From Neckera pumila (Eukaryota; Streptophyta; Bryopsida; Hypnales; Neckeraceae), in NCBI GenBank assembly GCA_963969595.1, contig OZ018408.1, positions 49,539,022-49,603,021 on the forward strand: 64,000 bases of DNA, in the 5' to 3' direction. Below are positions 1 to 64,000 of this stretch, piece by piece. Both the position numbers and the translations under genes were made by a program. The notes beneath the pieces were generated by a model, which was given only the letters and a program-made list of their open reading frames with translations, did not search any database and was not told the DNA's origin. Each line of letters begins with the position of its first letter. Position 1 is the stretch's first letter.

Positions 1-1560
1 CATATTATATTGATTTTTTGGTATATGTTCCTTAAATATTATACCAGTTGTTACGAGTACAAATTCATAGCGAGAGAGTTGCAACGTCACATTGTCAAGT
101 GAGCTACTGTAGAACTCTCATTTTATATTTTACGTTGAAAAACTACGGAGTACTTGTTCTTCTCTATCGGGAGATGTCTAGGTGATCCCAGCTACTACAA
201 TAACCCTGAACATCTTCCATTCCTCAGTAAAGGAACCAGTGGCACGGTATTAGGGTTTGGAGTTTAGAAAACGTATGGGTCATCCTATGATGGAGTTTTT
301 CCTTTGCCGCAATCTTTTCCCATGATTGTTGTCACTCAGTTCCCTTGATAGTGTTCCTGTATTCAACAAACAGAATGCACAGTCAATACGGTGTAAATGT
401 GCAGGTGTAAAGTATGATTTATATTTTCTTACAAATATAAATGTTGTTGTCTGTTGTTTTCTATAGTAATAGCGGGATGTGAAGAGCAAAAAATAAAAGT
501 ACCTTTAGTCAGGTAACATTGGACGACAAATCATGGGTTCTGTATTCAGCCTATGAATACAGTTTTCCATTACTATGGACACAGATGTTGCAATGAAACC
601 TTCATATTAAGATGTAACGCCCACCGTAGCCCACTGTGTTTGGTGTGGTTGATTTCTAACACTCGGCACAATGGTAATCAGTGCTCATTGTAAATAAAAT
701 TTGAACAATGACTAGCTAGGACATAATTCTGTGTCAACTACACCTCCGGAGATAGATTAAACCATGCATTGAACTTACTTTACAAAAAACACATGTATAT
801 GATGGAATAGGGACTACTATAACACTAGTTCTGCATCTTGAGCGCTAAGAAATTGAAACACTTGGACAGAGGCGACGAATGCACAGTGAAGAAATAAAAT
901 GATCAGTGATTCACCAACTGAAGAACGTAGCTTTTGGAAACTAAACCTGCCGCAAACTACATTAGCTTCTTTGAAGTTATTGTGCTTTCAAACACGTTCA
1001 ATTTCCGCAGTAGAATAAAAAAACTCAGTTTAAAAATTCAAAAAGAACAGCATCATTGCGCATTGCATTCTTTTCATTTTTAGTTAGAAGAAAAGGAAAA
1101 CCGCAAAAGCAAACAAACTGCATCCATTTAGTCGCCACTTGCTTCTTTGAAAATTGTAAGTTGATACAAAACACTCGGACAGAGGCTACAAATGCACAAT
1201 GAAGGAATAAAAATGATCAGTGATTCGCCAACTGAAGAATGCAGCTTTAGGAAATCAAACCTCCCAAACTATAGGTTGATACTAAACTAAATTGCTAAAC
1301 CCTAGTAAACTCAAAAAATGAGCTCAAGGACAATCCATCTGCACCTACAAGCTCATGTCCAAATACTTGATAGATAGTGATCAAGCAAGGACAATGAGTA
1401 CCAAAGAGGCAACTGTAAGTTGGAATATGAAACCTAAGGAGAAGTTGCAGAACTGAAACTATCCACGGTTCATGGAACAACTAAAATTCTAGTCCGTGCA
1501 CACGCTCATTGTTTTGCATCTTGGTGCTAAAACATCCGCACACAAGGACTAGCCAACGGA
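1..1560. other. Anonymous AT-rich region with a 110-bp direct duplication
   Basis: I find no convincing gene here. The only clear structure is a diverged direct duplication: about 857-965 and about 1170-1280 share the same succession of blocks (GGACAGAGG, AATGCACA, AATGATCAGTGATTC, CCAACTGAAGAA). Spacing is about 313 bp. Open frames in the region are short and look like chance. Confidence 0.4.
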
Positions 1561-1705
1561 TGTTTATCTCCCGCAATTAAAGCTGTGACTAGCGGAAGGA
1601 GATCTGCATGTACAGAAACTAGAAATCCAGTTGGTAGGGGTTGCTGGCACCTAAAAAATTTGACCTACCATGCATTCTGTAACATTCTGAGCACAGGGAG
1701 TTTAC

Positions 1706-1850
1706 CTTGGAGTAGCGCTACGCCAATTCCAACCCACCCGACCTTCGCAGTGACCGCCGCAACTATAAGCAAACTCCGCGGCCGGCCTTCGCAGCCGACC
1801 TCCACAGCAACCTCTGCAGCGACCACAACGCCAACCTCCGCAGCAACCAT
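1706..1850 (-). CDS. Possible first exon of a minus-strand gene, Ala/Val/Glu-rich
   Basis: An ATG at 1850 opens a frame of 48 codons that ends at a good splice donor, AAG|GTAAAC, at 1706/1705. The predicted peptide is low complexity, with repeated Val-Ala-Ala-Glu-Val units that mirror a roughly 24-bp GC-rich direct repeat in the DNA. The GC content is much higher than in the flanks, as in some plant first exons. I cannot find the next exon to the left, and no family is recognised. It could equally be a simple repeat with a chance ORF. Confidence 0.2.
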
Positions 1851-2516
1851 GGCGCTCTTGAAGACGGAGTTTTGATTCTGACAAACGAATCGTCCAAAGC
1901 AAACTCTCACGAAGAGACTCTCACCAACTCACTAGCGTGATCTCAAGCTACCTTTGCAATCGATCAGAAGTCCCAGCGCAAACTCACTCGCGTGTTCTCA
2001 TTCAAGCTATTGTCCTCAATCTTTCCCATCGATCTCAAGCTACCTCTGCAATCTCCTAAGCGCGTCGTGGGAATCCGGAACGCCAAATTCTATGTGGGAT
2101 CACAACCAAGATTCCAGGGATTCGTGAACAGTCAAACCGATATCGGAAATAGAAATCGAGAGCCAACAGTCACTAACGGGAAAACTAAAGAGCCGTTGAA
2201 TGGAAATCAGTTCCCGGTGTAAATAGGAACGGCCAGTTCCAACGGTGGGGAAACTGGACGGTCAAGAGAGAGGAAGGGGTCAAGTAGAAGCATCCGCATT
2301 CTATCTTCACATTCTGGTGTTTCCTGATTGTGAATGAATGTTTGCAAGGAAGTATGCAGCTGAGAGCTTGGAGGAGTGCAAGTTTTGAGATTCCGGTCCC
2401 GGTTAAGCGGTTGTGAGACTGATTGGCTTTGTGAGAGAGAACAACAGTAGAGCTCAAGTGATTAGGGCAGGAAGATTTGAGAGGTTGTTAGTCAGTCCAA
2501 GTAGTTACTCAGGGCC

Positions 2517-4168
2517 ATGGTGAAGGCAGAGGTGAGTGAAGAGTCGCCTTCACTCAAACTCCGGTCAATGGTACCCGGAGTGCCAAAGAATGCCAAAGAG
2601 AAGGCGCTCTTACGGAAGGACTTGAAAGGGCTGGGATGCGATGGTTTCATGCGGAGGCCGTGGAACCTGAAGAACAAGTCAATTGTTGGGGAGCTGCTCA
2701 CAAAGCAGTCAAGCGAGTGGCATCACACGATCCGGGCGCAACCAACCGGATGGACTCCGGAGATGTGGAGCGAGGTGTACAGTTTTTCCAAGGAAGGGGA
2801 AGGAGCAGCTGGACGTTAGCACGAGTTTGACAGTGGTAAATTTTGTGACCCTGTCTACCCCAAAAATGGATATGCGGTGACAGATTGCACAAACTTAAGG
2901 CATAGGAGAGTGTTGGAGTTTTTAGTTCCGATTTTGAAACCGGAGTGTCTTACTCGGGCCACCATTACAATAGCAAAGATGATTTTTGGAGCGCTGACCA
3001 AAGGGAGGAAAGTGAGTTGGGGTTTAATATTGAAGGAAGTTGTGGGCAAAATGGTCTCAGTTGTAGGCAAGTCCAGACCTTCCAATTTATCTCCTTTTCT
3101 CTTCCACCTCTATGAGTACAATGAGTTACTAAGAGGGAAGGAAGTATCCAAGTACAAGTCTGCGGACGTGATGTTACAGCATGACATTAGTTCGGAATCG
3201 GAATAGCAAAGAGAGGCGTCAATAGAGGAGTCAAAACCGGAAGAGGAACCAAAGGAACCCCCAAAGAAAGCAAGGAACTAGTTGGAGAGGAGACTAGTAA
3301 GGATCCAGTTTGGGCGAAGTCAATTGACCCTCTTGGGGCAATTATAAGTGAATTGAAGGGCATCCAAGAGAAAATGATGAGTGATAAGGAGGTGACCCGG
3401 AAGTCAGAAAACCGGATAGCTAGCCTAACCGGTTAAGTAAAGGATCTGAAGAAGGAGATAGGGAAAAAGTCTGAGAGTGAAGTTAGACAGCTCTCGGCTG
3501 AAACCTTAGACACCTTTAACTGAATTCGGAAGTTTGTTGGGAATTCGGGCGATGTACTTAACAAAGCCAAACTTTTTGAGGTTGGAGTTCTCAAGGAGGG
3601 ATCTTAGATGGGACCTAAGGTTGTTTCAGTCTTGGTGTCCTATCATGAGAAGATGGAGCATACTTTATTTGAGTTGAGAGAAGTCATGGAGAATGCAGGC
3701 TTCCACTTGGAACCGGAACCATCAAAGGCAAAAGAAAAGGTGAAGGAAGAAACTCTGAGCAAGGCAACACCGTCAAAGAGTTCAGCTGATCGGAAGTCGA
3801 AGGGAGAACAAGAAGAGAAGACCACACCAGTCAGCTGCTCCAAGTTGAAGATGGACACGGCAACTGGAAAAGGGTTTTCACCTGGATTCTAGACCCGCAG
3901 TCAAAGTAAGTTTGCAGAACCAGATCAGGGCACTCCCCAGAGCACCCTTTCCGGTTGGTCAGATAAGCCAGCAGTAAAACGATGGAAATAAACATCAAAG
4001 AGGAATAGGGAGGCGTCACCCACGATTGAGGTTGAATCTAAAGAGGGTGAGTCGCCAGAGACCACGGAGAAGGAGGAGAGCTAGTCCGAATCAGGAAAAG
4101 AATCCGAGGAAGGAGAAGAAGAATCTGAACCGAAACTGGAACCTGCTCGTGAAAAGAGGAAAGGTAAA
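2517..4168 (+). pseudogene. Element 0 ORF, 5' part: plant transposon-protein (PF20167/Athila ORF1-like), degenerate
   Basis: The ATG at 2517 opens a frame that aligns by eye with the ORFs of elements 1-3. Shared features are a GCxGF motif, a PW motif, W-x-PEMW, then VTDC-x4-HRRxLEFLxPIL, IAKMIFGALT and FHLYEY. This resembles the 'putative plant transposon protein' domain (PF20167) of Athila-like ORF1 proteins; the name is from memory of the family, not a search. In-frame stops occur at 2817 (TAG) and 3204 (TAG), with further frame changes before 3608-3892, a Lys/Glu/Ser-rich stretch. The frame near 4110-4168 is the acidic and basic tail, cut by element 1 and resumed at 7810. Not functional as it stands. 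Confidence 0.6.
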
Positions 4169-4173
4169 CCTCC
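4169..4173. repeat. Target-site duplication CCTCC, left copy
   Basis: CCTCC directly precedes the TGTGGGAACACG start of element 1 and is repeated at 7805-7809 just after its end. Confidence 0.85.
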
Positions 4174-7100
4174 TGTGGGAACACGCAATATCAATATTTA
4201 GAAATTTGGATTAGTTTAGGATCAATTCCGTAAATATTTTCAAAATTTTGTAGTAGTCAAGCTGGAAACCGGAACATCTAGTAGAAACTAGGTAGTCAGG
4301 AAGTTCCGGCTTGCAAAAACTTGTAAAATAGGTAAGAAATGGACTTTAGCCGGAATCCGGAAACCGGAATGGGATCCGGATTCAGGCAACCTACGAACTA
4401 GGGGTCCAGCCTATGAAAACTAGGGATCCGTTTGCAAATGGTGGCGCATTAAATGGCCAAACCAACAGGTGTCGGTCACTGGCCGGGTACTTAAGCAGAT
4501 GGGCCTTTTGTTTTTCTCCCTCTTTCTTTCGCTCGAGCAGGTGTGTGTGCTTGCAAGTTTTGGAGCCCGTTTCTTTTAGAAGAGTGAAAGAGTGGTGAGT
4601 TAGGCTGGATAGGGAGAGAAGAAAAGGAGGGTCCCGATTGCACCAGATTGTAGGTCAAGAAGATGGCGGGATCATTGGCGCAGGGGCAGAAGACTATTCC
4701 TTCTATCAAGCTCCTATACCCAGTCATTCTGTCGGACTCCGCTGGGCGCTTAGAGTTAGAGGAAGATCTCTTCAAACTAGGGTGTATCGGGTTCATCGGG
4801 CAACCCTGGATAGTTAGAAGTGAAGATTTTCTTCGTGAGTTGGTTATAGGGACGCCAAACCAGTTTGAGCCGACGCCAAGGGGTTGGTTGGCCTCTTGGA
4901 TGGAAGGGATGTGGGCGGAAACTTACGGGTTGAAGCAGTCCGGATCCGGAAATGCGACCCAGACGGATAAGTTTTATGAAGACAAGTTCAAGAAACCGCC
5001 GCACCATAAGGAGGGTTTCACCGTTAGTGACTGTATCGATGAGTGCCATAGGCGATTACTGAATTTCCTGATTCCCATCGTCTATCCGGAAAAGCCAACC
5101 AGGGTTACGGTTACAGTAGCGAATACGATTTTCGGAGCACTTGAAGGCCAGTTCGTGAACTGGGCGACCATAATCCACCAGAAGGTCAAGAAGATGGCGG
5201 TGGCTATCGACAAGGCTAAGCAAAGTTCGCTCAGTACTTACTAGTTCCACATGTATCATCATTTTGATTTCATAACCCCGCAGGAACAAGTTGCCTATGA
5301 GACCGGAATGCAGATCCTGAAGTACGGATTCACAGAAGAGTTGAAGCCAACGGGAGAAGCGGCACTAGAAGAAGAAGAGGAAGAGGAGGATCCGGAACCG
5401 AAGCCGCTGGAGAAGAAGAAGTGACAGAAGACCACCAATCTAGATGCACGAAGAACGAGTCTGGACGTGCTGGAACCGAATTCGTCCCTGACCCAGCTAG
5501 CACCGGAATCTTCCGATGCATCCGACTTCTATGAGGCCGGAACCCGATGGATGGTGCAGTGCCGGAAGATGCACGCCGAGATGGCAGAGGTCATCACGGG
5601 CGTCGCCAGGGAGTTAAATGTTGAGACGGATCAGATCTTGAACGAACTCCGGAAGAGACCCGATCCGGCACTACTCCAAGAGAAGGACAAGCAGATCGAG
5701 ATGCTTAAGACGGAGCGAGATCACTACAAGAACAAGTTCTACTGGACGGAGGGGCAGTCAATCTCAGCCCAGAAGAAGGAAACGGATGCCCTGAAGCTAG
5801 TCAGGGATTTGAAGGTGTTGGTAGAAGAACCGGAACATCAGATCATCCGGTCCATGCTTTACACAAAGAAACTCGAGAACGACGGCATTGTTACCGGATC
5901 CAGAGTGCTGCAAGTCCTAGTCGATTACGAGGCCAAGATGAAGATTGTTTTGGACGATATGAGGCAGTTGCTGGGACATTTGGATGTGGCCAAGGATGAC
6001 TTTGGGCTATTTCCGGATATCTTCATGGAGTCCCTGGGCAAACACGGAGTCGGAACTTCTGGGACACAAGAAGATCCAGGCTTAAAGTCCCTGTTTAAAA
6101 TGCCTAGGGTGCCTTCCTCGAGTCATTTCCCGAAGTGGAGCACGGTAAATACTTTTGCCCCTTCCTCACAGTCTCCGTCGGGATCCAAAAAGGCTGGGCA
6201 GAGGTTGCCGATCCGGAGAGATCTGTTAGAAGGTTTGGGGACAATCAATCCGGCAAGAGAGCACCCGGAGAGATTCCCTCATATGTCGGAACAGTCACCA
6301 GTACGGGATACGTAATTGATTGACTTAGGAAATCCAGCTCTAGAGACGAAACCGGAACCCAGGCCGGAAACCCGGCTGAACAAGAGGACGAAAATAGTGG
6401 AAGCCGAAATCTCGGATCCGGATGAAGAACTCGAGATGGTGGAACCTGAGAGGCAGCTAAAGCTCCGGAAGTCTTAGAAGCGGAAACCGGAAAGCAAGAA
6501 GCTGGCGAAGCAACAGATTGAAGACTCCGAGTTTGGAGAATTTGAGTTGGGCTCAGAATTTGAGGAAGATACGGAGGAGGATGAGACGTCTCCTGCGACC
6601 CGTCAGAATCCGCCTTGAGCCGCCAAAATGACGCCAGCGAAGGGTCCCAGCCGACAGCCAAGCAGGGAGCCGGGAGTTCAAAGAAATCTCAAGTGGCAAA
6701 GTAGTTAGAAGGGGACAACTTGTGGTGGTGGATTAGAATTTAGTTAGTTTTATCCCGAAACCGGATTCCAAGCATGGGCCCGATTTCCGGAAACATAGGG
6801 ATAAGGACTTTCCGGTTTATTCGGGATTTCTTTGGTGTGTGTGTGGTTGCCCCGGTTTGTGGGGAGCCCTTTTTCGCTTTTAGGGTGTTGACTTTGGTTT
6901 TGTTTTGGGTTTTTAAGGACGGGCAAGTTAGTTGCCCCTCATTCCCTCCTAGTTGATATTCAATTGTATTTCATTCCCTTTTTCAAAATCTGAGCCCGCG
7001 GGTATGCAGTTTGGCTTTATCAGTGTATCCGGATTGTGTTGACTTGTGGTTTGGGTGTTGGAAGGAAAGGACAGGTGAGGAGGAATCCGGATTTAGTAGA

Positions 7101-7804
7101 ATACGGTCTGAGTCGAGAGTGTGCTATTGTAATGTTGTTGGATTGTTGACTTAGGAGCTGCACACAATGTCTTTAAACTACCAGAAGAGTAGTCCGGATC
7201 ACAGAGTAGCGGGGAAGCGAGTCCGGTTGTCAAGCCATGCGGAGGTAAGCGCCCGCCCAAGGAAGCCCCCACCTGTCTAGAAGATCTACCAATCTTAGGA
7301 TTCATCTAACCTCTAGAAAGATCACACCCCATACTTATTTCGGATTCTGAGATCTGTCGTTGTAGTAAGGGAAAGTGAAGTATTCCTTAGTGACCTGCTG
7401 TCTGGAGTTACCATTCGGAAGTTGTGAGGATCCGGATCTTTTTGTCTTGCTGCAAACTATTGAATACTCGGGTGTTGTTATTTGTGTTTGTTAGAATTGT
7501 AGGAGAACAAGAGTGGTGAAGTCCCTATCCCCTCAAAAGATCAACTAGTGGACCCTCTGAAGGTGAAACAGAGGTATTGAAAACCAGATTGAAAGAAGAG
7601 ACGTAAACTGAATTCCGGAAAGTTTATGTTCCGGATTGTGAAAGGATCCGGAAAATGTTGAGTAGGTAAGAAGAAAGAAAGATAGAAAAGCCGGATAGCT
7701 AGAATACGCTATATATAATCCGGAAATTCCCTGGGACGATATTTTGTGTTATCTTGGCACATTTTTGTGTTAAGGATACTTACGCCTAGATTGCGCGTAC
7801 GACA
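4174..7804 (+). mobile_element. Element 1: complete 3,631-bp TGTNR-type element
   Basis: It begins TGTGGGAACACGCAAT and ends TTGCGCGTACGACA, and is flanked by CCTCC on both sides. Removing it and one CCTCC restores an open frame in the host ORF of element 0. Layout: a leader of about 490 bp with a TACTTAAG box near 4490, one long degenerate ORF (4663-about 6705), and a 1.1-kb 3' non-coding region with a TTTTTAAGG box near 6913. Element 2 is the same family at nearly the same size (3,642 bp without its own insert). I looked for the first 480 bp in the 3' region and found no copy, so it is not a standard LTR retrotransposon. Confidence 0.85.
4663..6705 (+). pseudogene. Element 1 ORF: plant transposon-protein-like domain plus coiled coil and acidic tail
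   Basis: The ATG at 4663 is shared in position with element 2 (34066). Residues about 1-230 form the PF20167/Athila-like part: GCIGFI, PW, GMWAETYG, SDCIDE, YPEKPTRVTVTVANTIFGAL, then FHMYHHFDF. An acidic run follows near 5380. A long charged, probably coiled-coil segment follows (5467-6100, with KRPDPALLQEKDKQ and YKNKFYWTEGQ). The tail is rich in Glu, Pro and Lys. Compared with element 2, in-frame stops are seen at 5242 (TAG), 5422 (TGA), 6313 (TAA), 6476 (TAG) and 6616 (TGA), so it is a dead copy. No zinc knuckle, protease, reverse transcriptase or integrase motif is present. Confidence 0.7.
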
Positions 7805-7809
7805 CCTCC
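7805..7809. repeat. Target-site duplication CCTCC, right copy
   Basis: CCTCC follows the ACGACA end of element 1 and matches 4169-4173. Confidence 0.85.
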
Positions 7810-7918
7810 AATTCCTTCAGAGGGGAAAGCTTCTAAGTCTATTAGTGGTAGACAGCAGCCAGCAAGGAAGGGAGTGGTCAAGACTACACCAACACCATCC
7901 AAGCGGCAGAAGAAGTAG
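7810..7918 (+). pseudogene. Element 0 ORF, 3' end after the element 1 insertion
   Basis: Reading from 4110-4173 straight into 7810 gives one uninterrupted frame. It is a basic, Ser/Thr/Gln-rich tail ending in KRQKK and a TAG stop at 7916-7918. The other family members also end in Lys-rich tails before TAG. This continuity confirms that element 1 entered the coding region of element 0. Confidence 0.7.
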
Positions 7919-8827
7919 GCAGAAAGTTTTTAGAAGTTGAGTTAGGGAGTTAGTGGAACTCCAGTTTTTGGTAGGTGGAAAGTAAAAATAGAGTCCAGTT
8001 AAGTTTACTTTAGGAAAGTTAAAGATAGGTGGAGTTCAGTTAAGTAGAGGAAAGTTAAAGATAGGTGGAGTTCAGTTAAGTAGAGGAAAGTTAAAGTTTT
8101 AGAAAGCAACTTTCTAGTTGCTTCCCGATTGCATGCACCTGGACAGCTGGATCCGGTTTTTCTGGATCTGAGATCCACTTTTGTGGAAAGGGCCGGCTGT
8201 TAGGAAGTCAACACTACTAGTTAGGATTTTGAGATTGGGGGAATGACGCGTGTCATTCTCTGGTCTGTAGTTAGGATTCTCATGGGGCCTTTTTGGATTT
8301 CCCTTGGTTTGGTATTTAGGGGATTGAAGTTAGTTTCAATCCCGGGCTTGATAAGATAGTTTTATCTTACATTTGTGTTCTTTTTTATTTTTCATTGCAA
8401 AATAAAATTTTTGATTTCCACATCCTAAGTAATGGTCTGAAAAGTCTTGATGCTGGGTTGGTATGCCAGTAATGCTAGAACCATTACTTTGTGCGGGTAG
8501 CTATGTTTGCAAGTTTTGGAAGAAGATGAATGTCCCCAAATGTTTCATGTATTCGATTTCCGAGAGTAGCGTCTCTGTTTGAGAGCTTGGGTCCGGAGAG
8601 TCTGTCATTGTAGTAGTGTGAGGACGGTAGGGGTTTCTTGAGTGACCTTCTGGTCCGGATTAAGCTTCTAGGTTAGTTGTGAGGAGAAACTGAAGTCCTA
8701 TTTCTTTTTGTCTTTTGTTATTTTTCTTCTTTTTAGTGAAACTTCTGTCACTCTAAACATTGAAGGGTAGGAATTCACGTAGCCTTCCTCAATTGCAATA
8801 TGCACAACCCTCTAATATCACTATAAG

Positions 8828-9500
8828 AAACTGTTGTTTTTGGTGGTGTTAGGCCATGACGTGAGTGCCTCGTCAAACAACTAACTGTCAATGGAACTGT
8901 GGCCATGGAAACCTGGATTTTGGGTGATGATTTTGCAAACAAACAGATGCCCCATTAAGAACAGTCAATTACCCCTAAAGACGTGCTTGCTTTTCAGGTC
9001 ATCATGAGAAACAATGAAGCGTCAGACCAGACATAGTAAATGAGAGGACCGAGCCATGTGGACAGATGGGTGGGATCCTTTAAATAATTGAAAATGGAGT
9101 GGTAGTGTCTGCCCGTTGATCCGCATCAAAACTGAGAAAGATTGGACAGTGCATGGCCTGAAATCCAATTAATTCAGGAACGTCACGATGGAAAAGCCTC
9201 ATGATTAATTAAAAAATAAAAGAAAATAATCCCATGTTTGATGGGAAAGTCCCAGATATTGCTCTGGCGCTGTTACAAACTTTATTTTATTTCGGGTAGT
9301 CTGACATGTAAACCTCAGGGGCAGGTCGCCCGCAGGAATGGTCCGGGTTGTAATTGTTTGCCATATGAAACTGGAGACATATACTATTAGTGGTTTCTGT
9401 CTTCAATAAATTATGCTATTAATTAATTTTTAATTTAGTGGCAATCCAAATTTAATAACAGCAATGAGTGGAAAGTGTCAAGGGTACCTCCTAAATGCCC
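8828..9500 (+). mobile_element. Possible CACTA-type transposon end
   Basis: CACTATAAGAAACTG at 8828 resembles the CACTACAAGAAA ends of plant EnSpm/CACTA transposons. I could not find the matching inverted end, and no transposase frame is present. The extent given is a guess; the remaining DNA to 9820 shows nothing else. Confidence 0.2.
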
Positions 9501-11969
9501 AAGACAACCAAACGTGGTGTTTGCAAAACTTTGAAGTTAAATAAAATCGAACGAATTTGCTTTTTCTAGTGATTTATACAATTAGAAAGTTCTTGTTGAA
9601 GTTTAATTAAAGCACCAAATTTCTGATATCGGACAAAAATGATAGTCATTTTCTATTCAAGTTTTTGTACAAGGATTTCGTACAAAGATACCAATCTGAA
9701 CAGAACGGGTATCAACCTGGACTTCCTGTTCTATTCAGTGATTTTGGAAATGAGCCTCAAATACAATAGATTTTTTTGGAAAAATCACATTCAACATTGA
9801 TTTAAAAAAATTGTAGAGTACATTTTAACCCCTAAAGGACCAAGGTTATTTTCCTACCAAGAATGGCATGGTCAAAACTATCATTATTGTTGCAAAGAGA
9901 AAATAACTTGTTAATTTATTTATTTTGCATATCCAACTGTAAAATCTTATATTTAACTAGTATATGAACACATGGAAAACATTTTAGGAACCTAGACCAT
10001 GTAGATTGTAAGATATATGCATTTAAAGTGAAAAAAAACAGTTTTCTTGCACTTTGCTTGATGATAATTTTTGGATTTGAATCTTTTTAGTTCAAATTTT
10101 TTGCTCTACTAACTTTGATTTTCTACTTAATTGTGTTAAGTAGTAAAGTTGAGAGTCTACAAAAATCGTTTAGGAAAAACAAAAATTCATTTACACTCTT
10201 TTGAAAATTGAGTAATAAAGGTGGGTTCAAGATTGAAGTAAAAAATAAATTGTGGATAGCTTTTAGATGGAAATGAACCATAGTAATCACTACGGTGGGA
10301 TTGTTCTAGCAAGAAAATCAAACATTATCTAACGATGTTTGTTTAATAATTTTGAAAGTGGAATTCCAAAATGATTTCTACAAGTAATTTTTTTAAAAAG
10401 ATGCTTAGTATGCCCCCAAAACTAAAATTGAAAATAACTTTCTCATTTTTAGTCCAAATAGAAAGAAAGAAAGCTTCACATGTATAGAAAATTATAGAAT
10501 TTGAAAAAAAAATGTAGAAAAAAATAATTTTGAATTTTTATTTATTTTTTTATTTTTTGCCGCTGACTTCCATATTTGCTTCTTGTGCCATAGCTTTTGC
10601 TCTCGGGCACCAATTAAAATAAAAATTATATATCCATAGAGCTTTTGCAATAAATATTGTCATATGTTATACTTGACAACTACAAAAATACGTGCAATTA
10701 ATTCTATAAAAATTGACCTAGTACATTATAACATATCTGAATTTCAAGTGAAGAAAAAAACTTTCCTCAGACCTTTCTTTACTACTTTTTTTGCCTACAA
10801 TTTTTTCTCCCCAATTAAATTCCGCACTTTTTATTTTAATTATTTACAGATTTCTTCAAAGATTTTGAAATCAAAATCTCCCCCACCTCCAAAAAAAATT
10901 CTGAAAGACAACATTGCATTTGAAGAATGAAGACAATCTTAAATTGTGGAGTACAACTTTGGAGAATATATGAAATTGGTTATAAGTCTTACGTAGAATT
11001 TTATTTCAATTATCCTAACTGCAAAATTGTTCTAGCAACAAAACATGAACCTATCTAAGATAGAGTTTTCTAGAAATTCTCAAAATGATAGAAATGAAAA
11101 TAGTTCCAAATGATATTTTTTGAATCCTCTTTTTAATTGTTACATTGCCTTTGCAACTAAGATTGTCCATAACTTCCTCATGGTCACTCTTTTTTCAATG
11201 AAACAAATCTTCACATGTACACACAAATTTAATCTTTGATAAAATATTTAATCTTCATGTATATATATATTATTTGGGTAAAGTTGCCGAAATGCATTTT
11301 TGCTGAATGTGCCATAATTTTTTATTTAAGTGGTATCCATTAAAATAAAAATCAAATTTGCACTCAGCTGTCGCATAAGTACAGAACCTAATATAATGCA
11401 AAAAAAGAATAAAAATAATATAGGCAAAACAAATTTGCTCCAACACCAATTGTCCGCCAATAGAAATAATAGTCCTTCAAGGGTTGAAAAGAACGTTCGA
11501 TGGTATGACGCGTAAAACTCTAAGAAGTGTTTCAATTCAAATAACCGTGACATGGAAATATGTGCTCTTCCTCTAAAATACATTTTGAGTTATTTTTTTT
11601 ATCACATTCAATCCTGGTATTGATGCTTAATAAATCATAGAAATAGCATTCATTTGACATGTTATTTTGAAGTCAAAATACATGGCATAGACGTTTCAGG
11701 GCATCAATGTATACATCACTAACAAAAATCAACTCGTCTTCCAATCATCCTTTACACTTTGTGCTTTGTAAGCAACAACACTGGCTACAACAATGTATCA
11801 TGTTTTCCTGCAAAGGAACTATTAGTTGTGCGGAACGGCCTCGTCGAACATGCATGAGTTGATTAGAAGCGTGTATGCCAATCAATACAAAATGTAATAG
11901 ATAACAAAATTGAAAACAAAGCAGAGAATCTGACATATAACTAGACATATAACATGATAGAAATATGGC
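9500..11969. repeat. AT-rich intergenic DNA with one MITE-like start at 9825
   Basis: A TTAACCCCTAAAGGACC block at about 9828 matches the start of the AT-rich elements at 11970 and 13248, but its far end is not clear. The rest is A/T-rich sequence with short chance ORFs. The longest, 10664-10930, is low-complexity and starts in an AT-rich run. Confidence 0.35.
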
Positions 11970-12870
11970 TTAACCCCTAAAAGCCTGTTGTCCCTTCGGG
12001 GGACAAATGCATTCTTGGGCAGGTACCTATGGGCTGAAATTTTCTCCTGATTTTTTTAAATTTTTTTTGGAGGTAGAAAATCTAATTAGCTTCATGGGAA
12101 TATAATTTTTTCCACAATTGGTACCTGGGAACAAAATTTATGACCAAATAAGCTCAAAACAGGGGACGGCAGGCAGAAAAAAATAATAGTTTTTTTTTTC
12201 TCATAGATTTTGTTTTTGCCTATCTTAAAAGCTTTGATTCATTTCATTTGGATTTGTTATGAGAAAGTTATGGACATTCTTGTTTTTCGGGCAGTTTGAG
12301 CATCTTTTTGAAAAAAATAACTTGTACGACTCATTTCTGAATGCAATTTTTTTAAATTTCAAAATTTTTTTTGCATTGTTCAGTTTTGTTGTTAGAAAAA
12401 TCTCACCACTGGGATTAGTGCATTCTAAATCCACCTAAAATATATGAATATTTAAAATTTTCCTTCTATCTCATACCTAATTCTACTTAACAATTTTTTA
12501 AATAATGAAAATTAAGTTTTTTTGAATTCTTCTTTTTTTGGGTAGATTGTCAACTCAATTCTTCACCATAGACATTTAAATCTCTAAACTTTGTAGTGCA
12601 AAAGTTTTAGGCAAACTCAAAAATCCAGTCCCACAATGTGCTGAAAAAATTGTTTTCTTCACTTTGAACGTATATATCTTGCAATCTGTGCGGTCAAAAA
12701 TTCTGAAATTTTTCTCTCACATTTTTATACTAGTTAGGTGCAAGATCCTATGGTTAGATGTGCAAAAAAAAAAAGGACTTTTTTTTTTCATTGTTTGCTA
12801 AAAAAATGGCAGTTTTGGATGTCTTTTGGTAGCCTGAATTCCCTGAAGGACTTGGGCCTTTAGGGATTAA
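11970..12870. mobile_element. AT-rich MITE-like element, TTAACCCCTAAA ends
   Basis: It starts TTAACCCCTAAAAGCC and ends GGGCCTTTAGGGATTAA, an imperfect inverted repeat of about 14 bp. The internal part (12540-12770) is closely matched by 39170-39420, with the same order of blocks (AACTTTGTAGTGCAAAA, CAATGTGCTG, TGTGCGGTCA). No coding capacity is seen, and target duplications are not clear. Confidence 0.6.
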
Positions 12871-12879
12871 ACCCAAAAA

Positions 12880-13247
12880 TAAAATATGACATCAAACATA
12901 ACAAAAAACATGACATCATATATAGTATAAAGCATGAAATCATACATAACTGAAAAATGACATAAAACATGATCTAAAACATAATAACTGAAAGTGATCT
13001 AAGAAATTTCATTTTTTTACGGCACTAAACCTTGCTAGAAGCATGACATCAAACTTCATATAAAACATAATATAGAACATGTGACTTAAACAAAACTAAG
13101 AGCACGACTGAAAACAAGGCATATAGCATGACAAAAAACATGACAAAAAACATTTCATTAAACATGACATTCAACAGAGCTCAAAACATGTCTTCTAACA
13201 TTACATAAAACACAATTTAAAACATTTCGTAGAATATGACATGAAAT
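12880..13247. repeat. Degenerate ACATAAAACATGAC array, left part
   Basis: A run of loosely repeated 12-16-bp units of the type ACATAAAACATGAC. The same kind of array resumes at 14205, on the other side of the element at 13248-14196, so the element probably landed inside the array. Confidence 0.55.
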
Positions 13248-14196
13248 TTAACCCCTAAAGGACCAAACTGTGTTTTTTTGGCAACATTGCGATTTTGGGC
13301 AGCTCACTACGAATGGAGCTTTTATTCTTTTCCTTTGCAAATTTAATACAACATTTTTCCAAGGAGTAGCTTTAAGTCCAAAATTTTTCAAAACTTTTTA
13401 CTATACGGTCAAAAAGTTATTGCATGATATGTGTATTTCAACATTCCGCGAGCATCTTGGACTGCCCAAAAAACTTCTTTAAAAATATCTTTTCAAAAAA
13501 AAAAGAAGAAATTGGTTCTCCAGATTTATATATACGCGGGAAGCTTTGAATCATCCCATTTCAATTAATGAGTCTAAAGTTATGAGGATTCTTAGTTTAG
13601 GGTAGTTTATGGGTAGTTATGAAATCTCTATTCTAAAATAAACTTTGAAGTCCTTTATTTAGATCAATTTTCAATATTTTTGGAAATAAATAAAGGAATT
13701 AGATGTATACTATTTTTTACAACATTACGACCATTGGGATTGGCATTTTGAAATTCATTAAATAAATGGTTGACAATTGAGTATTTTGAATCATTTTCTA
13801 CTTCTTTCTACTTACTATTTTTTCCCTATATGTTGTACAATTCCAATTGACTTGAAATTTTTCAAGCATGTAGTCAACTTGCTTTGAAGAATGAATCCAA
13901 ATAGCAACCACCATTTTCAAAAAATTTCATACAAATGTAACCTTCTGAAGTGCAGCTGCCTAGATTTTTGCTAGGCCCAAAATAGGATTTTTTTCAATTC
14001 AAACACTATTATCTTGCAATCCACAAGGTGGAAATTTCTGAAGTTTTTTCTACAACATCTTGAACTACTGTAATACAAGACCCTACGATTATATGTGTCC
14101 CAAAATGTTTTTTGCCTAAAAATTGGTACTTGCATTAGAAATGGCAGTTTTGATGCATTTTTGGTGAAAACATTGTCAAAAAACTTTAGAAGTTAA
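13248..14196. mobile_element. AT-rich MITE-like element within the ACATAAAAC array
   Basis: It starts TTAACCCCTAAAGGACC and ends CTTTAGAAGTTAA, which is inverted relative to the start. Internal blocks recur at 42540-43117 (AATAAACTTTGAAGTCC, TTACAACATT, CACCATTGGGAT). No ORF of note. Confidence 0.6.
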
Positions 14197-14204
14197 CCAA
14201 GAAG

Positions 14205-14480
14205 ACAACATGGTACATGACATAAAACATAAAATTAATCATGACATTTAACTTAGGAAATATAATGACCCAAAACATAACGTAAAACATAACATAAAAT
14301 GTTATATAGAACATGATATTAAAAAAAAAAAAAAAAATACCATATAACATTACAAAGAACTCGACTTAAGAAGAGACATAAAACATAATTGAAATATAAC
14401 ATAAATAAGTGAACGTAATATATAGCATAACATAACTTCACTTTATCAAAAAATACATAACTTAACATAACCTAAAAAAA
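14205..14480. repeat. Degenerate ACATAAAACATGAC array, right part
   Basis: It continues the array of 12880-13247 with the same degenerate unit and an internal A15 run near 14322. Confidence 0.5.
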
Positions 14481-14564
14481 ACGTTTAGAAGATGCGTGCT
14501 ACTCTATAATAGATTACATAAAACATAATTACTAACAAAAAATGTGAGTTATTCCCTTAAGAAA

Positions 14565-15250
14565 AAGGGAAACTAAAATTCGAGAAGATATTGTACTAGT
14601 CTCCGGAAACAACCCATATTGCTTTGTACTTCATCGTGGAACTGCATCTCATCCTTGAACTCTTGAAGCGCATACTTCTGTGTTTTCTCGAAGAACCACT
14701 CAAATCTTCTGTTTGCAGTAGGCGAGTGGACAACACAGCCAGTTTTGGCTAAGCGAAAAAGCCGCTAAGTCCTTCAGAGACCTTCACCATATTTTCATAC
14801 CAGCACGTGAGACAAAATTCTCTAGGAGTGCCACGCTTTCAATAAAACTCCGGCACCTTTTTGACTTTCATGGAGTTTGTGATTTCTAATTGTAAAGCGT
14901 TGCAGTGTTTCCACTTTCTTCTTTACATACAAAGTCTGTTTATGCTTCACGTGAATAACGCATCATGAAATTACCTCTTTCATTCTGTAAGAGGCTACTC
15001 CAAAAAAGGCATCTTTATCTCTGCACTACACTTTCAGTTGTGGTCAATTCTAATGTAGATGTTATTCAATACAAATATAAATGTCACTAGTCATTTGGCT
15101 CTCACCTCCTTTTGCCCATCTGTATTCATATACAGACAATTCTGAAAGTGCTTGTTCAATTTCAATGGAAGTTGCAAAGGAATAGTTTTGGTAACCATTT
15201 ACGCTAGTCTTGAAATGTAGCAAATAAAACTCAGATTCGGACATCAAACA
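14565..15250 (-). pseudogene. Remnant of an unrecognised minus-strand gene
   Basis: On the minus strand, 14770-14580 reads as a good protein-like frame: LAKTGCVVHSP, then NRRFEWFFEK, ending QYLLEF and a TAG. A second block upstream (14760-14900) reads KVKKVPEFY, then KRGTPREFCLTCWYENM, in other frames. A third open stretch lies at 15062-15247. The broken frames suggest an old coding region. I do not recognise the family. From 15260 to 16270 I see nothing that I can support. Confidence 0.35.
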
Positions 15251-16270
15251 CAGTCATGCTCAATCCTGTTTTGACACGGCAGGTGTAATTAAGAACAACA
15301 TTCTCAATTATGTTGTCATCATTTAGGTTATGGAACATTTCAGGTACGCATGTTCTTTGCAAGGTTCTTCTTCTATATATTATGTGGTTTGATTAGTTTA
15401 GCCCCCATTGCTTCATTAAATTCCTCTAACTTCAAACCCATATTTTGCAGAAATGCTTTTGATATATTTATATCGGAGCCGTGCACTTTTCTAAATACAC
15501 AAAATACACAAAATTCGGTTGCCTAGTCAATTAGGTTGCCTTATTTGAGATAAATCAATTCAGGGATCAATGCTTGTCTACCTAGAGGCACATGCCACTC
15601 TCTGAACTAGGCCCTGAACACTTGCTCAAATACATGACATTGAATTGAATGCTTCATTGTACAGAGGTAGTGAATATTTCTATAGTGTGCGTTTTCAAGA
15701 AATTAGTGTGGTGACCAAATTTCTCAATTTTGTGTAGGTCTCTGCACTTTCACTTGCGGTTTTTCAAAGCTAACTTTGACTCATCTGTGTCTTGAAGTTA
15801 TGCTATGTGGTGAAAGAAAGGGTATGTGACTTTAAAATGATGTCATGTTATTCATTGAACTATAATACAGACTTGAACAAAGATTGGGAAATTGACATCC
15901 CACTTATTTGAAGGTATAATAAAGATACCTTGGGCACATCAAACAGGTCCTCGTCGGCTAAGCGTATTATAAAATTATTCCTCAATTTACGACTCCTTCT
16001 CTATGATGTTTGCATTTAGCAAATGCTATAATACCAACAATAGTAAATTCGTTGGTTGTTCGGAAAACATTAATTTTCTACATGCTTGTCATTGCTATGA
16101 ATTAGACAGTGTAAGTTTTTTTTAATCAATTTAAAAGGCATTGATGTGCATCTAAGTGTAATTGTGGACCGAAACAGGTCAGTGATGCTGAATGGAAAAC
16201 TGTTTTATGAATTCCGAAACGGGTTACGTTTAATTCGGTAATGTAATGGCTATTCCTTTTCTTTTTGCAG

Positions 16271-16648
16271 ATGATTGGGGACACCGGTGGCGAGTCCAGC
16301 GTACGTCCTAGCGTGCGGGGATTGAAAAATCGTTTGGTGGGGAAATCAAGAAAAACCAGCACGCTTAAGTCTGTACTTGCTTCCATGGCAGTGAACAACA
16401 ACACCAAGGTTCATTTGTAGCACTTCCTGTACAGCCGCTGCAACAAAGTTCATATGTTACAAAACTTATTCAGAGCTATGATGAACCAATTTTAATTAGA
16501 ATTGAGTTACAAAGCTTGTATTGAAGTGGAGTTTTATGTTGGATAACGGTTGAAGCAGAGTGTCTAAAGAGGCTGTGTTCATGACCCAATTTCATTGTAC
16601 GTGTAGGTTGCTCTCTTGAAGAAAGTGGACTCTGGCAGGCGTAAATGA
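16271..16648 (+). CDS. Candidate terminal exons of a small plus-strand gene
   Basis: A strong acceptor (TTTTCTTTTTGCAG) precedes an ATG at 16271. The frame runs 46 codons of basic, Ser-rich sequence (RGLKNRLVGKSRK) to a possible donor AAG|GTTCAT at 16408. An acceptor GTGTAG at 16606 leads to LLKKVDSGRRK and a TGA at 16646-16648, phase 0 to phase 0. No family is recognised and the donor is weak. If the donor is not used, the first exon stops at 16420. From 16650 to 17880 I find no supported feature. Confidence 0.25.
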
Positions 16649-17889
16649 AGTGGTCGATGGAATGTTATGCAGTTCCTTTTTTATTCTAAGGACTAGACAT
16701 AATGAAATCGTTGTGTACAACGAGGTAGCAATCCTCTAATGGTGAAGGAGCACCTGGAAACCAAGATATGTTGCCAGCAAGTTCTTAATAATCAGGCTAT
16801 AGTTAAGTTTTTTGTAAATTCACTGTACAGTTTTGCGGCTTTCATTTTTGGGTAGCCTTCCAAGAAAGTATGAACGTTTGTGTTAGACGCTTTAGATTTC
16901 TTTGACTTCAGGAAAGTATTGTCGGGTGCCACTCCAAGCAATAGGCGTAGGCCAAACTTTTTTGAGAAAACCTGTTATCGGTGGGAAGAACTGTGCTATG
17001 TGTACCGGTTTGTAATTTTTGATATACTTGGTTTTTGGTAAACATTTTTGTATGCTTGGTGAATATAGACTCGTCTGGTATGCCGGAAATTCCTTTTTCT
17101 CATGAATGAGTGCAAAAATACTTTGTCGTGTTCTGTGCAACGTGCATGCAAGAAACTTGATTTGCGTGGAAAAAAAAATCTAATTCACTTGAACGCCTTG
17201 GCAGTTGGAGGCGCAGGTGCATGGCCGTAAGTCTAAGGAAGTGACACTCATTGCAATAACAACATCTCTTTATACGTTCAGAATTGAAATAGTCTGCCAG
17301 GCAAATAAAGAGTTGCATGATTGCTGGGTTCTGTCAATGGCAAGGTGGGTGTCAAAAATGTGGGAGACATGAGTGAGTACCTGGAAGCTTATTCACATGC
17401 AAATACTTTCTTCCTCGCAAAACAATGTGAAACATTTCAATCTGGTATGTTGATCCCGTTTAGAAAAGTGATTGAAAAGGTTTTTTATTATTCTCAGAGA
17501 GATAAATTTGTTAGAATGACTTAGTGGCTTCTTAGTTATAATCTGATAACCTGAGTAGTATGCTAGCATTCTAAGTTTAAAAATTGGCAATTGTATTAGT
17601 GTCCGAAAGTGAAGGGACTTCCTATATTTAGTGAATATTATTTATGAAGTATCAAAGTCACACTTGCTTCAAATACTGCTCTCAATTGGGTAACATTCCA
17701 GAGAACGACCTTTAAAAATATTGGGCTCTTTGCACACTCTTTTTATGATGTTTCGATCTTGCGAATGAAACTTATAAATCAAATAGATTAAATTCGAAGA
17801 AACCATTGAAAAGCACATTTGGAATTGAGTCCTTATATAAATAAGTGAACATAGTTTTTTTACACTCAGCTATAGCAAAAAGCAAGGTT

Positions 17890-18430
17890 GGCACACCGGA
17901 CAAGTCGCCCGCCCGCTCGTCCGGTTCGCCCGTCCAATTGAGGCTTTGCCCGTCCGATGTAGTCAACATGTTGTTGGCTTTATATAAAGTTAAAAAAAAG
18001 TCGACGTAGAATTACCTAGCTGCCAACTCAGACTCCGGGCGTGGACTTAAGTCAGGGCGCGGATTTAAACAGGACGAGGCACGGACTTATGGGTGGGCGA
18101 GGACTTAAGTTGGGCAGAGCGCGGACTCATGTCAGGGCGCGGACAGAAGATGGTAGGGGCGCGGACTGCAGTCGGATAGGGCGCAGACTCGTGTCAGGGC
18201 GCGGACGGAAACTGGGTCTGGGCATGGACTCATGTCAGGGCGCGGACAGAAGACAGGAGGGGCATGGACTCGTGTCAGGGCGGGGACAAAAGATGGCAGG
18301 GGCGTGGACTCGTGTCAGGGCGCAAACAGAAGTCGGGAAGGGCGCAAACTCATGTCTGCCCGTGAATTGAAGTTTGATTGGGCGCGGACTTTAACATAGG
18401 CGCCAACGGTATTCGGTTGGGGCGCGGACG
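17890..18430. repeat. GC-rich degenerate array in two orientations
   Basis: 17890-17960 repeats CGCCCGTCC-type blocks. 18020-18430 repeats the opposite-strand type, GGGCGCGGACTCATGTCA, at roughly 30-bp spacing, about a dozen times. Similar CCCGCCC and CGTCC blocks flank the hAT-like unit at 53990-55975. Inverted arrays like these are typical of subterminal transposase-binding repeats of hAT elements. The 109-codon frame over 18041-18370 is only the repeat being translated. Confidence 0.55.
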
Positions 18431-18864
18431 CTGGTGCTCATTTTCCTCTTTGGAAGTACTACATTGTTACATCCTTGCCTTTTTGAAGATGACAGATGAC
18501 CTCCATTTTATAGCCAGGCATTTTTGGATTAAAACTTGGTTGTTACATACACATTTATACAATAGACATTTGTTTATTATTTTGTATCTTCTATCTGCAC
18601 CAAATGTTTGAGTTAGGGTTATAATTGCATCATTCAAGAGTTTGGACATACTTAGGTCATCAATTTCTACTTCATGCCAACAGAAATAAAAATAGTAATT
18701 AGAAACAATAGTATTTTGAATATATTCGTAGTTTTATATATAGAACAGTGTTTGGCTGAAGCAAAATGTACATGAACCTCTTTGAGGATAATAGATTAAC
18801 AACATTAACCTTTTTCTTCAACATAACTATCATTTGCAGAACTTTCTAGAGTGAAAAAAAGAAA

Positions 18865-20305
18865 TTACGGTCTTCGATAACAACACTCAGGCATACTCCA
18901 GCAGTATGGTGCCATCTTCAATTTATCAAGAACATCCGGGATGGACGTCCTTTCTTGCGGATCTTCATTTTGAAGGCTTTTCAATTTCAATTGTAGGTTT
19001 GTATATTTCCACAACTGGTCTTTGCAAAAATAAGCTGGATCCCAATCTTGTTTCTAGATTTGAGCTGCTATCCATCCTGTGGCATATGCATCAGCAGCTT
19101 TAGAATATACATGTTTTTTTTCCATGACCTCGAGCGAGTTAGCTGAGCCTTGCTCTCCATACAAATAAACAATTCCGGAGCAGCAAACCTTTGAGTTGCT
19201 TTCTCCTTATCGAGTGCCTCCTGGTTTTGGTAACCGTATCTTGATGGCGCGTTTTCCAGGACTCGGCTAGAAAGTCCCCAATCACAAATCCCCAAATATA
19301 TTGTACCTTTTTTCCATGGAGCAAAATGGAGCAAAACATTGGATGTAGATATGTTGTTGTGTATGTAGTCCACCTTGTGGAATTTCTCCCCACAATGACA
19401 AGCAATGACAGTGCCAAGTTCACTCGATTTTTGCGGAATGTGGCAACCCACTGCAACTCCTCAATTTTCAATTGGATATCCGTCATCTTCACAATGTCAT
19501 CCACTTCCATTGATTCGGGAACTTTGGAATCGTATTTGCTTAGGAAATTAATTAAAGACCTCCCATTCTACCAGAGCAAGTAGCCTTTGATTGTTTTTGG
19601 ATGCATGTATGTCAATCTAATGATGTTGGGATGCTTCACCGGACATCTTGTAGCCTCAAACAACATCTCGTAAAGTTTTGCCTTTTGATTTGTGGTCTTC
19701 AAGAACTTCCCACAAACTCAAGCCAAGTAGGGATGTTCGAAAGTTTTGTAAGCCGCACTTTCCTCATGTGCTCGTACGCACCTTCTACCTCTTGTCCTGG
19801 CATTATTACCACTTTTAGTGACGGTGATAGCCAATACATTGATCCGCTCACACATTCATCCAGAATTTTTTCTTCTTGTGTTTCTTTCCACGGTTCTTTT
19901 ATTTTATGGCAACTTACGCTAAAGTTCCGACACCATGTCTCAACTATGCGTAATTTTGAAACACATTCTAGATCTGCTTCATCCCAATTGCTCTTGTCCT
20001 CTTTCTTCTTTGTACAATAGCGCCAATTGTCCACAACATTGGTAGTCAGCTGAACCACCATGTTACCCAAGAAGTCTGAGTATGATTAGTAATCTGAGCA
20101 ATTGTTGAATTGCTCAGATGCGGCGAACTTCTCGTCAAGCTCTCTCCGTAAATGTTCTATCAACGCATCGTAACCATCGACATTCCTGTTCACATAGTTT
20201 CTCTCTAACGATCCAATGCTTTGCATTTTGTAGAACTTCACCAATATTAGCCTAGCTTCATTTAAGTATTGTAGTGGAGGCCAATTCGGACTTTGCAACT
20301 TCTTT
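18865..20305 (-). pseudogene. Protein kinase-like gene, main part (interrupted and frameshifted)
   Basis: The minus-strand reading gives a kinase-like protein. From the N side: NWPPLQYLNEARLILVKF, then a linker to 19700, KHPNIIRLTYMHPKT (about 19640-19600), a catalytic-loop region IHNNISTSNVLLHF (about 19355), ICDWGLSSR (about 19280), AAPELF (about 19170) and a C-lobe ending ERTSIPDVLDKLKMAPY. The stop is TAA at 18867-18865. The usual HxD is HNN and DFG is DWG. A TAA at 20088-20086, a TAG near 19070 and at least two frameshifts (19450-19700) break it. The N-terminus lies at 53669-53718, beyond the nested insertions. It could have been an active kinase or a pseudokinase before decay. 18440-18865 holds nothing else I can support. 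Confidence 0.7.
20301..20305. repeat. Target-site duplication TCTTT, left copy (small element)
   Basis: TCTTT precedes TGTTGTACGTGCAATC at 20306 and is found again at 53664-53668, after the other end of the same element. Confidence 0.85.
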
Positions 20306-21428
20306 TGTTGTACGTGCAATCTAGGCGTAAGTATCTTTAGCTACAATGTTGTGCTAAAATGACACAAGTTATCGTCCTAGGGAATTCCAAGATGATGCTG
20401 CACATTTCAGGTTTCTGGATTCTCTTTTCTCCTCAATCCAATCACTTATTCACTCACTTCCAGAACTTTTAACTATCCGGAATTCAATCCGAATTCGGTT
20501 CTATTCGGAATCCGGTTTCCACTTCCAAATCAAGATGGTTTCTTTCACCTCTGTTTTACCCTTAGAGGGTCCGCTTTGATCTTTCGAGGGGTAGGGACTT
20601 CACCACTTTGGTTCTCATACTCACTAAACTTGACAAACACAAACAAACACCCAAGTATTTAAAGGAGTTGTAACAAGGAAAGAAGATCCGGATCCTCACA
20701 ACTTCCTAGACACCCGATCTAGAAAGCAGGTCACTCAGGACTCGATCCATTCCTTACTACAACGAAAGATCACAGGGTTCCGGAACCTACCGGGGATTAT
20801 TTGTTAAGTGCTAGACCGTTCCGAGGTTGGTAGACCTTCCGGGAGAGTGGCGACTTCCTCTGGGCAGGTGCTTACCTCCGTACGGGTTGATAGCCGGACT
20901 CGCTTCCACTACTCAATCAACCGGATCACCATTACGGCAGTTTAGGCACTGTGCACTTCCACTCAGTCAAGAATCTAACATTGTCTCAAATGTACCTTTC
21001 AAATGGAACCGACTACCCAAGATCCGGATTCCTCCTCACCCGTCTTCCCTCACATTCTAGTACAGTCACAAGCATTCAGACCAACACTTGAACATGAAGA
21101 TGAAAATCCGAAAGCTCACTCAGCACTTAGATTAAAAGAAAAGAATGGAATACAAATGAAAATCTGCTAGGAGGGAATGAGAGGGCAATTAAATTGCCCG
21201 CCTTTAATACCAACTAAAAGTCAACGCCTAAAAGCCAAAAAGCACCCCGGAAATCCAGGCAACCAATCAAAGAACACCCCGGGATATTTGGAGAGTCCAC
21301 AGCTCAGCTACTCCTAAAAATCCGGAATTCCTAAAAATCCGGAATCCGGAATCCAGGCTCCACGCATGGAAAACCCATTCCGGATTCAAATTCAAATCCT
21401 AATTAAAAACAACCTAACTAACTACTTC
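20306..21428 (-). mobile_element. Small TGTNR-type element, 3' half (split by the giant element)
   Basis: Reverse complement of the 3' part of the element family: it matches 36785-37933 block for block, including the ends GCACGTACAACA and ACTTGTGTCATTTTAGC. It stops exactly at ACTACTTC. The intact relative continues there with GCCTTTCGCGCC, and that continuation is found at 52924. Together with 52920-53663 it makes a 1.86-kb element, inserted in the kinase gene in reverse orientation. Confidence 0.85.
21425..21428. repeat. Target-site duplication CTTC, left copy (giant element)
   Basis: CTTC occurs once at this point in the intact small element (rc of 36788-36791) but twice here, at 21425-21428 and 52920-52923, on either side of the 31.5-kb insertion. 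Confidence 0.85.
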
Positions 21429-21453
21429 AACATCATATTCATTAGTTTGGGAG
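21429..21453 (+). repeat. Terminal inverted repeat, left (giant element)
   Basis: AACATCATA then TCATTA and TTTGGGAG. It matches the inverse of 52895-52919 with two mismatches. Confidence 0.8.
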
Positions 21454-21853
21454 TTTTCCAAGGAAACGGGAGGCTTGGAAACTACTTTAAAGTTTGAAAT
21501 TCAAAGAATTCTATATTTATAATTGCCTTAAAGCATTGCAATCAGAAAGAAGCTACATATTTAAATGCAAAATAAGCAATGCAATGACACACAAAGCACA
21601 CAATCAATAGCACAATTTTCCAACACCATGTAGTATTTACAAATGACATTACAATTTATTGAAATGAATTGAAGAATGTACATGCATTTCAAATATAATT
21701 GTACAATCACTATGAAATGTGACTTCCCACAAATAAATGAATGTATAAGCTGTTCCAATCCTAATAGTAAAGTACATTGTCTTTGGAGTGAGAATGTGTT
21801 GGAGATATCACCACTATTACAAGCCGATTGCTAATGAAGAGTCAACTTCAATG

Positions 21854-22137
21854 TTTGAAGAATGAAGTAAATAGTAATCTTTCAGCGACAATTAATTCCA
21901 CAATGAATAGGGACCGAGAAATCGCAGCAAGAGAGAGACTTGTGGAAACAAGGTATTCCACTCTCCTTGAAAAGTACTCTTATATACCGCAGTGTGTAAA
22001 CAACAATCTATAAGGGTACTTGCCAAGGAGTTTGGAATACCTTGTTTCTACAAGTCTCTCTTGCTGCAATTTCTCGATCTCTATTCGCTGTGGAATTAGT
22101 TGTCGCTAAAAGATTACTATTTACTTCATTCTTCAAA
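21854..22137. repeat. Long hairpin: about 130-bp inverted repeat with 25-bp loop
   Basis: 21854-21984 and 22010-22137 are inverted copies with scattered mismatches. Shared blocks include TTTGAAGAATGAAGTAAA and ACAAGGTATTCCA. Both arms keep a reading frame for a charged peptide containing NRDREIAARE, which looks like the coiled-coil tail of a protein. So this looks like an inverted duplication of an exon. A transcript would fold into a long double-stranded stem. 21454-21850 shows nothing else. Confidence 0.75.
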
Positions 22138-22249
22138 TACAAGCCATAAACTTTGTAATAATGGTGATGTCTCAAACATAGTCTTTAAATCACTCATTAA
22201 TATTTGAGTAACTAACCAAAATTTTATACCACTCTAATGAAGAGAATAA

Positions 22250-22536
22250 AATGTCCTCTATAGTCTTCATCTATGTACTTTGAAGACGACCTACTCTTCA
22301 ACAACTCCATTGCCTTCAATATATCCGGCCCTAGACTATAACTAGTACTACTACCAGATCTTATTTGTGCAATCTCTTGTTGTTGTTTTCTTCAAGACCT
22401 CAAATCCCAAGTGACCCACGAACGTGGAAGCCAGAGTAATTGGAAAATGCAATGCACGCTTGGATTTTGGCCTAGACATAAGCACGGATACTACAAATAA
22501 CGCCATTCCTAAGAGAGCACAATAATACAGGCTCAC
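22250..22536 (-). pseudogene. Diverged duplicate of the exon at 22568-22807
   Basis: 22284-22470 repeats 22585-22740 in the same orientation (CTCCATTGCCTTCA, then CGACTAT, then TTCTTCAAG and CCCACG). Read on the minus strand it gives GPDILKAMELLKSRSSS, against GPKIMKAMEMLKSRSHS in the other copy. It is probably a duplicated last exon of the hypothetical gene to its right. Confidence 0.45.
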
Positions 22537-22567
22537 TATATTTGTAGGGAAAGTCGTAATCTACACA

Positions 22568-23250
22568 CTAGGAGTGCGACCTACTCTTCAACATCTCCAT
22601 TGCCTTCATTATCTTTGGTCCACGACTATATCCACTACTACCACTGGACCTCTGGAGAGCATTTTCCCGTCGTTGTTTCTTCAAGGACCTCTCCTCCCAA
22701 GCGTCCCACGGACGACGACGACAACAAAGCAAAAGCAATCCATCATATGTTTTGCATTGTCGTTTGGCAACGCCCAATGAAGACGGACGAGGTCTAGGAG
22801 GCAACATGCCATTAGATATGGTAGTCGGTCTTCGTGGACTGCAGGCTCTACATCCTTAAAATTATTGCCAAAGATGGCAAGAGACATAGGCACCATGTCC
22901 CCCACCTGCAAGTATAGAAATTTAAAAACAGATTCATAATGTACAACTTACATCTGCAAAGCATTACTTAAAAACAAATATGTATGCAAAGACAAAAATT
23001 GTTGATAATGTACCTCCACAACAGCCACACCACCCACTTCATCATTGTAGAGCTTTCTTTGCATTTCAGAATTCATTTGAGAGCGCTCCCTTGGAGACTT
23101 TGATTGATGACGTGACTTGAGAGGAGATGGAGAGTGAACTAGTACAGGACGCATTCTTGCACTGGGAGGACTATCAACTACACCATCATCTACGTACTTC
23201 ATTAAAAATCCATGGTTGACTGTGCAGTGGCTGCTGAATACATGATATGA
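22568..23250 (-). CDS. Hypothetical multi-exon gene of the giant element
   Basis: A basic, Ser/Pro-rich stretch (about 23190-23015, with SPSPLKSRHQSKSPRERSQ) ends at a donor GAG|GTACAT near 23012. An acceptor TACTTGCAG at about 22910 opens GDMVPMSLAIFGNN. A further frame, 22568-22807, gives a Lys/Arg-rich tail ending KAMEMLKSRS. The link between the last two frames needs another splice or a frameshift that I could not settle. No family is recognised. It lies downstream of the FCP1-like gene on the same strand. Confidence 0.35.
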
Positions 23251-23669
23251 CAAACCCCATATTGCGATATACTCAGCTCTCCACAGTCAACAAGTGAATC
23301 AGTTGAGGCCAGGCACTTGTCTCCACAACCATTTTGAGGTGCCTCAGCAAAATCCAAATCCTGAGCACAAAACAGAGGTCTCCACTGTAATAAACTGCTA
23401 TATTGGATTCACGTTGACACAAGATGCACTCGCATTGCAACAATATAGGGTCAAAATCCTATATGGCCTACAAACTCCTCTTGCGGGGAGGCGCTCTACG
23501 ATAGACCCAAATGTCCCGTATATTACGCTCCTTGCGCGGCAACGGATCGGACATGGCGCGAGGAGGCGGACAGAGACGGAAATAAATGTCTCGTACCCTA
23601 AGTTCCTTTCCAGAAGAAGGAGTGGACATTTGGGGAGAAACGTAAGGCCCACTGTTGCTCACACTCCAC

Positions 23670-24939
23670 TCATCGTAAAGAAAATTGGAGACCCTCCAAT
23701 GCCCTGGCAAAGTCATTGTACTTGACCATGTCAAGTTCATTCATAAGGTGGACGCCTCCAAGAGCATTGTCTCTACAAAAAGAATTCAATTCCCATGGCC
23801 TCTCTACGTGCAGATTCTTAAACCACGGGAGAAACTCATTTATGAGGAATCCATCTGTTGCTCCGAGACCCTCAAACGACCACGGATCCAAGAGCACCAC
23901 ATTCATAGGGTCGTTCACGAAGTGCATCTCCGGCTTGACGTCCACAACAATTGTGGTCTTTTTGATGAACATGGAATCAATCAAATTGTGCAATTTTTCT
24001 AATGGCTTTATGTAGAGGACTTTGTCCGACCCTTTTATCTTGTAGTCCTCTAGCCTTCCGTTCCTCCCTCTGCGTTTCAAAATGTTGCATTGTTCTTGGC
24101 CAAGAATGTAACACGGGGATTCTATTCCGTGAAATAGAAACTTGCAAACGAGTTCGGCATAGGATCTCTTCATGGAGCTCCAGATGTGGACGTATGCAAT
24201 GGAGGACAACTCTCGCAAAAAGCTCCTGACATGGGGCCGACAAGTGACCCTCTTAATTTCCAAGGTCTTGTGCTCTACATCAGGGACTACCTCACCGGGA
24301 TCGCATAACCTCCCTTCCTTCAGGTGGTACCTCACAACGTCACACACGCATAGAAGTCCATTTAGATCTAGGATGACGTTGAGCCATTTCTTTGTCAGCC
24401 TAGAAGTGAATGGAGGAAGGTTGTGGCATTCCGCCTCATGGGATCTCTCACTGCTACCCTGCTCATGACGAAAAGAGAAAAATTGCAAATTAAAAGGATG
24501 CACTTCCGACTACAAAATGGGTACTCCACCCGTGCTTTCAAGACAATGAACCACATCCACTAAGGGGAGAAAGCAAAATCAAGAGTGCCAGGTAGAAGAC
24601 CACAGCAAGGACACTCAAACACACACATCACTATGTACATACCGCGTCTTGGACCATGGCAACTAGAGATGCTGTAGTTGTCTCGACCCCGGTTTCCGAC
24701 CGGGGCATTTCTAACTGAAAAGGAGGATTGTGTGGACTGTCCTTCAATAACCCGACGTCTCCACCATCAATAGCATGCTCCTCGACATTCTTTTCCTCAG
24801 GAGATAACGGAGGAATCTCCAGCACCGGATCACCACTAATAGCAATAGACACGTCGAGCACACATGCAAGGGGAATCTCCGGATCCACAGCAGCATTTTG
24901 AGAATTGGATGCCATAGGGAGAGCAACAATTTCAGACAT
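23670..24939 (-). CDS. FCP1/NIF-like HAD-superfamily protein with DLNG motif (two exons)
   Basis: Exon 1 is 24939-24643 (ATG at 24939, 99 codons, Glu/Pro-rich and acidic, donor GCG|GTATGT). Exon 2 is 24458-23670, after acceptor GAGCAG, phase 0 to phase 0. Exon 2 starts a NIF/FCP1-like fold: KKWLNVILDLNGLLC near 24365, RPHVRSFLREL, VHIWSSM, and a C-terminal part with VLLDPWSFEG and a conserved-looking NEFLPWFKNL. True FCP1 phosphatases have DxDxT; here it is DLNGL, as in many plant HAD/NIF-like proteins, so phosphatase activity is doubtful. The reading frame is intact. Total about 361 aa. It lies downstream of the gene at 25191-29441, on the same strand. Confidence 0.7.
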
Positions 24940-25114
24940 CAACGAGCCTGTGGCTGCGACATATCAAGCACAGAAATGATGTGTGAGAAAAAATCATATA
25001 TATTACAGTTTCTCGCTGGGAGATGGAATGTTACATTATATATAGCGCACTAGGAAAGTCTAGCCTATTAGCCTACTCCTGCAATCTGAAATGCCTACGA
25101 ACGTGGAAAGGGAA

Positions 25115-25135
25115 TTCAACTCGAATTGAGTTGAA
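25115..25135. repeat. Palindromic motif, copy 1
   Basis: TTCAACTCG then TTGAGTTGAA. It lies 56 bp beyond the stop of the unknown 3-exon gene, between it and the FCP1-like gene. Confidence 0.75.
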
Positions 25136-26405
25136 GAGGAGGCTGAGAGAGTCACAGGGAAGAACCTAGAGGAATCTCAGTCACAGGCCCCTATGACTGC
25201 TCGGCCTCTAATCCCCGTTTGGCGACATCCGGCGGGACGGGGTCGGTGTTGGTGTCCACAACAACATCCTCCACATCCTCCTCATCCTGCGCTGGAACAT
25301 CCTCTACTTCCTCTAAACCTTGCTCGACAACAACTTCATGGAGCTGATTTGTGCCAGTCTCCGGGGTAGCGCAATCTTGTTCCTCGACCTGCAGAACTGG
25401 ATCCTTGTCTTGTGATCCCTCGGTCCCAGCTCGTAGAGCATCGCCAGACGCTGGGGCAGCATCATTAGTTGCCGCATCCTGCCAAACTGTATCCACCTCC
25501 ATACTATCGGGACGCCGGTCGGATTCGACTTGGTTCGGATTAGAACTTGGCAACGTCTGGGCCAGCAAGTTCTGGGATGTCGACGGCACTCTAGTGAGGA
25601 TCTCCGACCCTGTGCGAGCTTGCCTGGCACTATCGACTGACCCCTAGGGATGATTCGCAATCGCCAGTTGAGGAGTTCCTATAGCTGGATCCAGGGACAT
25701 CAACGGTCTCGCACTGAACATTGTGCTCATGGCCATTGCTGCCACCTTTGATACAATTTCGGGAATACTCTGCATGATCTCCTTGATCATGTTCTTGTTC
25801 TCCCGACGCGCCCACTTGTTTTCCTTCCTTTGCGCCTCACGGTCCTCCTTACGAGCCCTAGCCTCATTCTCATTATTCTTCTGAATGAAGTCCATAATCC
25901 ACTCCTGCAAGAGTGGAGTGGCCGGCGCTGGTAAGTTGGGCTTCCTCTTCGGTGGCACATGCGGACGGGATTCCAGAGTGATATTATGTCTAGCAGATGA
26001 GTCGGATGATCCTCGCATGTCACTACCCTCAGGCACATGCGTCGATTTGCCAACTGCTCCCGGTGTCAACTCCAATACATCATCAGCGTCCGCACCGATG
26101 TTCACAGGAACAAAACTCTCAGACCCCCCAGGAATCTTGATGCAGTTGTCATTGGCTGGTTCCTTCCTCCTCCCGAACAAAGACGGCCCCTTAGCCTCTG
26201 AGGTGGACACACCTTTCCCCTTACTTCCGTCATCTTCGTGCTCTTTGACAAAGGACCCCGACTCAAGGAAATCATCCTTGTCCATACTCTCCGACTCCAA
26301 GCACAAGTTGAGGAAGTCTTCCTTCTTCTTGCTCTCACCAACAAAGAAGTGGTCCAACGACAGCATCTGCATGACAAGACCAAAAGAGCAGTTAGGAAAG
26401 CATGA

Positions 26406-26492
26406 TCAACTCGAACCGAGTTAAAGAAGAATCCATGGCCGCTAGAGATCTAGAGGACGTGCAAACAGGGAGTCAACTCGACCCGAGTTAAA
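26406..26492. repeat. Palindromic motif, two copies in intron 2
   Basis: Copies at 26406-26425 and 26472-26492, both of the form CAACTCG-nnn-CGAGTTAAAG, inside the 181-bp second intron of the unknown gene. Confidence 0.8.
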
Positions 26493-27934
26493 GAGGAGGG
26501 ATTCAGACATCTAAACTATCAGCATCCATGATTGAAGTCAAATTCACCCAAGCAGCAGATATCATCTTTCCTCTTGCAAAATAGGAGACCACCACGTCCC
26601 TCGACGACACAAACAATTGTAGGACGCTCAAATAAAACTCCATGCGGAGCTCCGTGTCATGTATCCAATACTCCACCTCCACATTCTGCCGCTTTATATT
26701 GTAATGCGATTTTGGTGCCACAGCAAATGTTTTAGGAATCTGGCGGGTCTTCATGGCTGCCCCGTTCTTCACCAGAAACAACAATTGGACTGGATCTTTG
26801 GCTTTGGAGCTCCTCTCGGGGACGTTCCCAATGCGCTCGAATGCGGATGGCAGATAATACGCATAGCCAACTGAATACGACTTGCCGAAATCAGATGTCC
26901 TGATGAAACTTTGCAAGTCGACCTCAACATCCTTCTCCACAGCAATCCACAGCCAGACCTCCGGGTTCGTGAGCTCCTCCTCGACATCCTCCTCCAGGAC
27001 GATCATGAAATTGTCGTAGTACGAAGCATTGGTGTCCTTGTTTATAACTCCAGGGATATTCCTGAAGTCGATGACCGCCAGCTTTACCCTGGATTGCGAG
27101 GACTCATCCCATACAGCAACGTCCCACTCTCCGAGCTCATCATTGTCCATATCATAGGGCCTGAAGAACGCCTTAGCTTTAGGCTTCACAAATTTGCCCT
27201 TGCTCGCCAAGAAGACTGTGAAGAACTCTTTTGCTGTAACTGACAATTCCTCCAGCGTCTTCTTTTTATTCGACGGCATCTTCACCTGAGAGAAGAAGTG
27301 TTCCCCTGGACTTATGAGCAACATGTTCTTCATGGCCTTGTTTACGTTGTAATCCCGCTTGAAGGCCTTCCATGCCTTCTTCCTCGGATTTCCCTCGTTG
27401 TCAAAGAGCTTCAGCTTTGGATCCAGGTGATGCAGTTGTATCTTTACAGCAGCCTTCCTCTTTACCCTCTCAAGCCAGTCCTTTGCGGAGTAGTAGTCAG
27501 GGAGGACAGACTTTGGTGCCCTCATGACAACTTTCGGATGTCCTGTAGTCCGCTGAGGAGATCTGTGAAGGATATGCAGCGCGAGCCTCCTCAAATCGTC
27601 TTGTGTGCAGTTCCCAATGCACTTGAAGAACTCATGAGTCATCACGCCATCCTTTGCCAAGTCCCAGCCTTTGCAAAACCTGAACTTCATGAGCAAATCT
27701 GGATCGATAAGCTCTCCCTGAGCTTGGCTTGAGATGACCTCCGCCCATAGGTCATAGACATCCTGCTGAGCTGTAATTAGCTTGATTTCATTGTGGATGT
27801 CTAGCTCCCTCTGGTTCTTCTTGCTCAGGTACCCCTGATTCTTCTTAATGTCAATCATGGCAAACCTCAGCTTGATTGCGTTCTTGAATTCCTGCACATC
27901 CAGGTCCAGCATACACGTCCTGTCAGCGACGGAA

Positions 27935-28012
27935 CTTAACTCAAGACGAGTTAAATTAATTGGAATGAACTGACCTCAATAGAATTACAAGTTAACTCGA
28001 GACAAGTTAAAG
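27935..28012. repeat. Palindromic motif, two copies in intron 1
   Basis: Copies at 27935-27956 (TTAACTCAAG, CGAGTTAAAT) and 27990-28012 (TTAACTCGAG, CAAGTTAAAG) inside the 134-bp first intron of the unknown gene. The two copies make up about a third of the intron. Confidence 0.8.
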
Positions 28013-29468
28013 CTAGCGGACTTACAGCAAAGAGCCTCTTTTTGTTGCCGTCAGCCCTTGACTTCTTTGCCGGTGTTACGGCCTTCTCCAAAGCTGTGGG
28101 CTCTCTTGGAGGCAGTGGGGATCCCATACTCGTCCAGACGAACCTGGATGCCAGGATGTTGGTGGACTAGGTTGGCATGAAGTTGTCAAAGTGGTTCACC
28201 TGATTGTAGTAGGCCGACACTTTCCTGATTAGGCTGTCGTCTTTGTGCCACACAACAAAGCACTCCCATTTCAGAAACTTAGCCTTCTTATCGTCGAGCA
28301 CCTTATTCATTTTCTGCATTCTCTTCGACGCTTCTATGCAGAACTTCTCGGCTTGAACTTCCTCAAACTTTTCAGGCTTCGTCATAACAAGCTGCGGATA
28401 TGCACAAAGCGTCATCTTTTTGTCAGGGTCACGCATGTTGATGAGGTAATTCAGGATCTTCTGAACACCTTGCTCTTCCAATACTTGGATGTTGAGTGTT
28501 TGTGGTGGTGTCTCTAGCTGATCAATTGAAATCTCAAACTTGTGCCCAATCTTTGATATGTACAGCTTTGTGCATGCCGACCAGTACTCTGCAAAGTGTT
28601 TGCATGCTTCCTCGTAGTCGATCTCCTTCACGATTCCGCCGAGGTCTTGCGGGATATCTACAAGCTCTGAGGCCATGCTACTCTCGGGCACCAGGAGGTT
28701 CTTCGAATTGGTCTTCTTTTCCTTCCCTTTTGGTGCAGGTGGTGGGGTCTTTGAAGGTTCCCCTCTGCCAAAGCGATACGTCTGCTTCATGCAAGTGTGG
28801 CTCCTACTCGTCTCCGGGGTCACCATGACGAGGGATCCCTGGCTTCTTCCTTGACTGCTGTAATCTTTGATCAAGGACAGGGGCTGCATCCTCAGGGACT
28901 TGTTCTTCAACTCCATCTTCATGTGGTCAAATCCCTTGATCAGGCCATTAACTCTTGAAGCTAGAGTGACGGATGTTAGAGGACTCCCATCTTTTGCTTT
29001 CCACCTCTTCTCCTTCATATGCTGCTCAATCTCTTTCTGCAGCCCCTGGTAGCTCGTCCCTTCTAGTGTCCTGTAGTAGTCGGAGACACTAAAGGTGATC
29101 TATCTGCTGTTTACCACATACAAGAAGATGTACTCCTCAATCTGATTTGGCTCCTGCATCCTACAGCAGACGAATATTAAACCGTTCAGCCCTGTGGTGA
29201 CCTCTTTTACAACCTCCGTAAGTGTGACCGGCAGGTTGTCCTTGACCTTTTTGTACTTCGTCATGAAGGACAGGTTCGAGTTCATAGGGACAAGAGCGAG
29301 TGTCTAGTGGTCGACTTCTTCAGGTTCCTTCCACTCCCAGCATTCCCCAAGCATGTCGGTCTCCCCGTACTTGTCTCTGTTCTTGTCAGGAATCTCAAAG
29401 CGCTTCAGGTAAACCTCTAGTCCCTTGGTCTGTGCCTCCATTTCTGCAAGTCCAGGACAAGAGCACAT

Positions 29469-30130
29469 GTTAACTTGAACCGAGTTAAAACCAGGAGATC
29501 TCCACTGACAGCACTTTATTGTCCTACTTATTATTCTTGGTAAATCCAGTTATACCAAACGCCTATTTATGACGCCCTCTGTTATCCGAGTGAAGATCGT
29601 CTATCCTAGACCATCGGGAGTTCTCTAACTTGGTGAACTCGTCACAGGGCTGACGTCTTTGGTTCTCTTTACACGATTCATATCGGAGGGCCTTTTAACT
29701 CGAGATGAGTTAAACCTTCTTACCGGATGTTGATGTTTGTGTATTCCTATGCCTTCTATGTCTTTGGTTAATAATTTAGCAGTCTTGTCTCTTGTCGAAT
29801 TAGCTTTAGCTGCTGAACCTTCTTGATTGTAGGGTCTGGGAAGTGATTTTTAACTCGAGCCGAGTTAAAGCTGTTGGTTTTTTCCGCAGCTTCGGTTTTT
29901 TTTCTATGTTCGTATGTCTTTGGTGTTGGTGTGCCGCTCTTGTTTGAGATGAAACTTCCATTTCTTGAAGCCTCTTATCTCGTCTTGAGTTAAATTTTTG
30001 TAACTCGCTACCTTAATTATGGTATCTATCGAGTTAAACTTCCGTCGAGTTAAATACGCGTCGACTGAAACCTACATTTTTGGGGTTATTACAGACATTT
30101 CTACATTTAACTCGACGGAAGTTTAACTTG
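29469..30130. repeat. Cluster of palindromic motifs upstream of the unknown gene
   Basis: Copies at 29469-29490, 29693-29715, 29848-29870 and 29974-29994. There is also an inverted pair of half-site doublets at 30031-30054 and 30105-30129, separated by 50 bp, which would itself form a hairpin. All lie upstream of the ATG at 29441, where a promoter and 5' untranslated region are expected. Confidence 0.8.
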
Positions 30131-31060
30131 TATGTAGCAATGGATATAGAAAACTGCAAAATTTGAATACCAGAACTGGAAATCAATTCAAAATATACCT
30201 AACGCAAGCAATAAATGCAAATCCTAGTGACAAGACTAATGCAATCAGCAAAAACTCAAGAAACCAGAAACAAAATGCAAGAATTCAACTACGAAACCTA
30301 AACCAAAACCAGAAGACTGTTGAATCCAATTGAGCACCCAGACCTCAAACATCCAATTTTGAGAAAACCACTTCCACAACTAGGTCGCCCAGCAAAATCA
30401 AAACTCTAAGCTGCAACAAAAACCACTGCACCACAATGCATGTATGTGGGAACCTTACGGAAGCAGCACGTCCACAAGCACAAGCACAAGCAATTACGTT
30501 CAGTGCAGCAATCCACAAGCACAAGCAATTACGTTCAGTGCAGCAATCCACAAGCACAAGCAATTACATTCAGTGCACGAAGTCGCCTCTACAGAATGAA
30601 AACAAACAAGAACTCTTGTCCAGCACGTACCAGCCAAGCTCCACCAAAACCCGCAGTCCCATATACAATGACGCAAGAGCTCCACCAAAAACCCCAGCAA
30701 GAGCTCCCGCCTACACAAAGAGGCAAGACAGACACCACGCCAAAGTCGCCCAGCTCCACCTCCACGCCTTGGCGACACACCACAAAGCGCGCCCAGGTCA
30801 CCCAGAAGGAGGTTGACAAGTAGAAATCTGGAACCCCAGAAATCAAAGTCAGCGCAAGTTGCAGCAGAAATGAAGGAAGCTGACGCAAAAACACGCAAAA
30901 ACTGGGAAAAGCACGAAATCACGAAAGGAATGAAGTTGCACAAGAGTTCCTAAGAATGGCAGATCAGGGCCAGGGTTTCCAGACAACAGCACCGCGCCGC
31001 CCATTGCGAACCCTAAATCGTGGCCCTTTGACCGTGGCCCATTCACCGTGGCCTTATGTC
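30131..31060 (-). other. Promoter/5'-leader-like sequence with a 35-bp tandem repeat
   Basis: Three copies of a 35-bp unit lie at about 30478-30580 (CAAGCACAAGCAATTACGTT in each). To the right, the minus strand reads TTTAGGGTTCGCAATGGGC, like a plant translation start. It opens 50 codons from about 31004 (MGGAVLLSGNPGPDLPFL) ending at 30849. I cannot connect it to a downstream exon. It may be a 5' exon of the unknown gene. The overlapping 126-147-codon frames here are repeat translations. Confidence 0.3.
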
Positions 31061-32110
31061 ACTTTAACACCTAAAGTTCCATGACTGTGTTTTCACCAAG
31101 AACCCTCAAAAAGTGTCATTTTTAGTACAAACACCAAATTTTTGGAAAAAAACTTACAATTACATGTGTCAGCAAAATTCATTAAGACCATTTTTTTGGC
31201 CCTGCACAAACTCACTTATCAATGAAAAAATGTCCCAAATGATGGTGCTTGTTTGGATTCTTTTTTCCTTGATAAAAAGGCTACATGCCCAAAAAATTTC
31301 ACTTCATTTGGAATTGTAAAACACATAGGAAAAAAATAGAAAGTGCATAGCAGTAAATAAGGATTCAAAATACAAAATTGTCAAGAATTTAATTATGACA
31401 TTGAAAAATTCTAATCCTACAATTGCAATGGTGTAATAAATAATCTACATCCTTTGATTTTATTTTTTGCAACGAATATTGAAAAATGAATAAGATGAAG
31501 GACTTCAAAATTTAATTTGGAGTCAAGAATCCAGAACTGCCCACAAACTAAAAATCTTCATAACTTTTGACTCATAGATCAAAATGGGTGGATTCCAAGC
31601 TTTTTACGTACATATAACTCTAGAAAACCAATTTGAAGTTGGTGTTTTCAAAAAAAGTGAATTCTTTTTATTTGCCCAGACTGCCTAGTTAGAAAAAATA
31701 GTAATATATTAGGTCATAACTGTTGACTCACATTTCCAAATGTGATGAAATTCAGTGCGTACAAAAGATAGTAATAGATTAGGCCATATACGTACATGTG
31801 ACAATAGATCATTTACATCTTATGCTGAAATTTAAATAAAATGTCCATGCAAGGATTATTTTTCAGTTGCACTTATTTAATGACATTTGGAAATGTGAGT
31901 CAAAAGTTATGGCCTAATATGTGGGTTTTTTTGGTAACTGGGCAGATAGAGGAAATTAAAAAGCATACCTTTTTTCAGAAATAAAACTTTGAAATTTGTT
32001 TTCCGGACTTATATACACGTAAAAAACTTTGAACAATTCCATTCTGATCAATGAGTCAAAAGTTATGAAGGTTTAGGAATGGTTTTACCAAAGACATTTG
32101 GAAATTCACG
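31061..32110. mobile_element. AT-rich fold-back element
   Basis: It begins TTAACACCTAAAG, like the other AT-rich elements. 31545-31756 and 31870-32085 are long inverted copies of each other (shared TTCATAACTTTTGACTCAT, TTTTTACGT and GACTCACATTTCCAAATG, in opposite order) with a loop of about 115 bp. It could be one fold-back element or two copies head to head. 32110-33576 is AT-rich with no supported gene. Confidence 0.55.
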
Positions 32111-33576
32111 CTTAGAACTTGCCAATTTAGACAAATAATCTTTGCAGCATTCTGGAACATTCGTGCAATTGCTCATTTTTGAAAAATACTGCACAAAATG
32201 TAGGTCTCAAATAGTAGTTTGACCTCAATCGAGTACTTTTACTTAATATCTTTAAGTAGTGTATGCACACTGGATGATTTTCATGGAGAGTAGCCCATCC
32301 TTAATTATAAGCTTAAGTTATTCAATCTTTTATGTGAGAGAAGTCCAATAATTATAGAGCATCTCGTTTTGTGGAACAAATCTGAAGAGTTCATATAGGG
32401 ATTTTTATGTATCGTTTAAAACAGTTCTGCCAATTTTTCTTCAAAGAAACCTATTATTTAATTATATGCTAAAATTAAAATTGTGCCATTCTTGAAGACA
32501 ATATTACAATTTCTTTTCTTACACTTCATATATATACGAATTTCTAAAATTTGGAAGTCAATGTAAGGAAATGAAAGTATAAAATGAAACTGGAAAAAAG
32601 GTTTTAGGATTTACGGTCTTTCTAACAACTAAAAGACAGCTGCAATAACTGTACGGTAAGTTGAATAGGCACTTTGTGCCATCTTTGAAGTGTTTGAGTT
32701 TGAGGTCAGCAATTATGAAGACTATTGACCACAACTATAAAGCAAAGAGAAATATAATTGTGCAAATCTACAATTAATCATATGGAAAGAAAAGCTATAA
32801 AATTATTTTTTATATAATTCAATTGAAATACCATGTATCATATAATTGAAGGAATTTATTTTGTGCTTCCAACAATATATCAATTTGAGTTTCAATAATT
32901 TATAAAAAGCAGTGACTGAAACTTCTAGCAGGTTGGACTTCACTTTATAATTTGTGGACACAATTCAAATATGCTAAGAATGTTTCTTAGTACTAATAAC
33001 GCTTGGATTAAAATTAGATTTTTTGGACAAAATTTGAATTTCCTAAAAAGGTTTAGATGTGCTGAAACGATAGCATTGATAAACCAGCTTGCTACGAAGC
33101 TGGCATCATTAAAGACATTGATTGTAATGACAAACAATGGTAGACCAAGAAGCACATGTACAAAAATTCATTCCATGGAAAATGTTCATGAAAATCACAA
33201 CTGCATTTCATTTTGGGCACTTTCATTCCTTTTTTGAAATGCCATGCATCGAAGAGCATGAACCATTTGGATTTTTTTTTTAAATACAGTCCACACAAAT
33301 GCTTATCAAGTACCATACAAATGGACTCCAAAGTTTGGAGTGGATCACTATATATATACTCTATACCCCAGCCTGTGTAACAAAGGGTATAGAATGTACA
33401 TACAATGATCCACTAAAGATTCTTTAGAAGACTATTTATCGCTCTAGCAATTACAAAAGGGATCCTATTATAAAATTGGACCCTGCACTTTAATGACAAC
33501 CAATATCAGAAGCCATAGAGTTTGAATTTAAAGGGCTTAATAAAACAAAACCTTAAATCCTAAGACTTGTTTAAAG

Positions 33577-33581
33577 ATTAC
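33577..33581. repeat. Target-site duplication ATTAC, left copy (element 2)
   Basis: ATTAC precedes TGTGGGAGCACG at 33582 and is repeated at 38890-38894. Confidence 0.85.
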
Positions 33582-34065
33582 TGTGGGAGCACGCAATGTC
33601 ATTATTTAGAAATCCGAATTAGTTTAGGATCAATTCCGTAAATATTTTTGAAATTTTGTAGTAGTGGAACCGTGAACCGGAACATTTAGTAGAAACTAGG
33701 TAGTCGGGAAGTTCCGACTCACAGAAACTTGTAGAAGAAGTAAGAAACGGACTTTTACCGGAATCCGGAAACCGGAAGGAGATCCGGATTCTGGCAAACC
33801 TACGAACTAGGGGTCTGGCCTACGGAAACTAGGGATCCGTTTGAAAAAGGCAGCGCATTAAATGACCGAACCAACGGGTGTCGGTCACTGGCCGGGTACT
33901 TAAGTGGATGATCTTCTCATTCTTCTCCCTCTTTCTTCCGCTCGAGGAGGTGTGTGCTTGCAGGTTTTGGAGCGCGTTTTCTCTTAGAAGAGTGAAAGAG
34001 TGGTGAGTTAGGCCGGATAGGGAGAGAAGGAAAGGAGGGTGCCGATTGCACCGGATTAGAGTTCA

Positions 34066-36127
34066 ATGGCGGAAACGTCAGCACAGGGGCAGAAGACAGT
34101 TCCGTCTGTCAAACTCTTATACCCGATCGTTCCATCTGATCCCGGTGAACGTTTAGAGTTAGAGGAAGATCTGTCCAGACTAGGGTGTATAGGGTTCATC
34201 CGGAAACCCTGGACGGTGAGGAGCGAGGATTTTCTTCGGGAGTTAGTTTTTGGGGCGCCGAACCAGTTTGAGCCGACGCCAAGGGGGCGGTTATCATCCT
34301 GGACGGAAGGGATGTGGGCGGAAACTTACGGGTTGACGCAGTCCGGATCCGGAAGCGCAACCCGGACGGACAAGTTTCATGAAGGAAAGTTCAAGAAGCC
34401 ACCGCACCACAAGGGGGTTTCTCCGTTAGTGACTGTATCAATGAGCATCATAGGAGGTTATTGAATTTCCTGATTCCCATAGTATATCCGGAAAAACCAA
34501 CGAGAGTTACGGTCACAGTCGCGAATACGATTTTCGGAGCACTGGAAGGCCGGGTCGTGAACTGGGCAGGCCTAATTCACCAGAAGGTCAAGAAGATGGC
34601 GATGGCGGTCGAGAAGGCCAAGCAGAGTCCAGTTAGTACGTACTTGTTCCACCTGTATCATTATTATGATTACATGACCCCGCCGGAACAAGTTGCGTAT
34701 GAGACCGGAATGCAAATCCTGAAATACGGATTCACGGAGGAGTTGAAGCCGACGGGAAAAGCGACCGAAGAAGAAGAAGAAGAGGAGGAGCATCCGGAAT
34801 TGAAGCCGCTGGAGAAGAAGAAGAGGCATAAGGTAACCAATCCGGACTCACGAAGAGCGAGTGGACGTGCCGGAATCGAATGGACGTGCCGGAATCGAAT
34901 CCGGCCCTGACCCAGTCGTCGCCGGAGTATACCAATGTCTCCGACTTCTATGATGCCGGAGCCCGATGGATGGCACAGTGCCGGAAGATGCACGCTGAGA
35001 TGGCAAGGGTGATCACAGGCGTGGCCAGCGAATTGAACGTTGAGACAGATCAGATCTTCAACGAAATCCGGAAGAGACCTGATCCGGCACTACTCCAAGA
35101 GAAGGACAAGGAGATCGCACTGCTGAAGGCAGAACGGGATCACTACAAGAACAAGTTTTACTGGACGGAGGGACAGTTGATCTCAGCCCAGAAGAAGGAG
35201 ACGGATGCCCTGAAGCTCGTCCGGGATTTAAAAGGGTTGGTAGAACAACCGGAACATCTGGTCATCCGGTCCACGCTCTTCACGAAGAAACTTGATACCG
35301 ACGGCATTGTCACCGGATCTCGAGTGTTGCAAGTCTTGGTCGATTACAAGGCCAAGATGAAGACCATTTTCGACGAGATGCAGCAGTTGCTGAGACCTCT
35401 GGATGTGGCCAAGAACGAGTTTGGGCCACTTCCGGATATCTTCATGGAGTCGCCGGTCAAGTATGGAGCTGGAACTTCCGGAACAAAAGAAGATCCAGGC
35501 TTGAAGTCTCTCTTCAAGCTGCCCCAGGTACCTTCCTCGGGTCAATTCCAGAAGTGGGGAACGGTGAATACTTTTAGTCCTTCCTCACAGTCTTCGACGG
35601 GATCCAGAAAAATAGGGCAGAGATTGCCAATCCGGAGGGACCTCTTAGAAGGTATGGGAACAATAAATCCGACAAGGGAGCATCCGGAGAAATTCCCCCA
35701 CATGGCGGAGGCATCACCACCACGGAGGACACAATTGATCGATTTGGGAGATCCGGCTCCAGAGGCGAGACCGGAACTCAAGCCGGAAACCCGGAAGAAC
35801 ACAAAGACGGAAATAGTGGAGGTCGAATTCTCGGATCCAGAAGAAGAACTGGAGTTGGTAGAACCTGGGAAGCAACTCAAACTCCGGAAGTCGGAGAAGC
35901 GGAAGCCGGAAGGTAAGAAGCCAGCAAAGCAAGAGATCGAAAACTCTGAATCCGGTGAGTTTGAATCCGCTACTGAGTCTGAGGAGGATACGGATGAAGA
36001 GGAGACGTCTTCTGCGACCCGGCAGAATCCGCCTCCAGCTGCCAAGATGACACCAGCCAAGGGTTCCGATAAACCAACAACCAAGCAAGGAGCCGGGAGT
36101 TCAAAGAAGTCTCGGATGACCAAGTAG
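34066..36127 (+). pseudogene. Element 2 ORF: plant transposon-protein-like domain, coiled coil and acidic tail (two frameshifts)
   Basis: The ATG is at 34066. The first frame (to about 34411) has GCIGFI, PWTVRSEDFLREL and GMWAETYG. A 1-base loss in a G run at about 34411 shifts to the second frame (34461-34910) with YPEKPTRVTVTVANTIFGAL, FHLYHYYDY and an acidic run of eight Glu. A 20-bp tandem duplication at 34863-34902 shifts again to the third frame (34880-36127), a 400-codon charged region with YKNKFYWTEGQ, EDPGLKSLFKLP and a Glu/Ser/Lys tail ending in TAG at 36125-36127. Apart from these two lesions the whole ORF of about 680 codons is open, so it is the best-preserved family copy here. 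Confidence 0.75.
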
Positions 36128-36267
36128 TTCAAAGGGGACTACTTGTGGAGGTGGATTAGAATTTAGTTAGTTAGTTCCGGAACCAGAATCCTAACGTGGG
36201 CCCGGGTTCCGGAAGTTTAGGGATAAGGACTTTCCGGGTTAATTGGGATTTCCTTAGTGTGTGTGTG

Positions 36268-36272
36268 AGGTT
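36268..36272. repeat. Target-site duplication AGGTT, left copy
   Basis: AGGTT precedes TGTCAAAGTATGC at 36273 and is repeated at 37934-37938. Confidence 0.85.
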
Positions 36273-37933
36273 TGTCAAAGTATGCAAACTCAAAATTGTA
36301 GAAATAGATTAGAATAGGATTAGGATAGAGTCAAAGTTTTCAATTGTTTTGGTAAAATATAGAGAATCCAGTTCAGTTATAGAAAATTGTAGAATAGTAA
36401 TTTCCGGATTACTCAAGATTGTTACCAATGTTATTCCATTACATGGAAGAAGGATCCGGAATCCGGATCCTTCACCGATATGCAATCCGGATGGGTATGG
36501 AATCCGGATAGAATCCGGATTGGTATGGAATCCGGATAGAATCCGGATTGGTATGGAATCCAGATTAATATGGAATCCGGATGGAATTCGGATGGAATCC
36601 GGATTTGGCAATTGAGAGAGTTCCAAATGAAGGGAATTTTGTTGAAGACAAGTTTGAAGTCCGGAAAAGTTTCCAGTTGATCGGATGGGAGCCTTGACTA
36701 ATCTAGTCAATACCCATTCAAAAGACTTCACCAATATGCAGCAACATTCGCCAAGGCGGAAGCAGTGTGAAGAAGGCGCGAAAGGCGAAGTAGTTAGTTA
36801 GGTTGTTTTTACTTAGGATTTGAATTTGAATCCGGAATGGGTTTTCCATGCGTGGGGCCTAGATTTTGGATTCCGGATTTCTAGGAAATCCAGATTTTTA
36901 AGGATAGTTGAGGCCTGGACTTTCCGGGTGTCTCGGATGGTTCTCTGATTAGCTATCCGGATTTCCGGGGGGGGCTTTTTGGCTTTTAGGGTGTTGACTT
37001 TGGTTTTGATTTGGGTTTTTAAAGGCGGGCAAGTTAGTTGCCCTTCATTCCCTCCTAGTTGATATTCATTTGTATTTCATTCCCTTTTCGAAATCTAAAC
37101 CCTCGGGTATGCAGTTTGGCTTTATCAGTGTATCCGGATTGCGTGGACTTGTGGTCTAGGTGTTGGAAGGAAAGGACGGGTGAGGAGGAATCCGGATTTA
37201 GGAGAATACGGTCTAAGTCGAGAGTGTGCTATTGAAATGTTGTTGGATTGTTGACTTAGGAGCTGCGCATTGTGTCTTTAAATTACTACTAGAGTAGTCC
37301 GGATCTGAGTAGCGGGGAAGCGAGTTCGGTTGTCAAGCCGTGCGGAGGTAAGCGCCCGCCCAAAGAAGTTCCCACCTGTCCGGAAGATCTGCCAACCTTA
37401 GAATTCATCCAACCTCTAGAAAGATCACCCCCCCTTATACTTGACTCTGAGATCTGTCGTTGTAGTTAGGGAGAGTGAAGTATTCCTGAGTGACCTGCTT
37501 TCCGGATTTACCATCCGGAAGCTGTGAGGATCCGGATCTTCTCGTCTTGCTACAACCTTTTGAGTACTTGGGTGTTTTTATTTGTGTTTGTTAGAATTGT
37601 AGGAGAACAATGAGTGGTGAGTCCCTACCCCTCTACAAGACCAACAGTGGACCCCCTGATGGTAAAACAGGGGTACAAAAACCAGAGTGTGACTAGACAA
37701 AACCAGAATCCGGACAAGGAAGGATTCCGGATTGGATTCCGGATTGGATTCCGGAAAGTAGTAGCAACCGAAAGAGAGTGAATTGATGAGACGGATTGCT
37801 TGGATGTGTTCTAGAAGAGATCCGGATATCCTTAGTTTGCAATAACATCTGGAATTCCCTGGGACGATAACTTGTGTCATTTTAGCACAACATTGTGGCT
37901 AAAGATACTTACGGCTAGATTGCGCGTACAACA
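36273..37933 (+). mobile_element. Small TGTNR-type element (1,661 bp) nested in element 2
   Basis: It starts TGTCAAAGTATGCAAAC and ends TTGCGCGTACAACA, flanked by AGGTT. The 3' 0.95 kb is like that of elements 1 and 2. The 5' 0.5 kb is different and contains a short GGATTGGTATGGAATCC repeat (36480-36604). There is no long ORF; the body seems deleted between the leader and the ORF end near GGCGAAGTAG (36786). The same small element type makes up 20306-21428 plus 52920-53663. Confidence 0.85.
36480..36604. repeat. Short minisatellite, ATCCGGATTGGTATGGA units
   Basis: Four to five units of about 28 bp built from GGAATCCGGAT and TTGGTATGG. The other small element has the same array, much longer, at 53110-53465. 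Confidence 0.75.
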
Positions 37934-38889
37934 AGGTTGCCCTGGTTTTTGGGCTGCCCTTTGCTGTTTTTAGGCTGTTGACTTTGGTTTTGATTTGGGT
38001 TTTTAAAGGCGGGCAAGTTAGTTGTCCCTCATTCCCTCCTAGTTGATATTCATTTGTATTTCATTCCCTTTTCGAAATCTAAACCCTCGGGTATGCAGTT
38101 TGGCTTTATCAGTGTATCCGGATTGTATTGACCAGTGGTCTGACTGTTGGAAGGAAAGGACGGGTGAGGAGGAATCCGGATTTAGGAGAATATGGTCTAA
38201 GTCGGGAGTGTGCTATTGTAATGTTGTTGGATTGTTGACTTAGGAGCTGCGCATTGTGTCTTTAAATTACTACTAGAGTAGTTCGGATCTGAGTAGCGGG
38301 GAAGCGAGTTCGGTTGTCAAGCCGTGCGGAGGTAAGCGCCCGCCCAAAGAAGTTCCCACCTGTCCAGAAGATCTGCCAACCTTAGAATTCATCCAACCTC
38401 TAGAAAGATCACCCCCCTTTATACTTGACTCTGAGATCTGTCGTTGTAGTTAGGGAGAGTGAAGTATTCCTGAGTGACTTGCTTTCCGGATTTACCATCC
38501 GGAAGCTGTGAGGATCCGGATCTTCTCGTCTTGCTGCAACCTTTTGAGTACTTGGGTGTTTTTATTTGTGTTTGTTAGAATTGTAGGAGAACAACAAGTG
38601 GTGAGTCCCTACCCCTCTACAAGACCAATAGTGGACCCTCTGAAGGTAAAACAGAGGTATAGAAAACCGGATTGAAAGCAGAGACGTAAACCGGATTCCG
38701 GATAGTTTTATGATCCCGATTGTGAAGGAAGCCGGAAAAAGAGTAAGTAAGTGAGAAGAAAGAAAGATAGAAAAGCCGGATAGCTAGAACATACTATATA
38801 AAATCCGGAAATTCCCTAGGACAATATTTCGTGTTATCTTGGCACATTTTTGTGTTAAGGATACTTACGCCTAGATTGCACGTACGACA

Positions 38890-38894
38890 ATTAC
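38890..38894. repeat. Target-site duplication ATTAC, right copy (element 2)
   Basis: ATTAC follows CGTACGACA and matches 33577-33581. Confidence 0.85.
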
Positions 38895-39119
38895 AGTCCT
38901 CAATTCCAAAATTATTATACATAGAAATTTGAATTGAATAAGGTACATGATTATTTTTATTGAATCTGTTTGCTTAATTAGATAATATTCTCTAAATTTT
39001 AAAGCAACCAGGTAGTATTCTATATAATAAACTACAAAAAAATTTAATTTGTAGAACATATCCAATATATTAATATATAAATGGTCCTTTATATGTGGAA
39101 ATGTCAAAGTAACACTCAT

Positions 39120-39497
39120 AAATAATGAAGCTTTTTAAAAATTTTATTTTTGCTAGACTCTAAACTCAATTTTCTACTAAAAAGACTTTGAAGCTCAAAA
39201 CTTTGTAGTGCAAAAATTTAAAGTTAAAAATTATCAAAGTCAAAAAATGTAGTCCCGCAATGTGCTGGAAAACTTGTTTTTTCACTTTAAAAGCAGATAT
39301 CTTGGAATTTGTGCGGTCAGAAATTTTGGAAGTTTTTGTACACACTCTCATAGTAGTTAGGTGTATCATTCTATGGCTACATGTGAGAATTTCAAATTTT
39401 TTTCAATTTTTTTCAATTTTTTTTTTTTCCTATAAAAATGGCAGTTTTGACAAGAAAAGGACATGCATAAAAAGGACCTGGATCCTTCAGGGGTTAA
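39120..39497. mobile_element. AT-rich MITE-like element, partial
   Basis: It ends GGATCCTTCAGGGGTTAAAG, the inverse of the TTAACCCC start, and its body matches 12540-12870. The left end is not found. 38895-39120 and 39500-40520 are AT-rich with no supported feature. Confidence 0.45.
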
Positions 39498-40524
39498 AGT
39501 AGAAGTGTGAAAAAGAAATTTGAACATAATTGAAGTCAGAACTTGTGAGAATGGAATGAGTTTTGTATTATGATCATAGATTTCAAAAATATCAATCATT
39601 TAGAACTTGTTGGACTGTAGTGTTCTTACTATACACTTACGTGCATTTTTGAAATCATTCACATGTAGTATAAGTGCTTAACACGAAATAGATAGCAATC
39701 ACTCCATCTGTCTCAAAATAAAATTGGTGTTTCGTTTGTATTTTACAAAAATACATTGGATTTTTTTTTAAATAGAGGGAGCATTCAATTTTTTAAGATC
39801 ATTTTATTCTGTATTACTTTCAAAAGTTAAAGAATGCATAGTATCTGATGATTGAATTTTTCTTATTACATGGGATTTGTTACAATTACTTCTACAGTCA
39901 GGGGTCTTTGCCATGCAAAAAAAATTTTTTGTTGATTGTCTTGTGCCTCATCATCTTCACAAACTTATCACATATGAATAAATTTAATTACTTCTGTCTT
40001 CCGAACCCAATAAAAATAGGTAAGAAAGGACTATAGATATGTGAGATTTCTAATTTTTAAATTCAAATTTCAGGTCTTCTTTTATAAAATTAGGTCCTCT
40101 ACAAGTCAAAATATAGAACATTTTGTTTTTTAACACCCATGGCTTTTCATGATTTTTGAAGAGTCTTCATGACTTGTACATAAAATTTATGACATTGACT
40201 TCAAGTGTCATTTAAATTTAGATCGTGGGATATTCATTCACTGTAGATCGGATAATTATGTTAAATACGTAATTGGAGTGTTGAGGATAATTCTCATGTC
40301 TGTCTCAATTTAGTGAATTTGTCAATAGGTTTAGGAGTTGACTCAGCGGACCTCTGATTGAGAACTTCCCACTTGTAAGCACTATTGCATGCGTGTTGGT
40401 TGATTTCCAATGAGCCAACTTTGGGGAACATATGTAAATTCAGCAACTTATATGGCAGTACCTATGAATGATTTCAAACTTGGCACTGCACAATAATATT
40501 TTGCATTACAAAGAAGCTTTCGCT

Positions 40525-41000
40525 CTAAAGCTTGACATCAATTCCACCATGGACATTCAAATTATTCCACTTGTGAATGTGCAAAATCTTATGTAGCACC
40601 ACGCTACTTTGTGGAGAAAAATTAGCTCTGTTGCAAGGCTTAGCTTGTAGCTCTCTTATTTGTGAGTGTAGTTGTCCATACATACGTTGATTGTTTTCAG
40701 GTGTGACAATGCGACCTTCAATGATCCATTCGTCACCCTTGTTCAAAATTCCAAGAGCCATGTATAGAAAACAATTGTTGTTTCTTCTAACTTTTTTAAA
40801 TCATTCAAGTCATTGCAAGCAAGGATTTTTAGCCAAGAATATGTACAATTGATACTTTTGTTCAGCAGAATTGAGAAGGAAATTGGTACCTTCCGAGGCG
40901 TGAAGTGCTTGGACGGTGACTAAAATTGGGAAGCCTATACTATTAGTCTTCCAAGGTGCAGCAACAACATGCTCATCAATGGAGACGCAACCCGAACTCA
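40525..41000 (-). pseudogene. Unrecognised gene remnant
   Basis: On the minus strand, 40980-40830 reads VAAPWKTNSIGFPILVTVQ, then GTNFLLNSAEQKYQLYIFLAKNP. After a break, 40761-40525 opens MALGILNKGDEWIIEGRIVT, then MYGQLHSQIRELQAKP. The composition looks protein-like, but stops lie between the two parts. I do not recognise the family. A plus-strand frame at 41567-41827 may be chance. 41000-41560 and 41830-42400 hold nothing I can support. Confidence 0.3.
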
Positions 41001-42399
41001 GTTACGTGCGCCTAATTCGATTTTTGTTTGTTTTTATTTTTACATAAGCCATAGTTTAGCACTTACCATCTTTGCAATGTCCGATTAATTTCAACCTACA
41101 CAACAATCCTTGAACATCGTTTACTTAGTTAAAAGACAGTTAATTTTGGGGAGTAACTGATTAAGCTTAATGTGGATTCATATGAATCACGAAGAGATTA
41201 ATAGTGAGGACGGTAGAACAATCGAAGAACTAAGAATGTTTCGGGTGAGCTTTAGTTTCAAGAAGTAGGGATCCATGTATTAACTTACACGACCCTTGAA
41301 CCATGAGTATTGCATTTATGAACTATGATCAAATCCTTAATTGAATGTTGTTTGGACAAGGTCAATGCATGTGTATTGTGTTTTTTTTTCCTACTTCTTT
41401 GTGTAGCTCTAACATAGAGTGCTCCAAGATGCAAGCATCAGTAGCTAACTGATCATTCTTGCTTTGGCACATGAATGTCAGTAAACATTTCTAAAAGTTG
41501 TTCAGCCCTACTTTGACATCCTAACTTGCAACAAAGAAAATATTAATAAGAAAGGGGAAACAACGATTGTCTAGTACGGCTCTTGGGATTTTTGCAACAT
41601 TAAAAATGGCTAAGTTGTGTCGGGTAGGTATATCCCAGCTTGTAAGCTGTAGTAAGTTTGGTCAATCACCCACAGGCACAAGCATCTCCATTGTGAGGCA
41701 AAAAATGAAGCCAACTATGTGGCCTTCCATGAAAGAAGAGATCACCAACATGAATGATGCTCTTGTACAAATTCACCGTTCAAGAAGCATCTATTATGTG
41801 AAGTCATTCCTAAAGACAAGAAGATAGAAAGGAGAGACCGGCAAAAAATATGTTGAATTGGTACTCTATTGACCTACTGCACTATTCCTATCAAATTTCA
41901 TTAATGTTAATCTTGTTTCCTTATAGCCTAATTAAGTGGTCTTATAAAGTACTTGCGTGGGGTTCATTTCGTTTCCTACAGGCTTTGCACAATTTGTATT
42001 AGAAAATTGCAACAAGGTTGAAGAATGGGTTATTCTTTGAAGTCAATCATCAAGTGGAAAATCCTGAAGGCCATGGCTTGTGAGACTCAGAGTTACCAAA
42101 ACAGCAATTTCTGAATTTTTGACTACAAACCCCGAGCTCTAATTGGGATCCGTAGGGGGAAAACGCAAGAGTTATACCCCTCGAAAAAATGCAGGAATTT
42201 TTTTTTTTCACATATTATTATTATTTTTAATTCTGATTTCATATTTGCAATCAAAGGCCCCAAATTAGCTAGGGGAGGTTTAGGGTTAATCCCTAGACAC
42301 AACTCAAAATAGGGGCAAGATTTTTTGTTTACCCCCACGAATTTATGCATTTTCACCTTGCAGGTCCCAGTTTGAATGCCAGATTTAACATTTTTTGCC

Positions 42400-43117
42400 T
42401 TACACCATTACCCTAAACTTTAAAATGTAGTGTATTACTTAACCTACTCTTTGAACAAATAAAATGTAAATGTGGTATAATGTTTTAGTCGTTGCATTCA
42501 GGAAAGGGCCAAGAAAAGGGTCTACAAGTTTGCGGGCAGTTATGGATTTTGTACACTAAAATAAACTTTGAAGTCCTTTATCTTACTCAATTTTCAATAA
42601 TTAAAAAAAAATAAAAATCCAAGGATGTAGATTATTTATTACAACATTGCCACCATTGGGATCAGCATTTTCCAGTTACATAATTAAATTCTTGACAATT
42701 TTGTATTTTGAATCATTTTCTACTACTATCTATTTACTATTTTTTTCCTATATGTTGTACAGTTTCAAATGAAGTGAAAATTTTCAAGCATGTAGCCAAC
42801 TTGTCTCGGAAAAAGAATCCAGGAAAGCACCATCATTTTGGAATTTTTGTAATCAAAAAGTGAGCTTGTGGAGTGCTGTTGCCCTGTTTTTTGCAGTTCC
42901 AGAAACATGGTTTTAGTAACTTTGAATGCTTATATCTTGCAATCCCGGCGGTGGAAATTCCTGAAATTTTTAGCATATGCTCTCAAGTCACCATACTACA
43001 AGATCCTACGGTTACATGTGCCAAAAATTTTATTTTTTCAAAATTGGATACTTGTACTCAAAATGATAGATTTTGAGCGTTTTCGGTGAGAACATAGTCA
43101 TGGAACTTTAGGGGTTA
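42400..43117. mobile_element. AT-rich MITE-like element
   Basis: It ends TGGAACTTTAGGGGTTA at 43117, the inverse of the family start. 42540-43100 matches 13620-14180 block by block (AATAAACTTTGAAGTCC, CAAGCATGTAG, TATATCTTGCAATCC). The left end is not defined. A shorter relative probably covers 43130-43560, ending AAACTTGAGGGGGTTC. Confidence 0.5.
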
Positions 43118-43611
43118 CATGAAACTTTTTTGCAAAAATGAGTAGCAATCTATGTGGTATAGTCAAGTTGCTATGTTTTTCTTTGCACTGCTTAATTCCA
43201 GATGAATCCAAAAATTTTTAAGCATGTACTAAACTTGTCGAGGAAAAAAAATTCCAGAGAAGCACCATGATTTTGGACATTCATTCATAGGAATGTGGGC
43301 ATTTGAAGTGTAGCACCCTTGTTTTCCAGAGGGCCAAATAAATGCTTTCATTGAATTTCAATGTTGGAAGTTGCAGTCCACGGCTCTACGCGGTGGAAAA
43401 TTCTGAAAATTTTACCACATGTTTTCAGTTCACCATAGTAGAAAACTTTTTGATACATGTGAGGGGAAAAAAAAACTCCCCAAAAATTGGGTACTTGTAC
43501 TTAGAATGACATGTGTTTTGTATTTCGGTGGAAACATATTCATCAAACTTGAGGGGGTTCAATGACTGGTCATCAATTTTTGTTTCCCAAGAGCTTTCAT
43601 GCCTTACCTTA

Positions 43612-43672
43612 AAGACCCCGACCCTGAACCCTACCCTAATCCTGAACCCTATACCCTAACCAAACCCTAAAC
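43612..43672. repeat. Degenerate telomere-like CCCTAAA tract
   Basis: Irregular ACCCTGAA, ACCCTAAT and ACCCTAAA units, about eight in 60 bp, like the plant telomere repeat (TTTAGGG) but imperfect. It lies just before element 3. Confidence 0.5.
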
Positions 43673-43684
43673 CTTTTTGCTATA

Positions 43685-43689
43685 CCTCA
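43685..43689. repeat. Target-site duplication CCTCA, left copy (element 3)
   Basis: CCTCA precedes TGTCGGAACCTG at 43690 and is repeated at 47587-47591. Confidence 0.75.
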
Positions 43690-46600
43690 TGTCGGAACCT
43701 GAAAATCCACTTTTACTAATTTAAAATATAAATGAAGGAATAATATTCTTCTTAGCAATAAATTTTTTCGATTTTAAGATAGTTATAGACCGTCTAATGT
43801 TTAGAACCAGAAACCGGAAGTGGACTGATCAGGAATTGATGTAAAGGCTAACCAAATGTACCAGAAACAAGGAACCGGAGTTCGAATTCGCCTAGACCGG
43901 ATCAGGAAAGGGGTAACAGGAATCGGCATCCAATAGTGACCTACTTAACCCTAGGGAACTACGGGAACGTTCTAATCATTAGTGAACGGAAATCCTAAAT
44001 GGGCAGGTTTAACGGGCAAAGCCTGGATTAGGGGAATCATTAAGAGCAGCTGGGATTGGCTCTCTTAAACCCCATCTGTCCAGAGACTGGTCATATACAT
44101 TTTCCTGCCCTGACTGAAAGTTGTAGCAACGTACACCATTATTGGTTTCCGGTCTGAGCATCAGTATTGGGTTTTGAGTTGACGGACTGCGGAAGAGAGT
44201 GCTTGAGGAACATTAAGTGCAAGAGAGAGGTCTGCTAGCATCCCAGCTTAGTGTTAGTGCTTGCACAATTGAAAGCGGGAGAGAGAGTCGTGAAGACCAC
44301 TCTTTTTCCGATTTCCGAAAGTAGACCGACCGCATTCTAACGGAAGGAGAGATGGCTGCAAGTCAGAGTGGGGGAACCACCATCTCGCTCTGGTGTGTGA
44401 CGCCAAGATTGCCCAAGGAGGAGCTGGAGCTGGCGGAGCTGAAGGAAGACCTGGAGCAGATGGGGTGCACTGGGTTCCTGATCCGACCATGGGACTTCAG
44501 AAGCGAAGCAATAGTGGCGGAATTGAGGTCTGGAGCGCCAACTCGCGCCGCGACCACAATCCGTGCAAAGCCCAAGCGATGGACGGCGGACATGTGGAGG
44601 AAGGTCTATCTATTCAACCAGGAAGGCGAAGGAAGTGCATCCCGGAAATACCAGTATACGGTGGGTAAGTTCCGAAACCTAATTAGTAAGAAAGACGGGT
44701 TCTCAGTCACCGATTGTATCAATCAGAGAGAAAAGCGGTTGTTATAGTATGTCTTGGCCATTCTCAACCCGGAAAGGCCAAGCCGAGTTTCTTTGACATT
44801 GGCCAACACAATATTTGGCGCATTGTCTAGAGACCGGAAAGTAGATTGGGAAGTGGTCATCTAGGACCAAGTACTGAAAATGGTGAATAATGTTGGGAAG
44901 GCCAAGCCCTCCGCCATCTGTCCATTCTTGATTCATCTGTATCATTCTGAGGGGGTGATGACAAAAGATGAAGAAGTAGAGTATGAGGCCGCTGTTGTCC
45001 TGGTAGAGTTTGAAGTTCCGGACTTAAATCTTGAGACAGGAAATGAGGAAGAGTCCTCAAATGAGGGAGATAATGAGAATGAGCAGAGCGAGTTTGAGGA
45101 CGATGAGGATGAGAGTGAGGATGATGATAAGGGTGAGGAAACGAGAGAAAAGGGTCAGGTAGAGAAAGAGCAAACCAAAGATACCAATCCGATCTGGAGA
45201 GACGAGCCGCTAGAGAGAGTCACCCGAGAATTGAACGACTTCAGGACCCGGTACGAGATAGAGCGAAGGGCGATGTAGACCATCTGCATCACAGTGGGCG
45301 CCGTCCACCCAGCTCAAGCCTTAACCCGGGTAATACGGCTTATCCGAGAGAAGGAGAAGAATGAAAACAAGGAAGAATTGGCAAAGCTTTCCGGCCAAGT
45401 GGCCACTCTTAAACAGGAGTTGCGCCAGAAAACAGAAGAGGTGGAGAAGGAGAAAACGTTCTCCAAGCAGACGCGAGACACCATTTCCCAAATCCAGAAA
45501 TTCATCACCCATCCGGGTGAAGTTGTCAACAAGACTAACTTGTTTGACCAACAAGTAATGGTGGAAGGACGACAGCTGCATCAGAAGCTCATACTGGCTA
45601 TGGTGACTTATCACAAGAAGATGGAGTCCACACTAGAGCAGCTGCGAGAAGTGATGCGCGAGGTAAACCCTCAAAGTGATCCTGCACCGAGATCGGAACC
45701 GGATCACGAACTAGTTCAGCAGCCAACAGCAGAGAACAAGGGTAAAGGTGAGACTCCTCACGAGCAACCAGATCTACTTGTACCAGAGGAGCACCAGGAA
45801 GCCAAGACAAGTCAGATGCAGGAACCTGAGGTGGAGATCACCAAAGTCACCAACCCGGATCCGGAGGATGATGAGTTGGAGATCACGACGGTGACGGGAC
45901 CGAATCCAGCAAAGGCACAGGGACTAGAACTGACAACCGGACGAGGAGGGTCCATTCCAGGGGAGAGTACTAAGGTGAAGCAGATGAGTGCCCTCTCACC
46001 CTCCAAGTCTTCTCCCAAGATTCCCGAAAGAAGGTGCAGTTTGGAGATGCAGGGAAGATGACGACCCTGATACAGTCCGTGGTGAAGACAGAGACTGGAG
46101 CTGGTCGCGGCACTTCATCCGGCTCACCGAGTAAGGGCCTAATCAGGAAACCGGCTGGAGGAGATGCAACACCTCAGAGCAAGGTAGCAAAGCCTACTCC
46201 TGTCCCGCATAAGAGAAAGGTTCCTGAGCCACAATTGGCCAAGAAGAAATTCACCAAGGTTTAGGAGGAGGAGGAAGAAGAAGAGGATTACGACTATGAT
46301 GAAGAGGAATCTGGTTTCGACCAGGATTTTGAACCTTATTTGGATCCCGATCAGGCCTTGGCAAAGACCCGAGCGACAAAGGCGAAGGCGGCCAGAGAGA
46401 AGGCCAAAGTCCGGTCCAAACAAACTACCAAACCGCAGACCGGAAAGAAGCCCTTGACCCGGAAGGAACCAGCAAAGGCGGGGTTTTCACCAGTGAAGAA
46501 GATTAGGAAGTAGGTGAAGGTTCTGATAGTGACTGTAGGGCTGCATGCCTAATTTTGACAAGTAGATGTGTAGGTATATTTTTAGTTTAGAAGGAGTTAG

Positions 46601-47586
46601 GACTCAAGTTGATTCCGGATTTTTAGGATCTAAGATCCACTTTTAGTGGAAACTTTTTGACTGTAGCTTAAGTTACCTAAATTTGACATGAAGTTAGGAA
46701 TGAAATGTGTCATTCCATTAGCTGTATTTAGCCTTATGCGCTTTTTGAGTTTGAGGTGTAGTTTAGTATTTAAAGGCGGATTTTAGGTTTGATCCGGGTA
46801 GCATTTTTCATACTTTGTATTCCCAATTTTCTGCAAATGCCGTTGGAGTTTTCCAATTTACAATTGTGAGCTGTACCTTTTAGCACTTGTCCGTGTTATC
46901 ATGAGAGCAGTGAGATCGTGCAGATTTGGGTAAGGAGGAAGTGAAACCCGGATACAGAAAGTATCCAGTCCCTGAAGAGATTGCGTGTTAGACAGGATAC
47001 AATAGGATTTCCTTGCGAGGATTAGAGCTGGCTTTTGTCAAGAAGTATTATAGCTCTCCCATTTTTTCCTGACGCCCCTTCTCTACCTAGGCCGTGGATT
47101 GTCCTGTAGTCTGTCATTGTAGTAATTGTTAGGAGAATCCAGACTTTCTTGCGTGACCTGCTAGCCTGGGTAGCCCATCCGGTCTAGTTGTGAGGACGGT
47201 CTCTTTCTCGTTGTTCTTGTCAAGGTTTTCTTTTCAAGTTTATATCGTGGATCTTCTGACACGTTAAAACTCGGAGGGTAGGAGTTAAGCTTCCTTCCGG
47301 AAGCCCAAAGTTGCAGATCCCTTTTGGTCCAGAGGTTAAACTCGAATTTATTACATATAGTTACATACTCTAGACTAGATATATAATCGAGAAAGGAGTT
47401 TCCGGTTCCGGATTACTGGAGCTGGATCCAGTCTAGACTAGTACTTGGGGTTGTTTTGGGATACCAATTCACTGCATTCCGGCCACTTAGTAGAATTACA
47501 CCGAGATCTCTGCGAAACGATACACGAGTCACTTTAGGGTTCATTAAGGCTTTAGAGAAGGATTTTGTACTTTCTGTGCTACGGCA
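43690..47586 (+). mobile_element. Element 3: 3,897-bp TGTNR-type element, second subfamily
   Basis: It starts TGTCGGAACCTGAAAAT and ends CTGTGCTACGGCA, flanked by CCTCA. The ORF and the 3' region are closer to element 0 than to elements 1 and 2. The 3' part has a TATTTAAAGGCGG box near 46770 and the same kind of pyrimidine-rich zones. No long terminal repeats are found. It lies inside the giant element. Confidence 0.75.
44352..46513 (+). pseudogene. Element 3 ORF: plant transposon-protein-like domain, acidic run, coiled coil and basic tail
   Basis: The ATG is at 44352. The order is as in the other copies: GCTGFLIRPWDFRSE, MWRKVYLF, SVTDCINQREKRLL, SRVSLTLANTIFGAL and FLIHLYH. A long acidic stretch follows (45040-45170), then a coiled coil (45340-45520, with KLSGQVATLKQELRQKTEE) and a Lys-rich tail ending KKIRK and TAG at 46511-46513. 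In-frame TAGs at 44745, 44863, 45276 and 46262, plus a frameshift near 46025, disable it. The domain order suggests a gag-like or DNA/RNA-binding role rather than an enzyme; that is inference. Confidence 0.65.
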
Positions 47587-47591
47587 CCTCA
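47587..47591. repeat. Target-site duplication CCTCA, right copy (element 3)
   Basis: CCTCA follows CTACGGCA and matches 43685-43689. Confidence 0.75.
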
Positions 47592-47799
47592 AAAACCTGA
47601 CCTGACTATGTACAGTCGTACAACACTTGGATTCCTTCCGTTACTTTTTATGTAGCCGCTGATGGATTTAACTTTTACTGACAATAGTTTCTGGGAAATG
47701 GGATCTTTTTAGTGCGCTTGAAAAGCTGTAAAGAATGACATATCAATTGTTCAGCCGAAACTGGAATTGGAAGATTCTACGTCGTCAGCATTGAATGCT

Positions 47800-48545
47800 T
47801 ACAGCTGCCAGCGGTAGTGAAAAGTGCCTATCTATTTTTATATGGCCTTGAAGACAATTGTTTGAAAATCTTGTGTACATTCCCTCGCCTACCTTCCCAC
47901 GTACCGTTCTCACTCTCACCGTCCCGCAGTTGTCCATCAATCCGTTTCTCTGCCGGCAATGGGGTTCCATCATCTCTTTCTCGTTGTCGCCGCCCTCATT
48001 CTTAGACCTCCTTTACTTCTCGCAATATGTCTCATTTCCGTGCTTTTAGAGCTCTTTCCATTTGATTTCTTGGGCTCTAGCTCATCTGCATTTTGATTTC
48101 GTAGGAGCCATTGCTGCAGTATCACTTCACGAATTCGGGGTCTGTTTTGTTCGCTGCTTTGGTTCACGAGATTCTGGGTATGCAGTAGTTCTTCTTGTAT
48201 TCTCAACCGGAGGTGTCCCTTTCTTGCATTATACATTTTATTCTTCACAGTGCATTCCTTGCGCCCGTGTTGAGATGGATCCTTCTTCCAATCTCTTCTG
48301 TGCATTTGCAGTATTCGATGTCACAAATCATGAAGTTATCATGTAGCTGGGTTGTAGGAATTTTATGATTTCTTCCTGCATTGCGATTGATGTTTGCGAT
48401 GTTTCAGATTGGTTCGGATTTTCTGTTGTTACTTGTGATGAACCCTTGCACCAGCGTCTACAGGCAATTGGGTTGCTTACGGTACCCTAAGAATGCAAGA
48501 CAGCCCGACATTGTCGCTGAAATTCCCGGGATTGAATCTGATGAA
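47800..48545 (+). promoter_or_regulatory. Possible promoter and 5' leader region
   Basis: Pyrimidine-rich DNA resembling a plant 5' untranslated region (CGTTCTCACTCTCACCGTCC). An ATG at 47959 opens a 30-codon hydrophobic, signal-peptide-like peptide (MGFHHLFLVVAALILRPPLL). No downstream exon could be joined. It is on the same strand as the transposase-like gene at 49293 and might be its first exon; the evidence is weak. Confidence 0.2.
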
Positions 48546-48582
48546 CTATAAAATATGACGCCCCGTAAAATGCAAGATGGAC

Positions 48583-49214
48583 ATTTAACTCGATTTGAGT
48601 TAACTAATAAGCCTAGCAATATCCACATCGTAACACAAGATTCAACTCGAACCGAGTTAAGTGGATTAAATTGGTTCAACATGACCCAAATTATATCTTC
48701 ACGTAATAACAACTATCTAAATATGGTCCATGTCTCACCAAAGTTAACTTGACACAAGTTAAATAGTCATGGTGTGACAGTTCTTTGGATGCATAATAGT
48801 TGTCGTTGTGTTTAACTCGAGCCAAGTTAAATACCTCCAGAATTTACCGGACTTGGCTAGCTTGTGTGACTGGATTAGTTGACATGTTGGACCATGTCAA
48901 CAAGTTCACTGGTGATGGATGTCACGTCCGTGGAATCAGATTCAGTCTACTTGTTACCAATTCTCTCTCCTGTCCAATTGATCTGATGTGTGCTGTTGAT
49001 TCAGGATTGAGGATATTTTATAGTATGTCCTATGTTCTGCCGCTGCTGTCTTTAACTCAACTCGAGTTAAATGAACTCTGTCGGACATGATCTGCCTCTG
49101 GATAATCTTCTCTGCTGTGTCCAGTATATAGAAGACTCGTACTCTTGTACACGGTGATTACAAAATGCTGCAGTAGCTTAGATTTAAGTAGTGGCTTAAC
49201 TCGCCTCGAGTCGA
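48583..49214. repeat. Cluster of palindromic motifs upstream of the transposase-like gene
   Basis: Copies at 48583-48605, 48642-48662, 48742-48764, 48810-48832, 49050-49072 and 49195-49214. All are variants of TTTAACTCG...CGAGTTAAA with a 2-3-bp centre. They end about 80 bp before the ATG at 49293. They mirror the cluster at 29469-30130, upstream of the divergent unknown gene. Confidence 0.8.
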
Positions 49215-49292
49215 TTTTGTTGACAGCTCCTGGGGCCTGCATTGTGAATCATATTCCTTCACTGAACATCACGTTTTTTGTGCGTAGGTATT

Positions 49293-52117
49293 ATGGATGC
49301 TATCCAGCGGCCTGTCGTGGATTATTCTTCGGATGAAGGTGAGGTGGAGAATACGCAGCTGGAGGACATCGTCGTACCTGACTGCGATGGTGTTTCGCGT
49401 CGACTTTGGAGTACAAAGATTGTTCTTCTATACAATGCCAATGGTCAGCCTGTGGCTGAGGGAATCTGTTACAGCGTGAATTCTGATCACGTTGTTGGTG
49501 GCAATGGTCCTCTAGGAGATTCACTTGTCGCAGTTCAAATTTTGAAGTCGCTACAAGTTGAGGATGTTTCTGAAGACTGGAAGTACTCACTTTGTGCATG
49601 GCCAATTACTCATGTCTTTCTGAATGGGGCATGTTTGAGCAATCACGAGGTTAGCGACGAGTACAATTGTCGCCAGGCTAGACTGTTGCAACCGTCATCG
49701 TCATCTGCGAGACCATATACGAGCGTCGTCAGGAATGCTCCACCTCCTCAAATTTGTGTGAAAGCCGACAATCTTCTCACTCAGGAATCTGTCAATTCCG
49801 TGTCGAGCAAGACGTGTTGTTCGAGCAATTGTGTCCAACCTTTTCCTAGAGAGAAGATTCGTGCCTTCCGTGAGCATATGTACCACAAGACGACCTTCAA
49901 ATTCCGTTACCACATGAAGTTGGACGTGCATCGGCAGGTCCACCGTGACAGTCAGGGTAAGAAAGTGGTCACTCTTGAAGGGATCGAGGTCTGTATGGCG
50001 GCATATTGCAGGTGTCTCGGAAACGACCTTCCATCGTTTTCAGGGATATGCTGCTAGAGGTGATCAAGCTCAATCACATGGAAATTTGGGCACGCAAAAA
50101 TCTCAGAAGCATTCGTTGCAGGCCGCTGCGACATTGAAGTGTTTGCTTGAGAAGTCGGCTGACCACATGCCGCATCGTACGCACACTCTTCCTTCTGGAA
50201 AGAAGATCATGTCCAAGGTTCTGCCGGCCACATTCACATGGAAGAATGTACTCCCTGACGTCAATGCAGCAAATGCTGTGTTTGGGCTAAAGGACGTCTC
50301 CACCTCAAGCATCAGCAAAATTAGGAAATTGAATTTCCCTAAATACTCCGTGAAGAAGCCCGGATAATTTCGCTCGTTGCGCGGACTCTGATAGATTTCA
50401 AGCTCAGAGAAGGACCGCCCACATTGGATTGCGACAGAAGTGGGACCATCTGCTGGACAAGTATAATACATGTGCTTGAGCTCATCAAGATAATTATTAT
50501 GCAAATCGGTACAGGTCAACTGCATACCCTCATGAATGCTTAACGATCATGCATGACAAAATGGATCATGCCAAAACGGCGTCTCCTGTCTTCTTCCACA
50601 AGAGCAAGCAACTTGATGGACTCACAAAGTTGCCGGTCTCAGTCACTGGAATGATTGCTCACGGGCATGGCGACGTGCGTTATGCACATTATGGTCTAGA
50701 TATCTTCCTGCACGACTCCAACTACACAATGGGTTCACTAGCTAAGCTCTTGCGAGACCTTGAACTCCCCCCAAAGTACTCCTCCAGGGAGTTGTTTGTT
50801 GGGTCAGGCTCTACTCCTCTATTTGAAGCGGTGCTGAAAGGAGCTAAAATGTGCAACTCATCACTTCGGCCACCGCCAAAAATCCCGATTAGAGCGGCTC
50901 CCCTTCCTCCAGTTCTCAATGTTCAAATGGACAATGCTATAGGAGACAACAAAAATCGACATGTATTTGCATTTTGGTCTCTCCTCATTGCAAAGAAGAT
51001 ATTCCGAGAAGTGTATGTCAGTTTCATGTTGGTCGGTCATACGCACGACGACATCGATGCTTTGTTTGGTAGATGGAGCATGCAATTGAAGAAAGAAAGC
51101 TTCCCCACCATCCCAACCTTCATGAAATCCTTCATGGATGTGGATTCTGTGCCTACCATTCCTCACTTGATCGAGGAGGTACTGGATTTCAAAGCCTTTA
51201 TAGAAGGCTCTCTTTTGGAAGGAGATGAAGTACTTGTTGGCCACACCAAAGCACAACAATACAAGTTCTATTTGAACTCAGCTGGTGTTCCAATCATGAA
51301 GTACAAGAGGTACTGCACGGATAGTAATTGGCTCCCAAAAGAAGGGGGGATCAAATTTTGGAAAGAAGACTCAAAAGGGTGGAGTCTATGGCCTCGTGGA
51401 GAGCCAGTGCCTATCGCCCACCTTCCAATGAAGGGTATGGATGACATTTCCAAGGGGATCTCTGGGTTCATCAAGTATTGGGAGGCATTATGCAATGAAG
51501 ACGGGAGTGGAGAGTATAGGAGATGCTTCAAGCATTTGGTGTTCTATTGGCGGGCAGTAAAAGCATGTTTGTTGGAGCCTATTGTACCATTTGAACTGCT
51601 GAAAGAGGGCTTCTGGCCTTCTATCCGATTGGAAGCAATCAAGGAGGACGAATTTGATGACAATGGCGAAGCTCGTGAGGAATTTGCTGAGGATGATGTC
51701 TTTGTGGGGCAACGTCATGATTGTCCCTTGCCATCTTTCCGAGTGGGTCGTAATGTTGAGAAAGATTTTTTTGTCGCCCTTCGACCTGCTGATCGTGATA
51801 TAAAACCCGTATGGATTGCCAGAGCTTTATTTGCCCTTTTCACAAACCTGGAGCATCCAAATTGTATCTTGATTCAGTACTTTAAGCCAATGGCACGAGG
51901 GAGAAATGTTCAAGAATTTTACAATGTTTGGGACTCTGTTAAGGGATTGCGTTGGAAAGTGGACGAGGCCCAAGAACCTGTTTGGCAGGACACAAATGCT
52001 CTCATCACCGCATGGAGGTCTAAGGTTAAGAAAGACACAGTGGAATGTGTCCTTCGAATCCCTGCAGCTCAAGTTGATGTCATCAACAAGAGTTTGTGTT
52101 TGTATGATTCCGATTAA
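49293..52117 (+). pseudogene. DUF7869-like, probably RNase H-fold transposase-related protein of the giant element
   Basis: An acceptor (TTTTTTGTGCGTAG) precedes the ATG at 49293. The N part has an acidic start, then CCSSNCVQPFPREKIRAFRE (about 49815-49880) and VSETTFHRFQ. The second frame (49945-50367) has a Lys/Pro-rich stretch. The third (50549-52117) has MDNAIGDNKNRHVFAFW (50930) and VGHTHDDIDALFGRWS (51030), hallmarks I associate with the DUF7869 domain. The acidic residues there could be catalytic. Frameshifts near 50010 and 50355 and a TGA near 50476 separate otherwise continuous homologous-looking sequence, so the copy is damaged. Stop TAA at 52115-52117. This is the best candidate for the mobility gene of the giant element; other roles are possible. 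Confidence 0.65.
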
Positions 52118-52560
52118 GCATGCACCGCATTTTTTAGAGATACTTTGTAGTATTTCAAGCTAAGTTTGGTAGCTAGTATTCTATGGTCCGTATGTTTTGG
52201 CATAAGTAGAGGCGATTTTATATGATTTTATATCATATGTTGTAGAGTAGGTGGTGTAGATTGGAGTAAGGTGATTGGATATTATAGAGTTGTTTTGGAA
52301 GTATTTCTATATTTTGTGTATAGTCATTTGCGTAGCAAGTGCACTTTTTTATATTATTTAATAAATTTTTCATTCAATCATACATGTATTATTGTGTATG
52401 TTGGCATCATTTCATTATCAAATTATGTAACTAAATTATGTCTTTTAAAAATACAGTACAAGTTATAAAAATTTGTTAGTGGCTAAGACCACTTGTCACG
52501 ATTTTGGATAGCGAGCCGATTGGTTGTTTTAACTTTCCTGCCTGTAAAGTTCACTCAGCA
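52118..52560. other. 3' flank of the transposase-like gene, no feature
   Basis: AT-rich DNA with no supported gene. It probably contains the 3' untranslated region of the gene ending at 52117. Confidence 0.4.
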
Positions 52561-52563
52561 ACA

Positions 52564-52675
52564 CCAAGTCATGTGAATCTCATAGCCGCTCATACGATTT
52601 CAATGGGAATCGAACTCGGACCACCTGGATGAGATAAATAGCCTCTTAAAACCAACCGTTCAGCTCATGACTTGG
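52564..52675 (-). mobile_element. tRNA-derived SINE-like sequence
   Basis: On the minus strand, GAGCTGAACGGTTGG resembles a pol III A box, and 45-50 bp later GGTCCGAGTTCGATTCCC is a near-perfect B box. The unit is bounded by CCAAGTCATG and CATGACTTGG, an inverted 10-mer that could close an acceptor-like stem. It is not a functional tRNA: the cloverleaf arms do not pair well. It lies near the right end of the giant element. Confidence 0.5.
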
Positions 52676-52894
52676 TATCCAAAGTCAACCATACAACGTA
52701 TTTATATGGAAATGACTATTGCCACTCTGATAAGTAATTAGCCTGGCACACACAAATTGCCTAAGACTTCCATTTTAATGGAAATTGTAGGTATAACCTA
52801 AAGAATTCAGTTCCTCTAAACTTTTTTTTATTTCCACTTAAGTTCAATTTTTGTGGCACAAAATAGGACATTGTTATTTTGGGAGGTCCCCTAT

Positions 52895-52919
52895 CTCCCA
52901 AAGTAATGAGTATGATGTT
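52895..52919 (-). repeat. Terminal inverted repeat, right (giant element)
   Basis: Reverse complement AACATCATA, then TCATTA and TTTGGGAG, matching 21429-21453 with two mismatches. Confidence 0.8.
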
Positions 52920-52923
52920 CTTC
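52920..52923. repeat. Target-site duplication CTTC, right copy (giant element)
   Basis: CTTC immediately follows the right inverted repeat and precedes GCCTTTCGCGCC of the small element. It matches 21425-21428. Confidence 0.85.
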
Positions 52924-53109
52924 GCCTTTCGCGCCTTCTTTGCACTGCTCCCTCCTTGGCAAAGGTTGCTGCATGTTGGTGAAGTCTTTTGAATGGGTAC
53001 TGACTAGATTAGTTAGGTCTCCCATCCGATCAACTGGAAACTTTTCCGGACTCCAAACTTGTCTTCAACAAGGTTCCCTTCATTTGGAACTCTCCCAGTT
53101 GCCAAATTT

Positions 53110-53465
53110 GGATTCCATCCGGATTCTATACCAATCCAGATTAGTGATGGATTCAGATTCCGGATTCCGTACCAATTCGGATTCCATCTGCATTCCATAC
53201 CAATCGGGATTCCATCCACATTCCATATCAATCCGGATTCCATCCGGATTCCATACCAATCCGGATTCCATCCGAATTCCATACCAATCCGGATTCCATC
53301 CGGATTCCATACCAATCCGGATTCCATCTGAATTCCATACCAATCCAGATTCCATACCAATCCGGATTCCATCCGGATTCCATACCAATCTGGATTCCAT
53401 CCGGATTCCGTACCAATCTGGATTCCATCCGGATTCCATACCAATCCGGATTCCATATCGGTAAA
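53110..53465. repeat. 28-bp minisatellite, ATTCCATACCAATCCGG units
   Basis: About a dozen units built from GGATTCCATCC and GGATTCCATACCAATCC. The frames of 90-174 codons in this stretch are translations of the repeat (WNPDWYGIRMES type). The related element at 36273 has only four to five units. Confidence 0.85.
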
Positions 53466-53663
53466 GGATCCGGATTCTGGATCCTTCTTCCATGCGATGG
53501 AATAACACTGGTAACAATCTTGAGTAATCCGGAAATTACTATTCTACAGTTTTCTATAACTGAATTGGATTCTCTATGTTTTACCAAAACAATTGAAAAC
53601 TTTGACTCTATCCTATTCCTATTCTAATCTATTTCTACAATTTTGAGTTTGCGTACTTTCACA

Positions 53664-53668
53664 TCTTT
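53664..53668. repeat. Target-site duplication TCTTT, right copy
   Basis: TCTTT follows the TTTCACA end and matches 20301-20305. Confidence 0.85.
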
Positions 53669-53718
53669 ACCCTTTTTTTCCCTGATGACAATGAAGGCTG
53701 TGATGAAGCTGACGCCAT
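53669..53718 (-). pseudogene. N-terminal codons of the interrupted kinase-like gene
   Basis: The ATG at 53718 opens MASASSQPSLSSGKKRV. Joined through a single TCTTT to 20300 it continues in frame as KKLQSPNWPPLQYL without a stop for about 90 codons. The next upstream in-frame codon block has a TAG, supporting this start. This joins the two halves of one gene across 33.4 kb. Confidence 0.7.
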
Positions 53719-53870
53719 TGACGTGTGTGTTGGTGGAAATCTTTCTTCATCAATCTACTCCATGGCCACAAGCAGCGGACGCTTCCCAGATGAACCACTT
53801 CCTTTTGCTTGCATATTGAAATTGTACTCTTTGTATCTGATTGGTGAATAATCCAAAGTGATGTTCGTTG

Positions 53871-53965
53871 AAAAAAAAAAAAAAAACCCAGGTATGCTAT
53901 TAGGACCAAGCCCCAAACTCCACCAATCTCCCGTATTAGACCACTGAGTGAGCTAACATGGGAGG
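53871..53965 (-). mobile_element. Possible second SINE with a T16 tail
   Basis: On the minus strand, TTAGCTCACTCAGTGG resembles a pol III A box, and GGTCCTAATAGC is a weak B box. The unit ends in 16 T (53871-53886). A fragment of something else is possible. Confidence 0.3.
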
Positions 53966-53989
53966 CATCCGGAGAGGGCTTGGCAAGGG

Positions 53990-54250
53990 ATAAGTGGAGT
54001 GAGGAGGGGATTATATAGATCCCGCCCTTGAACCCGCTTGCGCCCGGCTACATTCCCGCGCCTATCCCCGATGTTCCCGCCCAACATCCGCGTGCGCAAA
54101 GCTTGCGTTCCCGCTTGTCCGAACAGCACGCCCGCCCATCCAACTACGTCCCTGCCCTGGTCGGTTTTGAGTCCCCGCCCGTCCGATTTTGAGTTCCTGC
54201 TTGTGGAGATCGATGGCGTCCCCGCCCTGTCCATTAAGTCCCTGCCCGGT
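53990..54250. repeat. GC-rich subterminal-type array, left of hAT-like unit
   Basis: Repeated CCCGCCC, CCCGCGCC and GTCCCCGCCC blocks, with a sharp change in composition from the AT-rich flanks. They match in type the blocks at 55810-55975 and 17890-18430. Confidence 0.55.
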
Positions 54251-54255
54251 TGATG

Positions 54256-55800
54256 AAATCGCCATTTTTCTTTTTTTGTAACCTATTTTGTTGAATTTAG
54301 GGACTCTTGTGACAAAAAAATTTAATTCTTATTGTTCACGCCCTATTTGCAGGGATAATTTTTGTTGGTTTAGATGAAATTTTAAGTTCCCTTTTGACAT
54401 CCTATAATTTTGGATACGCTTCTTTGATTAAAGTCAATTTTTTATTTCTTTTACACACCCTATTTTCTTGGGTATGTCTCTTTGGTTTATGTGTGATTTT
54501 TATTTTGTTTTTTACACCTTTTTTTTTTATTAACACATTAAGACATGTTGGTTAATATAACAAATTCGTTTTGTTTCACACCTAATTTATTTCTTTAAGT
54601 AGATCTCCTTGGTTTAGGTGCCATTTTTCTTTTTTTAATATCCTATTTTGTTTAATTTAGGTACTCTGGTGGAAAATTTAAAAAATAATCTTATTGTTCA
54701 CGCCCTATTTTTGTGTGTGATTTTTGTTTGTTAATTTCAATTTTTCATTTCTCTTTTTGCAACCTATTTTTTTTGGTAGGTTCTTCTTATTTAGATGAGA
54801 TTTTTATTTCTTTTTCCACACCCTATTTTAATGGACAAGATTCTTTGGTTAATATAAATAATCCTTTTTTTTTTCATACCCTATTTTCCGGGGTACGTCT
54901 ATTTGGTTCAAGTGACAATAATATTTCTTTTTTCACACCCTATTTTTGAAGATAAGTCTCTTTGGTTTAGGTGATATTTTTATTTCTTTTCTTACACCTT
55001 ATTGTTTGGATTAAGACATTAAGACGCGTTGGTTAATATAATAAATCTATTCTTTTTCACACACTTTTTTTTAAAGTAGGTATCCTAAATTTAGGTGCCA
55101 TTGTTTTGTTTTTTTCTTATCCTATTCTGGGGGTTTTAGGGACTCTAGTGGAAAAAAAAATTATTCTTATTGTTCACACCCTATTTTTTGGGGTAGTTCT
55201 CGTTGGTTTAGATGAAATTTTTATTTCTTTTTCCACACCTTATTTTTTTGAATATGGCTCTTTGGTTTATGTGAGATTTTAATTACTTTTTGTACACCCT
55301 ATTTTAATGGATGGTTAATATTAAACCTTTTTCAGACATCACACCCTATTCTTTTTGGTAGGTCTCTTTGGTATAGGTGAATTTTTTATTTCTTCTTCCA
55401 CACCCTACTCTTTTGGGTAGGTCTCTTTGGTTTAGGTGAGATTTTTATTTCCTTCTTTTTTGGGGGGTGGATTGAACAAATGGTAGACCCATTGCATTAA
55501 AAAGAAAAAACCAAGTACAAAAATAGCCAAGCCCAAAGGTTGGTCAAATGAAGAAAAATGAATAAAACAATTTAGTTCCTTTGCACACCCTTTTTTCCTG
55601 TAAAGAGCTCTACTTATTGTTCACACCCTATTTCTTGGAGTACATCTCCTTGGTTTAGGTGAATTTTTTTTTCTATTGGCACATCTTATTTTTGGAGGTA
55701 GGTCATTTACTTTCTTTGGTGTAGTTGAAAATTTTATTTCCTTTTCCAGACCCTATTTTTTATATTAGACCTCAACTTACCTTTTCTTATTTTTCCTGCC
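54256..55800. repeat. Degenerate 55-60-bp satellite, CACCCTATTTT / TTGGTTTAGGTG units
   Basis: About 25 diverged units. Each has CACACCCTATTTTTT, GGGTAGGTCTCTTTGG, TTTAGGTGAGATTTTTATT and a T-rich joint. There is no coding capacity. The array lies between two GC-rich blocks, so it is probably internal to the hAT-like element. Confidence 0.7.
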
Positions 55801-55809
55801 ACTTTTTTC

Positions 55810-55975
55810 TTCACCTTACGTCCCCGCCACTACGGAGACCCGTCCATGCCCAGTCAAAAATCTGTCCACGTGTTGGTATTTCGTCCACGCCCAGATGCGA
55901 CAACGTCCGTGCGCCGTGTTATTGCGTCCGTGCCTAGATTCAACAACGTCCACGCCCTGTCCTTGCGTCTTCAAC
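55810..55975. repeat. GC-rich subterminal-type array, right block
   Basis: Repeated CGTCCACGCCC, CGTCCGTGC and CGTCCCCGCC blocks just before the ATG at 55978 of the transposase remnant. Confidence 0.5.
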
Positions 55976-55977
55976 GA

Positions 55978-57406
55978 ATGAATGTTGAAAACATGGGAGA
56001 CATGCAATCAAATCCAAGCGCTCCAAGCACAGTTGCTCCCATAGCGAGTTCAAGCCAATCCACTCAAAATGAAGTAACGAGGGGGGGGGCCAACAGATGG
56101 TAGTCAGCCACCCAAATCATTTGAGCCTCCGCAAAGATCTATGAGCCTCCCTGCCCCAAATTCAACAAGATCTGGGCCAGTACGTCAACAACGCATGGAG
56201 GATGCCCTGAACATGGCGAAGAGGAAGGAATTGGATGAAAAATGGGCAAGTTTTTTTTGTGAAGCAAATGTGCCACTCAATGTGGCAAGGAATCCAGCAT
56301 TCATCGCGGCGGTGAGGGTAACCTCAGTAGTGCACTTTGAATATAGTCCACCTTTGTACCATCAGTTTAAAACCCATTTGATTGAATCCTAGAGATTGCA
56401 AATCGAGAACAAGATCAAAGCAAAAACGGCCTTTGTTGTGAAGAATTATAAGATCACGCTGTGCACCGATGGTTGGGACAATGTCAATAATCGGCCCCTC
56501 ATGAATGTCATGATGTCTTGTCCCACTGGTGATGTATTTTGGGCTCCATAGACACTTCTGGGCAACTGAAGACCATGACGTATATATCAGACCAACTGAA
56601 AGCCTTCATCGACAAGGTGGGTCCCAAATATGTAACCCAAATTTGTACGGACAACGCCAAAAACATGCTTGGAGCAGTGAAGGATGTTATCTTCACATAC
56701 CCACATATCTTCCAGTAGGGTTGTATGGTGCATGCACTAGATTTGTTGTTGGAGGATTGGGCCAAACTCAACGGTTTCAAGGAATTAATTGCCCGGGCAA
56801 AACAGCTATGCTAGTACATTAGGGGCCATTATGCAACAATGTCCATTTTTTGTGAGTTGAGTCCAAACAAACAACTCTTAGTGCCTGCTGAAACCCGCTT
56901 TTCTTGTAACTTCTTGATGATGCAACGGTTGATTCTCTTGAGGACTGCACTGGAGGCCTTGATACTACATCCATGTGTTCAGAATTACGTAGCGGGGTTA
57001 CGGGATGTACCAAATGGTCTGCAATTGGCTACCATTGCATGCCATATGGTCCACACCATTAGAGAGCTAGGTTTTTGGTAGCGATGTAGAGATTATGTAT
57101 TCATAGTAGAAGACGTGCTGAAGGCCTTGCGCGTGTTTGATGGCCAAGAACCAGCCATGGGCAAGGCGTGGCTTACAATGCACAATTTGAGGGCACACGT
57201 GTTTTCATTGAGAGAGCCACCCTTCAACCTACCCGACGTCTTAGCTGACGAGTTGGAGATAGCCTTCCAAAATAGATGGAAATTCATATCGCAGCACAGG
57301 GCAAGCAATTTCCCAGTTATACTACCAAAAACCACTTTAAAGTATAACAAAGTGACTCTAAAGATCGAACCCGCAAGATTCTGTGAAGTAGATAGCCTTA
57401 TTTAGT
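55978..57406 (+). pseudogene. hAT-family transposase remnant (DUF659-like)
   Basis: The ATG at 55978 opens a Ser/Pro/Gln-rich leader that breaks in a G9 run near 56084. Further on, the frames give LNVARNPAFIAAV, then TLCTDGWDNVNNRPLMNVM (56460-56510), QICTDNAKNMLGAV (56640), HALDLLLEDWAKL (56730) and, after breaks, FSCNFLMMQRLI (56905) and WKFISQHRASNFP (57290). The TDGW and TDNAKN blocks are typical of DUF659 hAT transposases. At least four stops or shifts (56390, 56549, 56715, 57078) disable it. The C-terminal hAT dimerisation part is missing after 57406. Confidence 0.7.
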
Positions 57407-57640
57407 CTCTAAGCTAAGTCAGTACCTATATTTCCTCTTCCGGTTCTAACACAACGATCGGAAACACAACAATAACAAGGACCACAATTAGATCCTCTTC
57501 TCCTTCTCCGATCCGGTCCACTTTCCGATCCGGTCTGATCAACTCACATCTACTCTTACTACCATCCGGTTTAGTTTTACCTCTGTTTCACCATCAAAGG
57601 GTTCGCCCCTTGCTTTTGAGAGTGGAATACACATGAGCTA
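57406..57640 (-). mobile_element. Fragment related to the TGTNR-type elements
   Basis: The reverse complement has GATGGTGAAACAGAGGTAAAAC and repeated CCGGATCGG, like the 3' region of elements 1 and 2 (GAAGGTAAAACAGAGG at 38642). It is short and diverged; ends are not found. Confidence 0.35.
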
Positions 57641-58952
57641 ATATGAGCCACTTAGGACGTAACACTTCCTTTTTTAAATGCTTTAGGATAGTTGTGTGAA
57701 AAGTGTGATTGAATTTTGGTTTGAAGATTATGTTTTCTTTTTTCATAAACTTTAGAGAATCTTATTTTGTAATGCCATCCACTTTTAGTCATCGTTTGAG
57801 ATCCCAAAAGCAACTTTATATTCATGTAACCAGTGCTTTTTGTACTAAAAGGTCCTTAAAGGGATGAATACTGTTGAGTGAAAGATGAATAAGTGACTTC
57901 AGAAGATCGAGGTTGCCAGCTACGTTAGTGGATGACTGTGTTCGGATGAGCGCAATTTGCGGATGAACCCAACTGCGGACTTCTAGGGTTTAGTTCCTGT
58001 CGTCTCTTTTGGATCCTAGTGCTTCTGCTTGTGCTTCTACTTGTGTTTCTGCTTCTGCCATGTTCTGCTTCAGCCGCCAGTTACCTTGAGCGTTGCATTG
58101 CATTGGTGGACACATGACGCTGAAGACACTGCTTTTGTAAGACAATTTTTTGGCTTGCAGAGAGTAGGATCTCGTTGCACGTACAGATTTTGCTTTCACG
58201 CCACCACTCTCATGATGAAGACTGCGTTCAAATGGGATACCCATACTCTCCAGGTGCTATGCGTACGTTTCATTTCCTATTGTTTGTGAGGAAACTGTCA
58301 GAAGCTGAAGCTGCATCTACAATGTAGAACCAGGACGATCGATGGGAGAGGGTGCTACTTTAGGGTCTGTGGAGTGGAGGGTTGGGTGATCTTCAGAACT
58401 TTGGTTATTGAAGTAGGGTTTCATTGCGTTCTGGAAGTTACGTTCAATAAGTGGTTTGGTAAGTTCTACCTCATTGCAAGCTTGAAGTTATATTGCTTTA
58501 GGGTTTACTACTTGCTGTCATTGATTTTGCGCGACAGGACCCATGCATCCACAAGGAATTAGGGTTCAGGGTGAGAACGTGTGTGATGCGCAAAGAGGCT
58601 GTTTTGGGTAGGTTTTTTGACATTAAGATGTTGTTTGATGGAGTATTGTTTGCGTCATTTTTGTTTTGAGAGGGTTTGATGAGTGCTTGCCGTGGGAAGA
58701 ATACAGGGCATTTGCGGAGGTGGGTTTTGTGGGTTTTGTGTGGGGAGTGTGGTTGCAATGGGTATTCTTCACAGTGTAAGCGTCTTGCTAGCAGTGTGAA
58801 GTATACCCAACAAAAGGCATGAAGACTAGCTGATGAACAATTTCTTCTCACCAAAGGGATCACTGGTGAATTAGGGTTTAGGGTGTAGGGGATAAGAGCT
58901 TGATCAACCTAGAAAATCAGACTTTCTTACTGTATGCACCTTCTTTTTTTAG
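57640..58952. other. Upstream region of the transposase-like gene
   Basis: No clear gene. A GCTTCTGCTTGTGCTTCT hexamer-type repeat lies at 58020-58070, and its minus-strand translation (MAEAETQVEAQAEALG) is a chance frame. A poly-pyrimidine tract and TTTTTTTAG at about 58945-58952 look like an acceptor, suggesting an upstream exon that I could not identify. Confidence 0.3.
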
Positions 58953-61900
58953 GTGAGGCCACTATTTCCTGAAATGGCAGAAGAAATGGCTTCTGCTGAA
59001 GCATTAGAATGTGCTCCACCTGGACTAGGAGAGGCACAAGGTGGACTAGAAGAGGCACACCAAGCATGGTATGCTGAAAAGCGCAAAAGAGACAGTCGGG
59101 AGCGAACACGACGTTGTAGGGCAAGGAAGGCAGCTGGCGCCAACAGGAAAGTTCCGGTTGATTCCAATCCATCTTGTGAATCGCCGGGTACTTCTGATTT
59201 GTGTGCATCTAGGGTGAATAGAATTAGTGCGCATGTAGCGAAGGAAATTGTTGCGTTTACAGCACAGCGTCTTCAACAGTATGATAGGAACATACGAGCT
59301 CTCACTGTTGAGAAACTCTTGGGACACACTTGTATGGCTGACATCACTCTAGCGTACTTGAGTAACTTAGAATCTGTGAAGTTGGGACATTCTGTTCTTA
59401 GCAGTGTGCGAGAAGGCATGAGAGAGCATTTGGTGGGTCAGAAAACTTCTAAAATTATAATGGCAAAGGATATTTTGTGTACATTCGCTTCTAAGGGAAA
59501 TGTTGGCAGTGGAAGAGGAATTGCTGGGCTATTAGGGGTGGACAGGCGTAATATCTCAAAGGCGCAAGGAAGACGAGTACTACTAGACTCTGCTCAAGAT
59601 GCATTTTGGCTGCACCATCGGAGAAAGACTCGGAGCGACTCCCTTGCTGAAAATGTGAAGACTCTGGTTGAGCAGTGGTGGGCGGAAGAGACGACAGTGT
59701 CCCCAAACCGCAAAGATGTTGTGACTTTCCACGAGGGTCCACGGCAATGGGTCTCCCATGCTACCCATTTCCTACAAGTATCTCAGGTATTGTAAAAATA
59801 TAGTTCTTTTACACTTCCACGTTGCTTGCAATCCTCTTAATGTTTGGTATCTTCTTGTAGCCTCATTCCGTTCTCTCCTTCAACTGTGCTACTGGATTAG
59901 GGTTTGATTGAAAACGACCTTCTTCACCTCTCAAGGTGCAACATTGCTTGGAAATAAACCTCAGTCAATGCTCAGAAGTTGTTTCATGCCTTGAGAATGT
60001 GCGCCTCTGCTTGAATATGTGCATCGCTGATTTATAACATGTTTTCATACAATACTTCTTCTCTTGCTTGAATATTAGCTCTATTGCTTCAAAGTTCACT
60101 AGGATCCTTTTGTGCTTGCTGTGTTGCTATAAGTTCTGAGTTCTTGCTTGAAATTCTGCTTTCTAGCTAGAAAATGTGCATGGTTGGTACTATGTTGGCT
60201 GTGTTGCTAAAAATGTAGCCAATCACTTGCTAGAATATGTGATTGGATGCTACTACCTTTTATTTGTTGCTAGAAATTCTACTTACTTCCTAGAATTTGT
60301 GCTTGTATGCTAGTATGTTTCTAGATGACTGCTTTGATGCAAGAATTTATCCTTTGTTGCTGGATTATGTGCTTGGATGCTACCATCTCTACTTTCTTCC
60401 TAGAAATGCTACTTCCTTCCTAGTGTATGTGCTTGGGTGCTAGTGTATGTGCTAGGGTGCTAAATTATGTGCTTGGTTGCTACTGTATGTGCTTGGGTGC
60501 TACCGTATGTGCTAGGGTGCTACCGTATGTGCTTGGTTGCTACTGTATGTGCTTGGTTGCTACTGTATGTGCTAGGGTGCTATTGTATGTGCTTGGGTGC
60601 TATTGTATGTGCTTGGGTGCTATTGTATGCGCTAGGGTGGTACTGTATGTGCTAGGGTGGTACTGTATGTGCTTCAGTGCTACTCTATGTGATTGGGTGC
60701 TAATGTATGTGCTTCAGTGCTACTGTATGGGCTAGGGTGCTACTGGATATGCTGTGTTGCTAGAATTCATGCTTTAGTATCAGCTGATCTCTTCTATTCT
60801 ATTCTTTCTATTGGAGTTTCAAATCTTACATCTTTGAGAATGTGCTGTCCTATTGGTGGCTAGCCAGCCATCACCTTGCTCCTGTACTTACAGATTTAGC
60901 CTCCTTGCTCTCATTTTGCAATATTTGTGAATGTTTAGTATCTTCCTTTGTTTTATTTCTAACGGCAGCTACGGTTGTGCAGCTCAAGTTCTACACGAGC
61001 TTCAAGGCCATGTATCCTAACTTGCTCTGTAGCTTGACTTCTTTCGAGAGCATGAAACCGTGGTGGGTTAGGCGTTTACGGCTATGGAATACATGCTGTT
61101 GTAAGTATCATCAGGAGCTGCTAGAGCTACTCAGAGCTCTTGACACCATGCGTGTAGATAAGCTTGGAGTTCACAGTAGTTGCAATTGTGAATGTGAATT
61201 TGTCTGTAGTGGTCTGGATTCTGCAAATGCTGGCCAATTCTGCAATGCTCATCGTGAAGTGTATGAACGACTAACAAACTTGTGGTCATCCATTTTATGT
61301 GAGAAAGTCAAGTTCTCTGCTTGGCATCGTCGGGCTTGTTTACTAGGAGAGTGTCCAGATTGTGGCTTACAGCTACTTATGGTTTGTCCACTTGAAGAAA
61401 GCACTGACCAACTCGTGAAGTGGAAAAGCATTGGATACAAGGTAGTGGGAACAATTGCAGATGGAAATCCAAAGAAAGTGGTGACGATGGAGTATCGAGA
61501 GTCACCACCGCGTGAGTTAATCGCTTACCTCAAACCCAAACTACAAGCTTTTGTACTTCATAATTACATTGCAACTTGGCAAGATTTCCAATTCCGGGAG
61601 CTGTTTGGGTCTGTTCCTGCAGACACTCTCATATCTTGTGTGGATTTCTCTGAAAATTATACTCTCAAGGTTCAGAACGAAATCCAATCAATGCATTGGC
61701 ATAATGACCAGATAACCATTGTAGTGCATATAACCTATAGACCTAATCCTGCATGGAGAGCTGAAAACGAAGAGCCACTGCTTCTGAAAGAAATTCATTA
61801 TTACATTTCTGATGACAAAACCCATGACTCTTTGTATGTGCAAAAGTGCTTCATGTTGAACTAGGAGCATGTGCGCAGTCAAGGTTTCTCACCTTCTAAT

Positions 61901-63158
61901 CACATTGTCTGGTCTGATGGATGTAGTGGTCAGTTTAAGTCTTCACGTGCTTGGTATTTCATTAGTAGGTATCCTAATCTCACTAGTGGTGTGAGTTTAA
62001 ATTCGGGGTGCCAAATGTGCTGGAATTATTTTGGAAGTGGGCATGGGAAGGGGGAAGTGGATGGTGCAGGTGCTCTTCTAAAAAGAGAGATACGAAAGGA
62101 ACAAATGAAGGTGGATGGGCGCAAGCTCCAGAATGCTGTAGAAATCGTGGCGTTCTTGAAAGAGGAATCCAGGAAAGCACATGCGGGGCCACGGGGTGCA
62201 CGATGCACTACAAGTAAATTTTTTTGGGAGATTCCAGTCTTTGGACCTGGTTCGGTGGACAGAACAGACCTTCTTCAGGCTAAAACGGTGCCAGGCAGCA
62301 TGGGAAATCACCAGTGCCGGTCAATGTCCACCAGAGACCCGACGTTGATACAGTATCGGCAATTGAGCTGCCTCTGTCATGCTTGTCTTGGTTATGACTA
62401 TGAGAGTCCTTGTTCCCAATCAGATCATGCTCCTAGCTTCATCTTGCACAGGTGGGAGTTCTCCCTTTGTAGCTGACTTTGCCAAACTCTTTCTTGAATG
62501 CTGCTGTATTGGTTTAGGTTGGGTATTTTGGCAAATAGACTCTTTCTTGAATGCTGTTGTATTGGTTTATGTTGGGTATTTTGGCAAACAGCTACATGAT
62601 GTTCTGACTTACGTGGTATGCTGCCATGATTTATTGGAGGCATTATTGACTGAGTGAATGTTGTTGTCATCTGTAATTGCATCTGCAACCGAAAGGTTGA
62701 CTCCAAAGCGACCAAGCCAAGCTCGCCAATTGTACAACAACGACGAGGAGGTGGAAGCTGGTCCTAACCGTGAGTGGATTGCCGACGGGCTTTGCATTGG
62801 AGATAATGTTGCTGTGCGTTCACCACTTCAAGAGGAGCCATATTGACTGATGCTAGTGCATACTGCAACACGCACGCTTCAAGACAGCTTCACAGATCCA
62901 GAAGGGAATGGGTATGGCCCTGGGGACGTTATTTTCTCAGGTTTCTGGTACGAGCGTCTTAAAGAAGGTAGTCGTACTTATTTGTTGAGAAACGATAAGG
63001 AACCAAGTTCGGTTTATAGCCATTTGCTGTTGACTTCAAAATTCAGCTTGCCTCCTATCTCGCACCCTGTGAAGAGTCGGTTTGCGGGGTTTGAGTTGAA
63101 GCTTGATGTGAAGGAGATTATTGATGAGGCTGCTCGTGCCGCAGCATTGTTAGATTAG
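58953..63158 (+). pseudogene. Three-exon transposase-like gene with two in-frame stops
   Basis: Exon 1 is 58953-59786 (first ATG 58974; donor CAG|GTATTG). Exon 2 is 60983-62451 (acceptor GTGCAG; donor CAG|GTGGGA). Exon 3 is 62696-63158 (acceptor GAAAG; TAG stop). Phases agree (0/0, then 2/2). Exon 1 has a basic segment (RKRDSRERTRRCRARKA). Exon 2 has KPWWVRRLRLWNTCCCKYH, two Cys-rich clusters (CNCECEFVC, CLLGECPDC), then VWSDGCSGQFKSSRAWYF (61908) and GSGHGKGEVDGAGALLKR (62035-62085). The last two resemble an RNase H-like core of transposase-related proteins widespread in eukaryotes. A TAG at 61862 and a TGA at 62844 interrupt it, both where Trp would be a natural codon. Element ends were not found. 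Confidence 0.6.
60420..60750. repeat. 20-bp minisatellite in intron 1 of the transposase-like gene
   Basis: About 16 units of the type GTGCTTGGGTGCTACTGTAT. Older, diverged GCTAGAA/TATGTGCTTGG units reach back to about 60160. The frames reading YCMCLGA here are the repeat. Confidence 0.85.
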
Positions 63159-63370
63159 CAGTGGAGGAATCTGTGGTCTTGAAAGAGAAGATTGTACATT
63201 ATGTGTGGACACATTGTTTTTTGGTGCGATCTATGCCTTTTGAAACCGTATTTTATTTAATACAAATTCATTTCAATGAACTTACAGGAAATTGTTGCCT
63301 TGCACTTAGTATGCCATGTGAACTTGCACATCTTGCTGCCAGATTTTCCGATAGCATTCTTAAACTGCTG

Positions 63371-63568
63371 TGACTGGCTTGTGGTGTATCAGTTGTGTGA
63401 ATGTCATGTGTGTGGGGCTTGCACTTGCATTTCACGTGACTGGCTTGGGGTGTATCAGTTATGTGAATGTCATGTGCGTGGGGCTTGCACTTGCATTTCA
63501 CGTGACTGGCTTGGGATGTATCATTTGTGTGAATGTCATGTGCGTGGGGTTTGCACTTGCATTTCACG
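63371..63568. repeat. 66-bp tandem repeat, three copies
   Basis: Units start TGACTGGCTTG at 63371, 63437 and 63503, and each ends TTGCATTTCACG. They differ at few positions. They lie in the 3' flank of the transposase-like gene. Confidence 0.85.
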
Positions 63569-63754
63569 TTTAGGGAGATAATTTGGACTCGCGTTATAGG
63601 CAAACTTGTCCTTATATCTTTAAAATGATCACTAACTCAAGAATTTGCACTAAACAAATACCCTCCTTGTTAAAAGGGAACTGAACTGGAGCAAGGGATT
63701 TTCCTTATTAAAAAGCAGTGACCAGCCATCTGCAGCTGCATAATGAGCAGCCAC

Positions 63755-63900
63755 TGTTCTGATTAAGAACCGGCAACTGAGGCCCCCCCCCCCCCCCCCC
63801 CGCCTTGAAAGCATCTGCAGCATAGATGACCAACAATTTTTCCAAAAAAAAAGCGGCAACTGAGGCCCCCCCCCCCCGCCTTGAAGCATCTGCAGTATAA
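63755..63900. repeat. Two copies of a poly-C-containing unit
   Basis: CGGCAACTGAGG, then a C run of about 20 (63782) or 12 (63865), then GCCTTGAA and GCATCTGCAG. It is a tandem duplication of about 85 bp. Lengths of the C runs are prone to sequencing error. Confidence 0.65.
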
Positions 63901-63985
63901 TGACCAGGCACCGTGCATTGTTGCATAATGAGCTGCAGTGTGTCAGTGCCCAGCTCGACTAGAGCTGGAGTGCATCAGTTGAACT

Positions 63986-64000
63986 ACTTCTTTAACCCCT
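63986..64000. mobile_element. Probable start of another AT-rich MITE-like element at the window edge
   Basis: The last bases, TTTAACCCCT, match the start of the elements at 11970 and 13248. The remainder lies outside the window. Confidence 0.35.

Follow-up and report, generated by a model that had tools for sequence, protein, structure and literature searches.

A large DNA transposon in the moss Neckera pumila with a transposase-like DUF7869 gene, an FCP1-like partner gene and recurrent palindromes

The insert at 21429..52919 of the window, by which we mean the whole stretch of 64,000 nucleotides that was analysed, is a real DNA transposon. Its left 25-bp terminal inverted repeat (AACATCATATTCATTAGTTTGGGAG, 21429..21453, + strand) and the reverse complement of its right one (AACATCATACTCATTACTTTGGGAG; 52895..52919, − strand) are identical in 23 of 25 bases and in 24 of 30 over a longer stretch, and the two ends are divergent beyond. 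The target site duplication CTTC is found on both sides (21425..21428 and 52920..52923). A related site without interruption, the reverse complement of 36773-36830 (...CTAACTAACTACTTCGCCTTTCGCGCC...), agrees with both flanks of the element, and the join at the insertion point is visible from this paralogous sequence. The inverted ends and duplication of a 31.5-kb insert and the empty site fixing the insertion point, all proposed in the sequence-only reading, are thus borne out to the exact base.

A gene of about 940 codons with the domain PF25273 (DUF7869) lies near the right end (49293..52117, + strand), where a transposase-like gene had been noted. It can be aligned without introns; in the window copy its reading frame shifts twice, near 50000 and near 50364, and is broken by one stop (50477-50479). 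The core of the protein models as an integrase-like fold in the predicted structure. The accessory gene, which encodes a protein of about 1,550 amino acids, points away from the DUF7869 gene. It is decayed and spans several exons (23690..29441, − strand, ATG at 29441); relative P0122 and a tblastx comparison to L002 suggest a possible 3′ continuation of the coding part to about 22630. The first large coding exon (28026..29441, − strand, 472 codons) contains three in-frame stops and the second (26506..27918, − strand, 471 codons) is open, while a third coding stretch of low complexity with one stop and approximate boundaries (25190..26365, − strand) is marginally similar to relative P0121 (E 0.069). 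The FCP1/NIF phosphatase-like domain PF03031 follows at 23690..24509 (− strand; E 9.2e-13, above the cut-off). In place of the catalytic motif DxDx(T/V) of FCP1/SCP phosphatases this domain has DLNG, and DLNG(L/I)L occurs in all four sequences compared (window, P0121, P0122, L002).

Relatives of the accessory gene comprise 1551 amino acids in Physcomitrium patens and 1523 in Ceratodon purpureus. The coding regions on this strand had been read as a set of several genes. Their common strand is confirmed, but we reject several cargo genes because a single relative of about 1,550 amino acids covers all coding stretches in order, the third one marginally; they form one multi-exon gene with an FCP1-like domain. 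“Cargo” is not the best word for the accessory gene because it occurs also in Physcomitrium and Ceratodon. A pairing of a DUF7869 gene with an FCP1-domain partner was not found in the parts of the literature covered by our search.

The long stretch between both genes is free of large reading frames. Its central region (30126..48584), which is shared with sister copies and contains diverged inverted repeats (31065-31549 vs 42527-43117), is split by two nested insertions that become apparent in the alignment to a sister copy of 22.3 kb. Insertion 1 (33585..38889, + strand, 5,305 bp) has a repeat family in common with 4173-7804 and includes the paralogue of the target repeat in which the site is empty, and the coding part of insertion 2 (43690..47585, + strand, 3,896 bp) is distantly related to insertion 1. 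Both are absent here from all five full-type sister copies. The length of the window copy above about 22.3 kb is due to these insertions (5.3 + 3.9 kb), and the element without them is, as judged from the alignment, about 22 kb long. Of the proposed 31.5-kb DNA transposon the large transposon therefore remains, with a corrected size. A nested 12-kb element with terminal inverted repeats at 31064-43117 was considered and rejected, since comparison with the sister copies makes these repeats part of the main element.

Across the 339.5 Mb of the host genome, a degenerate pattern of the ends is matched exactly at 51 places (23 forward, 28 reverse); the reversed control contains none. Twenty-three of the 51 matches are located on one 12.3-Mb contig, which may be relevant to the accumulation of such elements on certain chromosomes. 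The matches form 12 neighbouring facing pairs including that of the window, of which 11 were examined; the twelfth is a 392-kb pair on contig C11. Nine of the 11, the window included, have an exact 4-bp duplication (CTTC, GAGA, AACA, ATTC, TGGT, TTAT, AGTT, GTAC, ATTT) at a spacing of 9.1 to 68 kb, and the bases past the four duplicated ones differ in the flanks compared. The pairs spaced 77 and 250 kb lack an exact 4-bp duplication; both ends of the 77-kb pair are of the left type, and it is therefore not one element. The 33 of 51 ends outside confirmed pairs are either single ends or have mates missed by the exact pattern. Both genes are present in the same order in all five full-type sister copies examined, a comparison that does not extend to the inside of copies C1b and C3b. 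A 9-kb relative is bounded at both ends by inverted repeats of about 0.8 kb.

The genome thus holds the further copies with facing ends, 4-bp duplications and shared genes that the sequence-only reading had suggested to look for, and the interpretation as a DNA transposon, which was to be abandoned if no other copy had the same ends and genes, survives. An assembly artefact is very unlikely. We regard a misassembly or chromosomal rearrangement as the source of the two junctions as practically negligible: no point in its support was found, and nine pairs with exact 4-bp duplications, all different in sequence, speak against it.

The palindrome TTAACTCGNNNCGAGTTAA occurs 17 times in the window compared to 0.23 expected occurrences, and every one of them falls in a non-coding portion of one of the two element genes. 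Eleven palindromes with 0-3 mismatches lie in the introns and the 5′ region of the accessory gene (25116..30125), and six similar ones shortly before the start of the transposase-like gene (48585..49214). Each element copy contains 13-17 of them, and far relatives possess an altered version in the corresponding introns. All counted sites are located outside exons, 17 of 17 in the window and 15 of 15 in the relatives, two look-alikes having been dropped from the latter count, one in L002 (6873) with an imperfect match and another in L001 at about 1295. The core CTCG-NNN-CGAG is kept, and the flanks are uniform within a group of elements and different between groups. This pattern makes the co-evolution of a regulator and its intronic sites directly testable. 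The palindrome may be the element's own control signal.

Taken together, the insert is very probably a decayed copy, extended by two later insertions to a length of 31.5 kb, of a moss family of cut-and-paste DNA transposons of about 22 kb; this explanation includes the following roles of genes and palindromes. The DUF7869 protein would be a DDD transposase that cuts the element at its ends and integrates it with a stagger of 4 bp. DUF7869, a domain of unknown function, would by this gain a concrete likely role as transposase of large elements with 4-bp duplications. The FCP1-domain protein could represent an accessory factor, and the palindromes putative dyad binding sites, either in the DNA or as hairpins in the introns. 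A protein encoded by the element might act via these palindromes and tune the transcription or splicing of both genes. More tentatively, a plant transposon equipped with an RNA polymerase II-type (FCP1-like) regulator of its own and with about 15 matching palindromes marking both genes, the palindrome evolving with the element, might control its own transcription or splicing as a self-contained regulatory circuit, possibly in a new or Sola-related superfamily.

The palindromes could instead act as RNA hairpins in the introns, that is as splicing or silencing signals and not as DNA sites. Their position outside exons would fit this, as would arms in L001/L002 of up to 16 pairs in one case and compensating differences at three outer pairs in the relatives (p 0.013-0.028, uncorrected). 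The window group gave no covariation signal (lowest p 0.257 over 16 pairs). As the inner eight bases per arm are constant within each group as sequence and not by pairing alone, we consider such a role conceivable but doubtful. A further question is whether the accessory gene was captured once from the host and carried along without a role in transposition. FCP1-type genes are ordinary host genes, and copy C11a keeps the transposase gene and the target duplication without the accessory gene. Such a passive passenger is nevertheless unlikely, given the identical gene order in the five full-type copies, the low dN/dS of the accessory gene in far relatives and the palindromes borne by both genes. 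In addition, one of 30 accessory-gene exons lies on a contig whose length, 109,202 bp, is the same as for the contig of a DUF7869 protein (rough chance 0.001).

Regarding the superfamily, we lean slightly towards an ordinary member of Sola, with DUF7869 as the Sola transposase and the novelty limited to the accessory gene and the palindromes. The passages on Sola in two publications describe a DDD transposase, 4-bp target site duplications, very variable ends, terminal inverted repeats of 11-1124 bp, a size of mostly 2-9 kb with some elements over 15 kb, and a Sola1 type from Physcomitrella (PMC10741241; PMC9033089). This is in agreement with the duplications in nine of 11 facing pairs, the short 25-bp inverted repeats, the variable ends, the moss host, and the range from elements of about 22 kb to the 9-kb relative with its inverted ends; a putative DDD-type transposase would be compatible with it. 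The FCP1-domain partner gene and the intronic palindromes, in contrast, are absent from these passages of the review (PMC10741241). The earlier view that the element cannot be assigned to a known superfamily is weakened by Sola, with its 4-bp duplications, DDD transposase, variable ends and moss member (PMC10741241), as a candidate. The proposed link is one of shared features, as the literature searched does not mention “DUF7869”. Alternatively, DUF7869 might define a new DDE superfamily with 4-bp duplications by coincidence. Its 26 family members are without a match to named transposase profiles at E 0.1, Pfam labels the domain as of unknown function, and we found no named family with ends like AACATCATA. 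However, its features coincide with those of Sola, the first reading frame in the window alone has a Transposase_23 match below the cut-off (20.3 vs 21 bits), and Pfam contains few Sola-type models; we judge a separate superfamily rather improbable.

Several other systems invite comparison. En/Spm (CACTA) is likewise a two-function DNA element of plants in which short binding sites (TNPA sites) recur many times, but its duplications are of 3 bp and not 4 bp, it has CACTA ends of the form CAC...GTG in place of AACATCATA, and its sites are subterminal instead of intronic. The TTAA duplication of piggyBac and Kolobok is not among the nine different duplications, and Mutator-like elements have target site duplications of 7-12 bp, often with long inverted repeats, compared to 4 bp here. 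Maverick/Polinton elements possess 6-bp duplications together with polymerase B, integrase and packaging genes; no such family was found among the element reading frames scanned against Pfam. Starship-type giant elements depend on a tyrosine recombinase captain, and a profile of this kind was likewise not found among the scanned frames, which leave out some small ones. KolobokP, as far as described in PMC9587614, is a DDD/E element that also carries a gene for a second, unusual enzyme, but with TTAA duplications (for Kolobok), animal hosts and a homing endonuclease as partner. IS3EU of rust fungi differs, in the part of the description considered (PMC12730594), by 6-bp duplications, TAYGG ends, the fungal host and an alpha-kinase instead of a phosphatase-like gene, and shares with the present element a transposase and a gene resembling a protein-modifying enzyme, placed in opposite orientations within one DNA transposon.

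The insert in the window starts at 21429 and closes at 52919, and its outer 25 bases form an inverted repeat with 23 of 25 bases identical between the left and the right end, while the sequences diverge further in. CTTC flanks the insert on either side. A relative of the target site, located inside the insert on the other strand at 36773-36830, has both flanks joined uninterrupted with CTTC occurring once only. The inverted 25-bp ends with a 4-bp duplication and the uninterrupted related site put forward in the sequence-only reading were both borne out. The target repeat (20305-21428 with 52920-53663) and its relative (36273-37934, in the first nested insertion) contain a 28-bp tandem array of AATCCGGAT-type units. 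A palindromic inverted repeat at 21854-22137, some 0.4 kb inside the left end, recurs in the copies C10, C3a, C5 and C11b.

We searched the host genome (339.5 Mb in 18 contigs; window at C1:49539022-49603021) with a degenerate end pattern and found 51 exact matches vs 0 for the reversed control. These include 12 neighboring facing pairs, the window counted in, 11 of which were examined for duplications. Exact 4-bp duplications (CTTC, GAGA, AACA, ATTC, TGGT, TTAT, AGTT, GTAC, ATTT) were present in nine of the 11, with an end-to-end spacing of 9.1 to 68 kb, and absent from two, spaced 77 and 250 kb. Leaving aside the window and a 9-kb copy, the seven other duplication-bearing pairs have a left end of type GGGAGTTTTCC opposite a right end of type GGGAGATA, the same arrangement that the window shows. 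Of the 51 matches, 33 fall outside confirmed pairs. The further copies with matching ends that had been anticipated are thus present, and an assembly artefact is very unlikely as the source of the insert. Contig C11 (12.3 Mb of the 339.5 Mb) holds 23 of the 51 matches, with about 1.9 expected, and is possibly a TE-rich or sex chromosome.

For comparison six sister copies were retrieved, five of the full type (C10, C3a, C5, C11b, C1a) and a sixth, C11a. Aligned to the window element, C3a (22,343 bp) falls into three separate blocks of approximately 93-95% identity, at element positions 1-12156, 17462-22261 and 26158-31491, so that two pieces are extra in the window copy, of 5,305 bp at 33585-38889 and of 3,896 bp at 43690-47585. 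At the two junctions the C3a blocks overlap by 8 and 6 bases, the pattern expected of insertion target duplications, and both pieces are missing at the corresponding places in all five full-type copies. The first piece is a member of a repeat family seen at 4173-7804, the second a distant relative of it with similar coding stretches; the ORFs of this family (all three locations) gave no Pfam family above cut-off. Similar pieces occur elsewhere within C5 and C1a.

The element size is supported by C11b (22,493 bp) and C10 (20,188 bp); identity of the other copies to the window over the blocks is about 80-96%, mostly above 86%. Gene order is identical in all five: end, accessory gene reading outward, central region, transposase gene reading outward, end. 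In C3a the central region contains diverged inverted repeats about 6 kb apart, and positions 9200-17200 have a GC content of 0.34, with stop-to-stop frames that do not exceed 158 codons. The element is a real, multi-copy, two-gene DNA transposon of roughly 22 kb. The proposal of a 31.5-kb transposon therefore stands as to its nature and not as to its size, since the two pieces are absent from the five full-type copies.

The leftward reading frames, taken in the sequence-only reading for a set of genes, are one gene. Two moss proteins, one of 1,551 aa from Physcomitrium patens and one of 1,523 aa from Ceratodon (KC19_VG143100), align to the window in matching order, both with PF03031 near the C terminus. 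The former aligns from the ATG at 29441 to about 23690, and the latter has an extra aligned piece reaching about 23041. The first large exon of the window gene has three in-frame stops. Instead of the DxDx(T/V) catalytic motif, the window gene, the two moss proteins and L002 all have DLNG(L/I)L, with Asn for the second Asp; of these four, the window gene is the one that has lost a DD farther along. Thirty proteins were matched in a profile search based on the second exon, two of them encoded on cyanobacterial MAG contigs 6.2 and 7.4 kb long (L001, CADCWO010000269.1; L002, CADCWO010000243.1), which probably represent moss-like transposon genes contaminating the bin. In these both large exons are open, with dN/dS of 0.136 and 0.120 at dS of 1.01 and 0.83, and the low ratios therefore indicate purifying selection on the accessory protein. 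Among the matches listed, the longest contig is 109,202 bp both for one of the 30 accessory-gene matches and for one DUF7869 match; with 30 and 114 distinct sizes compared, the rough chance of this coincidence is 0.001 for sizes of at least 10 kb.

Both genes are accompanied by a palindrome, TTAACTCGNNNCGAGTTAA, of which the window has 17 occurrences vs 0.23 expected when up to three mismatches are allowed (maximum of 2 in 100 shuffles). Eleven sites lie with the accessory gene (25116-30125) and six with the transposase gene (48585-49214); the gap between the groups is about 7.5 kb in C10 to 9.6 kb in C11b. None of the 17 falls inside an exon, exon limits being approximate, and the same window scan found none in the element flanks or nested insertions. 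Across the full-type copies 14 sites are traceable in six out of six and three in five, and the majority sequence is the perfect 21-mer at 4 sites, with 1-3 mismatches at 13. The sites deviate from the consensus 25 times in all, and 13 of these deviations are CG to TG/CA changes, which fall on 4 of 16 positions (p 0.003), an excess as in methylated, ageing DNA. L001 and L002 have 15 counted sites of a different make, ATTCAGCTCGANTCGAGCTGAAT and close variants, again with none inside exons; as in the window, they occupy the 5' intron and the three introns that follow it, with one more farther downstream in L002. A CTCG-NNN-CGAG core is common to both palindromes, and the flanks are uniform within each group and different between groups. 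We read the palindrome as a putative site co-evolving with an element-encoded binder. It may instead act as a hairpin in intron RNA, a less likely reading in favor of which arms reach 16 pairs in one case and three outer pairs have compensating differences (p 0.013-0.028, uncorrected, in relatives only).

A mechanism may be proposed that builds on what is established: the ends with their duplications, the existence of a family, the gene pair, the palindromes common to both genes, and the selection that has acted on the accessory protein of relatives. The DUF7869 protein (gene at 49293..52117) would cut at the 25-bp ends and insert with a stagger of 4 bp. The accessory, FCP1-domain protein could be a regulator, probably via binding or scaffolding because its catalytic motif is altered, and the palindromes might put both genes under one control.

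The 9-kb copy C11a (9,057 bp), flanked by the duplication GTAC, is more distantly related. Inverted repeats of about 0.8 kb form its two ends and are 68% similar to the right end of the window element. It carries the transposase gene and three palindrome matches, and the accessory gene has no match in it, which suggests that the transposase may suffice without the accessory gene. Its target (L023/L024) is palindromic, the flanks ggccccaaGTAC and GTACttggggcc being mirror images.

Outside the insert, ORFs at 58953-62476 with SDGCSGQFK and GHGKGEVDGAG motifs presumably represent a second transposase-like gene; they gave no Pfam family above cut-off. A 20-bp tandem array of about 16 copies lies at 60300-60819.

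The term "DUF7869" was not found in the literature searched. Sola elements combine a DDD transposase with 4-bp duplications; their ends vary greatly, with TIRs of 11-1124 bp, their size is mostly 2-9 kb, with some above 15 kb, and Physcomitrella is among their hosts (PMC10741241; PMC9033089). Compared with this description, the features testable in the window element agree or are compatible, a likeness by features. In layout the nearest parallel is IS3EU of rust fungi, where an alpha-kinase gene lies opposite to the transposase (PMC12730594). The element is probably Sola-like; its partner gene is unusual, and its repeated control-like site is striking.
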